From positions 7,996,100 through 8,060,099 of the forward strand of contig CANTUZ010000025.1 of NCBI GenBank assembly GCA_947846985.1: 64,000 nt of DNA, in the 5' to 3' direction. The notes below the pieces were generated by a model. That model searched no databases. It was not told the DNA's origin and saw only the letters and a list, made by a program, of their open reading frames with translations. The DNA comes from Fratercula arctica (taxonomy: Eukaryota > Chordata > Aves > Charadriiformes > Alcidae). Of the stretch, positions 1-64,000 are shown one piece after another (position 1 is the stretch's first letter; each line of letters opens with the position of its first letter). Position numbers and translations under genes: made by a program.

Positions 1-432
1 TCTTAAATAGTCGTTTAACCCTAAACAAGACCTGGAACATATTCAGCAGACATAACACTAGGAACATGCTGGTTTGAGCATCCCAAGGATATTCAAAATT
101 CTCAAAAGGTGTCATACCTGACCCGAAGGAGAAAAGGGGGGCAAAAGAGCTGGGGAAAGTGTCCCCTCCCCTGTTTCCCCCATAGACTGGGTGTAATTAT
201 TAATAAATTCTGAGAGACGGTGCCCAATGTACGGACAGGACAGCAATACCACATAAATGCCCCAAAGTAACTGTCTGAACAGTGATGTTATCATATCATA
301 AGTTGATATCACGCAGGACAGCAAAATGATAATCCTGATCCCTCTTCCAGACATGATAAACAGCATTGCAGGGAGTACATAAACCATATAGGAATTTATA
401 TAACACAGCCATGAGAACAAACTAAGCAACAT
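1..432 (-). pseudogene. ERVL gag, N-terminal fragment, frameshifted
   Basis: Starts at ATG 432-430 (MLLSLFSWLC...) and encodes the hydrophobic N-terminal region seen in the intact gag at 42734, with several membrane-like segments in the first 70 codons. A run of extra C near 163-170 shifts the frame after about residue 88, and the open frame stops at 112. The remaining bases to 1 still match gag in a shifted frame. It cannot make full Gag. Confidence 0.8.
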
Positions 433-522
433 GGTGGCCAGCAACTATTTGAGACTAAATGCACACAACAAATTTGTTTTTACAAGCTCTAGCTGGATTT
501 TGTCATTATCTCAACCCTTGTT

Positions 523-540
523 TCCCCACGTTGGGCACCA
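523..540 (-). other. retroviral primer binding site (tRNA-Lys type)
   Basis: The minus strand reads TGGTGCCCAACGTGGGGA, one transition away in its first half from TGGCGCCCAACGTGGGGC in the other copies, which complements the 3' end of tRNA-Lys(1,2). It lies 8 nt after the LTR end, the same unusual spacing as in the other copies. Confidence 0.75.
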
Positions 541-548
541 AAAAGGAC

Positions 549-920
549 TGTAGTGGTTTGACCTCAGATGGCAACGAAGAACCACGTGCCGCTCGTTCGA
601 GCTTCCCCAATATGGAAAGAATCGGAAGAAAAAAAGGCAAAACTCGTGGGTTGAGACAAAGGCAGTTTAAGAGAACAGCAAAGGGAACAAGAAAAACAAC
701 AACAATAACACGGACAAAGGAATATACAAACAGGATTACGGAACCACTGCTCACCGCAGCTCATCGACCTGACCCGGGATGCCCCAGCCTGCTCCAAGCA
801 GCGACTTCCTGCGCCCCTCCCCCGGCAGCTCAGAGTGGGCATGGCTCACATGGGATGGAATACCTGTGTCCCTGCCGGAGCCTGCGGAAAATTAACCTTA
901 TCCCTGCCGGAATCTGGACA
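549..920 (-). repeat. 5' LTR of outer-left ERVL fragment
   Basis: On the minus strand it starts TGTCCAGATTCC at 920 and ends CCACTACA at 549, with TG...CA ends and about 372 bp. The 347-bp LTR of the provirus at 42265-42611 aligns along its length. A short segment near 870-905 is duplicated here relative to that copy, which explains the greater length. Unique DNA begins at 921. Confidence 0.82.
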
Positions 921-1772
921 CCATGGTCTGCTGTGATTCTAGACAACAACTGTTCCTTATTTTACAGAGCAAAATTCTCTTTTTTTACTGAGCTGCGTTT
1001 GACCTGGTTTTAATCAACTAGATAAAAGAGGATAATTATAAATGCAGTAGGTGAAGATTCCACATTATCATTTCATGTGTCTTGGCCTCCTACTTTTCAT
1101 ATTGGTGTATAGCTGTGCAGTTGATTGTGGCTTTTGCTTTTGGATAGTATTCTTGGTGTCTAGACATCACCTATCATGAGCAGGAGTCACTGTCTCTCTT
1201 CATGTGTAGCTGGTACACAGACTGTCACTCACACCAGATTCACTTATCCTTTTAACATTCTTTTTCAGCATGTGAGCAGCACTTTATTTTCAAATAGCTC
1301 AACTGTTATTTCCTCTCAGCTTTCTTAAACAAATCAAGCTCTGGCAATAGGGAGAGTATCAAAGACAAATGCACTTGATGATGTCAGACATATAACCAAC
1401 ACACTCATTTCTGTGCCTGGAAATCTTGTAAGGGTGATCTGTTCAGAAAAAAAAAAAAAGTATATTAAGGCTTGTGGGAGTCTCCTCTGTCTTTTGGGAA
1501 AGATGGGAGTCTTTCCGTTGGTATGCCTTCGCATTGCTGGATGCAGTATACTGTAGACATAATGAAGATGTTTAAAATAGCAGTTTCTGTTGCAGGCTAG
1601 TACACCAGTATGATGCTCTGAACAAACCACAAACATCCTTGAGATTATCCTACAGTGTGGATGGTGACGCAGATAGCTTGCCCGCCATTCAAAGCTAGCT
1701 AGCTTAAAGCTTGCAAGAAGGTTTCTGCACAACACTGCAACAATGCAAAAGAATAATGGAATAATTTACATT
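921..1772. other. AT-rich non-coding DNA, no recognisable feature
   Basis: Low-complexity AT-rich sequence with an A13 run near 1447. I see no repeat family or supported exon. Confidence 0.5.
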
Positions 1773-1967
1773 TGAAGGGACTCCAGGTCATTTCATCCTG
1801 TCCCCTTCTAAAAGTAGGGCCAACTTTTATAGTTAGATCAAGTTGCTCAGGGCCTTGTCCAGTCAAGGTTTGAATATCTCCAGGGATGGGGATCCCAGAG
1901 CTTCTCTATGCAACCATTCCCATACTTCACTGGCCTCATCATGAAGAATTTCTTCCTTATAACTAGG
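1773..1967 (-). mobile_element. CR1 LINE 3' fragment, old
   Basis: Read on the minus strand this is the end of a CR1: the 'aggaagaaattcttcatga' region, the 'tccctggagatattcaaac' region, the 'caaggccctgagcaactt' region and the start of the 3' UTR. It is heavily mutated and lacks an intact ATTCTATG tail, so the insertion is ancient. Confidence 0.75.
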
Positions 1968-2325
1968 TGGTGGTGAGGGGGGCAAAATCGTACATACTAA
2001 TCTAGATGTGGCTTCACAAGCAGAGGGTAATAATTAATGCAGATAAAACTCTTGCTAATGCACCCCAGGATGTGGTTATCCTTCATCACCACAGGGTACA
2101 CTATAGCAGCATAAATTAAAATGATGTCCCTTTGCCATAATACTGGCATTGGTATAGAGGCCCTGATTTTTCTGGTAGCAAACATTTCCCATTATTTCTT
2201 AGAAAGATGTTACTGTGCATGATTTTTGGAGTGTAATAATCCATGAAAAATATTTTGAGACACATAATACTGAATGCCTATAAAGGGCATAAAGCTGAGT
2301 GTCCCACTGAGCTATCAAGTATTAT
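1968..2325. other. unassigned AT-rich DNA
   Basis: Short unique stretch between two CR1 fragments, with nothing recognisable. Confidence 0.4.
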
Positions 2326-2728
2326 GTTGGGGTTGGGGTTGTTCAGCCTAGAGAAGAGAAGGCTCTGGGGAGACCTTATAGCAGCCTTCCAGTACCTAAA
2401 GGGGGCCTACAAGAAAGCTAGAGAGGGACTTTTTACAAGGGCATGTAGTGAAAGGACGAGGGGTAATGGCTTCAAACTGGAAGAGGGTAGATTTAGATTA
2501 GATATTAGGAAGAAATTCTTTACTATGAGGGTGGTGAGGCACTGGAACAGGTTGCCCAGGGAAGCTGTGGATGTCCCATCCCTGGAAGTGTTCAAGGCCA
2601 GGCTGGATGGGGCTTTGAGCAACCTGGCCTAGTGGGAGGTGTCCCTGCCCATGGCAGGGGGGGTTGGAACTGGATGATCTTTAAGGTCCCTTCTAACCTG
2701 AACCATTCCGTGATTCTATGATTCTATG
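2326..2728 (+). mobile_element. CR1 LINE 3' end
   Basis: A 5'-truncated CR1 carrying the last roughly 95 codons of ORF2 ([23 protein letters not shown] ... [24 protein letters not shown], in pieces) and the 3' UTR ending in ATTCYRTG repeats at 2710-2728. The coding part is still open (frame 2243-2632), so this is a fairly young copy, but it holds no catalytic domain. Confidence 0.93.
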
Positions 2729-5071
2729 TAGGGGCTCAAGTGCCAGTTAATAAAGATGTCCTCCACAAGTGGCTTCACCTCAGTTGTGAGAGGCAGGAAA
2801 TCACATAAAATTATTACAGATCTACATATATGCATATATTGACTAGCTTAGGTCCCAATACACCCCACTGTAATTCAAACGAGGTGAATGGAATTGCATT
2901 CGATGTGAATTTGGCTCAGAATTTGTCAGTCTAGAGGTTTGTTTGATTTTAAATAATGTCTTGACTACATTGATAAATAAATAAACATTTCACCAGAAAA
3001 TGTATATCCTCCTAAGATTCCATGTATCCAGAGATATCTAAAACTTGAATTTAAGTAGAATATACATGATTAGCCTTGGCAAATATTGTCATGTTAATTA
3101 CCATGGAAAAACTCATATGGATGTGTTTCTCAGTACCATAAATAAAAAAAATCACATTGTGTCCTCTTTGTAGGTGTATACCTACCTTATAGAACCTTAC
3201 AGAGGTTATAAAAGCATACATCCATCTTTAAAGAGAAAAAACTATACTTTCTATATGTACCTTTTTATCCTTTTGTAGTTGTTTATTATGTCTAGAAGGA
3301 CTAAAGTTGAAAATGGCTAAAGGAAAAATTACTTTTAAAAGAATTAAAAGCCTTTTCCCATATATTTTATGCATTGCCCACCATTTCATATGTAGCTGCT
3401 CTCACGGATTTCCCCACGTATCTTGTCACTTAGAAGGATTGTGCACTCGCACAGATATGAAGTAAAAATAGGAGCAAGGAAAGCATAAAACAACAAAGCT
3501 ACATACATTGTGGTAGTAATGTCACAAAATCTGGTATGGAGATCGGTGGTATATCTGCAGTCACTTTCAAACACTTTTTAAAACAGAACATTTTTCTAGT
3601 TGATGGCATCCCTTTAGTTCCATTTATTATTGTGATCTCATCTGGCCTCAGAATTTATGAAGCATTGCTCCTATCAGTTGCATAATTTGACTATTTACAT
3701 GTAAAATTCACAACAAAGTTTTTCCTTATAGCATAACCTCTATATGGACTGAGTAATCAGAAGAATTTTTTTGTAGTATTCCAGTTATTTTTTAAATGGT
3801 AGGATACGCAATGTAAAGGAGGAATGATATTTGGTTTTGTACATGTATATATGTCCTTCTTGTGTAAAGAACAGAAAAATATCAAACCAAATCACACTCT
3901 GACTTAAAAAATATACATCTCCTGTAAGTGTACAACATCCAGATTTCTAAATGAGTTGAGGTCACTACATTTGCATATTAAGAGGACAGGCTCTTGAGGC
4001 CAGCTCAAGAGTCACCCATGTCAGGGCGCCTTCTGTTGTATCAAAGGTTTATCAATCACTTTAGAAAATATTAGTGTACTTTGATTTGTGAAAATTCAGG
4101 AAATCTTTCTCAAATCCCTGTCTGGGACTGAAATTCATAAAACCTTTGAGTATTTGGCTTGCCCTCTTCCCTAGGAAGACTAAATTGCCACCTGTGTGAT
4201 GTTCACTCTCCCTCATAGCATGACAAACTTTCTATGACTTCACGATAACTTATAAATGCTAAGTATCATATACACAGTACTTTGATAATCTTACCATTTC
4301 AGATATGGTGAGGATTTTTGTAGAGATCACAAATCACATTTTAGTAATACAGATTACCAACTTGGCACCTGGTGTTGTTTCTGTTCTACCTTCACTCCTT
4401 CCTTCTCAGTTTTAAATTTTCAGATTCATTCCAGCTATAGCTTCATGGCAGAAAACTACCAAAAGGCACAGGATTAATTTAATTAATTTTTCTTTTCAGT
4501 ATTTAGTAAGTGGTTATCCTTCATGTGTTCTTGGAGCACAATATAGAAGATTCCTTGCTATGACCAGCTGCACAAAATGATTAAGTAGAATGACACTCTG
4601 GATAGGGAAACTGTTTCTTCCTGGGGAATTAGATATTTCTGAGAAGAACAAATTTTCACTGGAGAAAATGCTTGCTAATTTCTGTATTTATAGTAACAAA
4701 TGAGTATGGTGACTCCCTGCTCTATAGTCCAAAGGAAGCAAAGCTATTTTCCAGTATTTGAGAACCAACTTATTTCAATGTTGGTGATGTGACTTCTCTC
4801 TAAAGTAAATGTTGCTTGTAGAAATCACTGAAGAGTCATTTTATTGTGTATATTTGCTGAAATATGAGTAACTCAACGGTATGACCTGAAATGTGCTTAA
4901 CATCCTACTTGGCGCTTTAAGGGATGTGTGTTATTCTGGTAGGGATAGGAAGAAAATGTTTACTAAATGTTCTAGAATTTCCTAGTGCTTGATCCACGTA
5001 CAGTCTTTCAGAATAGAACTGCACTGTCCACCCAGTCAAGAAAGACACTGACAGTTTAGCAGGTGGTTGGG
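2729..5071. other. AT-rich non-coding DNA
   Basis: About 2.3 kb of unique AT-rich sequence with no CR1, LTR, exon or tandem array that I can recognise. Probably intron or 5' flank of SV2C. Confidence 0.5.
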
Positions 5072-5440
5072 ACCCATGATGCACAAAGAGAGGCTGTGGG
5101 TTTGCTCAGCTGGGAAGAGAAAGCCAAGGGAAGCAGGAGGATCTAATTGCTGTCTTCCATCATCTAATGAGTGATTAGAAAGAAGATGGAGTCAGAAAAG
5201 AGAATGGAAATTTGAACAAGATATAAGGAAGAAATTCTTCACTGTGCGGGTGGTGAAGCACTAGAGCAGGTGCAGAGAGAAGCTGTGGCATCTCCATCCT
5301 TGGAGATATTCTAAACTCACCTGGACGTGGCCCTGAGCAACCTGATTTAATTTTGAAGCTAGCCTGGTTTTCAACAGTAGGCTGGAGCAGAAGACCTCCA
5401 GAAGTCCCTTCACACCTTCATTATTCTATAAATCTACTGA
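5072..5440 (+). mobile_element. CR1 LINE 3' fragment, old
   Basis: Degenerate CR1 with gaps. Recognisable pieces are the 'ttgctcagctgggaagagaaa' region, 'gatataaggaagaaattctt' (5220-5239), the 'gtggtgaagcact' region and the 'agaagtcccttcacacc' tail. Frames are broken throughout. Confidence 0.75.
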
Positions 5441-5627
5441 TATGAGGGAGTACCGGTATAAAGACCATATATTACTGAAAGTTAATAAATCATGGTATTC
5501 AGTCTCCCTCTCCTGTGAGCCCTTCTACTCACGTCAGAATAGTATCTGGTCAAGATCAAGGCCTCTTTTTACAATTGCTTACAATTTCAGAAGATGTACA
5601 CCTAGGAGTGAAGAATTTATGATCTGA

Positions 5628-5702
5628 GCAGGGCAGGGGGGGTTGGAACCAGATGATCTTTAAGGTCCCTTCCAACCCAAACCATTCTATGATTCTATGA
5701 TA
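5628..5702 (+). mobile_element. CR1 3' tail fragment
   Basis: Only the last 75 bp of a CR1 3' UTR: 'ggttggaaccagatgatctt', 'aaggtcccttccaacccaaa' and two ATTCTATG units. Much fresher than the old CR1 at 5072-5440, so a separate, strongly 5'-truncated insertion. Confidence 0.85.
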
Positions 5703-8657
5703 TGAATAGGAATATGGTGTTTAGTTTAGTGAAAGTAAGCAGGCTTGTTGGGTAAGACAGTTGCCACAAACAAGAGTATACGGCTAGACTGTGCTTTAGC
5801 TCCTTTATACTACTCAGGTAGTCATTAATCCTCACTCTTTCAGACTTTCCAGTTGTTTGCTTCTAGTGAATTAAATGGGCTATGGGTTGTAAATAATTCC
5901 TCTTTGTACTTATCACCCTTAAGGCAGGGATTTCAGTTCGCTGAGAAAGCAAAGCTCTTTAAAAGAATAGTGTTCAAACTAGGTATGCTGCTTGGAAATT
6001 TATGCAAGATAAAGAGAAATTTCTGGTTTCATACTCAGTACATCTTTCTGTCTGCCCAGATAGAAATTTGACTTGGTTTATGTCCAGTTTTTTTGCTGGC
6101 AGAGTTATGCTGTTAATGAGTTTGAACAGGTGTAATTCCTTATTGACATACTTGATCTATCATAAACTAGTAACACCACAGTGTAAGCTCAGTTGCTTTT
6201 TAGAGTCTGCTGAATTCATGAGATAAGTGTACTGTAGGAGTGCAAAGCACTGTTTTGCCAGTGTTGGCATTTAGACTTGACTTTAATTCAGTATTCCTGA
6301 ACTGCTGTCTTCCCTCCATAGACATACCCTACAATAAAATTGAATTTGACAATATCAATACAACTAAAAATCCTTAAAAGAGGGCTGTAATCACTGAAAA
6401 AAGCAGTAATCTAAGAATCAGAGCAATTCAGAGTTTAGGTTAAATATGGTGCATGCACACTCTAAAATAATCTATAATGGTCAAAATCTAGGAACACTTT
6501 GTAATCATTAAGCCTCAGAAGAGTACCTGTTAGGAGTTCATGAAGTTCTTGAAAGTATTTGTAGAAGGCTACAGCAAACCCAGTGATTTTTTTTATGCAT
6601 TGTATGTTCAATAACAGATAGTAGATACTGTAGTCCACACACAGGTAACAGTAAGGATCAGATGTCTAATTCAGTACACAAGCATTAACTTGTACAGAGC
6701 ACCTTGAAAACTGAAAAGCTGTAATTAGAGAAACTGCCTTAGTATAAAAGATTCACCAAGATGACCTGCTTAGAAGGATCGTCATGTACCTAAAATCAGG
6801 CTACAGTTTTCAGTCTTAAATATACATCCTGGCTTTTTTAAGGCTGCATTTCTCTTCCAGTAAACGCTTCAGTTTGCATTGGATAGTTGAATCGTGCCAT
6901 CACATCTGATTTCCTTGAAAAACATTCAGAGTGTATGAAATTAATCTAGAGGAAGGGACGAAACATAAAGACATTAATCACTATGGGTGAATTTCTGTAG
7001 TCGTCATAAAAAAAGAGCTAGGGAAATATTACCTGCATGTTTATGTGGTTTGGGGGTTTTTTTAGTTTTTTTTTTTTTCTATTATCAGAAGTACACCATG
7101 TCCTTAGTTTATCTGATGCATTCTTTCTATCCCTCAAAACAGTATCAGTCTTAAATTTTATGTCTGGAATATGCTTCTGGGGACAGTATTTACAAATGAA
7201 TGAGTAAAGGGCAGCTTCTCAAAACACTACCCTGGTCTTCTCCCATGGAGCTTGGGGGACAGTTCACAGTACTTTAGCAAGGGGAATAGGATTTGCTTCA
7301 GAAATTTCAAGACATTTATTCTTACTCCTGCATTACATCTCCCTGCCTCCTTAGTTGTGCTACTGCAGCTTTTTCTGAGGTTATGCTGGAAAATAGATCT
7401 TTAAAATGGTCATGGTTAAAAATAACCTTTTCCCCAAGCTGGAAGCAGGCGGTGTTTTCTTGGAAGCACTGTTACAGAAATTTTAGCCTCCTTTTTCCCA
7501 AAGGTGAGACTTCTGCAATCCTGTTGCAGTGACCAGATTCACCCCCCCCCACCCTTAACTTTAGACACATAAGTAATGTTGCAGTTTTGTAATTTATTTC
7601 AGCTGTTCTAACTATGGACTGCTACATTTCTTCCCTCCTTCCGCTTGTATGCTGCTGCCATTTCTTTCTACTACCCCTAGTGATTGTGCAGATGTGTAAT
7701 GAGCCAAGTTGCTTTGCTGATATGCCTGAAAACTGCCCATAAAAAAAGGGAGTAGTTAGTGTTCAGTCAAATAAGCAAGATGCTCTTGACTCGTATCAGC
7801 ATTTGTGATCCTGGGGTTACATAAAGGAAGAGATGAAAAGGTACAGCAGGGGAGCAGGAAGGGGGACTGGGATAAAACGTCTTGGTGCTTTCATGCAGTT
7901 AGATTGGTGTGAACTCACACTGGACTAACATTCTAGGGTGTATTAGCTGAGGATATACAATTGCTCCAGGCTGCCTCTACTGTCACTATGGACAGGGGAG
8001 AGAGGGATGTGTCTGTCCATGATTTAGGTATTAGAAATCTCCAGAGTGTGAAAGTGCCACCACTTCAATCCACCCACCTCCCTGTGCTGGTTTTTTTTTT
8101 GTTGTTTTGTTTTTTTAGGGTGGGTGTACACATTGCTAAGACCCAGTGTGAATGCACTGTGAATTCATTGGCCAAGTTGAGTTAGCTTTGAAAAACTGGT
8201 ACAGATCTCAGGAATATTAACTCCCTACAAGATTTATGTATGTGGAAGACTGGACAGAGGACAGAGATTTAACATTAACTCATTGAGAGAAAAGCTAATA
8301 TTTGTAACCTTTTATTACATAGCAGGGAGTTCAAATGAGGAAGGACACTGGAGACAGTGAATATGATGTATGGTGCATGGAATTGCTTGTTTTATTTCTG
8401 AATAAAACCCAGTATCCATTGAAAGACTGGAGTGTAATAAATTTCATTCTGAAAACATGTAGAGATATTAGATTTCTCATTATAGTATTTTCCTTGTAAT
8501 GTGGGATATTTGCATCTCTGAAGAAAATCCATGTTTGTATATTTGGAGCCCTGAATTATGGTGTCCAGTGCTTAAATTAAGATTGGTATGGTATTGTATC
8601 AGTGTGAAGAAACAAATAAGGAGCAAAGTATAAACTTTTTTCTCTTATATTTTGCAG
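5703..8657. other. Probable SV2C intron upstream of first coding exon
   Basis: Unique AT-rich sequence running into the splice acceptor at 8656-8657. It contains T runs near 7052-7078 and 8091-8116, a C-rich run near 7542-7551, and no open frame I would support. Calling it intron rests on the acceptor and on SV2 genes having a non-coding first exon. Confidence 0.6.
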
Positions 8658-9361
8658 GTCACATATTACAGCTTCACATGTTCTTGGGCTTTTTCTATTG
8701 ATGTCCAACATGCAATAGATATTGAAAATGGTATTTGGCAGGTCCCTCTGCAGCAGAATGGCAATTTTTCTTTGATACAAAATGGAGGAAACATACAAAC
8801 GTAGGACTTCATTAGTGAAAGGGGCAAAAGATATTGCCAAGGAGGTGAAGAGGCAAGCATTGAAAAAAGTGAATAAAGCTGTTGACAAAGCTCAGGATGG
8901 CTACACGCAGAGGTCCTACAACCAATTCCAGGATGAGGAAGATGATGATGATTACTATGTCCAAGGAGAAAATTATGGTATAGAAGCTAATGATGATGAA
9001 GAATCAAGTGAAGCAACTGAAGGACATGATGAAGATGATGAAATTTATGAAGGAGAGTATCAGGGAATCCCCAACATGGGGCAGGGCAAGGATGGCATGG
9101 TGGTCCTTGGGCAGCCTACACATGATGAATATAAGGATCATCACGAATTGGAAACAGAAAGGAAAGTTGATGAAGAAGAGTTAGCTCAGCAGTACGAACT
9201 GATAATACAAGAATGTGGCCATGGTCGTTTCCAGTGGGCCCTCTTCTTTGTGTTGGGAATGGCTCTAATGGCTGATGGGGTTGAAGTTTTTGTAGTTGGA
9301 TTTGTGTTGCCCAGTGCTGAAATAGATATGTGTATACCCACTTCTGGATCAGGATGGCTTG
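8658..9361 (+). other. SV2C: SV2C exon carrying the start codon (5' UTR 8658-8781, CDS 8782-9361)
   Basis: A pyrimidine-rich acceptor (tctcttatattttgcag, AG at 8656-8657) precedes the exon, and a consensus donor follows it (cttg|gtgagt, GT at 9362-9363). The 5' UTR part is 124 nt and one or more non-coding exons must lie upstream. The exon ends in phase 1, one base into a codon. Confidence 0.85.
8782..9361 (+). CDS. SV2C: Synaptic vesicle glycoprotein 2C, N-terminal coding exon (partial)
   Basis: SV2C is a 12-pass synaptic-vesicle membrane glycoprotein of the major facilitator fold that modulates calcium-triggered release and binds synaptotagmin. This exon gives 193 codons plus one base. Seen here: a basic start with MEETYKRRTSLVKGAKDIAK, a strongly acidic cytosolic stretch at about residues 50-93 (DEEDDDDYY and GHDEDDEIYEGEYQGIP), the segment EEELAQQYELIIQECGHGRF at 131-150, and the first membrane helix at about 152-176 (ALFFVLGMALMADGVEVFVV). 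The CGHGRFQWALF segment is shared by SV2 paralogs, while the acidic block and start best fit SV2C rather than SV2A or SV2B. The frame stays open 8 bases past the donor before TAA, so splicing is required. No downstream SV2C exon was found up to 64000. Confidence 0.9.
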
Positions 9362-11175
9362 GTGAGTAAAGTCTTTGCTCTGTCCTCGTGCTGTTACAAG
9401 TGTTGCTTATAATATGCCTAAATATGAATTTGTTAACACTAATGCTTATATAAAAATATTTTTATTGAATATAAATAAGCAAGCAACAAAGTACATTAAT
9501 AGCTATTAGGGATTTAATGAAGTTCATAATTTTCTTTTTAGATAATTTTCTTTTTCAGTCAGCACATACGTGGATCCATGCTGACCTCTTGGGCTCTGGC
9601 ACTGATGAGTCAGAACTGTACCTTCATGAGACGAGTTGTAGGCTCAGGCCTAAAGACATTGTTTTAGCTCTCTGCCTGCCTGCATCTTACCCCTTTGGTT
9701 TTACATGCAGCTCAGAACTGGACTGATTTTAGATTAATTCTCTGGGCTCTGATTTGGGTGTACTTTTCTACATAACTTTGTTTCTATGCCTTTGCATGCA
9801 GACTGTTCTTAAGTTTTATAGATTTATTTTTTTTGCTATAAAATTTAAATTGCAGCCTTTTCTTTCTTCAGCATCTCTACATCTGAAATAATGAAACATT
9901 CTTTACCCTAATCTGGGCAAAGCTAGCCTTTCTCAGCTATATCTGTTCAGAATGCCATGCCACTGCTGACCATCTCCTCACTGGTTCCCCATGGGACCTG
10001 TAAGTGCTCACCTTCATGTGCAAGACTCTTGACAGCTGCACTGCTGTCACCATTGCTAGCAGTGGGTACAGGCTGACTCCTGCTTCTGACTGCCCCATGA
10101 TGCCAGTCTTTGAGGCCCCAGTTGGCACACTTTTTCAGACAGATACCTCCATCCCTTTTTTGTACTTTATCTCCTCAGCACTAGAAAAAAAATCATACAA
10201 AGGTCCTAGGATTAAGTGATAATCATCTTTAAACCTTTTTTTGCATTCATGCCAACAAAACTGGACAACTGATTAGCCACTCATATGTTATGAATACCAT
10301 CCTTTCCAGAGGCCAATGTTTCTTCATTGCTTCATCATATTCTCCCCGGTCTGTTTGGAATCCATATATCATCCCCTATATAAAGTTTAGACTGAATGAT
10401 CTCTTGAGCATGAATAGCATGAACATGTTTTGTGTTACTTCTTAACACGTTGCTTAACACAATGGTATCAAGTCCTTGATAAGGGCTCACAGATAGTACA
10501 GTAACAAACCCAGAAATAATCTTTATATTTAAAAGATATTCTTAGTTGATTAGCCATACAGACAGTTTCTTCTATCTAAAAAACTCAAGTATCATGGTAA
10601 ATCACTGGACTGATAATGCAGGTATTGTGACTATGAAAAGCAACAAACAGCTTGCTTCAGAAATCTAAGGATTTTCTGAAACCCCACGTTTAGTGTCAAG
10701 TAATGCCATGATGTAATATTTTTCTCTGATACTATCAGAATATAATAATCACATTTTATATAATATTTGTATCAGAGGCATCAACTAGGCCTTTTGGTCT
10801 GAAGTAGTTTTCAGTTTGGGACAACAGGCATGTGCCTAGTACTTCTGCATTGACTGCCAATTTGCATGTTAGCTGGTTGGATGCAATGCTTTCTACATCG
10901 ACTCTATCTTAAAACCTACTGACTGTAATCTAACATAGTTCTAATCTACACAGTCTTTCCTCCTACATGGGAGGAAGTGCTCCCCAGAGGCTCAGTAATT
11001 GATGTGAAGTGCTTATAAACTCTGCTAAGAATACCAGATGATTACTGAAATTTTTTCCCTCATAGTTTAAAAAAGTACTGGCTTGCCAGATCTTTGCTAC
11101 TTAATTTCATTGTCTGTTTTTTGCACTGATCTTTTGCAACAACAAATGCCTTCCATGAAACTTATCAATGACAAA
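9362..11175. other. SV2C intron, non-coding
   Basis: Begins with the GTGAGT donor. Mostly unique AT-rich DNA. A more GC-rich patch at about 9940-10140 looks like decayed repeat, but I could not assign it to a family. Confidence 0.55.
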
Positions 11176-11605
11176 TACAAGTCCTTCACATGGGACAGAA
11201 TGACCTAAATCACAGGCTAGGCACTGACCTGCTAGATAGAAAAATAGCTCTGCAGAAGAGGATATAGGGCTCCTAGTAGAAAACAAGTTGAACACGGGTC
11301 AGTCAGCAGTGCCTTGCAGCAAAGAAGGCTAACTGCATTCTGAGCTGCATTAGCAAGCGTGGCCAGTAAGTAAAGGGAAGTGATTATTTTCCTTTCTCAA
11401 CACTAGTGAGGCCACATATGGGATTCGCTGTCCTTTTATAGAGCCACCTGGTAAAAGAGAAGAACAAATTAAGGCAAGTTCAGTAAAGGACCACTCAGGT
11501 GGTTAGAGGGCTGGAATACATGGCATATAAGAAAAAGCTAAAGGAACTGGGCTCATTTAGCTTGGATAAAAGAGGTCTAAGAGGGGATCTGACTGTAGTA
11601 TTTGT
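11176..11605 (+). mobile_element. CR1 LINE fragment, old
   Basis: Diverged CR1 ORF2 C-terminal region: 'aagtccttcacatgggaca', the 'gctgcattagcaagcgtggcc' block, 'ctagtgaggccacatatggg' and 'agaggtctaagaggggatct' follow in CR1 order. All frames are broken. It lies just outside the inverted repeat and abuts a younger CR1. Confidence 0.8.
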
Positions 11606-11611
11606 CTACAT

Positions 11612-13206
11612 AATTGTCCCTTGCCTGCTTGTGTAGGGATGGGGTCAGGAAGGCCAAGGTGCGGCTGGAGCACAACTTGGCAACAGATGCAAAGAATAAT
11701 AAGGGCTTCTACAGCTATGCCAGCCAGAAAAGGAAGGTCAAAGAAAGTGTACTCCCACAATGGGAAAGACTGTTGAACTGGCAACAACGAACAAGGAGAA
11801 GGCTGAGGTACTCAACAACATTTTTGCCTCGGTCTTCACTGGCAACCTCTCTCCCCACACCTCCCGAGTCGATGGACCGCAAGGCAGAGACTGGGGGAGC
11901 AAAATCCCTCCCACTGTAAGAGAAGATCAGGTTCATGACCACCTGAGGAACCTGAACATACAGAAGTCTCTGGGACCTGATGAGATGCATCCCAGAGTCC
12001 TGAGGGAATTGGCTGATGTAGTTGCCAAGCCACTCTCCATGATATTTGAAAAGTCATGGCAGCCAGGTGAAGTCCCCGGTGACTGGAAAAAGGGAAACAT
12101 TGCACCCATTTTTAAAAAGGGGTAGAAAGGAGAACCTCGGGAACTACTGACCTGTCAGCCTCACCTCTGTGCCTGGGAAGATCATGGAACAGATCCTCCT
12201 AGAAGCTACGCTAGGGCACATGGAAACTCGAGACAGCCAGCATGGCTTCGCCAAGGGCAAGTCCTGCCTGACCAACCTAGTGGCCTTCTATGATGGAGTG
12301 ACTGCATCAGTGGACAAGGGAAGAGCTACGGATATCGTCTATCTGGACTTCTGCAAGGCCTTTGACATGGTCCCCCCTACAACCTTCTATCTAAGTTGGA
12401 GAGATACGGATTTGATGGGTAGACTGTTCGGTGGATGAGGAATTGGCTGGATGGTTGCATCCAGAGGGTAGTGGTCAATGGCTCAATGTCCAGATTGAGA
12501 TGGGTGAGAAGTGGTGTCTGAGGGGGTCTGTATTCGGACCAGTACTGTTTAATATCTTCATCAATGACATAGTGAGATTGAGTGTACCCTCAGCAAGTTG
12601 CAGACAAGGACCAAGCTGAGTGGTGCGGTTGACATGCCTGAGGGATGGGATGCTATCCAGAGTGACCTGGACAGGCTTGAGAAGTTGGAGCTGTGTGACC
12701 TCATGAGGTTCAACAAGGCCAAGTCCAGGGACCTGTACTTGGGTCGGGGCCACCCCCGGTATCAATACAGGCTAGGGGATGAAGGGATTGAGAGCAGCTC
12801 TGCCGAGAAGGACTTGGGAGTACTGGTGATTGAAAAAGCTGTACATGAGCCAGCAATGTGTGCTTGCAGCCCAGAAGGCCAATTGCATCCTGGGCTGCAT
12901 CAAAAGAAGTGTGGCCAGCAGGACGAGGGAGGCGATTCTGCCCTGCTACTCAGCTCTGGTGAGAACCCACCTGGAGTACTGTGTCCAGCTCTGGAGCCCT
13001 CAGCACAGGAAAGACATGGACCTGTTGGAGCGGGTCCAGAGGAGGACCACAAAAATGATCAGAGAGATGGAAAACCTCTCCTATTCAAAACCCGCCTGGA
13101 TGCATTCCTGTCCAAACTGCGCTAGATGAATCTGATTTGGCAAGGGAGTTGGACTAGATGATCTCCAGAGGTCCCTTCCAACCCCTACTATTCTGTGATT
13201 CTGTGA
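11612..13206 (+). mobile_element. CR1 LINE, reverse transcriptase region to 3' end (left copy)
   Basis: Covers the CR1 linker (DGVRKAKVRLEHNLA), the RT fingers ([35 protein letters not shown]), '[20 protein letters not shown]', '[12 protein letters not shown]', the C-terminal domain and a tail ending ATTCTGTG at 13190-13206. It is broken by several frameshifts and internal losses. The catalytic box is altered: the mirrored copy reads FADK instead of FADD. From about 12000 on it is nearly identical to 49324-50525 in reverse. From 11842 to about 11990 it is clearly more diverged. Confidence 0.92.
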
Positions 13207-13316
13207 TCTAGTTGAAGATGTCCCCTGCTCATTGCAGGGGACATTGGACTAGATGACCTTTAAAGGTTCCTTCCAACCCAAACTATTCTATGATTCTTTG
13301 ATTCTATGATTCTATT
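13207..13316 (+). mobile_element. CR1 3' tail fragment
   Basis: A second CR1 tail follows directly: 'ttgaagatgtcccctgctca', the 'gttccttccaacccaaact' box and ATTCTATG repeats to 13316. It has its own tail and so is a separate 5'-truncated insertion. Mirrored at 49210-49320. Confidence 0.85.
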
Positions 13317-13742
13317 TCCAGACTGTCTTCCTCCTTGAGTCCCTAAGGGCAGGATGACAGATCCATTGTTGCTCATCACAGGAGCATTAACTATCTCTTT
13401 ACCTAAGTAAGATCAACAAGTTCCTTAAGAGCAACAGTTAAATGTCTTCTCAAAACACCTTTTGTCAATGGACATTTTCTAGCTATTACTGGGATCTTAG
13501 CCTTTCATCAAAGGATTATGTTGAGAATGTAGATTAAATCCAGAATATGCAGAAGTCCTAAGATATCTTTCTTCTCTTTCCTCTTAGCCCAGGAATGACA
13601 CAAACACTACAATATTCTCTTTTGTTTAGAGGTGTTTAGCAACAGATTTTATCAGATAGCTCCTTCATTCGTATCAGAAATTTTTATTCCCATAACTGGG
13701 ATTTTCCAGAGAGCGTGCCACACAGAGATATCTTAAATTTTC
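13317..13742. other. Unique DNA between CR1 tail and provirus (left arm)
   Basis: Non-repetitive sequence, mirrored at 48786-49209. Ends with CGGTC (13743-13747), the target duplication of the provirus. No gene seen. Confidence 0.6.
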
Positions 13743-13747
13743 CGGTC

Positions 13748-14094
13748 TGTCGTGGTTTAGCCTCAGATGGCAACAAAGAACCACATGCCACTCGCTCGGG
13801 CCTTCCCAATATGGGACAGAATCAGAAGAAAAAGGCAAAACTCTTGGGTTGAGACAAAGGCAGTTTAAGAGGACAGCAGAGGGAACAAGAAAACAACAAC
13901 AACAACATGGACAGAGGAATATACAAACACGATTATGGAACCGCCGCTCTCCGACCAGACCCAGGACAGCCCACCCGCTCCAAGCGTGACTTCCTGCCCC
14001 CTCCCCCGGCAGCTCAGGGTGGGCATGGCTCACATGGCATGGAATACCTGTGAGTCTGGGGAGAATTAACCCTATCCCCATGGGAACCAGGACC
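13748..14094 (-). repeat. 3' LTR, left ERVL copy
   Basis: 347 bp ending ...CCACGACA on the minus strand. Its start reads GG rather than the TG of the 5' LTR, and the same change is present in the right arm. The CGGTC duplication follows at 13743-13747. Confidence 0.88.
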
Positions 14095-14612
14095 TTATCC
14101 ACCCCTTATTCCATACCATCTTTGCCATGCCCAGATCTTACAGGTTCCAATTAATTCCCACCACTTTCCCCTGTCATATATATATACACACATATATATT
14201 CATGCAGATATAATGCCCTTAGTCTATGGGCCATCCCTCCAAAGTGTCTGGCGAGTTCATTTAATCCATGGCTTTGGGCTTCATCTGTTAGAACAGTCTC
14301 CCAGGGCAGGTGAGATGGTGTGTGGTGCTGGCCTGTTCCATGCTGTATTTTCGGAGCTTGTGACTGGTGTACCCGGTGTGGCTCATGCACACAGTCCATG
14401 GGCTGAAGATGTAGATCTTGAGGAAGTTGCTGGGCGCCAGCTGCTGACATCAGTTCTGATCCCATCGCTGCTGTGCTTTACTTGTTTTTTTTCATCAAAG
14501 TCCATCTCTCCTTAATTTGGGTGATTCTTACTGTAGTACAGCTGATAGCAATTATAGTAATGAGGACATACAGTGACAGTGTTACTTAGCAATCAACAAC
14601 ACACAATTTGAT
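14095..14612 (-). other. Region between integrase and 3' LTR, no env (left copy)
   Basis: About 518 bp with a TA/CA microsatellite near 14167-14200 and short unsupported frames. No envelope-like signal peptide, membrane anchor or cleavage site. The purine stretch just upstream of the LTR (near 14100-14115) may be the polypurine tract, but it is imperfect. Confidence 0.65.
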
Positions 14613-17600
14613 TCATTGGCTGTTCTCACCCAAAATCAGATCCCCATGAGGTATACATCGGACTTCCCCATCCTTCTGCATCACCCACCAAGTGCACCCA
14701 GGTCCTTGGGCAAAAGCAGTCCCACGGATGGGTTGGCCTTTGCCTGAGGCAGGACTAACCCAGACTGTCTTCCCTAACATATTCTGCATGGGCACTACGG
14801 GGACCTTATCCCCTTCTACGGTACGTGGAAGTTTTGATTGGCCAAGGCCAACCTGATTGGTAGATCCCCTGGTGTTAACCAGCCAGGTAGCCTTTGCTAA
14901 ATGTGCATCCCAATGTTTTTAAGGTCCCCCACACCCATTGCTCTCAGTGTAGTTTTAAACAGCCCATTGTATCGTTCTGTCTTCCCAGAGGCTGGTGCGT
15001 GATAGGGGATGTGATATACCCACTCAATGCCATGCTCTTTGGCCCGGGTGTCTATGAGGCTGTTTCGGAAATGAGTCCCATTGTCCGACTCAATTCTCTC
15101 TGGGGTACCATGTCGCCACAGGACTTGCTTATCAAGTCCCAGGATAGTGTTCCGGGCAGTGGCATGGGGCACAGGGTATGTTTCCAGCCATCCAGTGGTT
15201 GCTTCCACCATTGTGAGCACGTAGCGCTTGCCTTGACGGGTTCGTGGCAGTGTGATATAATCAATCTGCCAGGCCTCCCCATATTTCTATTTCAGCCATC
15301 ATCCTCCATACCAAAGAGGCTTCAAACGCTTGGCTTGCTTGATTGCAGCACATGTCTCACATTCATGGATGACCTGTGCAATAGTGTCCATGGTCAAGTC
15401 CACCCCTCGGTCACGAGCCCATCTAGATGTCGCATCTCTTCCTTGATGGCCTGAGCTGTCATGGGCCCACCGAGCTATGAATAGTTCACCCTTACGTCGC
15501 CAGTCCAGATCCACCTGAGCCACTCCAATCCTAGCAGCCCGATCCACCTGCTGGTTGTTCTGATGTTCCTCCGTGGCCCGATTCTTCGGTACGTGGGCAC
15601 CTACGTGGCGTACTTTCACAACCAGATTCTCTATCCAGGCAGCAATATCTTGCCATAGTTCAGCAGCCCAGATGGGTTTGCCTCTGCGCTGCCAGTTGCC
15701 CTGCTTCCACTGCTGTAACCACCCCCACAGAGCATTTGCCACCATCCATGAGTCAGTACAGAGATAAAGTACTGGCCATTTTTCTCGCTCGGCAATGTCC
15801 AAAGCCAGCTGAATGGCTTTCACCTCTGCAAACTGGCTCGATTCACCTTGTCCTTCACTGGCTTCTGCAACTTGTCGTGTAGGACTCCACACAGCAGCCT
15901 TCCACTTCCGATGCTTTCCCACAATCCGGCAGGACCCATCAGTGAACAGGGCATATTGCTCTCATTTTCTGGCAGCTTATTATATGGTGGGGCCTCTTCC
16001 GCACGCGTCACCTCCTCCTCTGGTGACATTCCAAAATCCTTGCCTTCTGGCCAGTCCATGATCACTTCCAGAATTCCTGGGCGACTGGGGTTTCCCATTC
16101 GAGTTCGCTGTGTGATCAGTGCAATCCACTTATTTACTCCATGTAGCATCAGTTGCATGATGTGTGGTGGGAACCCTTTCTTTGAACATCCAGCCCAGCA
16201 CCGGCAGTCGAGGTGCTAAGAGGAGCTGTGCTTCTGTACCAACCACCTCCGAAGCAGCTCGAACCCCTTCATATGCTGCCAATAGCTCTCTTTCTGTTGG
16301 AGTGTAGTGAGCTTTCGATCCTCTGTATCGCCAACTCCAAAACCCTAGGGGTCGACCTCGGGTCTCCCCTGGTGCCTTCTGCCAGAGGCTCCAGGTAGGG
16401 CCATTCTCCCCAGCTGTGGTGTGGAGCACGTTTTTAACATCTTGTCCTGCCTGGACTGGCCCCAGGGCCACTGCATGGACTATTTCCTGTTTGATTTGTT
16501 CAAAAGCTTGTCGTTGCTCAGGACCCCATTTAAAATCGTTCTTCTTCCGGGTTACTTGATACAGAGGGCTTACAATTAGACTGTAATCTGGGATATGCAT
16601 CCTCCAAAGACCCACAATGGCTAAGAAAGCTTGTGTTTCCTTCTTACTAGTTGGTGGAGACATAGCTGCTATTTTGTTGATCACATCCATGGGGATCTGT
16701 TGGCGTCCATCTTGCCATTTTATTCCTAAGAACTGGATCTCCTGCGCAGGTCCCTTGACCTTACTTTGGTTTATGGCAAAACCAGCTTTCAGAAGGATTC
16801 GGACTATTTTATCCCCTTTCTCAAAAACTTCTTCTGCTGTGTTTCCCCATACGATGATGTCATCAATGTATTGCAGATGTTCTGGAGCTTAACCCTGTTC
16901 CAGTGCATCCTGGATCAGTCCATGGGAAATGGTGGGGCTGTGTTTCCACCCCTGGGGCAGTCGATTCCAGGTGTACTGGACGCCCCTCCAAGTGAAAGCA
17001 AACTGTGGCCTGCACTCTGCTGCCAAAGGGATTGAGAAGAATGCATTCGCTATATCAATCGTGGCATACCACTTGGCTGCCTTGGACTCCAGTTCATACT
17101 GGAGTTCTAGCATGTCCGGCACGGCAGTGCTCAGCGGTGGCGTGACTTCATTCAGGCCACGATAGTCTACAGTTAGCCTCCACTCTCCATTAGATTTTCG
17201 CACCGGCCATGTGGGACTGTTAAAGGGTGAGCGAGTCTTGCTGATCACTCCTTGAACCTCTAGTTGACGAATCAGCTTATGGATGGGAATCAGAGAGTCT
17301 TGGTTAGTGCGATATTGCAGCCTATGCACTGTTGTGGTAGGAATTGGCACCTGTTTTTCTTCGACCCTCAACAACCCCACAACAGAAGGGTCCTCCGAGA
17401 GACCAGGCAAGGTAGACAACTGTTTAACTTCCTCCGTCTCCAAGGCAGCTATGCCAAAGGGCCCCCACCGATACCCCTTTGGTCCTTAAAATACCCTCTC
17501 CATGAGGTAATCTATACCAAGGATGCATGGAGCCTCTGGGTCAGTCCACAATGGGATGCTTTTGCCACTCATTCCCAGTTAGGCTCACTTCAGCCTCCAG

Positions 17601-17807
17601 TACAGTCAACTCTGGGGATCCCCCTGTGACCCCAGAAATACAAATGGGTTCTGCCCCTCTATAGCTTGATGGTATCAGAGTGCACTGTGCTCCTGTGTCC
17701 ACTAGAGCCTTATACTCCTGTGGGTCTGATGTGCCAGGCCATCGAATCCACACTGTCCAATAAACCCGGTTGTCCCTTTCCTCCACCTGGCTGGAGGCAG
17801 GGCCCCT
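14613..17807 (-). pseudogene. ERVL pol, left copy (protease-RT-RNase H-integrase), broken
   Basis: Domains appear in the order protease (LVDTGAQCTLIPSS at 17700 region), RT (LTVDYRGLNE; YATIDIANAFF), RNase H and integrase (ESDNGTHF; GKTERYNG). Shared with the right copy are an in-frame TAA just before the YIDD box (near 16889), a frame change at the RT-RNase H join (near 16140) and two stops ahead of the integrase core. Private to this copy are small indels at about 17455-17555 and near 14920-14935, nearly all in homopolymers. The Gln codon after the integrase zinc motif is intact here but is a stop in the right copy. Confidence 0.88.
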
Positions 17808-19800
17808 CTAATCCTGGTCATAGTATCCGGTACTCACTTCTTGCAGAAAGGACTTGGAGGTTCCTTCAAGAGGATCAGAAGCAAGATCAGGCCTTCTGCT
17901 CTGTCTGGGGAACTGCCCGCTGGAAACTGGGGCGGCACTTTTCCTGGAGGGATCCCCTTTTGTGGTTGTCCTTCCTTGCAACTCCTGTACCCGTGTCCGC
18001 AGGATCCAAGTAGGTTGTCCATCCCACTTCCTCATGTCCTCTCCATGGTCTCGCAGGCAGAACCGCACGGTGCCTCGTGGTGTGTACCCTCTGTACTCTC
18101 TCTCTTGAGTGGGGAAATGCCTGCTCCTAATAGCTGAGATGCTGGCCCGTACAGGTGGGGAGTAGGGCATATTCTCTTCAAGTTGCTGGACCTTCCGGGA
18201 CAGTTTCTCCACAGCTGAGACAAGGGGGGAAGAGAGGCTTTCTTCATATCGCCGGAGCCGGCCAGCCACCTCATCCACCGTTGGTCCCTCTTTGCCTTTC
18301 CATTCCATTACTGCCAGTGAGTTGGCATATGGCGATGGTGCGCTCCGTACAAACTTCCGCCACATGGGCCTTGTGCAGTGCACCTCATCGGGGTCTGTGG
18401 GTAAGTCTGCATTGTCCAAGTCATAATAAATCATCTCCCGCATGGCTAATTCTCTCAGGTACTGGATACCTCTTTCCATGGTGGTCCACTTGCTTGGTTG
18501 ACATACAACATCTTCACTGAAGGGGTACCTCTCCCTCACGCCTGGCAGGAGTCGTTGTTTCCAGAGGCTGAGGGCTTGGGTCTTCTTTCCAATTGCCTTG
18601 TCAATGCCGCCTTCCCTAGACAGGGATCCCAACTGCCTGGCTTCCCTACCCTCTAATTCCAGGCTACTGGCCCCATTATCCCAACACCGAAGCAAGCCAG
18701 GTGACAATGTGCTCACCTGCAAGTCGCCTAAAATCTTTTCGCATATCCCGCAGCTCACTCAAGGATAGGGATTGGGTAATTATCTCTGGTTCTGCCTCTT
18801 CCTCCTGTCCTCGTGATGGCCCTGGTTCATCATCATCTCTTACTAAGCGAACTGATTTCTTTGTGTACTTCTTCTTTTGTATGGGGGCAACTGATACTGG
18901 CACGGGTTGGTTCCCTGGTTCAGCGGCAGTGGCTGCCACTGGGGTTGGAGTAGCGGCAGTGGCTGCCACCACGGTTGGAGTAGCTGCAGTGTCTGCCACA
19001 GAGGTTGCAGTATCCACAGTGTCGTTCACAGGGGCTGCAGCAGCCGCAATGTCTGTCGCATGGGTTGCAGCAGCCGCAGTGTCTGTCGGTCTGGTCTCCG
19101 TCTCTTTCCCCTGAGGGTGCTGCATAACACTGAGCAGTGCCTGGTAGATACTGGCCAGGGCCCAGCACAGTGCGGTGAGTTGTGCCTCTCTGGAATAGCC
19201 ACAGCATTTTCCCTTCAGATATTCTGCTACTCTATCAGGGTCCTGTAATTGTTCAGGGGTGAAGTCCCAGACCATTGGAGGCGAGAAGTTCTCTAGGTAC
19301 CTGCCCATGTTCTCCCACATGCCATGCCACCCCTGACTGTCCAGCCTCGGAGCAGATCTCTGGGTGGTAGTCTTAAATAGTCGTTTAACCCTAAACAAGA
19401 CCTGGAACATATTCAGCAGACATAACACTAGGAACATGCTGGTTTGAGCATCCCAAGGATATTCAAAATTCTCAAAAGCTGTCATACCTGACCCGAAGGA
19501 GAAAAGGGAGGCAAAAGAGCTGGGGAAAGTGTCCCCTCCTGTTTCCCCCATAGACTGGGTGTAATTATTAATAAATTCTGAGAGGTGGTGCCCAATGTAC
19601 GGATAGGACAGCAATACCCCATAAACGCCCCAAAGTAACTGTCTAACAAGTGATGTTATCATATCATAAGCCGATATCGCACAGGACGGTAAAATGATAA
19701 TCCTCATCCCTCTCCCAGAAGTAACAAACATCATCACAGGGAGTACATAAGCCATATAGGAATTTACATAACACAGCCATGAGAACAAACCAAGCAACAT
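17808..19800 (-). pseudogene. ERVL gag, left copy, one frameshift
   Basis: Same protein as the 663-codon gag at 42734-44725 with three amino-acid differences and one extra T near 18693. That insertion splits it into an N-terminal frame (18676-19800) and a C-terminal frame (17808-18758). ATG is at 19800-19798 and the terminal amber codon matches the right copy. See the right copy for domains. Confidence 0.9.
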
Positions 19801-19896
19801 GGTGGCCAGCGACTATTTACCTAATACAATAACGCATACAACAAATTCGTTTTTTTCAAGCTCTAGTTGGATTCTGTCGTTATCTCAACCCTTCGA

Positions 19897-19914
19897 GCCC
19901 CACGTTGGGCGCCA
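19897..19914 (-). other. primer binding site, tRNA-Lys(1,2) type (left copy)
   Basis: Minus strand TGGCGCCCAACGTGGGGC, complementary to the tRNA-Lys(1,2) 3' end, 8 nt downstream of the LTR end at 19923. Confidence 0.88.
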
Positions 19915-19922
19915 AAAAGGAC

Positions 19923-20774
19923 TGTCGTGGTTTAGCCTCAGACGGCAACAAAGAACCACATGCCGCTCGCTCGGGTCTTCCCAATACGGAAGGATCAGAA
20001 GAAAAAAGGAACAACAACATGGACAGAGGAATATACAAACACGATTATGGAACCGCCGCTCTCCGACCAGACCCAGGACAGCCCACCCGCTNNNNNNNNN
20101 NNNNNNNNNNNNNNNNNNNNNNNNNNNNNNNNNNNNNNNNNNNNNNNNNNNNNNNNNNNNNNNNNNNNNNNNNNNNNNNNNNNNNNNNNNNNNNNNNNNN
20201 NNNNNNNNNNNNNNNNNNNNNNNNNNNNNNNNNNNNNNNNNNNNNNNNNNNNNNNNNNNNNNNNNNNNNNNNNNNNNNNNNNNNNNNNNNNNNNNNNNNN
20301 NNNNNNNNNNNNNNNNNNNNNNNNNNNNNNNNNNNNNNNNNNNNNNNNNNNNNNNNNNNNNNNNNNNNNNNNNNNNNNNNNNNNNNNNNNNNNNNNNNNN
20401 NNNNNNNNNNNNNNNNNNNNNNNNNNNNNNNNNNNNNNNNNNNNNNNNNNNNNNNNNNNNNNNNNNNNNNNNNNNNNNNNNNNNNNNNNNNNNNNNNNNN
20501 NNNNNNNNNCAAACTCTTGGGTTGAGACAAAGGCAGTTTAAGAGGACAGCAGAGGGAACAAGAAAAACAGCAACAACAACATGGACAGAGGAATATACAA
20601 ACACGATTATGGAAACCGCCGCTCTCTCGACCAGGACCCAGGGACAGCCCACCCGCTCCAAGCGTGACTTCCTGCCCCCTCCCCCGGCAGCTCAGGGTGG
20701 GCCATGGCTCACATGGCATGGAATACCCTGGAGCACTGGGGAGAATTAACACTAACCCCGCTGGAACCAGGGCA
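19923..20774 (-). repeat. 5' LTR, left ERVL copy, interrupted by assembly gap
   Basis: Both LTR ends are present: TGCCCTGG at 20774 and CCACGACA at 19923. The middle is replaced by 418 N. The flanks overlap each other, since the stretch from 'aacaacatggacagagg' to 'gcccacccgct' occurs on both sides. The left flank also lacks about 65 bases present in other copies. The true LTR is probably 347 bp as in the right arm. Confidence 0.85.
20092..20509. other. Assembly gap (418 N)
   Basis: A run of N inside the left 5' LTR. Overlapping flanks imply a negative-size or false gap rather than missing DNA. Confidence 0.97.
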
Positions 20775-21014
20775 CGGTCCTAAAGAGATAAAGCCTTGTG
20801 AGTGGCTTGGCATATTCACCCAGCCTGCTTTAAGATCTCTCCTGTGGGAAAGTTTACTGAACCACGCTTCAGGTAGACAGTACTCACAAGGAGTTTTGGA
20901 AACTCCATCCAGCAGAGCTGGTGCTTACTTGTCAATATTAGTTGAAAGATCTTTGCAAAAATAGTTCAATAGCTGCATTGCCAACAGATTGATTTCAAAA
21001 AGGCAACTAAACAT

Positions 21015-21722
21015 TAATAAAGCCTTTGACACCATTTCCTACAGCATTCTCCTGGATAAACTGGCTGCCCATGGCTTGGATGGGAACACTCTTTGCTGGG
21101 GAAAAAACTGGCTGGAGGGCCGGGCCTAGAGAGTGGTGGTGAATGGAGTTAAATCCAGTTGGCGGCCGGTCACAAGTGGTGTTCCCCAGGGCTTGGTATT
21201 GGGGCCGGTTCTCTTTAATATCTTTATCAATGATCTGAACGAGGGGATGGAGTGCACCCTCAGTAAGTTTGCAGACGACACCAAGTTAGATGGGAGTGTC
21301 GACCTGCTTGAGGGTAGAAAGGCTTTGCAGAGGGATCTGGACAGGCTGGATCGATGGGACGAGGCCAATGGTATGAGGTTCAACAAGGCCAAGTGCCAGG
21401 TCCTGCACTTGGGTCACAACAACCCCGTGCAGCAATACAGGCTTGGGGACAAGTGGCTGGACAAGAGGAAACGGCCTCAAGTTGCACCTGGGGAGGTTCA
21501 AATTGGATATTAGGAAAAATTTCTTCACTGAAAGGGTTATTAAGCATTGGAACAGGCTGCCCAGGGAAGTGGTGGAATCGCCGCCCCGGAGGTATTAAAA
21601 GATGTGTAGACATGGCACTTAGCGACATGATTTAGTCATGGTTTTTGTCAGAGTTAGGTTGATGGTTGGACTCGATGATCTGAAAGGTCCTTCCAACCTA
21701 GGCAATGCTATGATTCTATGAA
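21015..21722 (+). mobile_element. CR1 LINE 3' part with internal deletion (left arm)
   Basis: RT region from the KAFDTIS motif through [19 protein letters not shown] and [14 protein letters not shown] to YRLGDKWLD, then an abrupt jump at about 21463 to the 'cctcaagttgcacctgggg' region and the 3' UTR with ATTCTATG at 21710-21721. The jump removes most of the ORF2 C-terminus. The FADD catalytic box is intact. Mirrored at 41318-42030. Confidence 0.92.
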
Positions 21723-22828
21723 TTTTTATTCTTAAAGCAAAATTCTTTACTACTGTATATGACATACATAAATGTTGGGCTTTCCCAGTCAACACACTAA
21801 TATTAGAAATATTCACAGTAGGCCAGTCAAATATTTTGGCATTTCTTTATATAGATAACTTTGAAATATTTTATGCAAATAATCTTAATTTTCCCAAGTA
21901 GCTACTTTCCTTGTGATGCGTAGAAATATCAAAACACTCTGAATAACTGAATAAAAGTTTCCAAGTTTTAAGAGTTTAAAAACATTCACCTTTCTTTTTG
22001 ATTAAAAGTCCTTTGGTCATCATACTATGCTTTGGCCTCTCTTATACCCTCCTGAAGAGCATTTTAAAGATAGCTGCTAAAATAATATTCTCTTCCTGTC
22101 AATAAATTGCTATAAATAAACTGCTCTCTGAGCTCCACCATTAGCTCATTCTTTCCCATCATATTAACTTTGAATTTTTTCCTAAATGCCTGCAGATCCT
22201 CCACAATCCCTCTCCCCCATCAAAGTTCTATATCCCTTCCACCTTGAACCTACTGCAGCTACCAATGATACCCGTTTCAGCGTATTTTCCTGTCTGTCAT
22301 CTTTTTCATATTTTCTGTCTCTCTTTATACAGAACATTCCTCTTGCCCACAGCCCACAAAGGTAGTCCCCATCCTCTCAACTTTCAAATCATTCCTTAAG
22401 ACCTTTTTCCCCCCCAGCAATATTCACAATAAGCCATAAAAGTCACAAATGGCAAAGGAGAACTCTAACTATGAACAGCTGAAATAGCTGAACAACCAAC
22501 TAACAAATGCAAGTTAACCTTGCATTTGCACCTAACCAATGCCACCAGATTATCATTTCACCCTTTATCATCCCTTCCTTTCCAACCTTTAATAGCTCGT
22601 TTATCACGTCATGCCACTGGTCAGAACATAAATCTCATGGGAAAAATGCTGCAATTTTTACACCTTTCATAAAAATCACATATTGCATTTTGCATAATTT
22701 TAAATATGTAAAAATTAAATATCCTGTTGTTTGTCAGACCTCGTTCCCTTTTCTCATTACCTTTAAGCAATGGTCATCAAAACAGTAATCGTATGGGTAT
22801 ACATATACATATATATTTTAATCTAGCA
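21723..22828. other. Unique AT-rich DNA (left arm)
   Basis: About 1.1 kb, mirrored at 40213-41317. Frames here (such as 22507-22788) have no recognisable content. Confidence 0.5.
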
Positions 22829-23860
22829 TGTCATCCTGAAGGTGGTACTCCCTTTTTGAGAAGATACTACTGATCACAAAACCGGCTGCTTTCCTTTTTC
22901 TTTTTGGTACACCATACCATAAGGGACCACTCGTAATTTCTCCTAAACAAAGAAGCCTGAAGAGACTTTTCATGTCTCAAACACTTGCAGTACCAGGCCT
23001 TCTGCTCAAGGAATTGATAAGGCTAACACCTGGTTATCTCTTCTGAGAAAGAAAACTGGCACCTGAGTGACCAGTTTTAAAGAAACAGAACAGCCCTGTT
23101 TTTTTCTCACGTGAAGGACGTGTTGACCTTTGCCTCATTATCTGTGAAATGCATATTAAAGTTCACACCCTGCATATGCTAATGAAGATTATAAAGATCA
23201 TGCTAAACATATATGACTGTAGCTCTCGTCTCCCCACCCAAATCATGCTGCACGTCACCTGGGGTGGGGAGAGAAACCTGAGATGAAACTGCCCCTAGGA
23301 GTGGGCAAACATAAAAGGGGGAAGACTTTCCCTGAAGAAAAAAAGATTTTTGCCTGGGAAGATTTTTCCCTGAAGAGACCCTGAAGAGATTTTACATAGA
23401 GGGGTGCTTAACGCTGGAACCAGGACTGGTGATCTCTTTCTCTCTCTCTCTCTCTCGTTCTGCCTCTCCCTCTCGATCTCTCTCTCTCACTCTCTCCTTC
23501 TCTATCCCTTTGCTTCTTTTCTTTTCTTTCCCTTTTCTCTTTTCTCTTTCCTTTCAAAGAAGTAATGCAAGGCATACCGTACCGCTTGCCATACTTCATA
23601 GTATATCTGTTATTAAGTACCACTTGCCATAATTTGTTGTATACCTGTTGCTAATTAACGCAATGCATACCTTACCGCTTGCCATTATTTGTTACATACC
23701 TAACCAATTATCGTGGACCTAGTTAAGACCTGGTTACTAACCTAATAAATGTTTGTATACAGACCTTGAGATTTGTCTCACCTTAGTCCGTGGCACTGGG
23801 GATTCGCAAATCTGAGTCATTTACCCCCCCTCTTTTCTTAGTGGGACGTGACACCTACTT
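22829..23860 (+). repeat. Probable solo LTR, second family (left arm)
   Basis: Related to the insertion at 51532-52422. Shared blocks are the 'aaggccttctgctcaaggaa' type U3 segment, a TATA box (cataaaaggggg at 23310-23321), 'ggaaccaggactggtgatct' followed by a CT microsatellite, 'cttgccataatttg' units, 'acctaaccaattatc', and AATAAA at 23744-23749 followed by 'tgtttgtata' and 'tctcaccttagtcc'. The order TATA, then poly(A) signal, then short U5 fits an LTR. No internal retroviral genes adjoin it. Ends are approximate and I found no convincing target duplication. Confidence 0.7.
23429..23530 (+). repeat. CT-rich microsatellite in LTR
   Basis: (CT)n with interruptions ending in TTTTC-rich sequence. 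Mirrored as GA-rich sequence at 39509-39610. Also present, shorter, in the related LTR at 52168-52220. Confidence 0.85.
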
Positions 23861-26091
23861 GTGCCTCTAAAGAAGTTAGCTCATATAGCACAAGGCACAC
23901 ACTGATTCCACATCCAGCATGATCCCAAAAACATTTTTTAAAAATTTAAAGTTTATTTTAAAATACCAAGACTACTAATGATGTCTGTAACATAAGTCTT
24001 TGATTTCCCTCAGGAAGTAACATGCTATCTCAAACTCTGTCATTTGTTGGAAAGCTACTGAGAAGAGGCAAGTGACAGCTGGAAAGAAACTTGCACCATG
24101 CTAAAATGAATATTCTTCTCTATTGCTGTTTTACCAAGTTTTAACAACCTGTGTCGTCTTCCACAGTAGAAATTCTACATACTTCATTGATTTTTCCCAT
24201 TGTACAAACGTACAAAATAGATGATTGCATCCTCTTCAGATGAGGGGAGCCGAGTTTGGAATTGGTTTACACCGTGCACACACTTTGGCTACCAGGACTG
24301 TAAGGTTTAGCTGTTGCTAGCAACCTGAAAGATTCTCTGTGCACATCCTTTTAAAAACAAAGCAGCCAAACAAGAAATCCCTAGTTATAGGCAATTTAAG
24401 CAATGGGATGTATGATCCATCACTGAGGTTCAGTTATAAAGTATTTTACTCCTTGTGCTGCCATAACTTTATTACTTGCGACCTGGCTGTTGCAATTCAT
24501 ATCCTGATATCTAAATGATAGCCAAACCCTTCTGAAAAATCAGTCAGTAAGTATACACTTCATTGGGCGAAAAGAAAGCAATAAAATTAAAGACGGATTT
24601 CCTTGCAACAGAGACTCAGGCTATGGGACTCACTAATGGTCAATTTTTGTTTTAACACACCTGTTATAAAGTAGATATAAAACTAGTCTGAAGTTGTTTG
24701 TTGTGTTGTTTAGGCCATTTGTCTGAGTGAGGAACACATTTCATAGAACTGGAAAAAGTACTCATTAAAAAAATTACTCTAAAAATAAGATTGAAAGATT
24801 ATTTATTTTTGGAAAATGAGATTATAAATGCAGACCTAAGACAGCTCCAACAGGAGAAAAACTCCTTTCATAAGATTATATTGTACTTTAATCAGTGTTT
24901 TGTTTATTTGTACTGGGATCTTCCTATATGTTATTGTTTAGAATATGACAATTCGTAGTGAACTCCAGTGCCTATAAGCATTATAATGAGTAACAATATC
25001 CAGATTTATCTTGTTTTAACCCTGATAAACAGCATATTCAGAGTTTAAAGATAATATTTTACAACTATACTTAATTATTATCCATCATTAGTTTCTTTGA
25101 CCAGAAAAGACTTTGAAAAGAATTGCAACCCATGCAACAACTAACTTCAGTCAAACATGTCTAATTAAATTGTTCATAATAGGAGGTAATTAAAGCAAAC
25201 ACTTTTCCATTAAGAAGATAAAGATAAGAAAACTGTAATAACTCCAGAATTGGCAGAAGAACTCCATTTTCTAAAGTCGTCATGTTTGGATGTCTAAAAC
25301 TATCAGTGTAGTCAGAATATTAGATCTTCAGCTCTTATTTGTTATATTGTGCCATTCACCTCCTCAGAGGTACTAACACTCAAACATTCTTACATAAAGA
25401 GCTTCCACAAATGAATATTCCTGCATAACAACCATTTCTTCTTTTCTCTAAACAGTGCTTCAAGTGGTTGGAACAACAAACAGTATATTTATGAAACGGT
25501 AAATTTTTAAGGTGTAGATCTAAATGGTTAAAGGAGTAAAACATTAATTTTTCAGCCATCTGAAAAAGATGATAAGTACTTATTTCCAACAAATGTGTGA
25601 GCCAGCAGTCATATCAATTAAAATTAAAATTTTGTGTGAGTCTTTGCAAGTTCAAGACTTCTCTAGCCGTAGATTTCCTTTATCCAAATGCTAGCTATTT
25701 CCCACAGCAATCATTTTGTCTTAACTTCAGCTGTTAAAATGATTGCTCTTACCTAATAATATGCAATATATGCAAATCCCCAAATGCCACAGCATATCAA
25801 GATCTTTTTCTATTACTGCTCTTCAGACTATCCACTCCTCCTGCATTCCCCTTCAGGACAGCTGCAGACAGACTTCAATCTGCAATTTCATACTCTCTAG
25901 TGCAGATGCTTAACTACACATTCATTTTGAAGCTTTTTGCTCTTCTACTTAATATATATTTACAAACAGTAAAGTTTTTCTTACTATTACATGATTAAAA
26001 ATATTTTTAGCAATGATGGTGGTAATAGGGTTTATTTCTTTAAATACATGAAAGATATAAAGCTATTTTAAAATGAATTCTGAAGCTCTTA
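23861..26091. other. Unique AT-rich DNA (left arm)
   Basis: About 2.2 kb with no recognisable repeat or exon, mirrored base for base at 36955-39180 with few changes (for example GGAAC at 25470-25474 against GTTCCA-adjacent changes near 37571). Confidence 0.55.
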
Positions 26092-27002
26092 GAATCATAG
26101 AATGATAAAATTGTCTAGGTTGGAAGGGACCTTTCAGATCATGGCTTATGCAGCTAGCTGTCAACCGACACCCCCAGGTCCTTTTCTGTTGGGCAGCTGT
26201 CCAGCCACTTGTCCCCAAGCCTGTATTGCTGCACAGGGTTGTTGTGACCCAAGTGCAGGACCTGGCACTTGGCCTTGTTGAACCTCATACCATTGGCCTC
26301 GTCCCATCGATCCAGCCTGTCCAGATCCCTCTGCAAAGCCTTTCTACCCTCAAGCAGGTCAACACTCCCATCTAACTTGGTGTCGTCTGCAAACTTACTG
26401 AGGGTGCACTCCATCCCCTCGTTCAGATCATTGATAAAGATATTAAAGAGAACCGGCCCCAATACCAAGCCCTGGGGAACACCACTTGTGACCGGCCGCC
26501 AACTGGATTTAACTCCATTCACCACCACTCTCTGGGCCCAGCCCTAAAGCCAGTTTTTTCCCCAGCAAAGAGTGTTCCCGTCCAAGCCATGGCAGCCAGT
26601 TTATCCAGGAGAATGCTGTAGGAAATGCTGTCAAAGGCTTTACTAAAGTCCAGGTAAACAACATCCACAGCCTTTCCCTCATCCACTAAGCGGGTCACCT
26701 TGTCACAGAAAGGAGATCAGGCTAGTCAAGCAGGACCTGCCTTTTGTGAACCCATGCTGACTGGGCCTGATCACCTGGTTGTCCATCATGTGCCACATAA
26801 TGGCACTCAGGATGATCTGCTCCATAACCTTCCCAGGCACTGAGGTCAGACTGACAGGCCTGTAGTTCCCCAGATCCTCCTTCCGTCCCTTCTTGTGGAT
26901 GGGATGCTAGCCTCCAGTCAACTGGGACCTCCCCGGTTAGCCAGGGCTGCTGGTAAATGATGGAAAGTGGCTTGGTGAGCACTTCCGCCAGCTCCCTCAG
27001 TA
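26092..27002 (-). mobile_element. CR1 LINE, 3' portion of a split copy (left arm)
   Basis: Minus-strand CR1: RT motifs [46 protein letters not shown] and KAFDSIS, and the 3' tail at 26092-26145. An internal deletion joins the middle of ORF2 to the tail near 26146. At 27002 the element stops and resumes at 29639, with a 22-base segment present at both breaks. Confidence 0.92.
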
Positions 27003-27651
27003 ATTACGGTGGTTACACTCTCTTCCAAGTACCTGTTTGGTTAATTCTGCAATGCATTTAAGTTATGATCTATAAGCTTTCATTTATAGAAATGTTGATC
27101 TTCATTATTTGCATCCTGTATCAAATGTTGAGCTATGAAATGAAAGAGAGAACATATGAACTCCTCAAGAAAAAGAAATATTTTCACAGTGTTAATGAAC
27201 TTCATTAAGATATGAAACAAACATAATGTAATTGCTCTCTCACAGCTGAGTAAATTTTTCCTATGCATTTTATCCACGAATTTAATCAATCAAGTATTTT
27301 AGAACCTTTCAAAGTTTGACTTCTCATTTAATCACATACTATCAGTATTTCAAAGAATTGGAAGCAAATCAATGGGAATATCAGTGCTGAAAAGTACGGA
27401 ACGCAATTAATTTTTTAATCTACTCTGCATTTCACTGCAGATGTAATTCTTCCTTGTGATGGGTACATCCGTTCTCACTCTACACACCTGGTTCCCTTGT
27501 CTGAGGTAAGTTTGGCATTTTTTCAAATGTATGGTTTTATCACTACTTCACTAGCTGATGCAGAATCAAAGTCACTATACTATACAACTATAAATACTTA
27601 AATGAAGGAATGATATTGAGTTACTGCTAGAAGAGATACATGAATATGAGA

Positions 27652-28400
27652 TATTTGCCATCCAGAGGGACCTGGACAAGCTTGATAAGCGGGCCCTTGT
27701 GAACCTCATAAGGTTCAACAAGGTCAAGTGCAAGGTCCTGCATGTGGGTCAGGGCAACCCCATACACAAATACAGGCTGGGGGATGAAGGGATTGAGAGC
27801 AGCCCTGTGGAAAAGGACTTGGGGGGTACTGAAAAGCTCGACATGAGCCGGCAATGCACGCTCGCAGCCCAGAAAGCCAACCGTATCCTGGGCTGCATCA
27901 AAAGAAGCATGGTCAGCAGGTCGAGGGAGGTGATTCTGCCCCTCTACTCCGCTCTGGTGAGACCCCACCTGGAGTACTGCGTCCAGCTCTGGAGCCCTCA
28001 GCACAAGAAGGACATGGACCAGTTGGAACGGGTCCAGAGGAGGGCCACAAAGATGATCAGAGGGCTGGAGCACCTCTCCTATGAAGACAAGCTGAGAGAG
28101 TTGGGGTTTGTTCAGCCTGGAGAAGAGAGGGTTCTGGGGAGACCTTATTGTGGCCTGTCAGTACTTAAAGGGGACTTATAAGAATGATGGGGACAAACTT
28201 TTAGCAGGGCCTGTTGCGATAGGACAAGGCTGCCCAGGGAGGTTGTGGAGTCCCCTTCTCTGGAGACTTTCAAGACCCGCCTGGATGCAGTCCTGAGTAA
28301 CGTGCTCTAGGCAATCCTGCTTTAGCAGGGGAGTTGGACTAGATGATCTCTAGAGGTCCCTTCCAACTCTGAAAAATTCCATGATTCCGTGATTCCGTAA
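27652..28400 (+). mobile_element. CR1 LINE 3' end (left arm)
   Basis: From the [11 protein letters not shown] region through [40 protein letters not shown] and [20 protein letters not shown] to a shortened C-terminus and tail with ATTCCGTG units. About 90 bases of the usual C-terminus are missing near 28217. Broken after LREL by a frameshift on this arm: the mirrored copy at 34641-35391 stays open there. Confidence 0.92.
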
Positions 28401-28654
28401 TGGTTTTAAACTGAAAGAGGGTAGATTTAGACTAGATATAAGGAAGAAATTTTTACAATGAGAGTGGTGAAACACTGGAACAGGTTACCTAGAGAGGTGG
28501 TAGATGCCCCATCCCTGGAAACATTCAAGGTCAGGTTGGACAGGGCTCTGAGCCACCTGATCTAGTTGAAGATGTCCCTGCTCATTGCAGGGGAGGTTGG
28601 ACTAGATGACCTTTAAAGGTCCCTTCCAACCCAAACTATTCTATGATTCTATGA
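28401..28654 (+). mobile_element. CR1 3' end, second short copy (left arm)
   Basis: Directly follows the previous tail: 'gagggtagatttagactaga', the [17 protein letters not shown] block and its own 3' UTR with ATTCTATG at 28640-28654. Either an independent truncated copy or the target into whose body the first copy inserted. Mirrored at 34388-34640. Confidence 0.88.
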
Positions 28655-29638
28655 CATATCTAAATTTTTCAAACTATTCATGCAAATACTTGTTTAACAA
28701 TAGCTATAGTGATTGTTAACTCTTCAGCCAGGACACTGTTATTTACCAACAATTGTAGAAGTTGGGTTTTTTTCATGTATTCTTATCCATTTTTCAACAG
28801 TGTCTGCCCTATACAGAATGGGAAGTCTTGTTAGGAGGGGATGATATAAATGTAAGATTTTGCAGTTTCACATACTAAAACAAACAGGTCACAGGAATCT
28901 ATGGGGAATTACTTGCAGATTTATTATGTGTCTGGAACTGTGAGCAATTTAAGGAAGTTCTGTCCATAATTTTTTTTTTATTAAAGAGTCTCAGATTTTA
29001 CACTCAAGCCAACTCTACTTACTACTCAGACTTCTAGATGGGCAAGAGAATAAACTTTCCTCTTCCCTACCACTAACTCTAAAACGTTCATGGAATTGTT
29101 CCCTGGCTATCTTAAGCCAATGACCCTTGTACCCAACATCTACCAGTTTCTGTTCCAGGTAGTGTAAATAAAACCAAGAGTTTTTGACGGCACATTACAT
29201 ATGTCAAGTTCTAGCTTTTCTTAACAAGTACGCTTTTGTTAGGATAAATGCGTGATGGGCAAAGTGTCTTCAAACACTCACAGAAACCAGTTTATTAGGC
29301 ATACAGACATTTTTATCTGACTTTTTTTTTGGGATGATAGAAAAATTGGGAGAGTAATGTAAACTAGGAAAATTAAGAAAAATGGTGTAAAATGACACTG
29401 GCTTTGCATCCATAGTGTTAAAGGTCTACATTCTCAAGAATAGGCAAACGTGGTCAGCCTGCAAATTTCTTCATGTCGTGTTAGCTGAACTGAAATTATT
29501 TGATGTATACTGGTTAGCAGTGGAGAGCCTCATATGAAGTTGAGGGAGTATGTATGAATATAACTTGTGTGATGTGTCACACTGTGCTGTGCATTGCTTT
29601 TGTCTGGCATTTGTCAGACCTGCTCATTTTCACAGTGT

Positions 29639-29872
29639 ACTTCCGCCAGCTCCCTCAGTACCCTTGGTGGATCCCATCTGGCCCCATAGACTTGTGTGTG
29701 TCTAGGTGCTGTAGCAGGTCCCTCACCTTTTCCCCTTGGATTATGGGGGCTTCATTCTGCTCCCCGCCCCATCTACTAGCTCAGGGGTCTGGGTACTCAG
29801 GAGACAACTGATTCTACTACTAAAGACTGAGGCAAAGAAGGCATTAAGTACCTCAGCCTTTTCCTCACAAAT
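29639..29872 (-). mobile_element. CR1 LINE, 5' portion of the split copy (left arm)
   Basis: Minus-strand continuation of the CR1 at 26092-27002: the LNAFFASVF-type block, the 'dllqhldthkSMGPDGIHP'-type block and LRELAEV. The 5' truncation is at about 29872. Mirrored at 33170-33404. Confidence 0.88.
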
Positions 29873-31044
29873 TTCATTCAGGTATTAGTTAATTTTTTTT
29901 TGTTTCCTCTGGCATGCTTGTGTTAAGTTTAAGTGGCTAATATGTCAGATTTGTTTCCTGTATATCAAGTGTGAGCTTTATAACCTGAGGTGTTTGTGGT
30001 GTAAGGCTCACTTTAATTTCAAGAGGGAAAAAATGGCATTTTGCCTCCATGTTTTCTCTCATTGGGCTTATGAGACTAATTCTGTTTTATTTAGTAAGTG
30101 CAGAACAAGATGATTCAGCTCTGGACCTTTACATTACCTGTCAGTTTAGAAAACTAAATATTTTGTTGCTTTAAGAGTATGTATGCTATTAAATCTCCTT
30201 ACAGTTCCAGGGACATTCACCTTATAAGATATCTAAAATTTACACAAGCAGGTATGCTGTTACATATTTTTTTTAATAATGAAATAATACTCTGTCTTAA
30301 AAGATGAGTTTCCTGTGTACTCAGATATTAATTAAAACACTGCAATAACAAAAGGAATAACTGTTCCTGCTTTTCCTCAGATCCAAATTAGATAAGTTAA
30401 TAAATGCATAGAAGAAGCTCAGTAACTGCAGAGACTGTGACAGGTAATAGGTTACTTGCTAGGATGGGGAATTTTCTTCACAGCTGTATTTTCTGATAAG
30501 GCAGCAAAATAGAGTATATGGTAAACCAGTACCTTTGCAGTACATTGTCATCATCACTTATGCCTTAAGAAAGTTATCATGTCAATAATTAAGTCTTTTT
30601 AAAAGTGCAATCTACTATGCTAGCATCATTTTTATTTATTCTGTAACAGATTTCTCAGATCAGAGTTGTTCCATTTTCTTCATTAGAATAATCTACAAAC
30701 TGAATACTGGTAGTAATTATTGCTGCAAATGGCAGCACACTGCTATTTTATATTGCTGTTGCTTGGCTAGCTAAATCAACAATGCTTTATAGAGATAAAG
30801 ACCAAAGCGCTGCTTCCTTGATACAACACAATCGATCATCATTCAAATTTAGCAACATGGGGCTGTAAGAACCAGCCAATATGTGCTATTTGTCTTCCCA
30901 TATAAACAATATTCTTAAAAGACTGTCATTACCATTACGCAATATGTCAAAAGCCAGGCATTCCCAGGTGATGATGTAAAGCTGTTGACAGATTCCCTAG
31001 GTGCTATCACTGAACGTATTTTCACACTATCCTCACCTTTGATC
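29873..31044. other. Innermost unique DNA of left arm
   Basis: AT-rich unique sequence mirrored at 31997-33169. Ends at the palindrome junction at GATC (31041-31044). No gene seen. Confidence 0.6.
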
Positions 31045-31849
31045 GATGGGCCAACGCTAATGGAATGAGCTTCAACAAGGCCAAGTGCCAGGTCCTGCAC
31101 TTGGGCCACAACAACCCCATGCATCGCTACAGGCTTGGGGAAGTGTGGCTGGAGAGCTGCCTGGCAGAAAAGGACCTGGGGGTTCTAATTGACAAGCAGC
31201 TGAATATGAGCCAGCAGTGTGCCCAGGTGGCCAAGAAAGCCAATGGCATCCTGGCTTGTATTAGAAATAGTGTGACCAGCAGAAGGAGGGAGGTGATTGT
31301 CCCCCTGTACTCAGCACTGGTGAGGCCACACCTTGAGTATTGTGTCCAGTTTTGGGCACCTCAATACGAGAGAGATATCAAAGTGCTGGAGTGAGTGCAG
31401 AGGAGGGCAACGAAGCTGGTGAAGGGCCTGGAGAATAAATCTTATGAGGAGCGATTGAAGGAGCTGGGACTGTTTAGTTTGAGGAAGAGGAGGCTGAGGG
31501 GAGACCTCATCACTCTCTACAACTACTTGAAAGGACGTTGTAGAGAGGTTGGTGCTGGTCTCTTCTCACAGGTAATTAGCGATAGAACAAGAGGGAATGG
31601 CTTCAAGCTGCAGCAGGGTAGGTTTAGACTGGACATTAGGAAAAAATTCTTCACAGAAAGGGTGGTCAGACACTGGAACAGGCTGCCCAGGGAGGTGGTG
31701 GAGTCACCATCCCTGAATGTGTTTAAGAGTCGTTTAGATGTGGTGTTAGGGGATATGGTGTAGGGGAGAACTTTGTAGAGTGGGGTTGATGATTGGACTC
31801 GATGATCCCAAGGGTCTTTTCCAACCTAAATGATTCTATGATTCTATGA
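31041..31849 (+). mobile_element. CR1 LINE 3' end in palindrome spacer
   Basis: Single copy, no mirror. Runs from the [19 protein letters not shown] block through [16 protein letters not shown] and [20 protein letters not shown] to the 3' tail ATTCTATG at 31834-31849. One in-frame TGA (31392-31394) interrupts an otherwise open C-terminal ORF2. Belongs to a subfamily different from the CR1 at 27652 ([15 protein letters not shown] block). Its 5' end coincides exactly with the arm junction. Confidence 0.93.
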
Positions 31850-31996
31850 AATCTGAAAGGAGAAAAATCCAGAGGAACCTCCGCAATTGCAGTGGAAGAA
31901 AACAGGAATTAGGGGTATTAGGACAGTGTAACTAAGTGTGTTTTATTCAATGCTTATCTGTTAGGATTTTCTCTCTAATGCCAGAAGGAACTATTG
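31045..31996. other. Spacer between palindrome arms
   Basis: 952 bp with no inverted partner. 31045-31849 is a CR1 3' end on the plus strand and 31850-31996 is unique sequence. The left junction falls inside a GATC shared by the arm and by CR1 sequence, and the right arm begins at a GATC too. Confidence 0.9.
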
Positions 31997-33169
31997 GATC
32001 AAAGGTGAGGATAGTGTGAAAATACGTTCAGTGATAGCACCTAGGGAATCTGTCAACAGCTTTACATCATCACCTGGGAATGCCTGGCTTTTGACATATT
32101 GCGTAATGGTAATGACAGTCTTTTAAGAATATTGTTTATATGGGAAGACAAATAGCACATATTGGCTGGTTCTTACAGCCCCATGTTGCTAAATTTGAAT
32201 GATGATCGATTGTGTTGTATCAAGGAAGCAGCGCTTTGGTCTTTATCTCTATAAAGCATTGTTGATTTAGCTAGCCAAGCAACAGCAATATAAAATAGCA
32301 GTGTGCTGCCATTTGCAGCAATAATTACTACCAGTATTCAGTTTGTAGATTATTCTAATGAAGAAAATGGAACAACTCTGATCTGAGAAATCTGTTACAG
32401 AATAAATAAAAATGATGCTAGCATAGTAGATTGCACTTTTAAAAAAGACTTAATTATTGACATGATAACTTTCTTAAGGCATAAGTGATGATGACAATGT
32501 ACTGCAAAGGTACTGGTTTACCATATACTCTATTTTGCTGCCTTATCAGAAAATACAGCTGTGAAGAAAATTCCCCATCCTAGCAAGTAACCTATTACCT
32601 GTCACAGTCTCTGCAGTTACTGAGCTTCTTCTATGCATTTATTAACTTATCTAATTTGGATCTGAGGAAAAGCAGGAACAGTTATTCCTTTTGTTATTGC
32701 AGTGTTTTAATTAATATCTGAGTACACAGGAAACTCATCTTTTAAGACAGAGTATTATTTCATTATTAAAAAAAATATGTAACAGCATACCTGCTTGTGT
32801 AAATTTTAGATATCTTATAAGGTGAATGTCCCTGGAACTGTAAGGAGATTTAATAGCATACATACTCTTAAAGCAACAAAATATTTAGTTTTTCTAAACT
32901 GACAGGTAATGTAAAGGTCCAGAGCTGAATCATCTTGTTCTGCACTTACTAAATAAAACAGAATTAGTCTCATAAGCCCAATGAGAGAAAACATGGAGGC
33001 AAAATGCCATTTTTTCCCTCTTGAAATTAAAGTGAGCCTTACACCACAAACACCTCAGGTTATAAAGCTCACACTTGATATACAGGAAACAAATCTGACA
33101 TATTAGCCACTTAAACTTAACACAAGCATGCCAGAGGAAACAAAAAAAAATTAACTAATACCTGAATGA
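31997..33169. other. Innermost unique DNA of right arm
   Basis: Mirror of 29873-31044. No gene seen. Confidence 0.6.
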
Positions 33170-33404
33170 AATTTGTGAGGAAAAGGCTGAGGTACTTAAT
33201 GCCTTCTTTGCCTCAGTCTTTAGTAGTAGAATCAGTTGTCTCCTGAGTACCCAGACCCCTGAGCTAGTAGATGGGGCGGGGAGCAGAATGAAGCCCCCAT
33301 AATCCAAGGGGAAAAGGTGAGGGACCTGCTACAGCACCTAGACACACACAAGTCTATGGGGCCAGATGGGATCCACCAAGGGTACTGAGGGAGCTGGCGG
33401 AAGT
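33170..33404 (+). mobile_element. CR1 LINE, 5' portion of split copy (right arm)
   Basis: Mirror of 29639-29872. Its 3' edge (33383-33404) is the 22-base segment repeated at 36039-36060. Confidence 0.88.
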
Positions 33405-34387
33405 ACACTGTGAAAATGAGCAGGTCTGACAAATGCCAGACAAAAGCAATGCACAGCACAGTGTGACACATCACACAAGTTATATTCATACATACTCCCT
33501 CAACTTCATATGAGGCTCTCCACTGCTAACCAGTATACATCAAATAATTTCAGTTCAGCTAACACGACATGAAGAAATTTGCAGGCTGACCACGTTTGCC
33601 TATTCTTGAGAATGTAGACCTTTAACACTATGGATGCAAAGCCAGTGTCATTTTACACCATTTTCTTAATTTTCCTAGTTTACATTACTCTCCCAATTTT
33701 CTATCATCCCAAAAAAAAAGTCAGATAAAAATGTCTGTATGCCTAATAAACTGGTTTCTGTGAGTGTTTGAAGACACTTTGCCCATCACGCATTTATCCT
33801 AACAAAAGCGTACTTGTTAAGAAAAGCTAGAACTTGACATATGTAATGTGCCGTCAAAAACTCTTGGTTTTATTTACACTACCTGGAACAGAAACTGGTA
33901 GATGTTGGGTACAAGGGTCATTGGCTTAAGATAGCCAGGGAACAATTCCATGAACGTTTTAGAGTTAGTGGTAGGGAAGAGGAAAGTTTATTCTCTTGCC
34001 CATCTAGAAGTCTGAGTAGTAAGTAGAGTTGGCTTGAGTGTAAAATCTGAGACTCTTTAATAAAAAAAAAAATTATGGACAGAACTTCCTTAAATTGCTC
34101 ACAGTTCCAGACACATAATAAATCTGCAAGTAATTCCCCATAGATTCCTGTGACCTGTTTGTTTTAGTATGTGAAACTGCAAAATCTTACATTTATATCA
34201 TCCCCTCCTAACAAGACTTCCCATTCTGTATAGGGCAGACACTGTTGAAAAATGGATAAGAATACATGAAAAAAACCCAACTTCTACAATTGTTGGTAAA
34301 TAACAGTGTCCTGGCTGAAGAGTTAACAATCACTATAGCTATTGTTAAACAAGTATTTGCATGAATAGTTTGAAAAATTTAGATATG
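33405..34387. other. Unique part of CR1-interrupting segment (right arm)
   Basis: Mirror of 28655-29638. AT-rich, no gene seen. Confidence 0.55.
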
Positions 34388-34640
34388 TCATAGAATCATA
34401 GAATAGTTTGGGTTGGAAGGGACCTTTAAAGGTCATCTAGTCCAACCTCCCCTGCAATGAGCAGGGACATCTTCAACTAGATCAGGTGGCTCAGAGCCCT
34501 GTCCAACCTGACCTTGAATGTTTCCAGGGATGGGGCATCTACCACCTCTCTAGGTAACCTGTTCCAGTGTTTCACCACTCTCATTGTAAAAATTTCTTCC
34601 TTATATCTAGTCTAAATCTACCCTCTTTCAGTTTAAAACC
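34388..34640 (-). mobile_element. CR1 3' end, short copy (right arm)
   Basis: Mirror of 28401-28654, tail at 34388-34402. Confidence 0.88.
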
Positions 34641-35391
34641 ATTACGGAATCACGGAATCATGGAATTTTTCAGAGTTGGAAGGGACCTCTAGAGATCATC
34701 TAGTCCAACTCCCCTGCTAAAGCAGGATTGCCTAGAGCACGTTACTCAGGACTGCATCCAGGCGGGTCTTGAAAGTCCTCCAGAGAAGGGGACTCCACAA
34801 CCTCCCTGGGCAGCCTTGTCCTATCGCAACAGGCCCTGCTAAAAGTTTGTCCCCATCATTCTTATAAGTCCCCTTTAAGTACTGACAGGCCACAATAAGG
34901 TCTCCCCAGAACCCTCTCTTCTCCAGGCTGAACAACCCCAACTCTCTCAGCTTGTCTTCATAGGAGAGGTGCTCCAGCCCTCTGATCATCTTTGTGGCCC
35001 TCCTCTGGACCCGTTCCAACTGGTCCATGTCCTTCTTGTGCTGAGGGCTCCAGAGCTGGACGCAGTACTCCAGGTGGGGTCTCACCAGAGCGGAGTAGAG
35101 GGGCAGAATCACCTCCCTCGACCTGCTGACCATGCTTCTTTTGATGCAGCCCAGGATACGGTTGGCTTTCTGGGCTGCGAGCGTGCATTGCCGGCTCATG
35201 TCGAGCTTTTCAGTACCCCCAAGTCCTTTTCCACAGGGCTGCTCTCAATCCCTTCATCCCCCAGCCTGTATTTGTGTATGGGGTTGCCCTGACCCACATG
35301 CAGGACCTTGCACTTGACCTTGTTGAACCTTATGAGGTTCACAAGGGCCCGCTTATCAAGCTTGTCCAGGTCCCTCTGGATGGCAAATATC
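34641..35391 (-). mobile_element. CR1 LINE 3' end (right arm)
   Basis: Mirror of 27652-28400 with a better frame: 155 codons are open from [10 protein letters not shown] to [11 protein letters not shown] (34732-35199), where the left copy is frameshifted after LREL and again near 28265. Both copies lack the same part of the C-terminus. Confidence 0.92.
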
Positions 35392-36038
35392 TCATATTCA
35401 TGTATCTCTTCTAGCAGTAACTCAATATCATTCCTTCATTTAAGTATTTATAGTTGTATAGTATAGTGACTTTGATTCTGCATCAGCTAGTGAAGTAGTG
35501 ATAAACCATACATTTGAAAAAATGCCAAACTTACCTCAGACAAGGGAACCAGGTGTGTAGAGTGAGAACGGATGTACCCATCACAAGGAAAGAATTACAT
35601 CTGCAGTGAAATGCAGAGTAGATTAAAAAATTAATTGCGTTCCGTACTTTTCAGCACTGATATTCCCATTGATTTGCTTCCAATTCTTTGAAATACTGAT
35701 AGTATGTGATTAAATGAGAAGTCAAACTTTGAAAGGTTCTAAAATACTTGATTGATTAAATTCGTGGATAAAATGCATAGGAAAAATTTACTCAGCTGTG
35801 AGAGAGCAATTACATTATGTTTGTTTCATATCTTAATGAAGTTCATTAACACTGTGAAAATATTTCTTTTTCTTGAGGAGTTCATATGTTCTCTCTTTCA
35901 TTTCATAGCTCAACATTTGATACAGGATGCAAATAATGAAGATCAACATTTCTATAAATGAAAGCTTATAGATCATAACTTAAATGCATTGCAGAATTAA
36001 CCAAACAGGTACTTGGAAGAGAGTGTAACCACCGTAAT
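35392..36038. other. Unique part of CR1-interrupting segment (right arm)
   Basis: Mirror of 27003-27651. The 69-codon frame at 35752-35961 has no recognisable content. Confidence 0.55.
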
Positions 36039-36952
36039 TACTGAGGGAGCTGGCGGAAGTGCTCACCAAGCCACTTTCCATCATTTACCAGCAGCCCTGG
36101 CTAACCGGGGAGGTCCCAGTTGACTGGAGGCTAGCATCCCATCCACAAGAAGGGACGGAAGGAGGATCTGGGGAACTACAGGCCTGTCAGTCTGACCTCA
36201 GTGCCTGGGAAGGTTATGGAGCAGATCATCCTGAGTGCCATTATGTGGCACATGATGGACAACCAGGTGATCAGGCCCAGTCAGCATGGGTTCACAAAAG
36301 GCAGGTCCTGCTTGACTAGCCTGATCTCCTTCTGTGACAAGGTGACCCGCTTAGTGGATGAGGGAAAGGCTGTGGATGTTGTTTACCTGGACTTTAGTAA
36401 AGCCTTTGACAGCATTTCCTACAGCATTCTCCTGGATAAACTGGCTGCCCATGGCTTGGACGGGAACACTCTTTGCTGGGGAAAAAACTGGCTTTAGGGC
36501 TGGGCCCAGAGAGTGGTGGTGAATGGAGTTAAATCCAGTTGGCGGCCGGTCACAAGTGGTGTTCCCCAGGGCTTGGTATTGGGGCCGGTTCTCTTTAATA
36601 TCTTTATCAATGATCTGAACGAGGGGATGGAGTGCACCCTCAGTAAGTTTGCAGACGACACCAAGTTAGATGGGAGTGTTGACCTGCTTGAGGGTAGAAA
36701 GGCTTTGCAGAGGGATCTGGACAGGCTGGATCGATGGGACGAGGCCAATGGTATGAGGTTCAACAAGGCCAAGTGCCAGGTCCTGCACTTGGGTCACAAC
36801 AACCCTGTGCAGCAATACAGGCTTGGGGACAAGTGGCTGGACAGCTGCCCAACAGAAAAGGACCTGGGGGTGTCGGTTGACAGCTAGCTGCATAAGCCAT
36901 GATCTGAAAGGTCCCTTCCAACCTAGACAATTTTATCATTCTATGATTCTAA
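36039..36952 (+). mobile_element. CR1 LINE, 3' portion of split copy (right arm)
   Basis: Mirror of 26092-27002 with the same motifs, the same in-frame TAG near 36496 and the same internal deletion before the tail (36890-36950). Confidence 0.92.
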
Positions 36953-39180
36953 GAGCTTCAGAATTCATTTTAAAATAGCTTTATATCTTTCATGTATTTA
37001 AAGAAATAAACCCTATTACCACCATCATTGCTAAAAATATTTTTAATCATGTAATAGTAAGAAAAACTTTACTGTTTGTAAATATATATTAAGTAGAAGA
37101 GCAAAAAGCTTCAAAATGAATGTGTAGTTAAGCATCTGCACTAGAGAGTATGAAATTGCAGATTGAAGTCTGTCTGCAGCTGTCCTGAAGGGGAATGCAG
37201 GAGGAGTGGATAGTCTGAAGAGCAGTAATAGAAAAAGATCTTGATATGCTGTGGCATTTGGGGATTTGCATATATTGCATATTATTAGGTAAGAGCAATC
37301 ATTTTAACAGCTGAAGTTAAGACAAAATGATTGCTGTGGGAAATAGCTAGCATTTGGATAAAGGAAATCTACGGCTAGAGAAGTCTTGAACTTGCAAAGA
37401 CTCACACAAAATTTTAATTTTAATTGATATGACTGCTGGCTCACACATTTGTTGGAAATAAGTACTTATCATCTTTTTCAGATGGCTGAAAAATTAATGT
37501 TTTACTCCTTTAACCATTTAGATCTACACCTTAAAAATTTACCGTTTCATAAATATACTGTTTGTTGTTCCACCACTTGAAGCACTGTTTAGAGAAAAGA
37601 AGAAATGGTTGTTATGCAGGAATATTCATTTGTGGAAGCTCTTTATGTAAGAATGTTTGAGTGTTAGTACCTCTGAGGAGGTGAATGGCACAATATAACA
37701 AATAAGAGCTGAAGATCTAATATTCTGACTACACTGATAGTTTTAGACATCCAAACATGACGACTTTAGAAAATGGAGTTCTTCTGCCAATTCTGGAGTT
37801 ATTACAGTTTTCTTATCTTTATCTTCTTAATGGAAAAGTGTTTGCTTTAATTACCTCCTATTATGAACAATTTAATTAGACATGTTTGACTGAAGTTAGT
37901 TGTTGCATGGGTTGCAATTCTTTTCAAAGTCTTTTCTGGTCAAAGAAACTAATGATGGATAATAATTAAGTATAGTTGTAAAATATTATCTTTAAACTCT
38001 GAATATGCTGTTTATCAGGGTTAAAACAAAGATAAATCTGGATATTGTTACTCATTATAATGCTTATAGGCACTGGAGTTCACTACGAATTGTCATATTC
38101 TAAACAATAACATATAGGAAGATCCCAGTACAAATAAACAAAACACTGATTAAAGTACAATATAATCTTATGAAAGGAGTTTTTCTCCTGTTGGAGCTGT
38201 CTTAGGTCTGCATTTATAATCTCATTTTCCAAAAATAAATAATCTTTCAATCTTATTTTTAGAGTAATTTTTTTAATGAGTACTTTTTCCAGTTCTATGA
38301 AATGTGTTCCTCACTCAGACAAATGGCCTAAACAACACAACAAACAACTTCAGACTAGTTTTATATCTACTTTATAACAGGTGTGTTAAAACAAAAATTG
38401 ACCATTAGTGAGTCCCATAGCCTGAGTCTCTGTTGCAAGGAAATCCGTCTTTAATTTTATTGCTTTCTTTTCGCCCAATGAAGTGTATACTTACTGACTG
38501 ATTTTTCAGAAGGGTTTGGCTATCATTTAGATATCAGGATATGAATTGCAACAGCCAGGTCGCAAGTAATAAAGTTATGGCAGCACAAGGAGTAAAATAC
38601 TTTATAACTGAACCTCAGTGATGGATCATACATCCCATTGCTTAAATTGCCTATAACTAGGGATTTCTTGTTTGGCTGCTTTGTTTTTAAAAGGATGTGC
38701 ACAGAGAATCTTTCAGGTTGCTAGCAACAGCTAAACCTTACAGTCCTGGTAGCCAAAGTGTGTGCACGGTGTAAACCAATTCCAAACTCGGCTCCCCTCA
38801 TCTGAAGAGGATGCAATCATCTATTTTGTACGTTTGTACAATGGGAAAAATCAATGAAGTATGTAGAATTTCTACTGTGGAAGACGACACAGGTTGTTAA
38901 AACTTGGTAAAACAGCAATAGAGAAGAATATTCATTTTAGCATGGTGCAAGTTTCTTTCCAGCTGTCACTTGCCTCTTCTCAGTAGCTTTCCAACAAATG
39001 ACAGAGTTTGAGATAGCATGTTACTTCCTGAGGGAAATCAAAGACTTATGTTACAGACATCATTAGTAGTCTTGGTATTTTAAAATAAACTTTAAATTTT
39101 TAAAAATGTTTTGGGATCATGCTGGATGTGGAATCAGTGTGTGCCTTGTGCTATATGAGCTAACTTCTTTAGAGGCACAA
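36953..39180. other. Unique AT-rich DNA (right arm)
   Basis: Mirror of 23861-26091. No gene or repeat recognised. Confidence 0.55.
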
Positions 39181-40212
39181 GTAGGTGTCACGTCCCACTA
39201 AGAAAAGAGGGGGGGTAAATGACTCAGATTTGCGAATCCCCAGTGCCACGGACTAAGGTGAGACAAATCTCAAGGTCTGTATACAAACATTTATTAGGTT
39301 AGTAACCAGGTCTTAACTAGGTCCACGATAATTGGTTAGGTATGTAACAAATAATGGCAAGCGGTAAGGTATGCATTGCGTTAATTAGCAACAGGTATAC
39401 AACAAATTATGGCAAGTGGTACTTAATAACAGATATACTATGAAGTATGGCAAGCGGTACGGTATGCCTTGCATTACTTCTTTGAAAGGAAAGAGAAAAG
39501 AGAAAAGGGAAAGAAAAGAAAAGAAGCAAAGGGATAGAGAAGGAGAGAGTGAGAGAGAGAGATCGAGAGGGAGAGGCAGAACGAGAGAGAGAGAGAGAGA
39601 AAGAGATCACCAGTCCTGGTTCCAGCGTTAAGCACCCCTCTATGTAAAATCTCTTCAGGGTCTCTTCAGGGAAAAATCTTCCCAGGCAAAAATCTTTTTT
39701 TCTTCAGGGAAAGTCTTCCCCCTTTTATGTTTGCCCACTCCTAGGGGCAGTTTCATCTCAGGTTTCTCTCCCCACCCCAGGTGACGTGCAGCATGATTTG
39801 GGTGGGGAGACGAGAGCTACAGTCATATATGTTTAGCATGATCTTTATAATCTTCATTAGCATATGCAGGGTGTGAACTTTAATATGCATTTCACAGATA
39901 ATGAGGCAAAGGTCAACACGTCCTTCACGTGAGAAAAAACAGGGCTGTTCTGTTTCTTTAAAACTGGTCACTCAGGTGCCAGTTTTCTTTCTCAGAAGAG
40001 ATAACCAGGTGTTAGCCTTATCAATTCCTTGAGCAGAAGGCCTGGTACTGCAAGTGTTTGAGACATGAAAAGTCTCTTCAGGCTTCTTTGTTTAGGAGAA
40101 ATTACGAGTGGTCCCTTATGGTATGGTGTACCAAAAAGAAAAAGGAAAGCAGCCGGTTTTGTGATCAGTAGTATCTTCTCAAAAAGGGAGTACCACCTTC
40201 AGGATGACATGC
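39181..40212 (-). repeat. Probable solo LTR, second family (right arm)
   Basis: Mirror of 22829-23860, including the TATA box, GA-rich microsatellite (39509-39610) and poly(A) signal, all on the minus strand. Confidence 0.7.
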
Positions 40213-41317
40213 TAGATTAAAATATATATGTATATGTATACCCATACGATTACTGTTTTGATGACCATTGCTTAAAGGTAATGAGAAAAGGGAACGAGGT
40301 CTGACAAACAACAGGATATTTAATTTTTACATATTTAAAATTATGCAAAATGCAATATGTGATTTTTATGAAAGGTGTAAAAATTGCAGCATTTTTCCCA
40401 TGAGATTTATGTTCTGACCAGTGGCATGACGTGATAAACGAGCTATAAAGGTTGGAAAGGAAGGGATGATAAAGGGTGAAATGATAATCTGGTGGCATTG
40501 GTTAGGTGCAAATGCAAGGTTAACTTGCATTTGTTAGTTGGTTGTTCAGCTATTTCAGCTGTTCATAGTTAGAGTTCTCCTTTGCCATTTGTGACTTTTA
40601 TGGCTTATTGTGAATATTGCTGGGGGGGAAAAAGGTCTTAAGGAATGATTTGAAAGTTGAGAGGATGGGGACTACCTTTGTGGGCTGTGGGCAAGAGGAA
40701 TGTTCTGTATAAAGAGAGACAGAAAATATGAAAAAGATGACAGACAGGAAAATACGCTGAAACGGGTATCATTGGTAGCTGCAGTAGGTTCAAGGTGGAA
40801 GGGATATAGAACTTTGATGGGGGAGAGGGATTGTGGAGGATCTGCAAGGCATTTAGGAAAAAATTCAAAGTTAATATGATGGGAAAGAATGAGCTAATGG
40901 TGGAGCTCAGAGAGCAGTTTATTTATAGCAATTTATTGACAGGAAGAGAATATTATTTTAGCAGCTATCTTTAAAATGCTCTTCAGGAGGGTATAAGAGA
41001 GGCCAAAGCATAGTATGATGACCAAAGGACTTTTAATCAAAAAGAAAGGTGAATGTTTTTAAACTCTTAAAACTTGGAAACTTTTATTCAGTTATTCAGA
41101 GTGTTTTGATATTTCTACGCATCACAAGGAAAGTAGCTACTTGGGAAAATTAAGATTATTTGCATAAAATATTTCAAAGTTATCTATATAAAGAAATGCC
41201 AAAATATTTGACTGGCCTACTGTGAATATTTCTAATATTAGTGTGTTGACTGGGAAAGCCCAACATTTATGTATGTCATATACAGTAGTAAAGAATTTTG
41301 CTTTAAGAATAAAAATT
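40213..41317. other. Unique AT-rich DNA (right arm)
   Basis: Mirror of 21723-22828. No gene seen. Confidence 0.5.
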
Positions 41318-42030
41318 CATAGAATCATAGCATTGCCTAGGTTGGAAGGACCTTTCAGATCATCGAGTCCAACCATCAACCTAACTCTGACAAAAACCAT
41401 GACTAAATCATGTCGCTAAGTGCCATGTCTACACATCTTTTAAATACCTCCGGGGCGGCGATTCCACCACTTCCCTGGGCAGCCTGTTCCAATGCTTAAT
41501 AACCCTTTCAGTGAAGAAATTTTTCCTAATATCCAATTTGAACCTCCCCAGGTGCAACTTGAGGCCGTTTCCTCTTGTCCAGCCACTTGTCCCCAAGCCT
41601 GTATTGCTGCACGGGGTTGTTGTGACCCAAGTGCAGGACCTGGCACTTGGCCTTGTTGAACCTCATACCATTGGCCTCGTCCCATCGATCCAGCCTGTCC
41701 AGATCCCTCTGCAAAGCCTTTCTACCCTCAAGCAGGTCAACACTCCCATCTAACTTGGTGTCGTCTGCAAACTTACTGAGGGTGCACTCCATCCCCTCGT
41801 TCAGATCATTGATAAAGATATTAAAGAGAACCGGCCCCAATACCAAGCCCTGGGGAACACCACTTGTGACCGGCCGCCAACTGGATTTAACTCCATTCAC
41901 CACCACTCTCTAGGCCCGGCCCTCCAGCCAGTTTTTTCCCCAGCAAAGAGTGTTCCCATCCAAGCCATGGGCAGCCAGTTTATCCAGGAGAATGCTGTAG
42001 GAAATGGTGTCAAAGGCTTTATTAATGTTT
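41318..42030 (-). mobile_element. CR1 LINE 3' part with internal deletion (right arm)
   Basis: Mirror of 21015-21722, with FADD box, identical internal deletion join and ATTCTATG tail. Confidence 0.92.
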
Positions 42031-42264
42031 AGTTGCCTTTTTGAAATCAATCTGTTGGCAATGCAGCTATTGAACTATTTTTGCAAAGATCTTTCAACTA
42101 ATATTGACAAGTAAGCACCAGCTCTGCTGGATGGAGTTTCCAAACTCCTTGTGAGTACTGGTCTACCTGAAGCGTGGTTCAGTAAACTTTCCCACAGGAG
42201 AGATCTTAAAGCAGGCTGGGTGAATATGCCAAGCCACTCACAAAGCTTTATCTCTTTAGGACCG

Positions 42265-42611
42265 TGCCCTGGTTCCAGCGGGGTTAGTGTTAATTCTCCC
42301 CAGGCTCACAGGTATTCCATGCCATGTGAGCCATGCCCACCCTGAGCTGCCGGGGGAGGGGGCAGGAAGTCACGCTTGGAGCGGGTGGGCTGTCCTGGGT
42401 CTGGTCGGAGAGCGGCGGTTCCATAATCGTGTTTGTATATTCCTCTGTCCATGTTGTTGTTGCTGTTTTTCTTGTTCCCTCTGCTGTCCTCTTAAACTGC
42501 CTTTGTCTCAACCCAAGAGTTTTGCCTTTTTCTTCTGATCCTTCCCGTATTGGGAAGACCCGAGCGAGCGGCATGTGGTTCTTTGTTGCCGTCTGAGGCT
42601 AAACCACGACA
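42265..42611 (+). repeat. 5' LTR, right ERVL copy
   Basis: 347 bp, TGCCCTGG...CCACGACA. Contains a T-rich TATA-like 'tttgtatattcc' at about 42432 and the Gln/Pro-frame 'tgttgttgttgct' tract. No AATAAA seen. A 5-bp duplication precedes it. Confidence 0.92.
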
Positions 42612-42619
42612 GTCCTTTT

Positions 42620-42637
42620 TGGCGCCCAACGTGGGGC
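42620..42637 (+). other. primer binding site, tRNA-Lys(1,2) type
   Basis: TGGCGCCCAACGTGGGGC matches the complement of the tRNA-Lys(1,2) 3' end. Separated from the LTR by 8 nt (GTCCTTTT), longer than the usual 0-3 nt. Confidence 0.9.
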
Positions 42638-42733
42638 TCGAAGGGTTGAGATAACGACAGAATCCAACTAGAGCTTGAAAAAACGAATTTGTTGTATGCG
42701 TTTATTGTATTAGGTAAATAGTCGCTGGCCACC

Positions 42734-44725
42734 ATGTTGCTTGGTTTGTTCTCATGGCTGTGTTATGTAAATTCCTATATGGCTTATGTACTCCCTGTGA
42801 TGATGTTTGTTACTTCTGGGAGAGGGATGAGGATTATCATTTTACCGTCCTGTGCGATATCGGCTTATGATATGATAACATCACTTGTTAGACAGTTACT
42901 TTGGGGCGTTTATGGGGTATTGCTGTCCTATCCGTACATTGGGCACCACCTCTCAGAATTTATTAATAATTACACCCAGTCTATGGGGGAAACAGGAGGG
43001 GACACTTTCCCCAGCTCTTTTGCCTCCCTTTTCTCCTTCGGGTCAGGTATGACAGCTTTTGAGAATTTTGAATATCCTTGGGATGCTCAAACCAGCATGT
43101 TCCTAGTGTTATGTCTGCTGAATATGTTCCAGGTCTCGTTTAGGGTTAAACGACTATTTAAGACTACCACCCAGAGATCTGCCCCGAGGCTGGACAGTCA
43201 GGGGTGGCATGGCATGTGGGAGAACATGGGCAGGTACCTAGAGAACTTCTCGCCTCCAATGGTCTGGGACTTCACCCCTGAACAATTACAGGACCCTGAT
43301 AGAGTAGCAGAATATCTGAAGGGAAAATGCTGTGGCTATTCCAGAGAGGCACAACTCACCGCACTGTGCTGGGCCCTGGCCAGTATCTACCAGGCACTGC
43401 TCAGTGTTATGCAGCACCCTCAGGGGAAAGAGACGGAGACCAGACCGACAGACACTGCGGCTGCTGCAACCCATGCGACAGACATTGCGGCTGCTGCAGC
43501 CCCTGTGAACGACACTGTGGATACTGCAACCTCTGTGGCAGACACTGCAGCTACTCCAACCGTGGTGGCAGCCACTGCCGCTACTCCAACCCCAGTGGCA
43601 GCCACTGCCGCTGAACCAGGGAACCAACCCGTGCCAGTATCAGTTGCCCCCATACAAAAGAAGAAGTACACAAAGAAATCAGTCCGCTTAGTAAGAGATG
43701 ATGATGAACCAGGGCCATCACGAGGACAGGAGGAAGAGGCAGAACCAGAGATAATTACCCAATCCCTATCCTTGAGTGAGCTGCGGGATATGCGAAAAGA
43801 TTTTAGGCGACTTGCAGGTGAGCACATTGTCACCTGGCTGCTTCGGTGTTGGGATAATGGGGCCAGTAGCCTGGAATTAGAGGGTAGGGAAGCCAGGCAG
43901 TTGGGATCCCTGTCTAGGGAAGGCGGCATTGACAAGGCAATTGGAAAGAAGACCCAAGCCCTCAGCCTCTGGAAACAACGACTCCTGCCAGGCGTGAGGG
44001 AGAGGTACCCCTTCAGTGAAGATGTTGTATGTCAACCAAGCAAGTGGACCACCATGGAAAGAGGTATCCAGTACCTGAGAGAATTAGCCATGCGGGAGAT
44101 GATTTATTATGACTTGGACAATGCAGACTTACCCACAGACCCCGATGAGGTGCACTGCACAAGGCCCATGTGGCGGAAGTTTGTACGGAGCACACCATCG
44201 CCATATGCCAACTCACTGGCAGTAATGGAATGGAAAGGCAAAGAGGGACCAACGGTGGATGAGGTGGCTGGCCGGCTCCGGCGATATGAAGAAAGCCTCT
44301 CTTCCCCCCTTGTCTCAGCTGTGGAGAAACTGTCCCAGAAGGTCCAGCAACTTGAAGAGAATATGCCCTACTCCCCACCTGTACGGGCCAGCATCTCAGC
44401 TATTAGGAGCAGGCATTTCCCCACTCAAGAGAGAGAGTACAGAGGGTACACACCACGAGGCACCGTGCGGTTCTGCCTGCGAGACCATGGAGAGGACATG
44501 AGGAAGTGGGATGGACAACCTACTTGGATCCTGCGGACACGGGTACAGGAGTTGCAAGGAAGGACAACCACAAAAGGGGATCCCTCCAGGAAAAGTGCCG
44601 CCCCAGTTTCCAGCGGGCAGTTCCCCAGACAGAGCAGAAGGCCTGATCTTGCTTCTGATCCTCTTGAAGGAACCTCCAAGTCCTTTCTGCAAGAAGTGAG
44701 TACCGGATACTATGACCAGGATTAG
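42734..44725 (+). CDS. gag: ERVL Gag, intact 663 codons, with hydrophobic N-terminal domain
   Basis: Retroviral structural polyprotein. ATG 42734 sits in a strong context (GCCACCATGT). Residues 1-70 and 118-134 are strongly hydrophobic, with about four membrane-like segments (2-12, 15-27, 33-47, 52-69) and a further one at 121-134; this is unusual for a Gag. Residues 236-293 are a Thr/Ala-rich block of 10-residue repeats. 300-340 is basic then acidic (KKKYTKKSVRLVRDDDE). 341-520 looks like an ERVL capsid domain (SPYANSLAVMEWKGKEGPTV at about 488-507). 521-544 is helical (VEKLSQKVQQLEENM). 581-600 is the Fv1/ERVL-like tail RDHGEDMRKWDGQPT. No CCHC zinc knuckle is seen. The frame ends at TAG 44723-44725 and pol continues in the same frame. 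Confidence 0.9.
   Translation: MLLGLFSWLCYVNSYMAYVLPVMMFVTSGRGMRIIILPSCAISAYDMITSLVRQLLWGVYGVLLSYPYIGHHLSEFINNYTQSMGETGGDTFPSSFASLFSFGSGMTAFENFEYPWDAQTSMFLVLCLLNMFQVSFRVKRLFKTTTQRSAPRLDSQGWHGMWENMGRYLENFSPPMVWDFTPEQLQDPDRVAEYLKGKCCGYSREAQLTALCWALASIYQALLSVMQHPQGKETETRPTDTAAAATHATDIAAAAAPVNDTVDTATSVADTAATPTVVAATAATPTPVAATAAEPGNQPVPVSVAPIQKKKYTKKSVRLVRDDDEPGPSRGQEEEAEPEIITQSLSLSELRDMRKDFRRLAGEHIVTWLLRCWDNGASSLELEGREARQLGSLSREGGIDKAIGKKTQALSLWKQRLLPGVRERYPFSEDVVCQPSKWTTMERGIQYLRELAMREMIYYDLDNADLPTDPDEVHCTRPMWRKFVRSTPSPYANSLAVMEWKGKEGPTVDEVAGRLRRYEESLSSPLVSAVEKLSQKVQQLEENMPYSPPVRASISAIRSRHFPTQEREYRGYTPRGTVRFCLRDHGEDMRKWDGQPTWILRTRVQELQGRTTTKGDPSRKSAAPVSSGQFPRQSRRPDLASDPLEGTSKSFLQEVSTGYYDQD
43447..43620 (+). 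repeat. 30-bp tandem repeat inside gag
   Basis: Nearly six units of 30 bp, for example starting acagacactgcggctgctgc, each coding a variant of a 10-residue Thr-Ala-rich unit. Also present in the left copy at about 18914-19088. Unit length keeps the frame, so copy number can vary without breaking gag. Confidence 0.88.
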
Positions 44726-45640
44726 AGGGGCCCTGCCTCCGACCAGGCGGAGGAAAGGGACAACCGGGTTTATTGGACAGTGTGGATTCGATGGCCTGGC
44801 ACATCACACCCAAAGGAGTATAAGGCTCTAGTGGACACAGGAGCACAGTGCACTCTAATACCATCAAGCTATAGAGGGGCAGAACCCATTTGTATTTCTG
44901 GGGTCACAGGGGGATCCCCAGAGTTGACTGTACTGGAGGCTGAAGTGAGCCTAACTGGGAATGAGTGGCAAAAGCATCCCATTGTGACTGACCCAGAGGC
45001 TCCATGCATCCTTGGTATAGATTACCTCAGGAGAGGGTATTTTAAGGACCCAAAGGGGTATCGGTGGGCCTTTGGCATAGCTGCCTTGGAGACGGAGGAA
45101 GTTAAACAGTTGTCTACCTTGCCTGGTCTCTCGGAGGACCCTTCTGTTGTGGGGTTGTTGAGGGTCGAAGAAAAACAGGTGCCAATTCCTACCACAACAG
45201 TGCATAGGCTGCAATATCGCACTAACCAAGACTCTCTGATTCCCATCCATAAGCTGATTCGTCAACTAGAGGTTCAAGGAGTGATCAGCAAGACTCGCTC
45301 ACCCTTTAACAGTCCCACATGGCCGGTGCGAAAATCTAATGGAGAGTGGAGGCTAACTGTAGACTATCGTGGCCTGAATGAAGTCACGCCACCGCTGAGC
45401 ACTGCCGTGCCGGACATGCTAGAACTCCAGTATGAACTGGAGTCCAAGGCAGCCAAGTGGTATGCCACGATTGATATAGCGAATGCATTCTTCTCAATCC
45501 CTTTGGCAGCAGAGTGCAGGCCACAGTTTGCTTTCACTTGGAGGGGCGTCCAGTACACCTGGAATCGACTGCCCCAGGGGTGGAAACACAGCCCCACCAT
45601 TTGCCATGGACTGATCCAGACTGCACTGGAACAGGGTTAA
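44726..45640 (+). pseudogene. pol: ERVL pol, part 1: protease and RT fingers/palm, ends at premature TAA
   Basis: In frame with gag after a single amber codon, suggesting readthrough expression. The protease active site is LVDTGAQCTLIPSS (about 44828-44869). RT motifs follow: SPFNSPTWPVRKSNGEWRLT, VDYRGLNE, YATIDIANAFFSIPL (first catalytic Asp), FAFTWRGVQYTWNRLPQGWK. The TAA at 45638-45640 lies a few codons ahead of YIDD and is also in the left copy, so it predates the duplication. Confidence 0.9.
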
Positions 45641-46399
45641 GCTCCAGAACATCTGCAATACATTGATGACATCATCGTATGGGGAAACACAGCAGAAGAA
45701 GTTTTTGAGAAAGGGAATGAAATAGTCCGAATCCTTCTGAAAGCTGGTTTTGCCATAAACCAAAGTAAGGTCAAGGGACCTGCGCAGGAGATCCAGTTCT
45801 TAGGAATAAAATGGCAAGATGGACGCCAACAGATCCCAATGGATGTGATCAACAAAATAGCAGCTATGTCTCCACCAACTAGTAAGAAGGAAACACAAGC
45901 TTTCTTAGCCATTGTGGGTCTTTGGAGGATGCATATCCCAGATTACAGTCTAATTGTAAGCCCTCTGTATCAAGTAACCCGGAAGAAGAACGATTTTAAA
46001 TGGGGTCCTGAGCAACGACAAGCTTTTGAACAAATCAAACAGGAAACAGTCCATGCAGTGGCCCTGGGGCCAGTCCGGGCAGGACAAGATGTTAAAAACG
46101 TGCTCCACACCACAGCTGGGGAGAATGGCCCTACCTGGATCCTCTGGCAGAAGGCACCAGGGGAGACCCGAGGTCGACCCCTAGGGTTTTGGAGTCGGGG
46201 ATACAGAGGATCGAAAGCTCACTACACTCCAACAGAAAGAGAGCTATTGGCAGCATATGAAGGGGTTCGAGCTGCTTCGGAGGTGGTTGGTACAGAAGCA
46301 CAGCTCCTCTTAGCACCTCGACTGCCGGTGCTGGGCTGGATGTTCAAAGAAAGGGTTCCCACCACACATCATGCAACTGATGCTACATGGAGTAAATAA
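45641..46399 (+). pseudogene. pol: ERVL pol, part 2: RT catalytic YIDD, thumb and connection
   Basis: Same frame as part 1. It begins with APEHLQYIDDIIVWG, the catalytic box, then FAINQSKVKGPAQEIQFLGI, LWRMHIPDYS and the connection region (HYTPTERELLAAYEGVR). It ends at TAA near 46399 because the frame changes by one at about 46380-46400, a break shared with the left arm. It lacks its own start and would only be made by reading through part 1. Confidence 0.88.
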
Positions 46400-47195
46400 G
46401 TGGATTGCACTGATCACACAGCGAACTCGAATGGGAAACCCCAGTCGCCCAGGAATTCTGGAAGTGATCATGGACTGGCCAGAAGGCAAGGATTTTGGAA
46501 TGTCACCAGAGGAGGAGGTGACGCGTGCGGAAGAGGCCCCACCATATAATAAGCTGCCAGAAAATGAGAAGCAATATGCCCTGTTCACTGATGGGTCCTG
46601 CCGGATTGTGGGAAAGCATCGAAAGTGGAAGGCTGCTGTGTGGAGTCCTACACGACAAGTTGCAGAAGCCAGTGAAGGACAAGGTGAATCGAGCCAGTTT
46701 GCAGAGGTGAAAGCCATCCAGCTGGCTTTGGACATTGCCGAGCGAGAAAAATGGCCAGTACTTTATCTCTGTACTGACTCATGGATGGTGGCAAATGCTC
46801 TGTGGGGGTGGTTACAGCAGTGGAAGCAGGGCAACTGGCAGCGCAGAGGCAAACCCATCTGGGCTGCTGAACTATGGCAAGATATTGCTGCCTGGATAGA
46901 GAATCTGGTTGTGAAAGTACGCCACGTAGGTGCCCACGTACCGAAGAATCGGGCCACTAAGGAACATCAGAACAACCAGCAGGTGGATCGGGCTGCCAGG
47001 ATTGAAGTGGCTCAGGTGGATCTGGACTGGCGACGTAAGGGTGAACTATTCATAGCTCGGTGGGCCCATGACAGCTCAGGCCATCAAGGAAGAGATGCGA
47101 CATCTAGATGGGCTCGTGACCGAGGGGTGGACTTGACCATGGACACTATTGCACAGGTCATCCATGAATGTGAGACATGTGCTGCAATCAAGTAA
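46371..47195 (+). pseudogene. pol: ERVL pol, part 3: RNase H and integrase zinc domain
   Basis: Third reading frame. RNase H motifs: YALFTDGSCR (first Asp), AEVKAIQLAL (Glu), LYLCTDSWMVANAL (Asp) and VRHVGAHVPKN. The integrase zinc-binding motif is ARWAHDSSGHQG ... HECETC, with the expected His and Cys pairs. A C-to-T change makes TAA at 47193-47195 here; the left arm keeps CAA. Confidence 0.9.
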
Positions 47196-47915
47196 GCCAA
47201 GCGTTTGAAGCCTCTTTGGTATGGAGGATGATGGCTGAAATAGAAATATGGGGAGGCCTGGCAGATTGATTATATCACACTGCCACGAACCCGTCAAGGC
47301 AAGCGCTACGTGCTCACAATGGTGGAAGCAACCACTGGATGGCTGGAAACATACCCTGTGCCCCATGCCACTGCCCGGAACACTATCCTGGGACTTGATA
47401 AGCAAGTCCTGTGGCGACATGGTACCCCAGAGAGAATTGAGTCGGACAATGGGACTCATTTCCGAAACAGCCTCATAGACACCCGGGCCAAAGAGCATGG
47501 CATTGAGTGGGTATATCACATCCCCTATCACGCACCAGCCTCTGGGAAGACAGAACGATACAATGGGCTGTTTAAAACTACACTGAGAGCAATGGGTGGT
47601 GGGACCTTAAAACATTGGGATGCACATTTAGCAAAGGCTACCTGGCTGGTTAACACCAGGGGATCTACCAATCAGGCTGGCCTTGGCCAATCAAAACTTC
47701 CACGTACCGTAGAAGGGGATAAGGTCCCCGTAGTGCCCATGCAGAATATGTTAGGGAAGACAGTCTGGGTTAGTCCTGCCTCAGGCAAAGGCAAACCCAT
47801 CCGTGGGACTGCTTTTGCCCAAGGACCTGGGTGCACTTGGTGGGTGATGCAGAAGGATGGGGAAGTCCGATGTGTACCTCATGGGGATCTGATTTTGGGT
47901 GAGAACAGCCAATGA
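47196..47915 (+). pseudogene. pol: ERVL pol, part 4: integrase core and C-terminal domain
   Basis: Two further stops (TGA near 47231, TAG near 47240) precede EAWQIDYITLP, the first catalytic Asp; both are shared with the left arm. Then come the second Asp in IESDNGTHF and the catalytic Glu in SGKTERYNG. The C-terminal region has KTVWVSPASGKGKPIRGTAF and GCTWWVMQKDGEVRC. An open frame of 201 codons (47310-47915) covers most of it. Confidence 0.9.
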
Positions 47916-48433
47916 ATCAAATTGTGTGTTGTTGATTGCTAAGTAACACTGTCACTGTATGTCCTTATTACTATAATTGCTATCAGCTGTACTACAGTAA
48001 GAATCACCCAAATTAAGGAGAGATGGACTTTGATGAAAAAAAACAAGTAAAGCACAGCAGCGATGGGATCAGAACTGATGTCAGCAGCTGGCGCCCAGCA
48101 ACTTCCTCAAGATCTACATCTTCAGCCCATGGACTGTGTGCATGAGCCACACCGGGTACACCAGTCACAAGCTCTGAAAATACAGCATGGAACAGGCCAG
48201 CACCACACACCATCTCACCTGCCCTGGGAGACTGTTCTAACAGATGAAGCCCAAAGCCATGGATTAAATGAACTCGCCAGACACTTTGGAGGGATGGCCC
48301 ATAGACTAAGGGCATTATATCTGCATGAATATATATGTGTGTATATATATATGACAGGGGAAAGTGGTGGGAATTAATTGGAACCTGTAAGATCTGGGCA
48401 TGGCAAAGATGGTATGGAATAAGGGGTGGATAA
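47916..48433 (+). other. Region between integrase and 3' LTR, no env
   Basis: Mirror of 14095-14612. Contains a TA/TG microsatellite near 48330-48352. A 104-codon frame (48063-48377) has no Env or dUTPase features. A purine-rich stretch 'aaggggtggataagg' abuts the LTR and may be the polypurine tract. Confidence 0.65.
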
Positions 48434-48780
48434 GGTCCTGGTTCCCATGGGGATAGGGTTAATTCTCCCCAGACTCACAGGTATTCCATGCCATGTGAGC
48501 CATGCCCACCCTGAGCTGCCGGGGGAGGGGGCAGGAAGTCACGCTTGGAGCGGGTGGGCTGTCCTGGGTCTGGTCGGAGAGCGGCGGTTCCATAATCGTG
48601 TTTGTATATTCCTCTGTCCATGTTGTTGTTGTTGTTTTCTTGTTCCCTCTGCTGTCCTCTTAAACTGCCTTTGTCTCAACCCAAGAGTTTTGCCTTTTTC
48701 TTCTGATTCTGTCCCATATTGGGAAGGCCCGAGCGAGTGGCATGTGGTTCTTTGTTGCCATCTGAGGCTAAACCACGACA
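48434..48780 (+). repeat. 3' LTR, right ERVL copy
   Basis: 347 bp, same length as the 5' LTR, ending CCACGACA followed by GACCG (48781-48785). It begins GG instead of TG. Several point differences from the 5' LTR show that time has passed since insertion. Confidence 0.9.
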
Positions 48781-48785
48781 GACCG

Positions 48786-49209
48786 GAAAATTTAAGATAT
48801 CTCTGTGTGCACGCTCTCTGGAAAATCCCAGTTATGGGAATAAAAATTTCTGATACGAATGAAGGAGCTATCTGATAAAATCTGTTGCTAAACACCTCTA
48901 AACAAAAGAGAATATTGTAGTGTTTGTGTCATTCCTGGGCTAAGAGGAAAGAGAAGAAAGATATCTTAGGACTTCTGCATATTCTGGATTTATCTACATT
49001 CTCAACATAATCCTTTGATGAAAGGCTAAGATCCCAGTAATAGCTAGAAAATGTCCATTGACAAAAGGTGTTTTGAGAAGACATTTAACTGTTGCTCTTA
49101 AGGAACTTGTTGATCTTACTTAGGTAAAGAGATAGTTAATGCTCCTGTGATGAGCAACAATGGATCTGTCATCCTGCCCTTAGGGACTCAAGGAGAAGAC
49201 AGTCTGGAA
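48786..49209. other. Unique DNA (right arm)
   Basis: Mirror of 13317-13742. No gene seen. Confidence 0.6.
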
Positions 49210-50664
49210 ATAGAATCATAGAATCAAAGAATCATAGAATAGTTTGGGTTGGAAGGAACCTTTAAAGGTCATCTAGTCCAATGTCCCCTGCAATGAGCAG
49301 GGACATCTTCAACTAGATCACAGAATCACAGAATAGTAGGGGTTGGAAGGGACCTCTGGAGATCATCTAGTCCAACTCCCTTGCCAAATCAGATTCATCT
49401 AGCGCAGTTTGGACAGGAATGCATCCAGGCGGGTTTTGAATAGGAGAGGTTTTCCATCTCTCTGATCATTTTTGTGGTCCTCCTCTGGACCCGCTCCAAC
49501 AGGTCCATGTCTTTCCTGTGCTGAGGGCTCCAGAGCTGGACACAGTACTCCAGGTGGGTTCTCACCAGAGCTGAGTAGCAGGGCAGAATCGCCTCCCTCG
49601 TCCTGCTGGCCACACTTCTTTTGATGCAGCCCAGGATGCAATTGGCCTTCTGGGCTGCAAGCACACATTGCTGGCTCATGTACAGCTTTTCAATCACCAG
49701 TACTCCCAAGTCCTTCTCGGCAGAGCTGCTCTCAATCCCTTCATCCCCTAGCCTGTATTGATACCGGGGGTGGCCCCGACCCAAGTACAGGTCCCTGGAC
49801 TTGGCCTTGTTGAACCTCATGAGGTTCACACAGCTCCACTTCTCAAGCCTGTCCAGGTCACTCTGGATAGCATCCCATCCCTCAGGCATGTCAACCGCAC
49901 CACTCAGCTTGGTCTTGTCTGCAAACTTGCTGAGGGTACACTCAATCTCACTATGTCATTGATGAAGATATTAAACAGTACTGGTCCGAATACAGACCCC
50001 CTCAGACACCACTTCTCACCCATCTCAATCTGGACATTGAGCCATTGACCACTACCCTCTGGATGCAACCATCCAGCCAATTCCTCATCCACCGAACAGT
50101 CTACCCATCAAATCCGTATCTCTCCAACTTAGATAGAAGGTTGTAGGGGGGACCATGTCAAAGGCCTTGCAGAAGTCCAGATAGACGATATCCGTAGCTC
50201 TTCCCTTGTCCACTGATGCAGTCACTCCATCATAGAAGGCCACTAGGTTGGTCAGGCAGGACTTGCCCTTGGCGAAGCCATGCTGGCTGTCTCGAGTTTC
50301 CATGTGCCCTAGCGTAGCTTCTAGGAGGATCTGTTCCATGATCTTCCCAGGCACAGAGGTGAGGCTGACAGGTCAGTAGTTCCCGAGGTTCTCCTTTCTA
50401 CCCCTTTTTAAAAATGGGTGCAATGTTTCCCTTTTTCCAGTCACCGGGGACTTCACCTGGCTGCCATGACTTTTCAAATATCATGGAGAGTGGCTTGGCA
50501 ACTACATCAGCCAATTCCCTCAGGAGTCTGGGATGCACCTCATCAGGTCCCAGAGACTTCTGTATGTTTAGGTTCCTTAGGTGGTCACGAACCTTACAGT
50601 GGGAGGGACTTTGCTCCCCCTCCTTGCAGTCCATCCACTCGAGAGGTGTGGGGAGAGAGGTTGC
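49210..50664 (-). mobile_element. CR1 LINEs, RT region to 3' end plus extra tail (right copy)
   Basis: Mirror of 11842-13316: the short extra tail is 49210-49320 and the main CR1 49324-50664. Frames are better preserved than on the left: 164 codons open at 49395-49889, and the catalytic region reads [14 protein letters not shown], so FADD has become FADK. From about 50525 to 50664 it differs from the left arm by several substitutions and two short deletions. Confidence 0.92.
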
Positions 50665-50681
50665 AGTTGATGCTACATGGA

Positions 50682-51316
50682 GTTCCGTAATCGTGTTTGT
50701 ATATTCCTCTGTCCGCGTTGTTGTTGTTTTCTTGTTCCCTTTGCTGTTCTGTTAAACTGCCTTTGTCTCAACCCAGGAGTTTTGCCTTTTTCTTCTGATC
50801 CTTCCCGTATTAGGAAGGCCCGAGCGAGTGGCACGTGGTTCTTTGTTGCCCTCTGCGGCTAAACCACGACAATCCTTTTTGGCACCCAACATGGGGCTCG
50901 AAGGGTTGAGATAATGACAGAATCCAACTAGAACTTGTAAAAACGAATTTGTTGTATGTGTTTACTTTATTAGGTAAATCGTCGCTGGTCACCATGTTGC
51001 TTGGTTTGTTCTCATGGCTGTGTTATGTAAATTCCTATATGGCTTATGTACTCCCTGTGATGATATTTGTTACTTCTGGGAGAGGGATGAGGATTATCAT
51101 TTTACTGTCCTGTGCCATATCGGCTTATGATATGATAACATCACTTGTTAGACGGTTACTTTGGGGCGTTTATGTGGTATTGCTGTCCTATCCGTACATT
51201 GGGCACCGTCTCTCAGAATTGATTAATAATTACACCCAGTCTATGGGGGAAACGGGGGGGACACTTTCCCCAGCTCTTTTGCCTCCCTTTTCTCCTTCGG
51301 GTCAGGCATGACAGCT
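50682..51316 (+). mobile_element. ERVL fragment at palindrome edge (partial LTR, PBS, start of gag)
   Basis: LTR positions equivalent to 42419-42611 are at 50682-50871, followed by a decayed PBS (TGGCACCCAACATGGGGC, 50880-50897), the leader, and gag from ATG 50994 to about 51311. Gag is open for the hydrophobic N-terminal region until a short deletion near 51255 shifts it. The fragment is truncated at both ends: on the left inside the LTR at a scrap of pol-like sequence, on the right by fusion to CR1 at about 51312-51318. Confidence 0.9.
50994..51311 (+). pseudogene. ERVL gag N-terminal fragment (outer-right copy)
   Basis: Starts MLLGLFSWLCYVNSYMAYVL like the intact copy. The N-terminal hydrophobic region is conserved with few changes, then the frame shifts near GETGG and stops at TGA 51309-51311. 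Confidence 0.85.
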
Positions 51317-51531
51317 TGGGTTCACAAAAGGCAGGTCATGCTTGACTAGCCTGATCTCCTTCTGTGACAAGGTGACCCGCTTAGTGGATGAGGGAAAGGC
51401 TATGAATGTTGTTTACCTGAACTTTAGTAAAGCCTTTGACACCGTTTCCCACAGCATTCTCCTGGAGAAACTGGCTGCCTATGGCTTGGACAGGCGTACT
51501 CTGCACTGGGTTAAAAACTGTCTGGAAGGCC
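51317..51531 (+). mobile_element. CR1 LINE, RT part, 5' piece of an LTR-interrupted copy
   Basis: From [24 protein letters not shown] sequence through VYLNFSKAFDTVSHSILLEK to LHWVKNCLEG, where an LTR interrupts it. The reading resumes at 52423. Confidence 0.88.
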
Positions 51532-52422
51532 CTGTAGGAGATTACTTGTAACTCCACACAACAAAGACCGAGAGAAGCAGCCTGAGGGAAGCATGAACAA
51601 TGGTGAGAGAGGAAACTTGGTAGAGATAAGGGGATGGGTAGGAGGCCCTCTGAGCCTTTCCAAGAAATGTCTGGAACACTGGAAAGTACTCTGAAATGAA
51701 ACTATAGCCACGGGGTGGATAATGTGGAGTCCTGATAATGCAGGCCTTGTGCTCAGTGAACTGATAAGGCCAACACTTGCTTATCTCTTGGGTGACTCAT
51801 GCGGGAGGAAACTCTCCTGAATAGCACAGGATGGGGCTGGGCTGGAGGAGAGAGCCCTGTGGAGACAGGATAGCCCTGCTTTTTGTCAGCAAAGACAGTA
51901 AAATCAAGATAACAGGAATGATTTAGACTGGCCTTGCTATCTCTTGTGTGATCTGGGGGAGTGGAGACTTGCCTGGCTGTCACAGGATGCAGATAAGGGG
52001 GGAAACCTGAAACGAAACTGCCACCATGGCAGTAGGGGGGGTCGCACTGATAAACATAAAAGGGGGAAGATAAGTGTCACTGGGGGGATCCGCAGAAGAG
52101 CGCTCCTAAGAACCAGAGACCCAGAGACCCACCGTTGGCTGGACCAAAGCTGGAACCAGGACTGGTGATCTCTTTGTCTCTCTCTCTCTCTCCCCCCCTC
52201 TCTATCCCTCTGTTTCTCTTTTCTCATAGAGTTGTTAAGTAACGCAAGGCATACCTTACCACTTGCCATAATTTGCTATATACCTAACCAATTATCATGG
52301 ACCTGGTTAAAACAGATATTAATCACTGTGGGAATCTAATAAATGTTTGTATATGGAATTTGAGAGTTGTCTCACCTTAGTCCACGCTGCTGGGGATTTG
52401 CGAATCTGAGTCCCCTGTGGCT
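51532..52422 (+). repeat. Probable solo LTR, second family, inside a CR1
   Basis: About 890 bp, TGTAGGAG...GGCTTCA. TATA box cataaaa at 52055-52061, CT tract at 52168-52220, AATAAA at 52338-52343, then 'gttgtctcaccttagtccac' U5-like sequence. Related to 22829-23860. The CR1 reading resumes at once on the far side, which marks both edges. The flanking 'ctggaaggcc' and 'ctggagggcc' may include a degraded target duplication. Confidence 0.75.
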
Positions 52423-52713
52423 TCAGGCTGGAGGGCCAGGCCCAAAGAGTGGTCATGAATGGAGTTAAATCCAGTTGGCGGCTGGTCACACGTGGTGTTC
52501 CCCAGGGCTCAGTATTGGGGCCAGTTCTGTTTAATATCTTTATCAATGATCTGGACAAGAGGACTGAGTGCACCCTCAGCTAAGTTTGCAGACGACACCA
52601 AGTTAGATGGGAGTGTTGATCTGCTTGAGGGTAGGAATGCTTTGCAGAGGGATCTGGACAGGCTGCACCGATGGGACAAGGCCAATGGTATGAGATTCAA
52701 CAAGGCCAAGTGT
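52423..52713 (+). mobile_element. CR1 LINE, 3' piece of the LTR-interrupted copy
   Basis: Continues with [24 protein letters not shown] sequence, the FNIFINDLD box, a frameshifted [12 protein letters not shown] and MRFNKAKC, where it is cut by the next element at about 52713. Confidence 0.85.
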
Positions 52714-53176
52714 TGTATAGTGTCCTGGGTTGAGCAACACAGGACTAATTTCTCTTCTAGTGCTGGGGAAAACTCCACCTTTTGTAAGACTCTAGTGTCT
52801 GAATTCGTGAAAATATTTACTTTATAGCCAGCTAGGCTATGTGGTATTCAAGGTCTCAGTGTTTTCAAGCCTTGCCAGGTGCAGGGATGAGGAGGAGCGA
52901 TGCCTGGGCATTTGACCCAGGCTGGCCAACAGGATTATTTCATACCATGAACGCCATATTTGATAGAAATTAGAAAGTTTGCTGCGTAGTTTCTCTCTCC
53001 CTTGATGGCCACAGTCCAGAGAACTTCTTGCCCCAGTGCCGGACCCCTGAGGCCTTCCCTTCCTCCCGAAGCCGTTGCGCTCTCAGTGTCTGACATTTCC
53101 TGTCCACTGCTGGGAGTGCACAGCTTCCTACTGATAGAATTGTCTGAGTATAATTCTTGTGTATCTTATATAGTGC
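52714..53176 (+). repeat. Probable LTR or LTR fragment, third family
   Basis: Begins 'tgttgtatagtgtcctgggt' and contains 'gcctgggcatttgacccagg' and 'ggctggccaacaggattatt', reminiscent of avian ERV LTRs. The right end is not clear; 'tatatagtgcag' near 53165 may be close to it. It is not CR1. Assigned by general resemblance only. Confidence 0.45.
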
Positions 53177-53338
53177 AGGTAAGTCCACACTGGGGAAGGG
53201 AATCGCGGCAAAAAAGGCTGGCAAGGGGCTTGTTTTTGGGGCTTTTCGAAGCCTGGAAAAGCCGCCAGCCTGGGCTGGTACCCGGCAGTTCCAGGGGGCG
53301 GTGACAGCTGAGGAGCCGGGGGCAGAGCCAGCACCCCG

Positions 53339-53363
53339 CCCCCCCCCCCCCCCCCCCCCCCCC
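53339..53363 (+). repeat. C25 homopolymer in CR1 5' UTR
   Basis: Twenty-five uninterrupted C within a very GC-rich context. Length is likely unstable and may be miscounted. Confidence 0.95.
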
Positions 53364-53562
53364 GGCAGCAGATCTAAACGAGGCGTAAATTCCCCTCCCC
53401 ACCCCCCCATAAAAGAAGCCTTTTGGGAGGGCAGTGACCTTGTCTCTGCACACTTGAGTAAACAAGCAGCCAAGCAGCGAGTGGGTGTTGCTCAGGGCGT
53501 CACCTGAGAGCATCACGACAAGGGCAGTCATCCTACTCTCTAAGGAGCTAAGGAGCTTAGCT

Positions 53563-54430
53563 ATGGCTTCCACCCGGAAGAGGGTTATGCGCTCAACCTT
53601 AGCCAGAATGGATGTGGGAACCCAGATGGAGCTCCCACAGAAACACACAGCCATCCAGGTCACAGGCTGCAGGGAGTGCCAGAGCCTTTCACTGGCAATG
53701 GGAAGCAGCTATGAGAACTGCTGTCTACATTGCGAACAGGTAAATGATCTGCTCAGCCTGGTGGCAGAGCTGAGAGAGGAAGCTGAAAGGTTAAGGAGCA
53801 TTAGGGAGGCTGAAGAAGAAATAGACTGGTGGAGCCAGGCTCTGCCCTCCTTGAAACAGAAATGGGAGCACCTGGCAGAAAGTAACCAGGATCAAGGGGC
53901 CCCTGTACCCTGCTCCTGTCAGGCAGAAGGCAGAAGCCTAAATGAAGGGAGTGAATGGAGGTGAGTTCACGGGTGGGGCAGCGGGCAAACTCTCTCCTTG
54001 CCCACCCTGCCCCCCCCGCCCAGTACCTCTGAACAACAGATATGAGGTACTGGATGAGGAAGGCCAGTCAAATGAGGATATGGATGATGGTCAATCTACA
54101 CCAGAGTCATCTCCACAGTCAGAAAGGCGTACCACCCATATCATCACCACATCCACAAGGAAGAAAAGAAGGGTTATAGTCATTGGTGACTCCCTCCTGA
54201 GGGGAACAGAGGGTCCAATATGCCGGGTAGACCCTCCTCACAGGTAAGTCTGCTGTCTTCCTGGAGCCCGGGTTAAGGACATCACCAGGAAACTCCCTAG
54301 TTTGATACAGTCCTCACACTATTACCCATTACTGATCTTCCATGTAGGTGGAGATGAAGCTGCGACTTGTAGGCCAAGAGCAATCAAAAGGGACTTAAGG
54401 GCCTTGGAAAGGTTGGTAAGGGAGTCTAGG
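53563..54430 (+). pseudogene. CR1 ORF1 protein, frameshifted and truncated
   Basis: Start ATG 53563 (MASTRKRVMRSTLARMDVGT). A Cys/His motif CRECQSLSLAMGSSYENCCL at about residue 45 is followed by a leucine-rich coiled coil (VNDLLSLVAELREEAERLRS) and DWWSQALPSL. The frame shifts near 53950. The second part (53942-54247) has VPLNNRYEVLDEEGQ and the esterase-like VIVIGDSLLRGTEGPICR with the GDS motif typical of CR1 ORF1. The esterase domain is cut by the deletion at about 54435. CR1 ORF1 proteins bind nucleic acid and support retrotransposition. Confidence 0.85.
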
Positions 54431-54865
54431 GCACAGGTTATTACAGGGCCACGAAGATGATCAGAGGGCTGGAGCACCTCTCCTATGAGGACAGGCTGAG
54501 AGAGTTGGGGTTGTTCAGCCTGGAGAAGAGGAGGCTCTGGGGAGACCTTATAGCGGCCTTCCAGTACCTGAAGGGGGCCTACAAGAAAGCTGGGGAGGGG
54601 CTGTTTGCAAGGGTATGTAGTGATAGGACGAGGGGCAATGGTTTTAAACTAGAGCAGGGTAGGTTTAGATTAGACAGTAGGAAGAAGTTCTTTACAATGA
54701 GGGCGGTGAGACACTGGAACAGGTTGCCCAGAGAGGTGGTGGAGGCCCCATCCCTGGAGACATTCAAGGCCAGGCTTGATGAGGCTCTGAGCAACCTGAT
54801 CTAGTTGAAGATGTCCCTGCTTACTGCAGGGGGGTTGGACTAGATGACCTTTAAAGGTCCCTTCT

Positions 54866-55187
54866 CCCTCTCTGCCCCGAGACAGCCCCCCTATATCCTG
54901 CACCGGATTGAGTGGAAAAGTACAGGCTAGAGTTGCTGCACGCGTGGCCAGCGCACGCAGCGAGCCTCACCAGACTCATGATCCAGCTTTGCTAACAGCG
55001 GCTGTCTGATATGTGACTACATGGTTGTACTCCCTTCTTGTTATCTTCTTCTTTGAAGGTCAGGTTCTCATGGATACGCACATAGTTTTTGCAGCAACAG
55101 TACTGAGGTCCTTTTTCTCGGCACGTATACAGGGTTTGGTTCAACTAGTAATTTTCTGTTGTGTCTCACTCGGACCATCCTCTATTA
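54866..55187. other. Unassigned sequence, possibly LTR-derived
   Basis: Moderately GC-rich. Contains 'ggcacgtatacagggtttgg' and 'tctcactcgg' that look repeat-derived on the minus strand, but I cannot name a family. The 174-codon frame 55013-55537 runs across element boundaries and is not a gene. Confidence 0.35.
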
Positions 55188-55535
55188 TCCCTTACGCACC
55201 CTATCCCTACACAACCGGGCAGCTTCCCTATACTCTTCCCAGGATAGCTGTCCCTGCTTCCAGTGCCTGTGCAATTCCTTCTCTCTTTACTTTGACCAGC
55301 AGGTCTCAAGCCATCCATGCCGGTCTCTTGCCCTCCTTTCCTGTTTTCTTACACCTGGGGATTGAGAGCACTTGCTCTCTATGGAAAGCATCCTTTAAGA
55401 TCTGCCAGCACTGTTCTGCTCCTGTCATGGTTAGGGTGGGGCTGGCCACTAAAACAAACGACAGATGCTCTCTAACTTCTCTCCCAAGTGAGAGAAGAAT
55501 GAGAGAAAGAGAGACTTATGAGTTGAAAAGAAACT

Positions 55536-57811
55536 AAACTAATGAAGTGGAGGACATTAAGGTTGGGGGCAGCCTTGACTGGAGTGATCACAAGAAGACA
55601 GAGTTCAGGATCATGGGTAATACGCACAAAACAACAAGTAGGATTGCAACCTTGGACTTCAGGAGGGCTAACTTTGACCTCTTCAAGAAACTGCTTGGAG
55701 AGATCCCGTGGGCTGGGGCTCTGGAAGGCAAAGGGGCTCAAGAGAGCTGCTTGGTATTCAAACACCACTTTCACCAAGCTCAGGGTCAGTGCATCCCTAA
55801 GAGCAAGAAATCGGCCAAGGGACACAGGAGACCTGCAGGGAGCTTCTGGAAGAAGGAAGTTAACAGCAAGTGGAAGAAGGGACTGACCCCTTGGGAAGAT
55901 TACAAGAATGCCGCCAGAGCATGCAGGGATGAAATGAGGAAAGCCAAGGCCTCCTTGGAATTAAACCTGGCAAGGGATATCAAACTCAACAGGAAGGGCT
56001 TCTTCAAGTATATTGGAGGCAAAAGGAAAACTAGAGAAAATGCGGGCCCACTGTTGAATGAGACAGGAGCCATGGTGACAGAGGATGCGGAGAAGGTGGA
56101 GTTACTTGAATGCCTTCTTTGCTTCAGTCTTTACTGCTCAGGCCAGCCCTCAGGAGTCCCAGGCTTTGGGGAAAGTAACAGGGAAAGTCTGGACAAAGGA
56201 AGACTTCCCCTTGGTTGAGGAGGATCAAGCAAGAGATCAATTAAGTCAACTGGATATCCACAAGTCCATGGGTTCCGATGGGATGCACCCGAGAGTGCTG
56301 AGGGAGCTGGCAGAAGTCATTGCTGGGCCACTCTCCATCATCTTTGAAAGGTCCTGGAGAACAGGTGAGGTGCCTGAGGACTGGAGGAAAGCCAATGTCA
56401 CTCCAGTCTTCAAAAAGGGCAAGAAGGAGGACCCGGGGAGCTACAGGCTGGTCAGCCTCACCTCCATCCCTGGAAAGATGATGGAACAGCTCGTTCTGGG
56501 TGTCATCTCAAAGCATGTGGAGGAAAAGAAAGCTATCGGAAGTACTCAACATGGATTCACCAAGGGGAAATCATGCCTGACTATTCTGATAGCCTTCTAT
56601 GATGGCATGACTGGATGGAGAGATGAGGGGAGGGCAGTGGATGTTGTCTACCTTGACTTCAGCAAGGCATTCGAGATGGTCTCCCACAGCATCCTCATAG
56701 GGAAGCTTAGGAAGAGTGGGTTAGATGAATGGGCAGTGGGGTGGATAGGAAACTGGTTGAAAGAGAGAGCTCAGAGGGTCGTGATTAGTGGCACAATTAG
56801 ACAATTAGACAATCAGAGTCTAGTTGGAGGTCAGTGACGAGTGGTGTTCCCTAGGGGTCAGTACTGGGCCCAGTCTTATTCAACATATTCATCAGTGACC
56901 TGGACAAAGGGATAGATTGCGCCCTCAGCAAGTTTGCTGATGACACAAAACTGGGAGTGGTGGCTGACACACCAGAAGGCTGTGCCACCATACAGAGAGA
57001 ATCTAGACAGGCTGGAGAGTTGGGCAGAGAGGAAACTTATGAAATTCAACAAGGGCAAGTGTAGGGTGCTGCACCTGGGGAGGAATAACCCCATGCACCA
57101 GTACAGGTTGGGGGCTGACCTGCTGGAGAGCAGCTCTGTGGAAAGAGACCTGGGAGTCCTGGTGGACAACAGGATGACCATGAGTCAGCAATGTGCCCTT
57201 GTGGCCAAGGCAGCCAATGGCATCCTGGGGTGCATCAAGAAGAGTGTGGCCAGCAGGTCGAGGGAGGTCATCCTCCCCCTCTACTCTGCCCTGGTGAGGC
57301 AGCACCTGGAGTACTGTGTCCAGTTCTGGGCTCCCCAGTTCAAGAAGGACAGGGAACTGCTGGAGAGGGTACAGCAAAGGGCTACCAAGATGATTAGGGG
57401 ACTGGAACACCTCTCTTATGAGGAAAGGCTGAGGGATTTGGGTCTCTTCAGTCTATAAAAAAGAGGACGCTTATAAATACTTAAAGGGTGGGTGTCAGGA
57501 GGATGGGGCCAGGCTCTTTTCAGTGGTGCCTGGGGACAGGACAAGAGGTAATGGGCACAAACTTGAACATAGGAAGTTCCATCTCAACATGAGGAGGAAC
57601 TTCTTTACCCTGAGGGTGGCAGAGCACTGGAACAGGCTGCCCAGAGAGGTGGTGGAGTCTCCTTCTCTGGAGACATTCAAAACCCGTCTGGATGTGTTCC
57701 TGTGTAACCTGCTCTAGGTGACCCTGCTTTGGCAGGGGGGTTGGACTAGATGATCTCCAGAGGTCCCTTCCAACCCCTACCATTCTGTGGTTCTCTGTGA
57801 TTCTGTGAAAT
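55536..57811 (+). mobile_element. CR1 LINE, ORF2 from endonuclease end through RT to 3' tail
   Basis: Near-complete second half of CR1, inserted in the LTR. It begins in the late endonuclease (GGSLDWSDHKKTEFRI) and runs through the linker (WKKGLTPWEDYKNAARACRD) and [60 protein letters not shown], the catalytic [11 protein letters not shown] (about 56928-56960), then [16 protein letters not shown] and the 3' tail with ATTCTGTG at 57780-57808. Open pieces are 55547-56099, 56085-56837, 56934-57458 and 57523-57717, separated by frameshifts. An extra 'caattagaca' repeat sits near 56797. Catalytic residues look intact but the frames are not. Confidence 0.92.
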
Positions 57812-58445
57812 ATTAATAATTAAATAATAAAAAGAAAAGATAATAATATGAAGAAAAAATAATGAAATATATACAATATATACAAAACCGTATTGAGCTC
57901 TCAGGATGATGAGCACATCACCAGCAGGCACTGGGAAATTCCCAGACTGGACTCAGCAACAGATGGGAGCTGAACTCAGGAACTGGATTCAGGAACAAAT
58001 GGATCAAGATCAAAGGCAGACAGACAGAGTCCTCCTTGGACGCCAGCTATGGAAGAAAGAGGCTGGCCCTTTGATCCCTCAGCTTTTATACTGAGCATGA
58101 GGCAGATGGGATGGAATACCCAGTTGGTCAGTTTTGGGTCACCTGTCCTGTCTGCTCCTCCCTGCAGGTACGACCTCTCTATGCTCTTCCACTTCCAACC
58201 CTCCAGCGGGGCAAATAACGAAGTTAGCTGACCTTGGTTGTTATAGCAATCAGTATAAGCAGGAGCCTCTCTGCATACGATTCCTTGGTATTAATCATAA
58301 ATATTAGGCCTTATCTCTGCTAGAAGCCGACACTGTCTGATAAATATGCTGATAATTTTCAGAGTTCAGTTAGTTAGAAGAGGCTTAGCTGAAAAGTAAA
58401 ATTACTGAATAGAAAATTGATTCTGTTTTACCTCAAACCGGGACA
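57812..58445 (-). other. 5' portion of the split solo LTR
   Basis: AT-rich run at 57812-57880 next to the CR1 tail, then GC-balanced LTR U3 sequence with a minus-strand TATA box. No coding content. Confidence 0.7.
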
Positions 58446-59350
58446 GCTCCCTTGTCCCTGAGGGTAGTTTCCCAGGGGGTCCCATTCACTAAATCCTTGA
58501 AGAGCTGGAGGTTTGCTTTCCTAAAATTCAGGGTCCTGACTTTACTCTTCACCTGACCCATATCCCTCAGCATTGTGAACCCCACTGGTGCATCATCACT
58601 GCAGCCCAGGCTGCCTCCAGTCTTGACATGTCTGGTTAGCTCGCTTGCGTTGGTGACCATCAGGTCCAGTATCGCATCCCCTCTGGTAGGGCTGTCAATT
58701 ACCTGGCTTAAGAAGTTATCCTCAATGCATTCCAGGAGTCTCCTGGATTGCCTGCAGCTCACTGTGCTACTTTTCCAGCAGATGTCAAGGTGGTTGAAGT
58801 CAATCAGCAGGATGAGAGCCTATGAGCATGATGCCTCCTGTAGCTGGAGTAAGAAGGCTTTGTCAATAGGCTCCCCTTGATCGGGCGGCCTGTAGTAGGC
58901 ACCAACCACAAGGTTCCCTTTGTTGCCTCGGTGCCTTATTCTTACCCATAGGCTTTCAACCTGCTTGTGGCTATTCTTCAGAGACAGCTCTTCACACTCT
59001 TTCCCTTTCTTGATATAGAGGGCAACCCCTCCGCCCCTCCTTCCTTGCCTGTCCCTTCTGAACAGCCTGTAGCCATCAATAGTTGTACTTCAGTCATGGG
59101 ATTCATCCCACCAGGTTTCAGTAATGGCAACTAGTTCGTAGCATTCTAGCAGCACGGTGGCCTCCAACTCCTCCTGTTTGTTGCCCATGCTGTGTGCATT
59201 GCTGTAGAGGCACTTCAGATGGGCTGTTGGCCATGTCACCTTCTTAGAGGAACATCCTTTAATTCCTTTGGGGTATTTCACTGGTGTATTCCTGTTGGTT
59301 CTTATTACCTCAGGAGCCCCTGGCTCCTCTCTATAAGACTTTGAGTGTGC
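58446..59350 (-). pseudogene. CR1 ORF2 endonuclease domain, decayed
   Basis: Apurinic-type endonuclease of CR1, reading down from 59280: LKCLYSNAHSMGNKQEELEA, LVAITETWWDESHD, then broken frames with IDGYRLFRRDRQG-type and GGVALYIKKG-type blocks near 58980-59080, and an open piece at 58762-58433 with LLECIEDNFLSQVIDSPTRG, DAILDLMVTNASELTRHVK and GSLGCSDDAPV. Several stops and frameshifts. The frame runs into the LTR at 58445. Confidence 0.85.
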
Positions 59351-59812
59351 TGCAGCGTAGAAAGCACATTTCTGAGCAATAGGCTGTAGGCCCTTGCTGG
59401 CACCCCATCCCTCTAACCTTCGTGTGTCATCCCACAGCTCGTCATGGGCATGCCTGATATTGTCCCCCTCCCACCTCAGGCTAGTTTAAAGCTTTGTCAA
59501 TGAGACCCGCTAGCTCATAAGCAAAGACCCTCTTCCCCCTTTCAGAAAGTTGAACCCCATCTGACACCAGCAAGCCTGGTGCTGTGTAGGCCATCCCATT
59601 ATCGAAAACCCCAAAATTGTGGTGGTGACACCAACCTCAGAGCCACAAATTAGTAGATTGGGCTGTTTCTTCCAGTGTCGCTGCCTGCAACTGGGAGGAA
59701 AGAGGAGAAAATAACCTGTGCTCCAGATTCCCTTACCAACTGTCCCAAACCCCTGAAGTATCTTTTGATACCCCTTGGACTACACGTTGCGGTTTCATCA
59801 CCACCCACATAG

Positions 59813-60410
59813 TTGTCTCAAAGCGGGGTCATTTAACTGGTGTGCAAGACAACAATGTACACACAGAGAAGAGATATTTATTTAAATCATTTCTGCGCAG
59901 AGAAGGGTGCTAGGTGGTAATCCATAAAGCTAGCACACCAGCTACAAACTCCTCGGAACATTTATACTATTCAAAACACAGAAATGCACACCCTTAATTA
60001 TAATTATTGGTTAGTACCTCATCTTAACAATTTCTATTGGTTAATACAGTCTCTCACTTTCATTTAAAGCTACAGTGTCCTTTAATTGATGTGCACATGC
60101 TCCAGTACAGTGGGGGGGGTAGTTCTGTTCAGTCTCTAATTGAGTCGGTGGTCACGATCTCCCACTGCCACCTTTACCTTTCCCCCAGTTACTGCAGATC
60201 ATTGTTGCTTTTAGCAGTTGTCTGGTTCTCAGCCGGTTTTCGGCACCTCCTGCGGAGGGATGTTCCTTTCTAATCAGCTTCTGTTCCTCTTCAAGGGTAT
60301 ATTGATTAGCAAGGCATGCATTGTTTATACAGTGTCCTGTTTCACGAGGCCTTGTAACCTTTTTACAGCTCTTTGCTCTTGCTCAGTGAAAGATTCCAAT
60401 TTCTAAGGTA
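59813..60410 (-). repeat. Probable solo LTR inserted in CR1 ORF1
   Basis: About 600 bp separating two consecutive parts of CR1 ORF1. On the minus strand it starts near TGATGTACCTTAG and ends near GAGACAACT, with ATGT/CATGT-like sequence at both edges as a possible 4-5 bp duplication. AATAAA lies on the minus strand at 59882-59877 near the 3' side, as expected for R-U5. A G-run (plus 60110-60118) is present. No coding content. Confidence 0.65.
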
Positions 60411-61112
60411 CATCAACATGGAAGAACAATAATGGGTAATAGTCTAAGGGCCATACCAGGCTAGGAAGTCTCCTAGTGATGTCCTTAACCCAGGCCCCAG
60501 GGAGGCAGCAGACTTCCCTGAGAGGAGGGTCTGGCTGGCATATTGGACTCTCTGTTCCCCTCAGAAGGGAGTCGCCTACTACTACAATCCATCTTTTTTC
60601 CTCATGGAAGTGGTCATGATACAGGGGGTAGGCCTTTCTGACCTTGGCAACACCTCTGGTGAAGATGGACTGCCATCCGCATCATTATCCATTGACTGGC
60701 TTTCCACATCCAGAGCCTTGTACCTGTTGTACAGAGGCACCTGGGAAGATGAGGTAGACAATGACGGGGGGTCACCTGCTGCCCCGAGCGTGGACTTGCC
60801 TCTATTCACTCCTTTCCTTTAAGCTTCTGCCTTCAGCCTGACAGGGGGAGGATACAGGATCCCCTTGATCTTGGTTTTTTTCTGGTGGCTGTTCCTGTTT
60901 CTGTCTCAGGGAGGGCAGAGTATGGTTCTACCAGTCTCTCTCTTTCTCAGACTCCCTGATGCTCCTTAACCTTTCTACTTCCTCTTGCAGCTCTGCCACC
61001 AGGCTGAGCAGATCATCCACCTGGTCACACCTCACACAGGTGTTCTTACTACTGCCATCTGTTACCAGTGAAAGGCTCTGTCACTCCTTGCAGCCTGAGC
61101 CCTGCATGGCTG
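60411..61112 (-). pseudogene. CR1 ORF1, decayed copy
   Basis: Reads down from 61112: Cys-containing region near 61020-61090, leucine-rich coiled coil (DDLLSLVAELQEEVERLRSI) at about 60960-61018, then VPLYNRYKALDVESQSMDND (60690-60750) and the GDSLLRGTE esterase motif near 60540-60570. It has stops and is cut by the LTR at 60410, with the rest of the esterase domain at 59650-59812. Confidence 0.82.
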
Positions 61113-61444
61113 CATGTTTTTGTGGGAACTCTCTGAATATCCTAATCTTATTTTCTGTTGGCTAAAAAGGCAGCTGCAGAAAAGATTGATTTGCTGGTAT
61201 TGGTCACAATCAATGGCAAAGGAGACAGCGGTTTTCCTACACTTCAGATTTCCCAGGTTGAGAGCTGACAGATTTTCTTTTAGTCCAGATAACCAAGCAC
61301 ATGGAATTCATTATTTGAACCAGAATTTGTTATAGGCTGCTTTCTTTTCAATAAGGAAGTTGAGATAGGAATGGACCAACAAGAATGATCTGCTCTAGTT
61401 ACTGATTCTGTATATAAGGTGCATATATACATATATATATATAA
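61113..61444. other. Unique AT-rich DNA with TA microsatellite
   Basis: No element recognised. (TA)n at about 61420-61442 directly abuts the CR1 tail that follows. Confidence 0.5.
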
Positions 61445-62320
61445 CCATAGAACGGTTTGGGTTGGAAGGGACCTTAAAGATCATCCAGTTCCAACCACCC
61501 TGCCCTGGGCAGGGACACCTCCCACTAGACTAGGTTGCTCAAAGCCCCATCCAGCCTGGCCTTGAACATTTCCCGGGATGGGGCATCCACAGCTTCCCTG
61601 GGCAACCTGTTCCAGTGCCTCACCACCCTCACAGTAAAGAATTTCTTCCTAATATCTAATCTAAATCTACCCTCTTTCAGTTTGAAGCCATTACCCCGTG
61701 TCCTATCATTACACTCCCTGACAAAGATTCCCTCCCCGTCTTTCCTGTAGGCCCCCTTCAGGTACTGGAAGGCCGCTATAAGGTCTCCCCGGAGCCTTCT
61801 CTTCTCCAGGCTGAACAACCCCAACTCTCTCAGCCTGTCCTCATAGGAGAGGTGCTCCAGCCCTCTGATCATCTTCGTGGCCCTCCGCTAGACCTGTTCC
61901 AACAGGTCCATGTCCTTCTTGTGCTGAGGACTCCAGAGCTGGATGCAGTAGCCCAGGTGGGGTCTCACGAGAGCAGAGTAGAAGGGCAGAATCACCTCCC
62001 TCGACCTGCTGGCCACAGTTCTTTTGATGCAGCCCAGGATGCGATTGGCCTTCTGGGCTGCGAGCACACATTGCTGGCTCATGTTGAGCTTCTTATCTGC
62101 CAGCATCCCCAAGTCCTTCTCCTCAGGGCTGCTCTCAAGCCATTCTCCGCCCAGCCTGTATTTGTGCTTGGGATTGCCATGACCCAGACGCAGGACCTTG
62201 CACTTGGTCTGGTTGAACTTCATGAGGTTCACAAAGGCCCACCTCTCCATCCTGTCAAGGTCCCTCTGGATGGCATCCCTGCCCTCCAGCGTGTCGACCG
62301 CACCACACAGCTTGGTGTCA
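61445..62320 (-). mobile_element. CR1 LINE 3' end
   Basis: Minus strand, from the [20 protein letters not shown] block at 62320 through [36 protein letters not shown] and [20 protein letters not shown] to the C-terminus (open 61525-61872) and the 3' UTR. The tail is reduced to 'accgttctatgg' at 61445-61457 and abuts a TA microsatellite. A second TA microsatellite lies at its 5' break (62321-62333). Confidence 0.92.
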
Positions 62321-64000
62321 TATATATATATGTGGGTTTACATCATACCTGGCGGAAGCATTGCTCTTTGGTTTCAGAAGTTGTCTGAATCATGCAGAGA
62401 ATGAAAACAATACAAAAGATAGAAATTTGATCAGATGATGGTTACTCTGTAGGGATCTTGAATTTATAAACAACTGATGGATACCGATCATCTTCATACT
62501 ATTGTTTTCTATTCAATAATTAAAATATAAATAACATCATTTTTATGAAAAAAATCTAAAATGTAAGAAAGCCTTTGGGGATTGTGGTCCAACATTTGTA
62601 TATCACTGAGGCATCCAATGCGAAAGTACACACAGGTGTTTAATTGTGATAAATGCAATAGTAACAGCATACTCACCTAAGCAAGATATAACTCCATATC
62701 TTGCTAATATACATTTAACATGATGTGTGTTATATCAAATGTTTTAAAACGATGTGTCATAAGGAAGCAGCACAGTGGAAACTGTACAAAACATGAGGGG
62801 GAACAGGGACATTTTTGTGGTGCATGAGACCCTGCAGATGTCTGCACTTCAGATCTTAACATATGTAATTCCAAGCATGGAAATACTGATGAGTGACCTC
62901 TATGTTAACCAAGCTCAAACATTTAATTATTTTTTCAGCTTGCTTTCCCTTCCAACTACCTTCTGCAGGGCAGAGGTGATTCTTTTGGAGGACAGAATTT
63001 TACACAACAGCAATTGAAGCCCAGCAGAGTTGCTGGGGAATTTGCCAGTACTTGTGGATGATCGAAAAGAGACATGGGACAAGGCTTACTAATATTTTAA
63101 CTGCTTCCAGCTACTCTATACTTAAATCCTGCTCTGTAGTAGACTTACAAGATGGTAGCAACTGCTAGATAGATAAAACCCAATCTGGGAAGCTCAATAA
63201 GAAAGTAGGTAGAAGAAGAAATAATACATGTATCAAACAAATACAGATCTGGTTGGGTCTGTCCAAATCTTGGGAACTATTTTTGCTTCTGACAGTCTGC
63301 TCAACGTGTTGTGCATCTTTGCCAAGGTCCCACAGAGGGTTTTTCCCTGGAAAGGAAATAATGTACAACACGATAAGATGTGAATGGTCAGAGCGTTAAA
63401 TGTTTCAACTTACCTTTTGTGGGAAAGTACTTTGAAAAAATCATCAACTTTAAAAAAAAAAACAAACCCAAAATAATTTTTCCCCATGTCATTTTAATGT
63501 ATTCAGATAAACTGTAATGTATCTGTTCAAAATTCTTTGCAAACAGAAGTGTTCCAGTGCTTTTCTTTGTATACAGGACAATACCTTTTAAAATAAAGCA
63601 TTACAATGAAGCAGGATGGAGAAAAAAAAATTCAACCTGGACTTTTTTGATTCTGTAGATCTCAAATGGAAAGTGTCTGTTGTTTCTTTAGACTTAGCAC
63701 ATCTTACTCCCAGTGATTAATTCCAGGACTGCTCATATTCTAGAGATGTTCAGACAATTTGTTTCTCTAGGGAAGCTTTAATTTTTGCAGTATTTAGCAT
63801 GAATGCAGTTTATTACTGAGGAAATGGTGGCATTCTTTCTCCCATTCAGTCTTATTTGCTTGTATTTTAATTGTTTTAGCTAGAGGCACTTCATTTAATA
63901 GTTATATTAAGTTTCGATGTGTCTGCTAACAGATGACACAGACATAATAGGAAATCTGTTCTCCCTAGTTACATTTGCAAAGCTATGCATACAATTTCTA
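62321..64000. other. AT-rich non-coding DNA to the window edge
   Basis: Unique sequence with short A and T runs. I looked for the next SV2C exon (membrane helix 2 region) and saw none. Confidence 0.55.

Follow-up and report, generated by a model that had tools for sequence, protein, structure and literature searches.

In the genome assembly of Fratercula arctica we found a palindrome with arms of about 19 kb inside an intron of SV2C. We consider it probable (roughly 0.75) that this is a real palindrome of the W chromosome, lying in the W copy of SV2C, that would have originated by fold-back and been rejoined through CR1 repeats, with, less certainly, gene conversion between the arms later on. 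The analysis was made on a window of 64,000 bases (C25:7996100-8060099, where C25 is contig CANTUZ010000025.1), with comparisons to a 264-kb neighbourhood and to the whole genome.

Palindrome layout within an SV2C intron

BLAST comparison of the window with its own reverse complement returned two blocks, 20511-31044 against 42522-31997 (10,544 columns, 99.69% identity) and 11842-20006 against 50664-42527 (8,171 columns, 98.97%). Near-identical inverted arms of about 19 kb had been described in the original prediction, and on the assembled sequence this observation is confirmed. Long, highly identical inverted arms with a spacer are features of avian W palindromes, and a spacer separating the arms (31045-31996) is also characteristic of fold-back inverted duplications. 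The features of the region are as follows.

8782..9361, plus strand: first coding exon of SV2C, putative W-type copy; ORF reads to 9366, GTGAGT donor from 9362
9362..64000, continuing to about window position 64152, plus strand: SV2C intron holding the palindrome; next exon at C25:8060251, with AG acceptor
11842..31044, plus strand: palindrome arm 1 (BLAST)
13748..20774, minus strand: provirus of arm 1; 5-base flanking duplication, RVT_1 and RNase H matches on ORFs, interrupted by the N gap
20092..20509, no strand: assembly gap of 418 N in an LTR of arm 1, the sole N run in the window
31045..31996, no strand: spacer of 952 bp; a CR1 piece from the arm edge, followed by some 146 bp of different sequence
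31997..50663 (BLAST end 50664), minus strand: palindrome arm 2, the reverse complement of arm 1 (BLAST)
36391..36843, plus strand: 453-bp CR1-like piece with a 98% inverted copy at 41576-42028
41576..42028, minus strand: inverted partner of 36391-36843; the pair forms a short inverted repeat inside each arm
42265..48780, plus strand: provirus of arm 2; LTR pair, gag ORF, pol domains, flanking duplication
50525..50663, minus strand: CR1 sequence at the outer end of arm 2, about as distant from arm 1 as a third copy is; taken to be a CR1 hybrid junction
50682..51317, plus strand: LTR-gag fragment of a related provirus adjoining arm 2, 93.9% to 42418-43058

The N gap falls within arm 1, so this arm is made of two contigs, and outer arm 1 and the left flank are attached to the remainder by scaffolding alone. 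The contig ends flanking the gap overlap in sequence. The arms had also been taken to be near-identical throughout and the outer flanks to differ completely, and each of these statements stood in part. The close match reaches to about 50525/11998, but the last 139 or so columns beyond it contain 10 substitutions and gaps of 10 and 7 bases. Likewise, the palindrome does stop outside the arms, although the flanks carry further copies of the same repeat families.

SV2C exons were found on either side, as the proposed intron location requires. The first-exon ORF matched SV2A chains in the PDB (best E 9.4e-63) and bird SV2C proteins at up to 93%, and further SV2C matches followed in order on the plus strand of the right-hand 100 kb, from C25:8060251 (window position 64152) to 8147773. 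In one SV2C exon the reading frame appears to change, either genuinely or through an error. A single intron, about 54.8 kb long, therefore contains the palindrome.

Each arm contains CR1 pieces, an inverted pair of 453-bp CR1-like pieces and one provirus, and 60% of arm 2 has matches elsewhere in the 264-kb neighbourhood. These elements are presumably CR1, a name that we took from the octamer tail and the letters of the ORFs rather than from a match to a CR1 model; an RVT_1 match in the right flank (Pfam, window ORFs) fits this naming. Rfam and tRNA scans gave 0 matches, a search of the arms for SV2C exons gave no credible match, and Pfam, run on 20 window ORFs, identified no other host genes in the arms. 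The arms thus share with avian W palindromes a make-up of nested repeats without a working host gene, the expression side of this being a prediction, and they appear to be intron sequence taken over by CR1 elements and a single endogenous retrovirus.

The two LTRs of the arm 2 provirus are 95.7% alike (13 of 349 columns differ). Its gag ORF has 663 codons and no Pfam match, whereas its pol pieces matched Pfam models for protease, reverse transcriptase, RNase H and integrase, with the protease and integrase zinc-binding matches below the curated cut-off; no env domain was found in the six ORFs scanned. The nearest solved structure to the reverse transcriptase piece was 7o0h ('Pr125Pol'), and murine leukaemia virus enzymes ranked lower. 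A protein search with gag yielded 222 database matches. Among the 120 listed, those with a named source were mostly from birds; the highest identity listed was to a protein of the razorbill (Alca torda), an auk, at 94% across 51% of the query, and the top score to an unnamed protein (67% identity). The three amino-acid differences in gag between the arms noted originally were found again, together with two silent differences and the one single-base length difference. In both arms the provirus is flanked by an identical 5-base duplication, and both proviruses therefore trace to one integration. Either the integration predates the duplication, or the provirus was copied across afterwards.

Chromosomal location

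SV2C is Z-linked in chicken, and a location on Z or W had accordingly been thought plausible. We found that a sex chromosome is indeed indicated, with the W favoured over the Z by residue 74 of SV2C, by a tree and by the repeat load of C25. Among the best 120 of 1,309 SV2C matches, residue 74 was E in 8 (seven 'SV2C-like' proteins and one from Nipponia) and G in 112, and the SV2C of the window has E; beyond this bird set the residue does not discriminate (G 67, A 19, D 17 and E 17 among 120 listed short matches). In a tree of 31 rows, comprising the window and 30 hand-chosen matches, the window grouped with a Pluvialis 'SV2C-like' sequence on a 32-Mb contig with support of 98/86, most other branches being weak, and its branch was longer than those of the Z-type rows. 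In the king vulture (Sarcoramphus), SV2C and SV2C-like are on separate contigs, of 96 Mb and 49.7 Mb respectively.

A genome search with the LTR-gag piece of the window gave 1,242 candidates, of which 40 were scored; 36 of these 40 lie on C25, including the query and the two arms. C25 has 28,376,909 bases, or 2.3% of the 1.21-Gb genome. These observations suggest that the palindrome very probably lies on the W chromosome, as avian W palindromes do. A Z-linked palindrome would agree with the chicken gene, but we regard it as highly improbable and rejected it on the W-type residue 74, the branch longer than the Z-type rows and the crowding of this 28.4-Mb contig with the same retroviral family.

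Differences between the arms

Alignment of the arms gave 81 scored substitution columns, of which 46 were kept and 35, in six stretches, were dropped by hand. The dropped stretches read as alignment frame shifts beside indels, and a few further short indels within them are uncounted. With region limits chosen post hoc, after the differences had been seen, the kept columns form a patchwork of identity along the arms: the inner arm has 2 substitutions over 10,263 bp, the LTR and leader 0 over 877 bp, the provirus interior 34 over 5,300 bp (25 transitions and 9 transversions), the 3' LTR 0 over 347 bp, the stretch outside it 0 over 1,742 bp, and the last 138-139 columns 10.

The arms also differ in length at 43 places. 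Single-base differences account for 37 of these, and 34 of the 37 fall in runs of at least two equal bases. The inner arm alone has 18 single-base differences and one of two bases against its 2 substitutions (dropped columns excluded). Evolution yields more substitutions than indels, and if 1 change in 8 is assumed to be an indel, the excess in the inner arm has P of about 1e-15; most length differences therefore read as errors. The single-base differences are probably for the most part consensus errors, as happens where reads lack unique placement. More generally, in assemblies like this one most one-base differences separating near-identical arms probably have this cause, and a broken frame in a single arm should not be taken as biology.

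The provirus interior behaves differently. For 17 of its 34 substituted sites, the neighbouring proviral copies in the 264-kb region carry both alleles, where about 7% would be expected for fresh mutations (with an assumed transition share of 0.73); in the same region the allele of arm 2 is private at 12 sites and that of arm 1 at 5. Sister copies are therefore the probable source of a good part of the provirus differences, whether through real gene conversion or through mixing of reads in polishing, and true mutations or unsampled copies elsewhere contribute to the private alleles as well. Because half of the sites share both alleles with neighbouring copies, we rejected the 34 substitutions as a clock.

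At the outer end, the arms differ from each other at 10 of 139 positions, and a third CR1 copy differs from arm 1 at 7 of 156 and from arm 2 at 9 of 139. Just inside this end the arms are 0/162 apart and each is 12 from the third copy. Arm 2 seems to end inside a CR1 element, switching in register to another copy of CR1. At the left edge the CR1 continues unbroken leftward past 11842 (11622-12000 has an 89% match to one other copy), which makes arm 1 look like the original side. Reading the last 139 columns as an old remnant that would prove the age of the palindrome was rejected, as the third copy is about equally distant from both arms.

Origin, upkeep and known palindromes

A second palindrome lies close by. 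C25:7933441-7944751 mirrors 7950482-7961796, with 11.3-kb arms, a 5.73-kb spacer and no gap. Its arms have 0 substitutions and eight single-base length differences, and sequence repeated elsewhere in the region adjoins both the left outer edge of this palindrome and the spacer's right end. Two palindromes, both substitution-free over most of their length, are thus found within about 113 kb.

The differing outer flanks of the SV2C palindrome and the gapless neighbour with its 5.7-kb spacer argue that the palindrome is real. Since the W is single-copy in the female, there would be no second allele to be falsely duplicated. Another artefact would be a chimeric or unsplit fold-back read that mirrored the start of the right-hand contig, with the left contig then scaffolded on. 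Palindromic chimeric reads are a published problem following genome amplification (excerpts of PMC6218980), and the 418-N gap inside arm 1 fits such an origin, as do the inner arms, whose 10.5 kb would be plausible for a single read and in which 2 substitutions stand beside so many one- and two-base differences. A read of this kind, however, would leave a spacerless mirror point and a single template. Here the mirror point is occupied by 952 bp, and the 34 provirus and 10 end substitutions, with transitions outnumbering transversions, point to two templates, or else to mixed reads, which could also yield the 34. The left contig, moreover, shows the same site of integration beside a different flank, its end overlaps in sequence with that of the right-hand contig, and the nearby palindrome is gapless. 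Taking this together, we consider an assembly artefact unlikely.

In the fold-back origin that we prefer, a broken or stalled end would have turned back onto its own strand close to the spacer, at both edges of which the self-complementary GATC is found, although this may be chance. The folded end would have copied arm 1 outward and been rejoined via CR1 homology, the CR1 hybrid itself being read from the sequence. Subsequently, and with less certainty, gene conversion between the arms may have maintained their similarity, and the provirus interior may also have acquired sister-provirus sequence. The spacer length falls within the 766-70,466 bp of human fold-back duplications (excerpts of PMC3907307). 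A simple fold-back model does not account for the CR1 that begins at the arm edge (31045).

It is also possible, if somewhat short of an even chance, that the W palindrome is real and simply young, with no gene conversion, a variant compatible with our main claim. A young duplication would account equally well for the 2 substitutions seen over some 13.2 kb, and there are 0 arm-to-arm LTR substitutions (shifted columns dropped) against the 13 of 349 between the LTRs of one provirus. Against this, as a matter of plausibility, homogenising would more easily explain two near-substitution-free palindromes at such a short distance than would two recent births. We slightly favour upkeep by gene conversion.

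No function for the organism is needed to explain the palindrome. A transcribed SV2C-W intron might fold into long double-stranded RNA, a source of silencing RNA against the retroviral family for which the palindrome would be kept; we hold this to be very improbable. If true, it would mean an intron with two 19-kb complementary stretches, carrying the provirus in opposite senses, on a W crowded with that family.

Human Y palindromes carry testis genes. They resemble the SV2C-intron palindrome in having near-identical arms on a sex-limited chromosome (excerpts of PMC3723533), but the conversion activity described is theirs, and the arms here contain no SV2C exon. Human fold-back inverted duplications likewise combine an inverted copy with a short normal-copy spacer and, at 3 of 21 junctions, repeat hybrids; in the excerpted text they are mostly large, terminal and found in patients, whereas this one is 19 kb and interstitial (PMC3907307). 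A W palindrome of the white-throated sparrow that includes part of a CHD1W intron, with signs of conversion (Davis 2010, via excerpts of PMC3403216), is similar in involving a W-gene intron; the gene is CHD1 there and SV2C here, and the conversion signs are the sparrow's. On the duck W, 38 palindromes of nested repeats, 15.2-345.5 kb long, make up 22% of the assembled chromosome, and the excerpted text reports no robustly expressed gene inside them (PMC7787181). They match ours in being avian W palindromes whose arms are nested repeats, predicted in our case to hold no gene of robust expression; ours is from another bird order, lies in a W-gene intron and has junctions read base by base. The SV2C-intron palindrome belongs to this already known class, the bird W palindromes of nested repeats. 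In a partial literature search covering top-ranked matches, we found no report of a bird W copy of SV2C or of W palindromes in Charadriiformes, and among those matches SV2C was mentioned in one quail paper only.

These results would place a mobile-element palindrome of the W in an intron of a W-linked gene. Its junctions are described to the base, and another palindrome is found nearby. They provide a case in which it can be tested whether W palindromes lacking host genes arise by fold-back and CR1 homology, and whether they homogenise without a gene to protect.

Palindromes and CR1 sequence

In the main palindrome, the CR1 of the spacer starts at the edge of arm 1 (window 31045), a start for which a simple fold-back, in which arm 1 would be copied outward, gives no account. 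The same contig, CANTUZ010000025.1 (C25), carries a second palindrome approximately 34-63 kb left of the window (loci L012-L015):

C25:7933441-7944751, one arm
C25:7950482-7961796, the other arm

Its 11.3-kb arms, separated by a 5.73 kb spacer, differ by 0 substitutions and 8 one-base length differences. Repeat sequence, presumably CR1-like, lies directly against this second palindrome on its outer left side and against its spacer at the right-hand end.

Right flank of the window

Diverged copies of arm pieces, partly colinear in order, lie at window 51312-52712. The pieces are:

36282-36493
36490-36775
parts of 39221-40044

These copies look like the outcome of a copying event that brought the nested inverted repeat, in an earlier form, into the right flank. 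Self-comparison of the window and open reading frame letters revealed two long stretches in mutually opposite orientation, which we take to be CR1-like:

53629-57770
58436-61131

Coding sequence of the putative W copy of SV2C

One SV2C-W exon (L026, C25:8135503-8135704) shows an apparent frame change, which may be either real decay or a consensus error. In the SV2C exon within the window, residue 74 (encoded at 9001-9003) is glutamate instead of glycine, a change shared, among the matches listed, with all seven SV2C-like bird proteins and one Nipponia protein. This glutamate is possibly a mark of the W copy.
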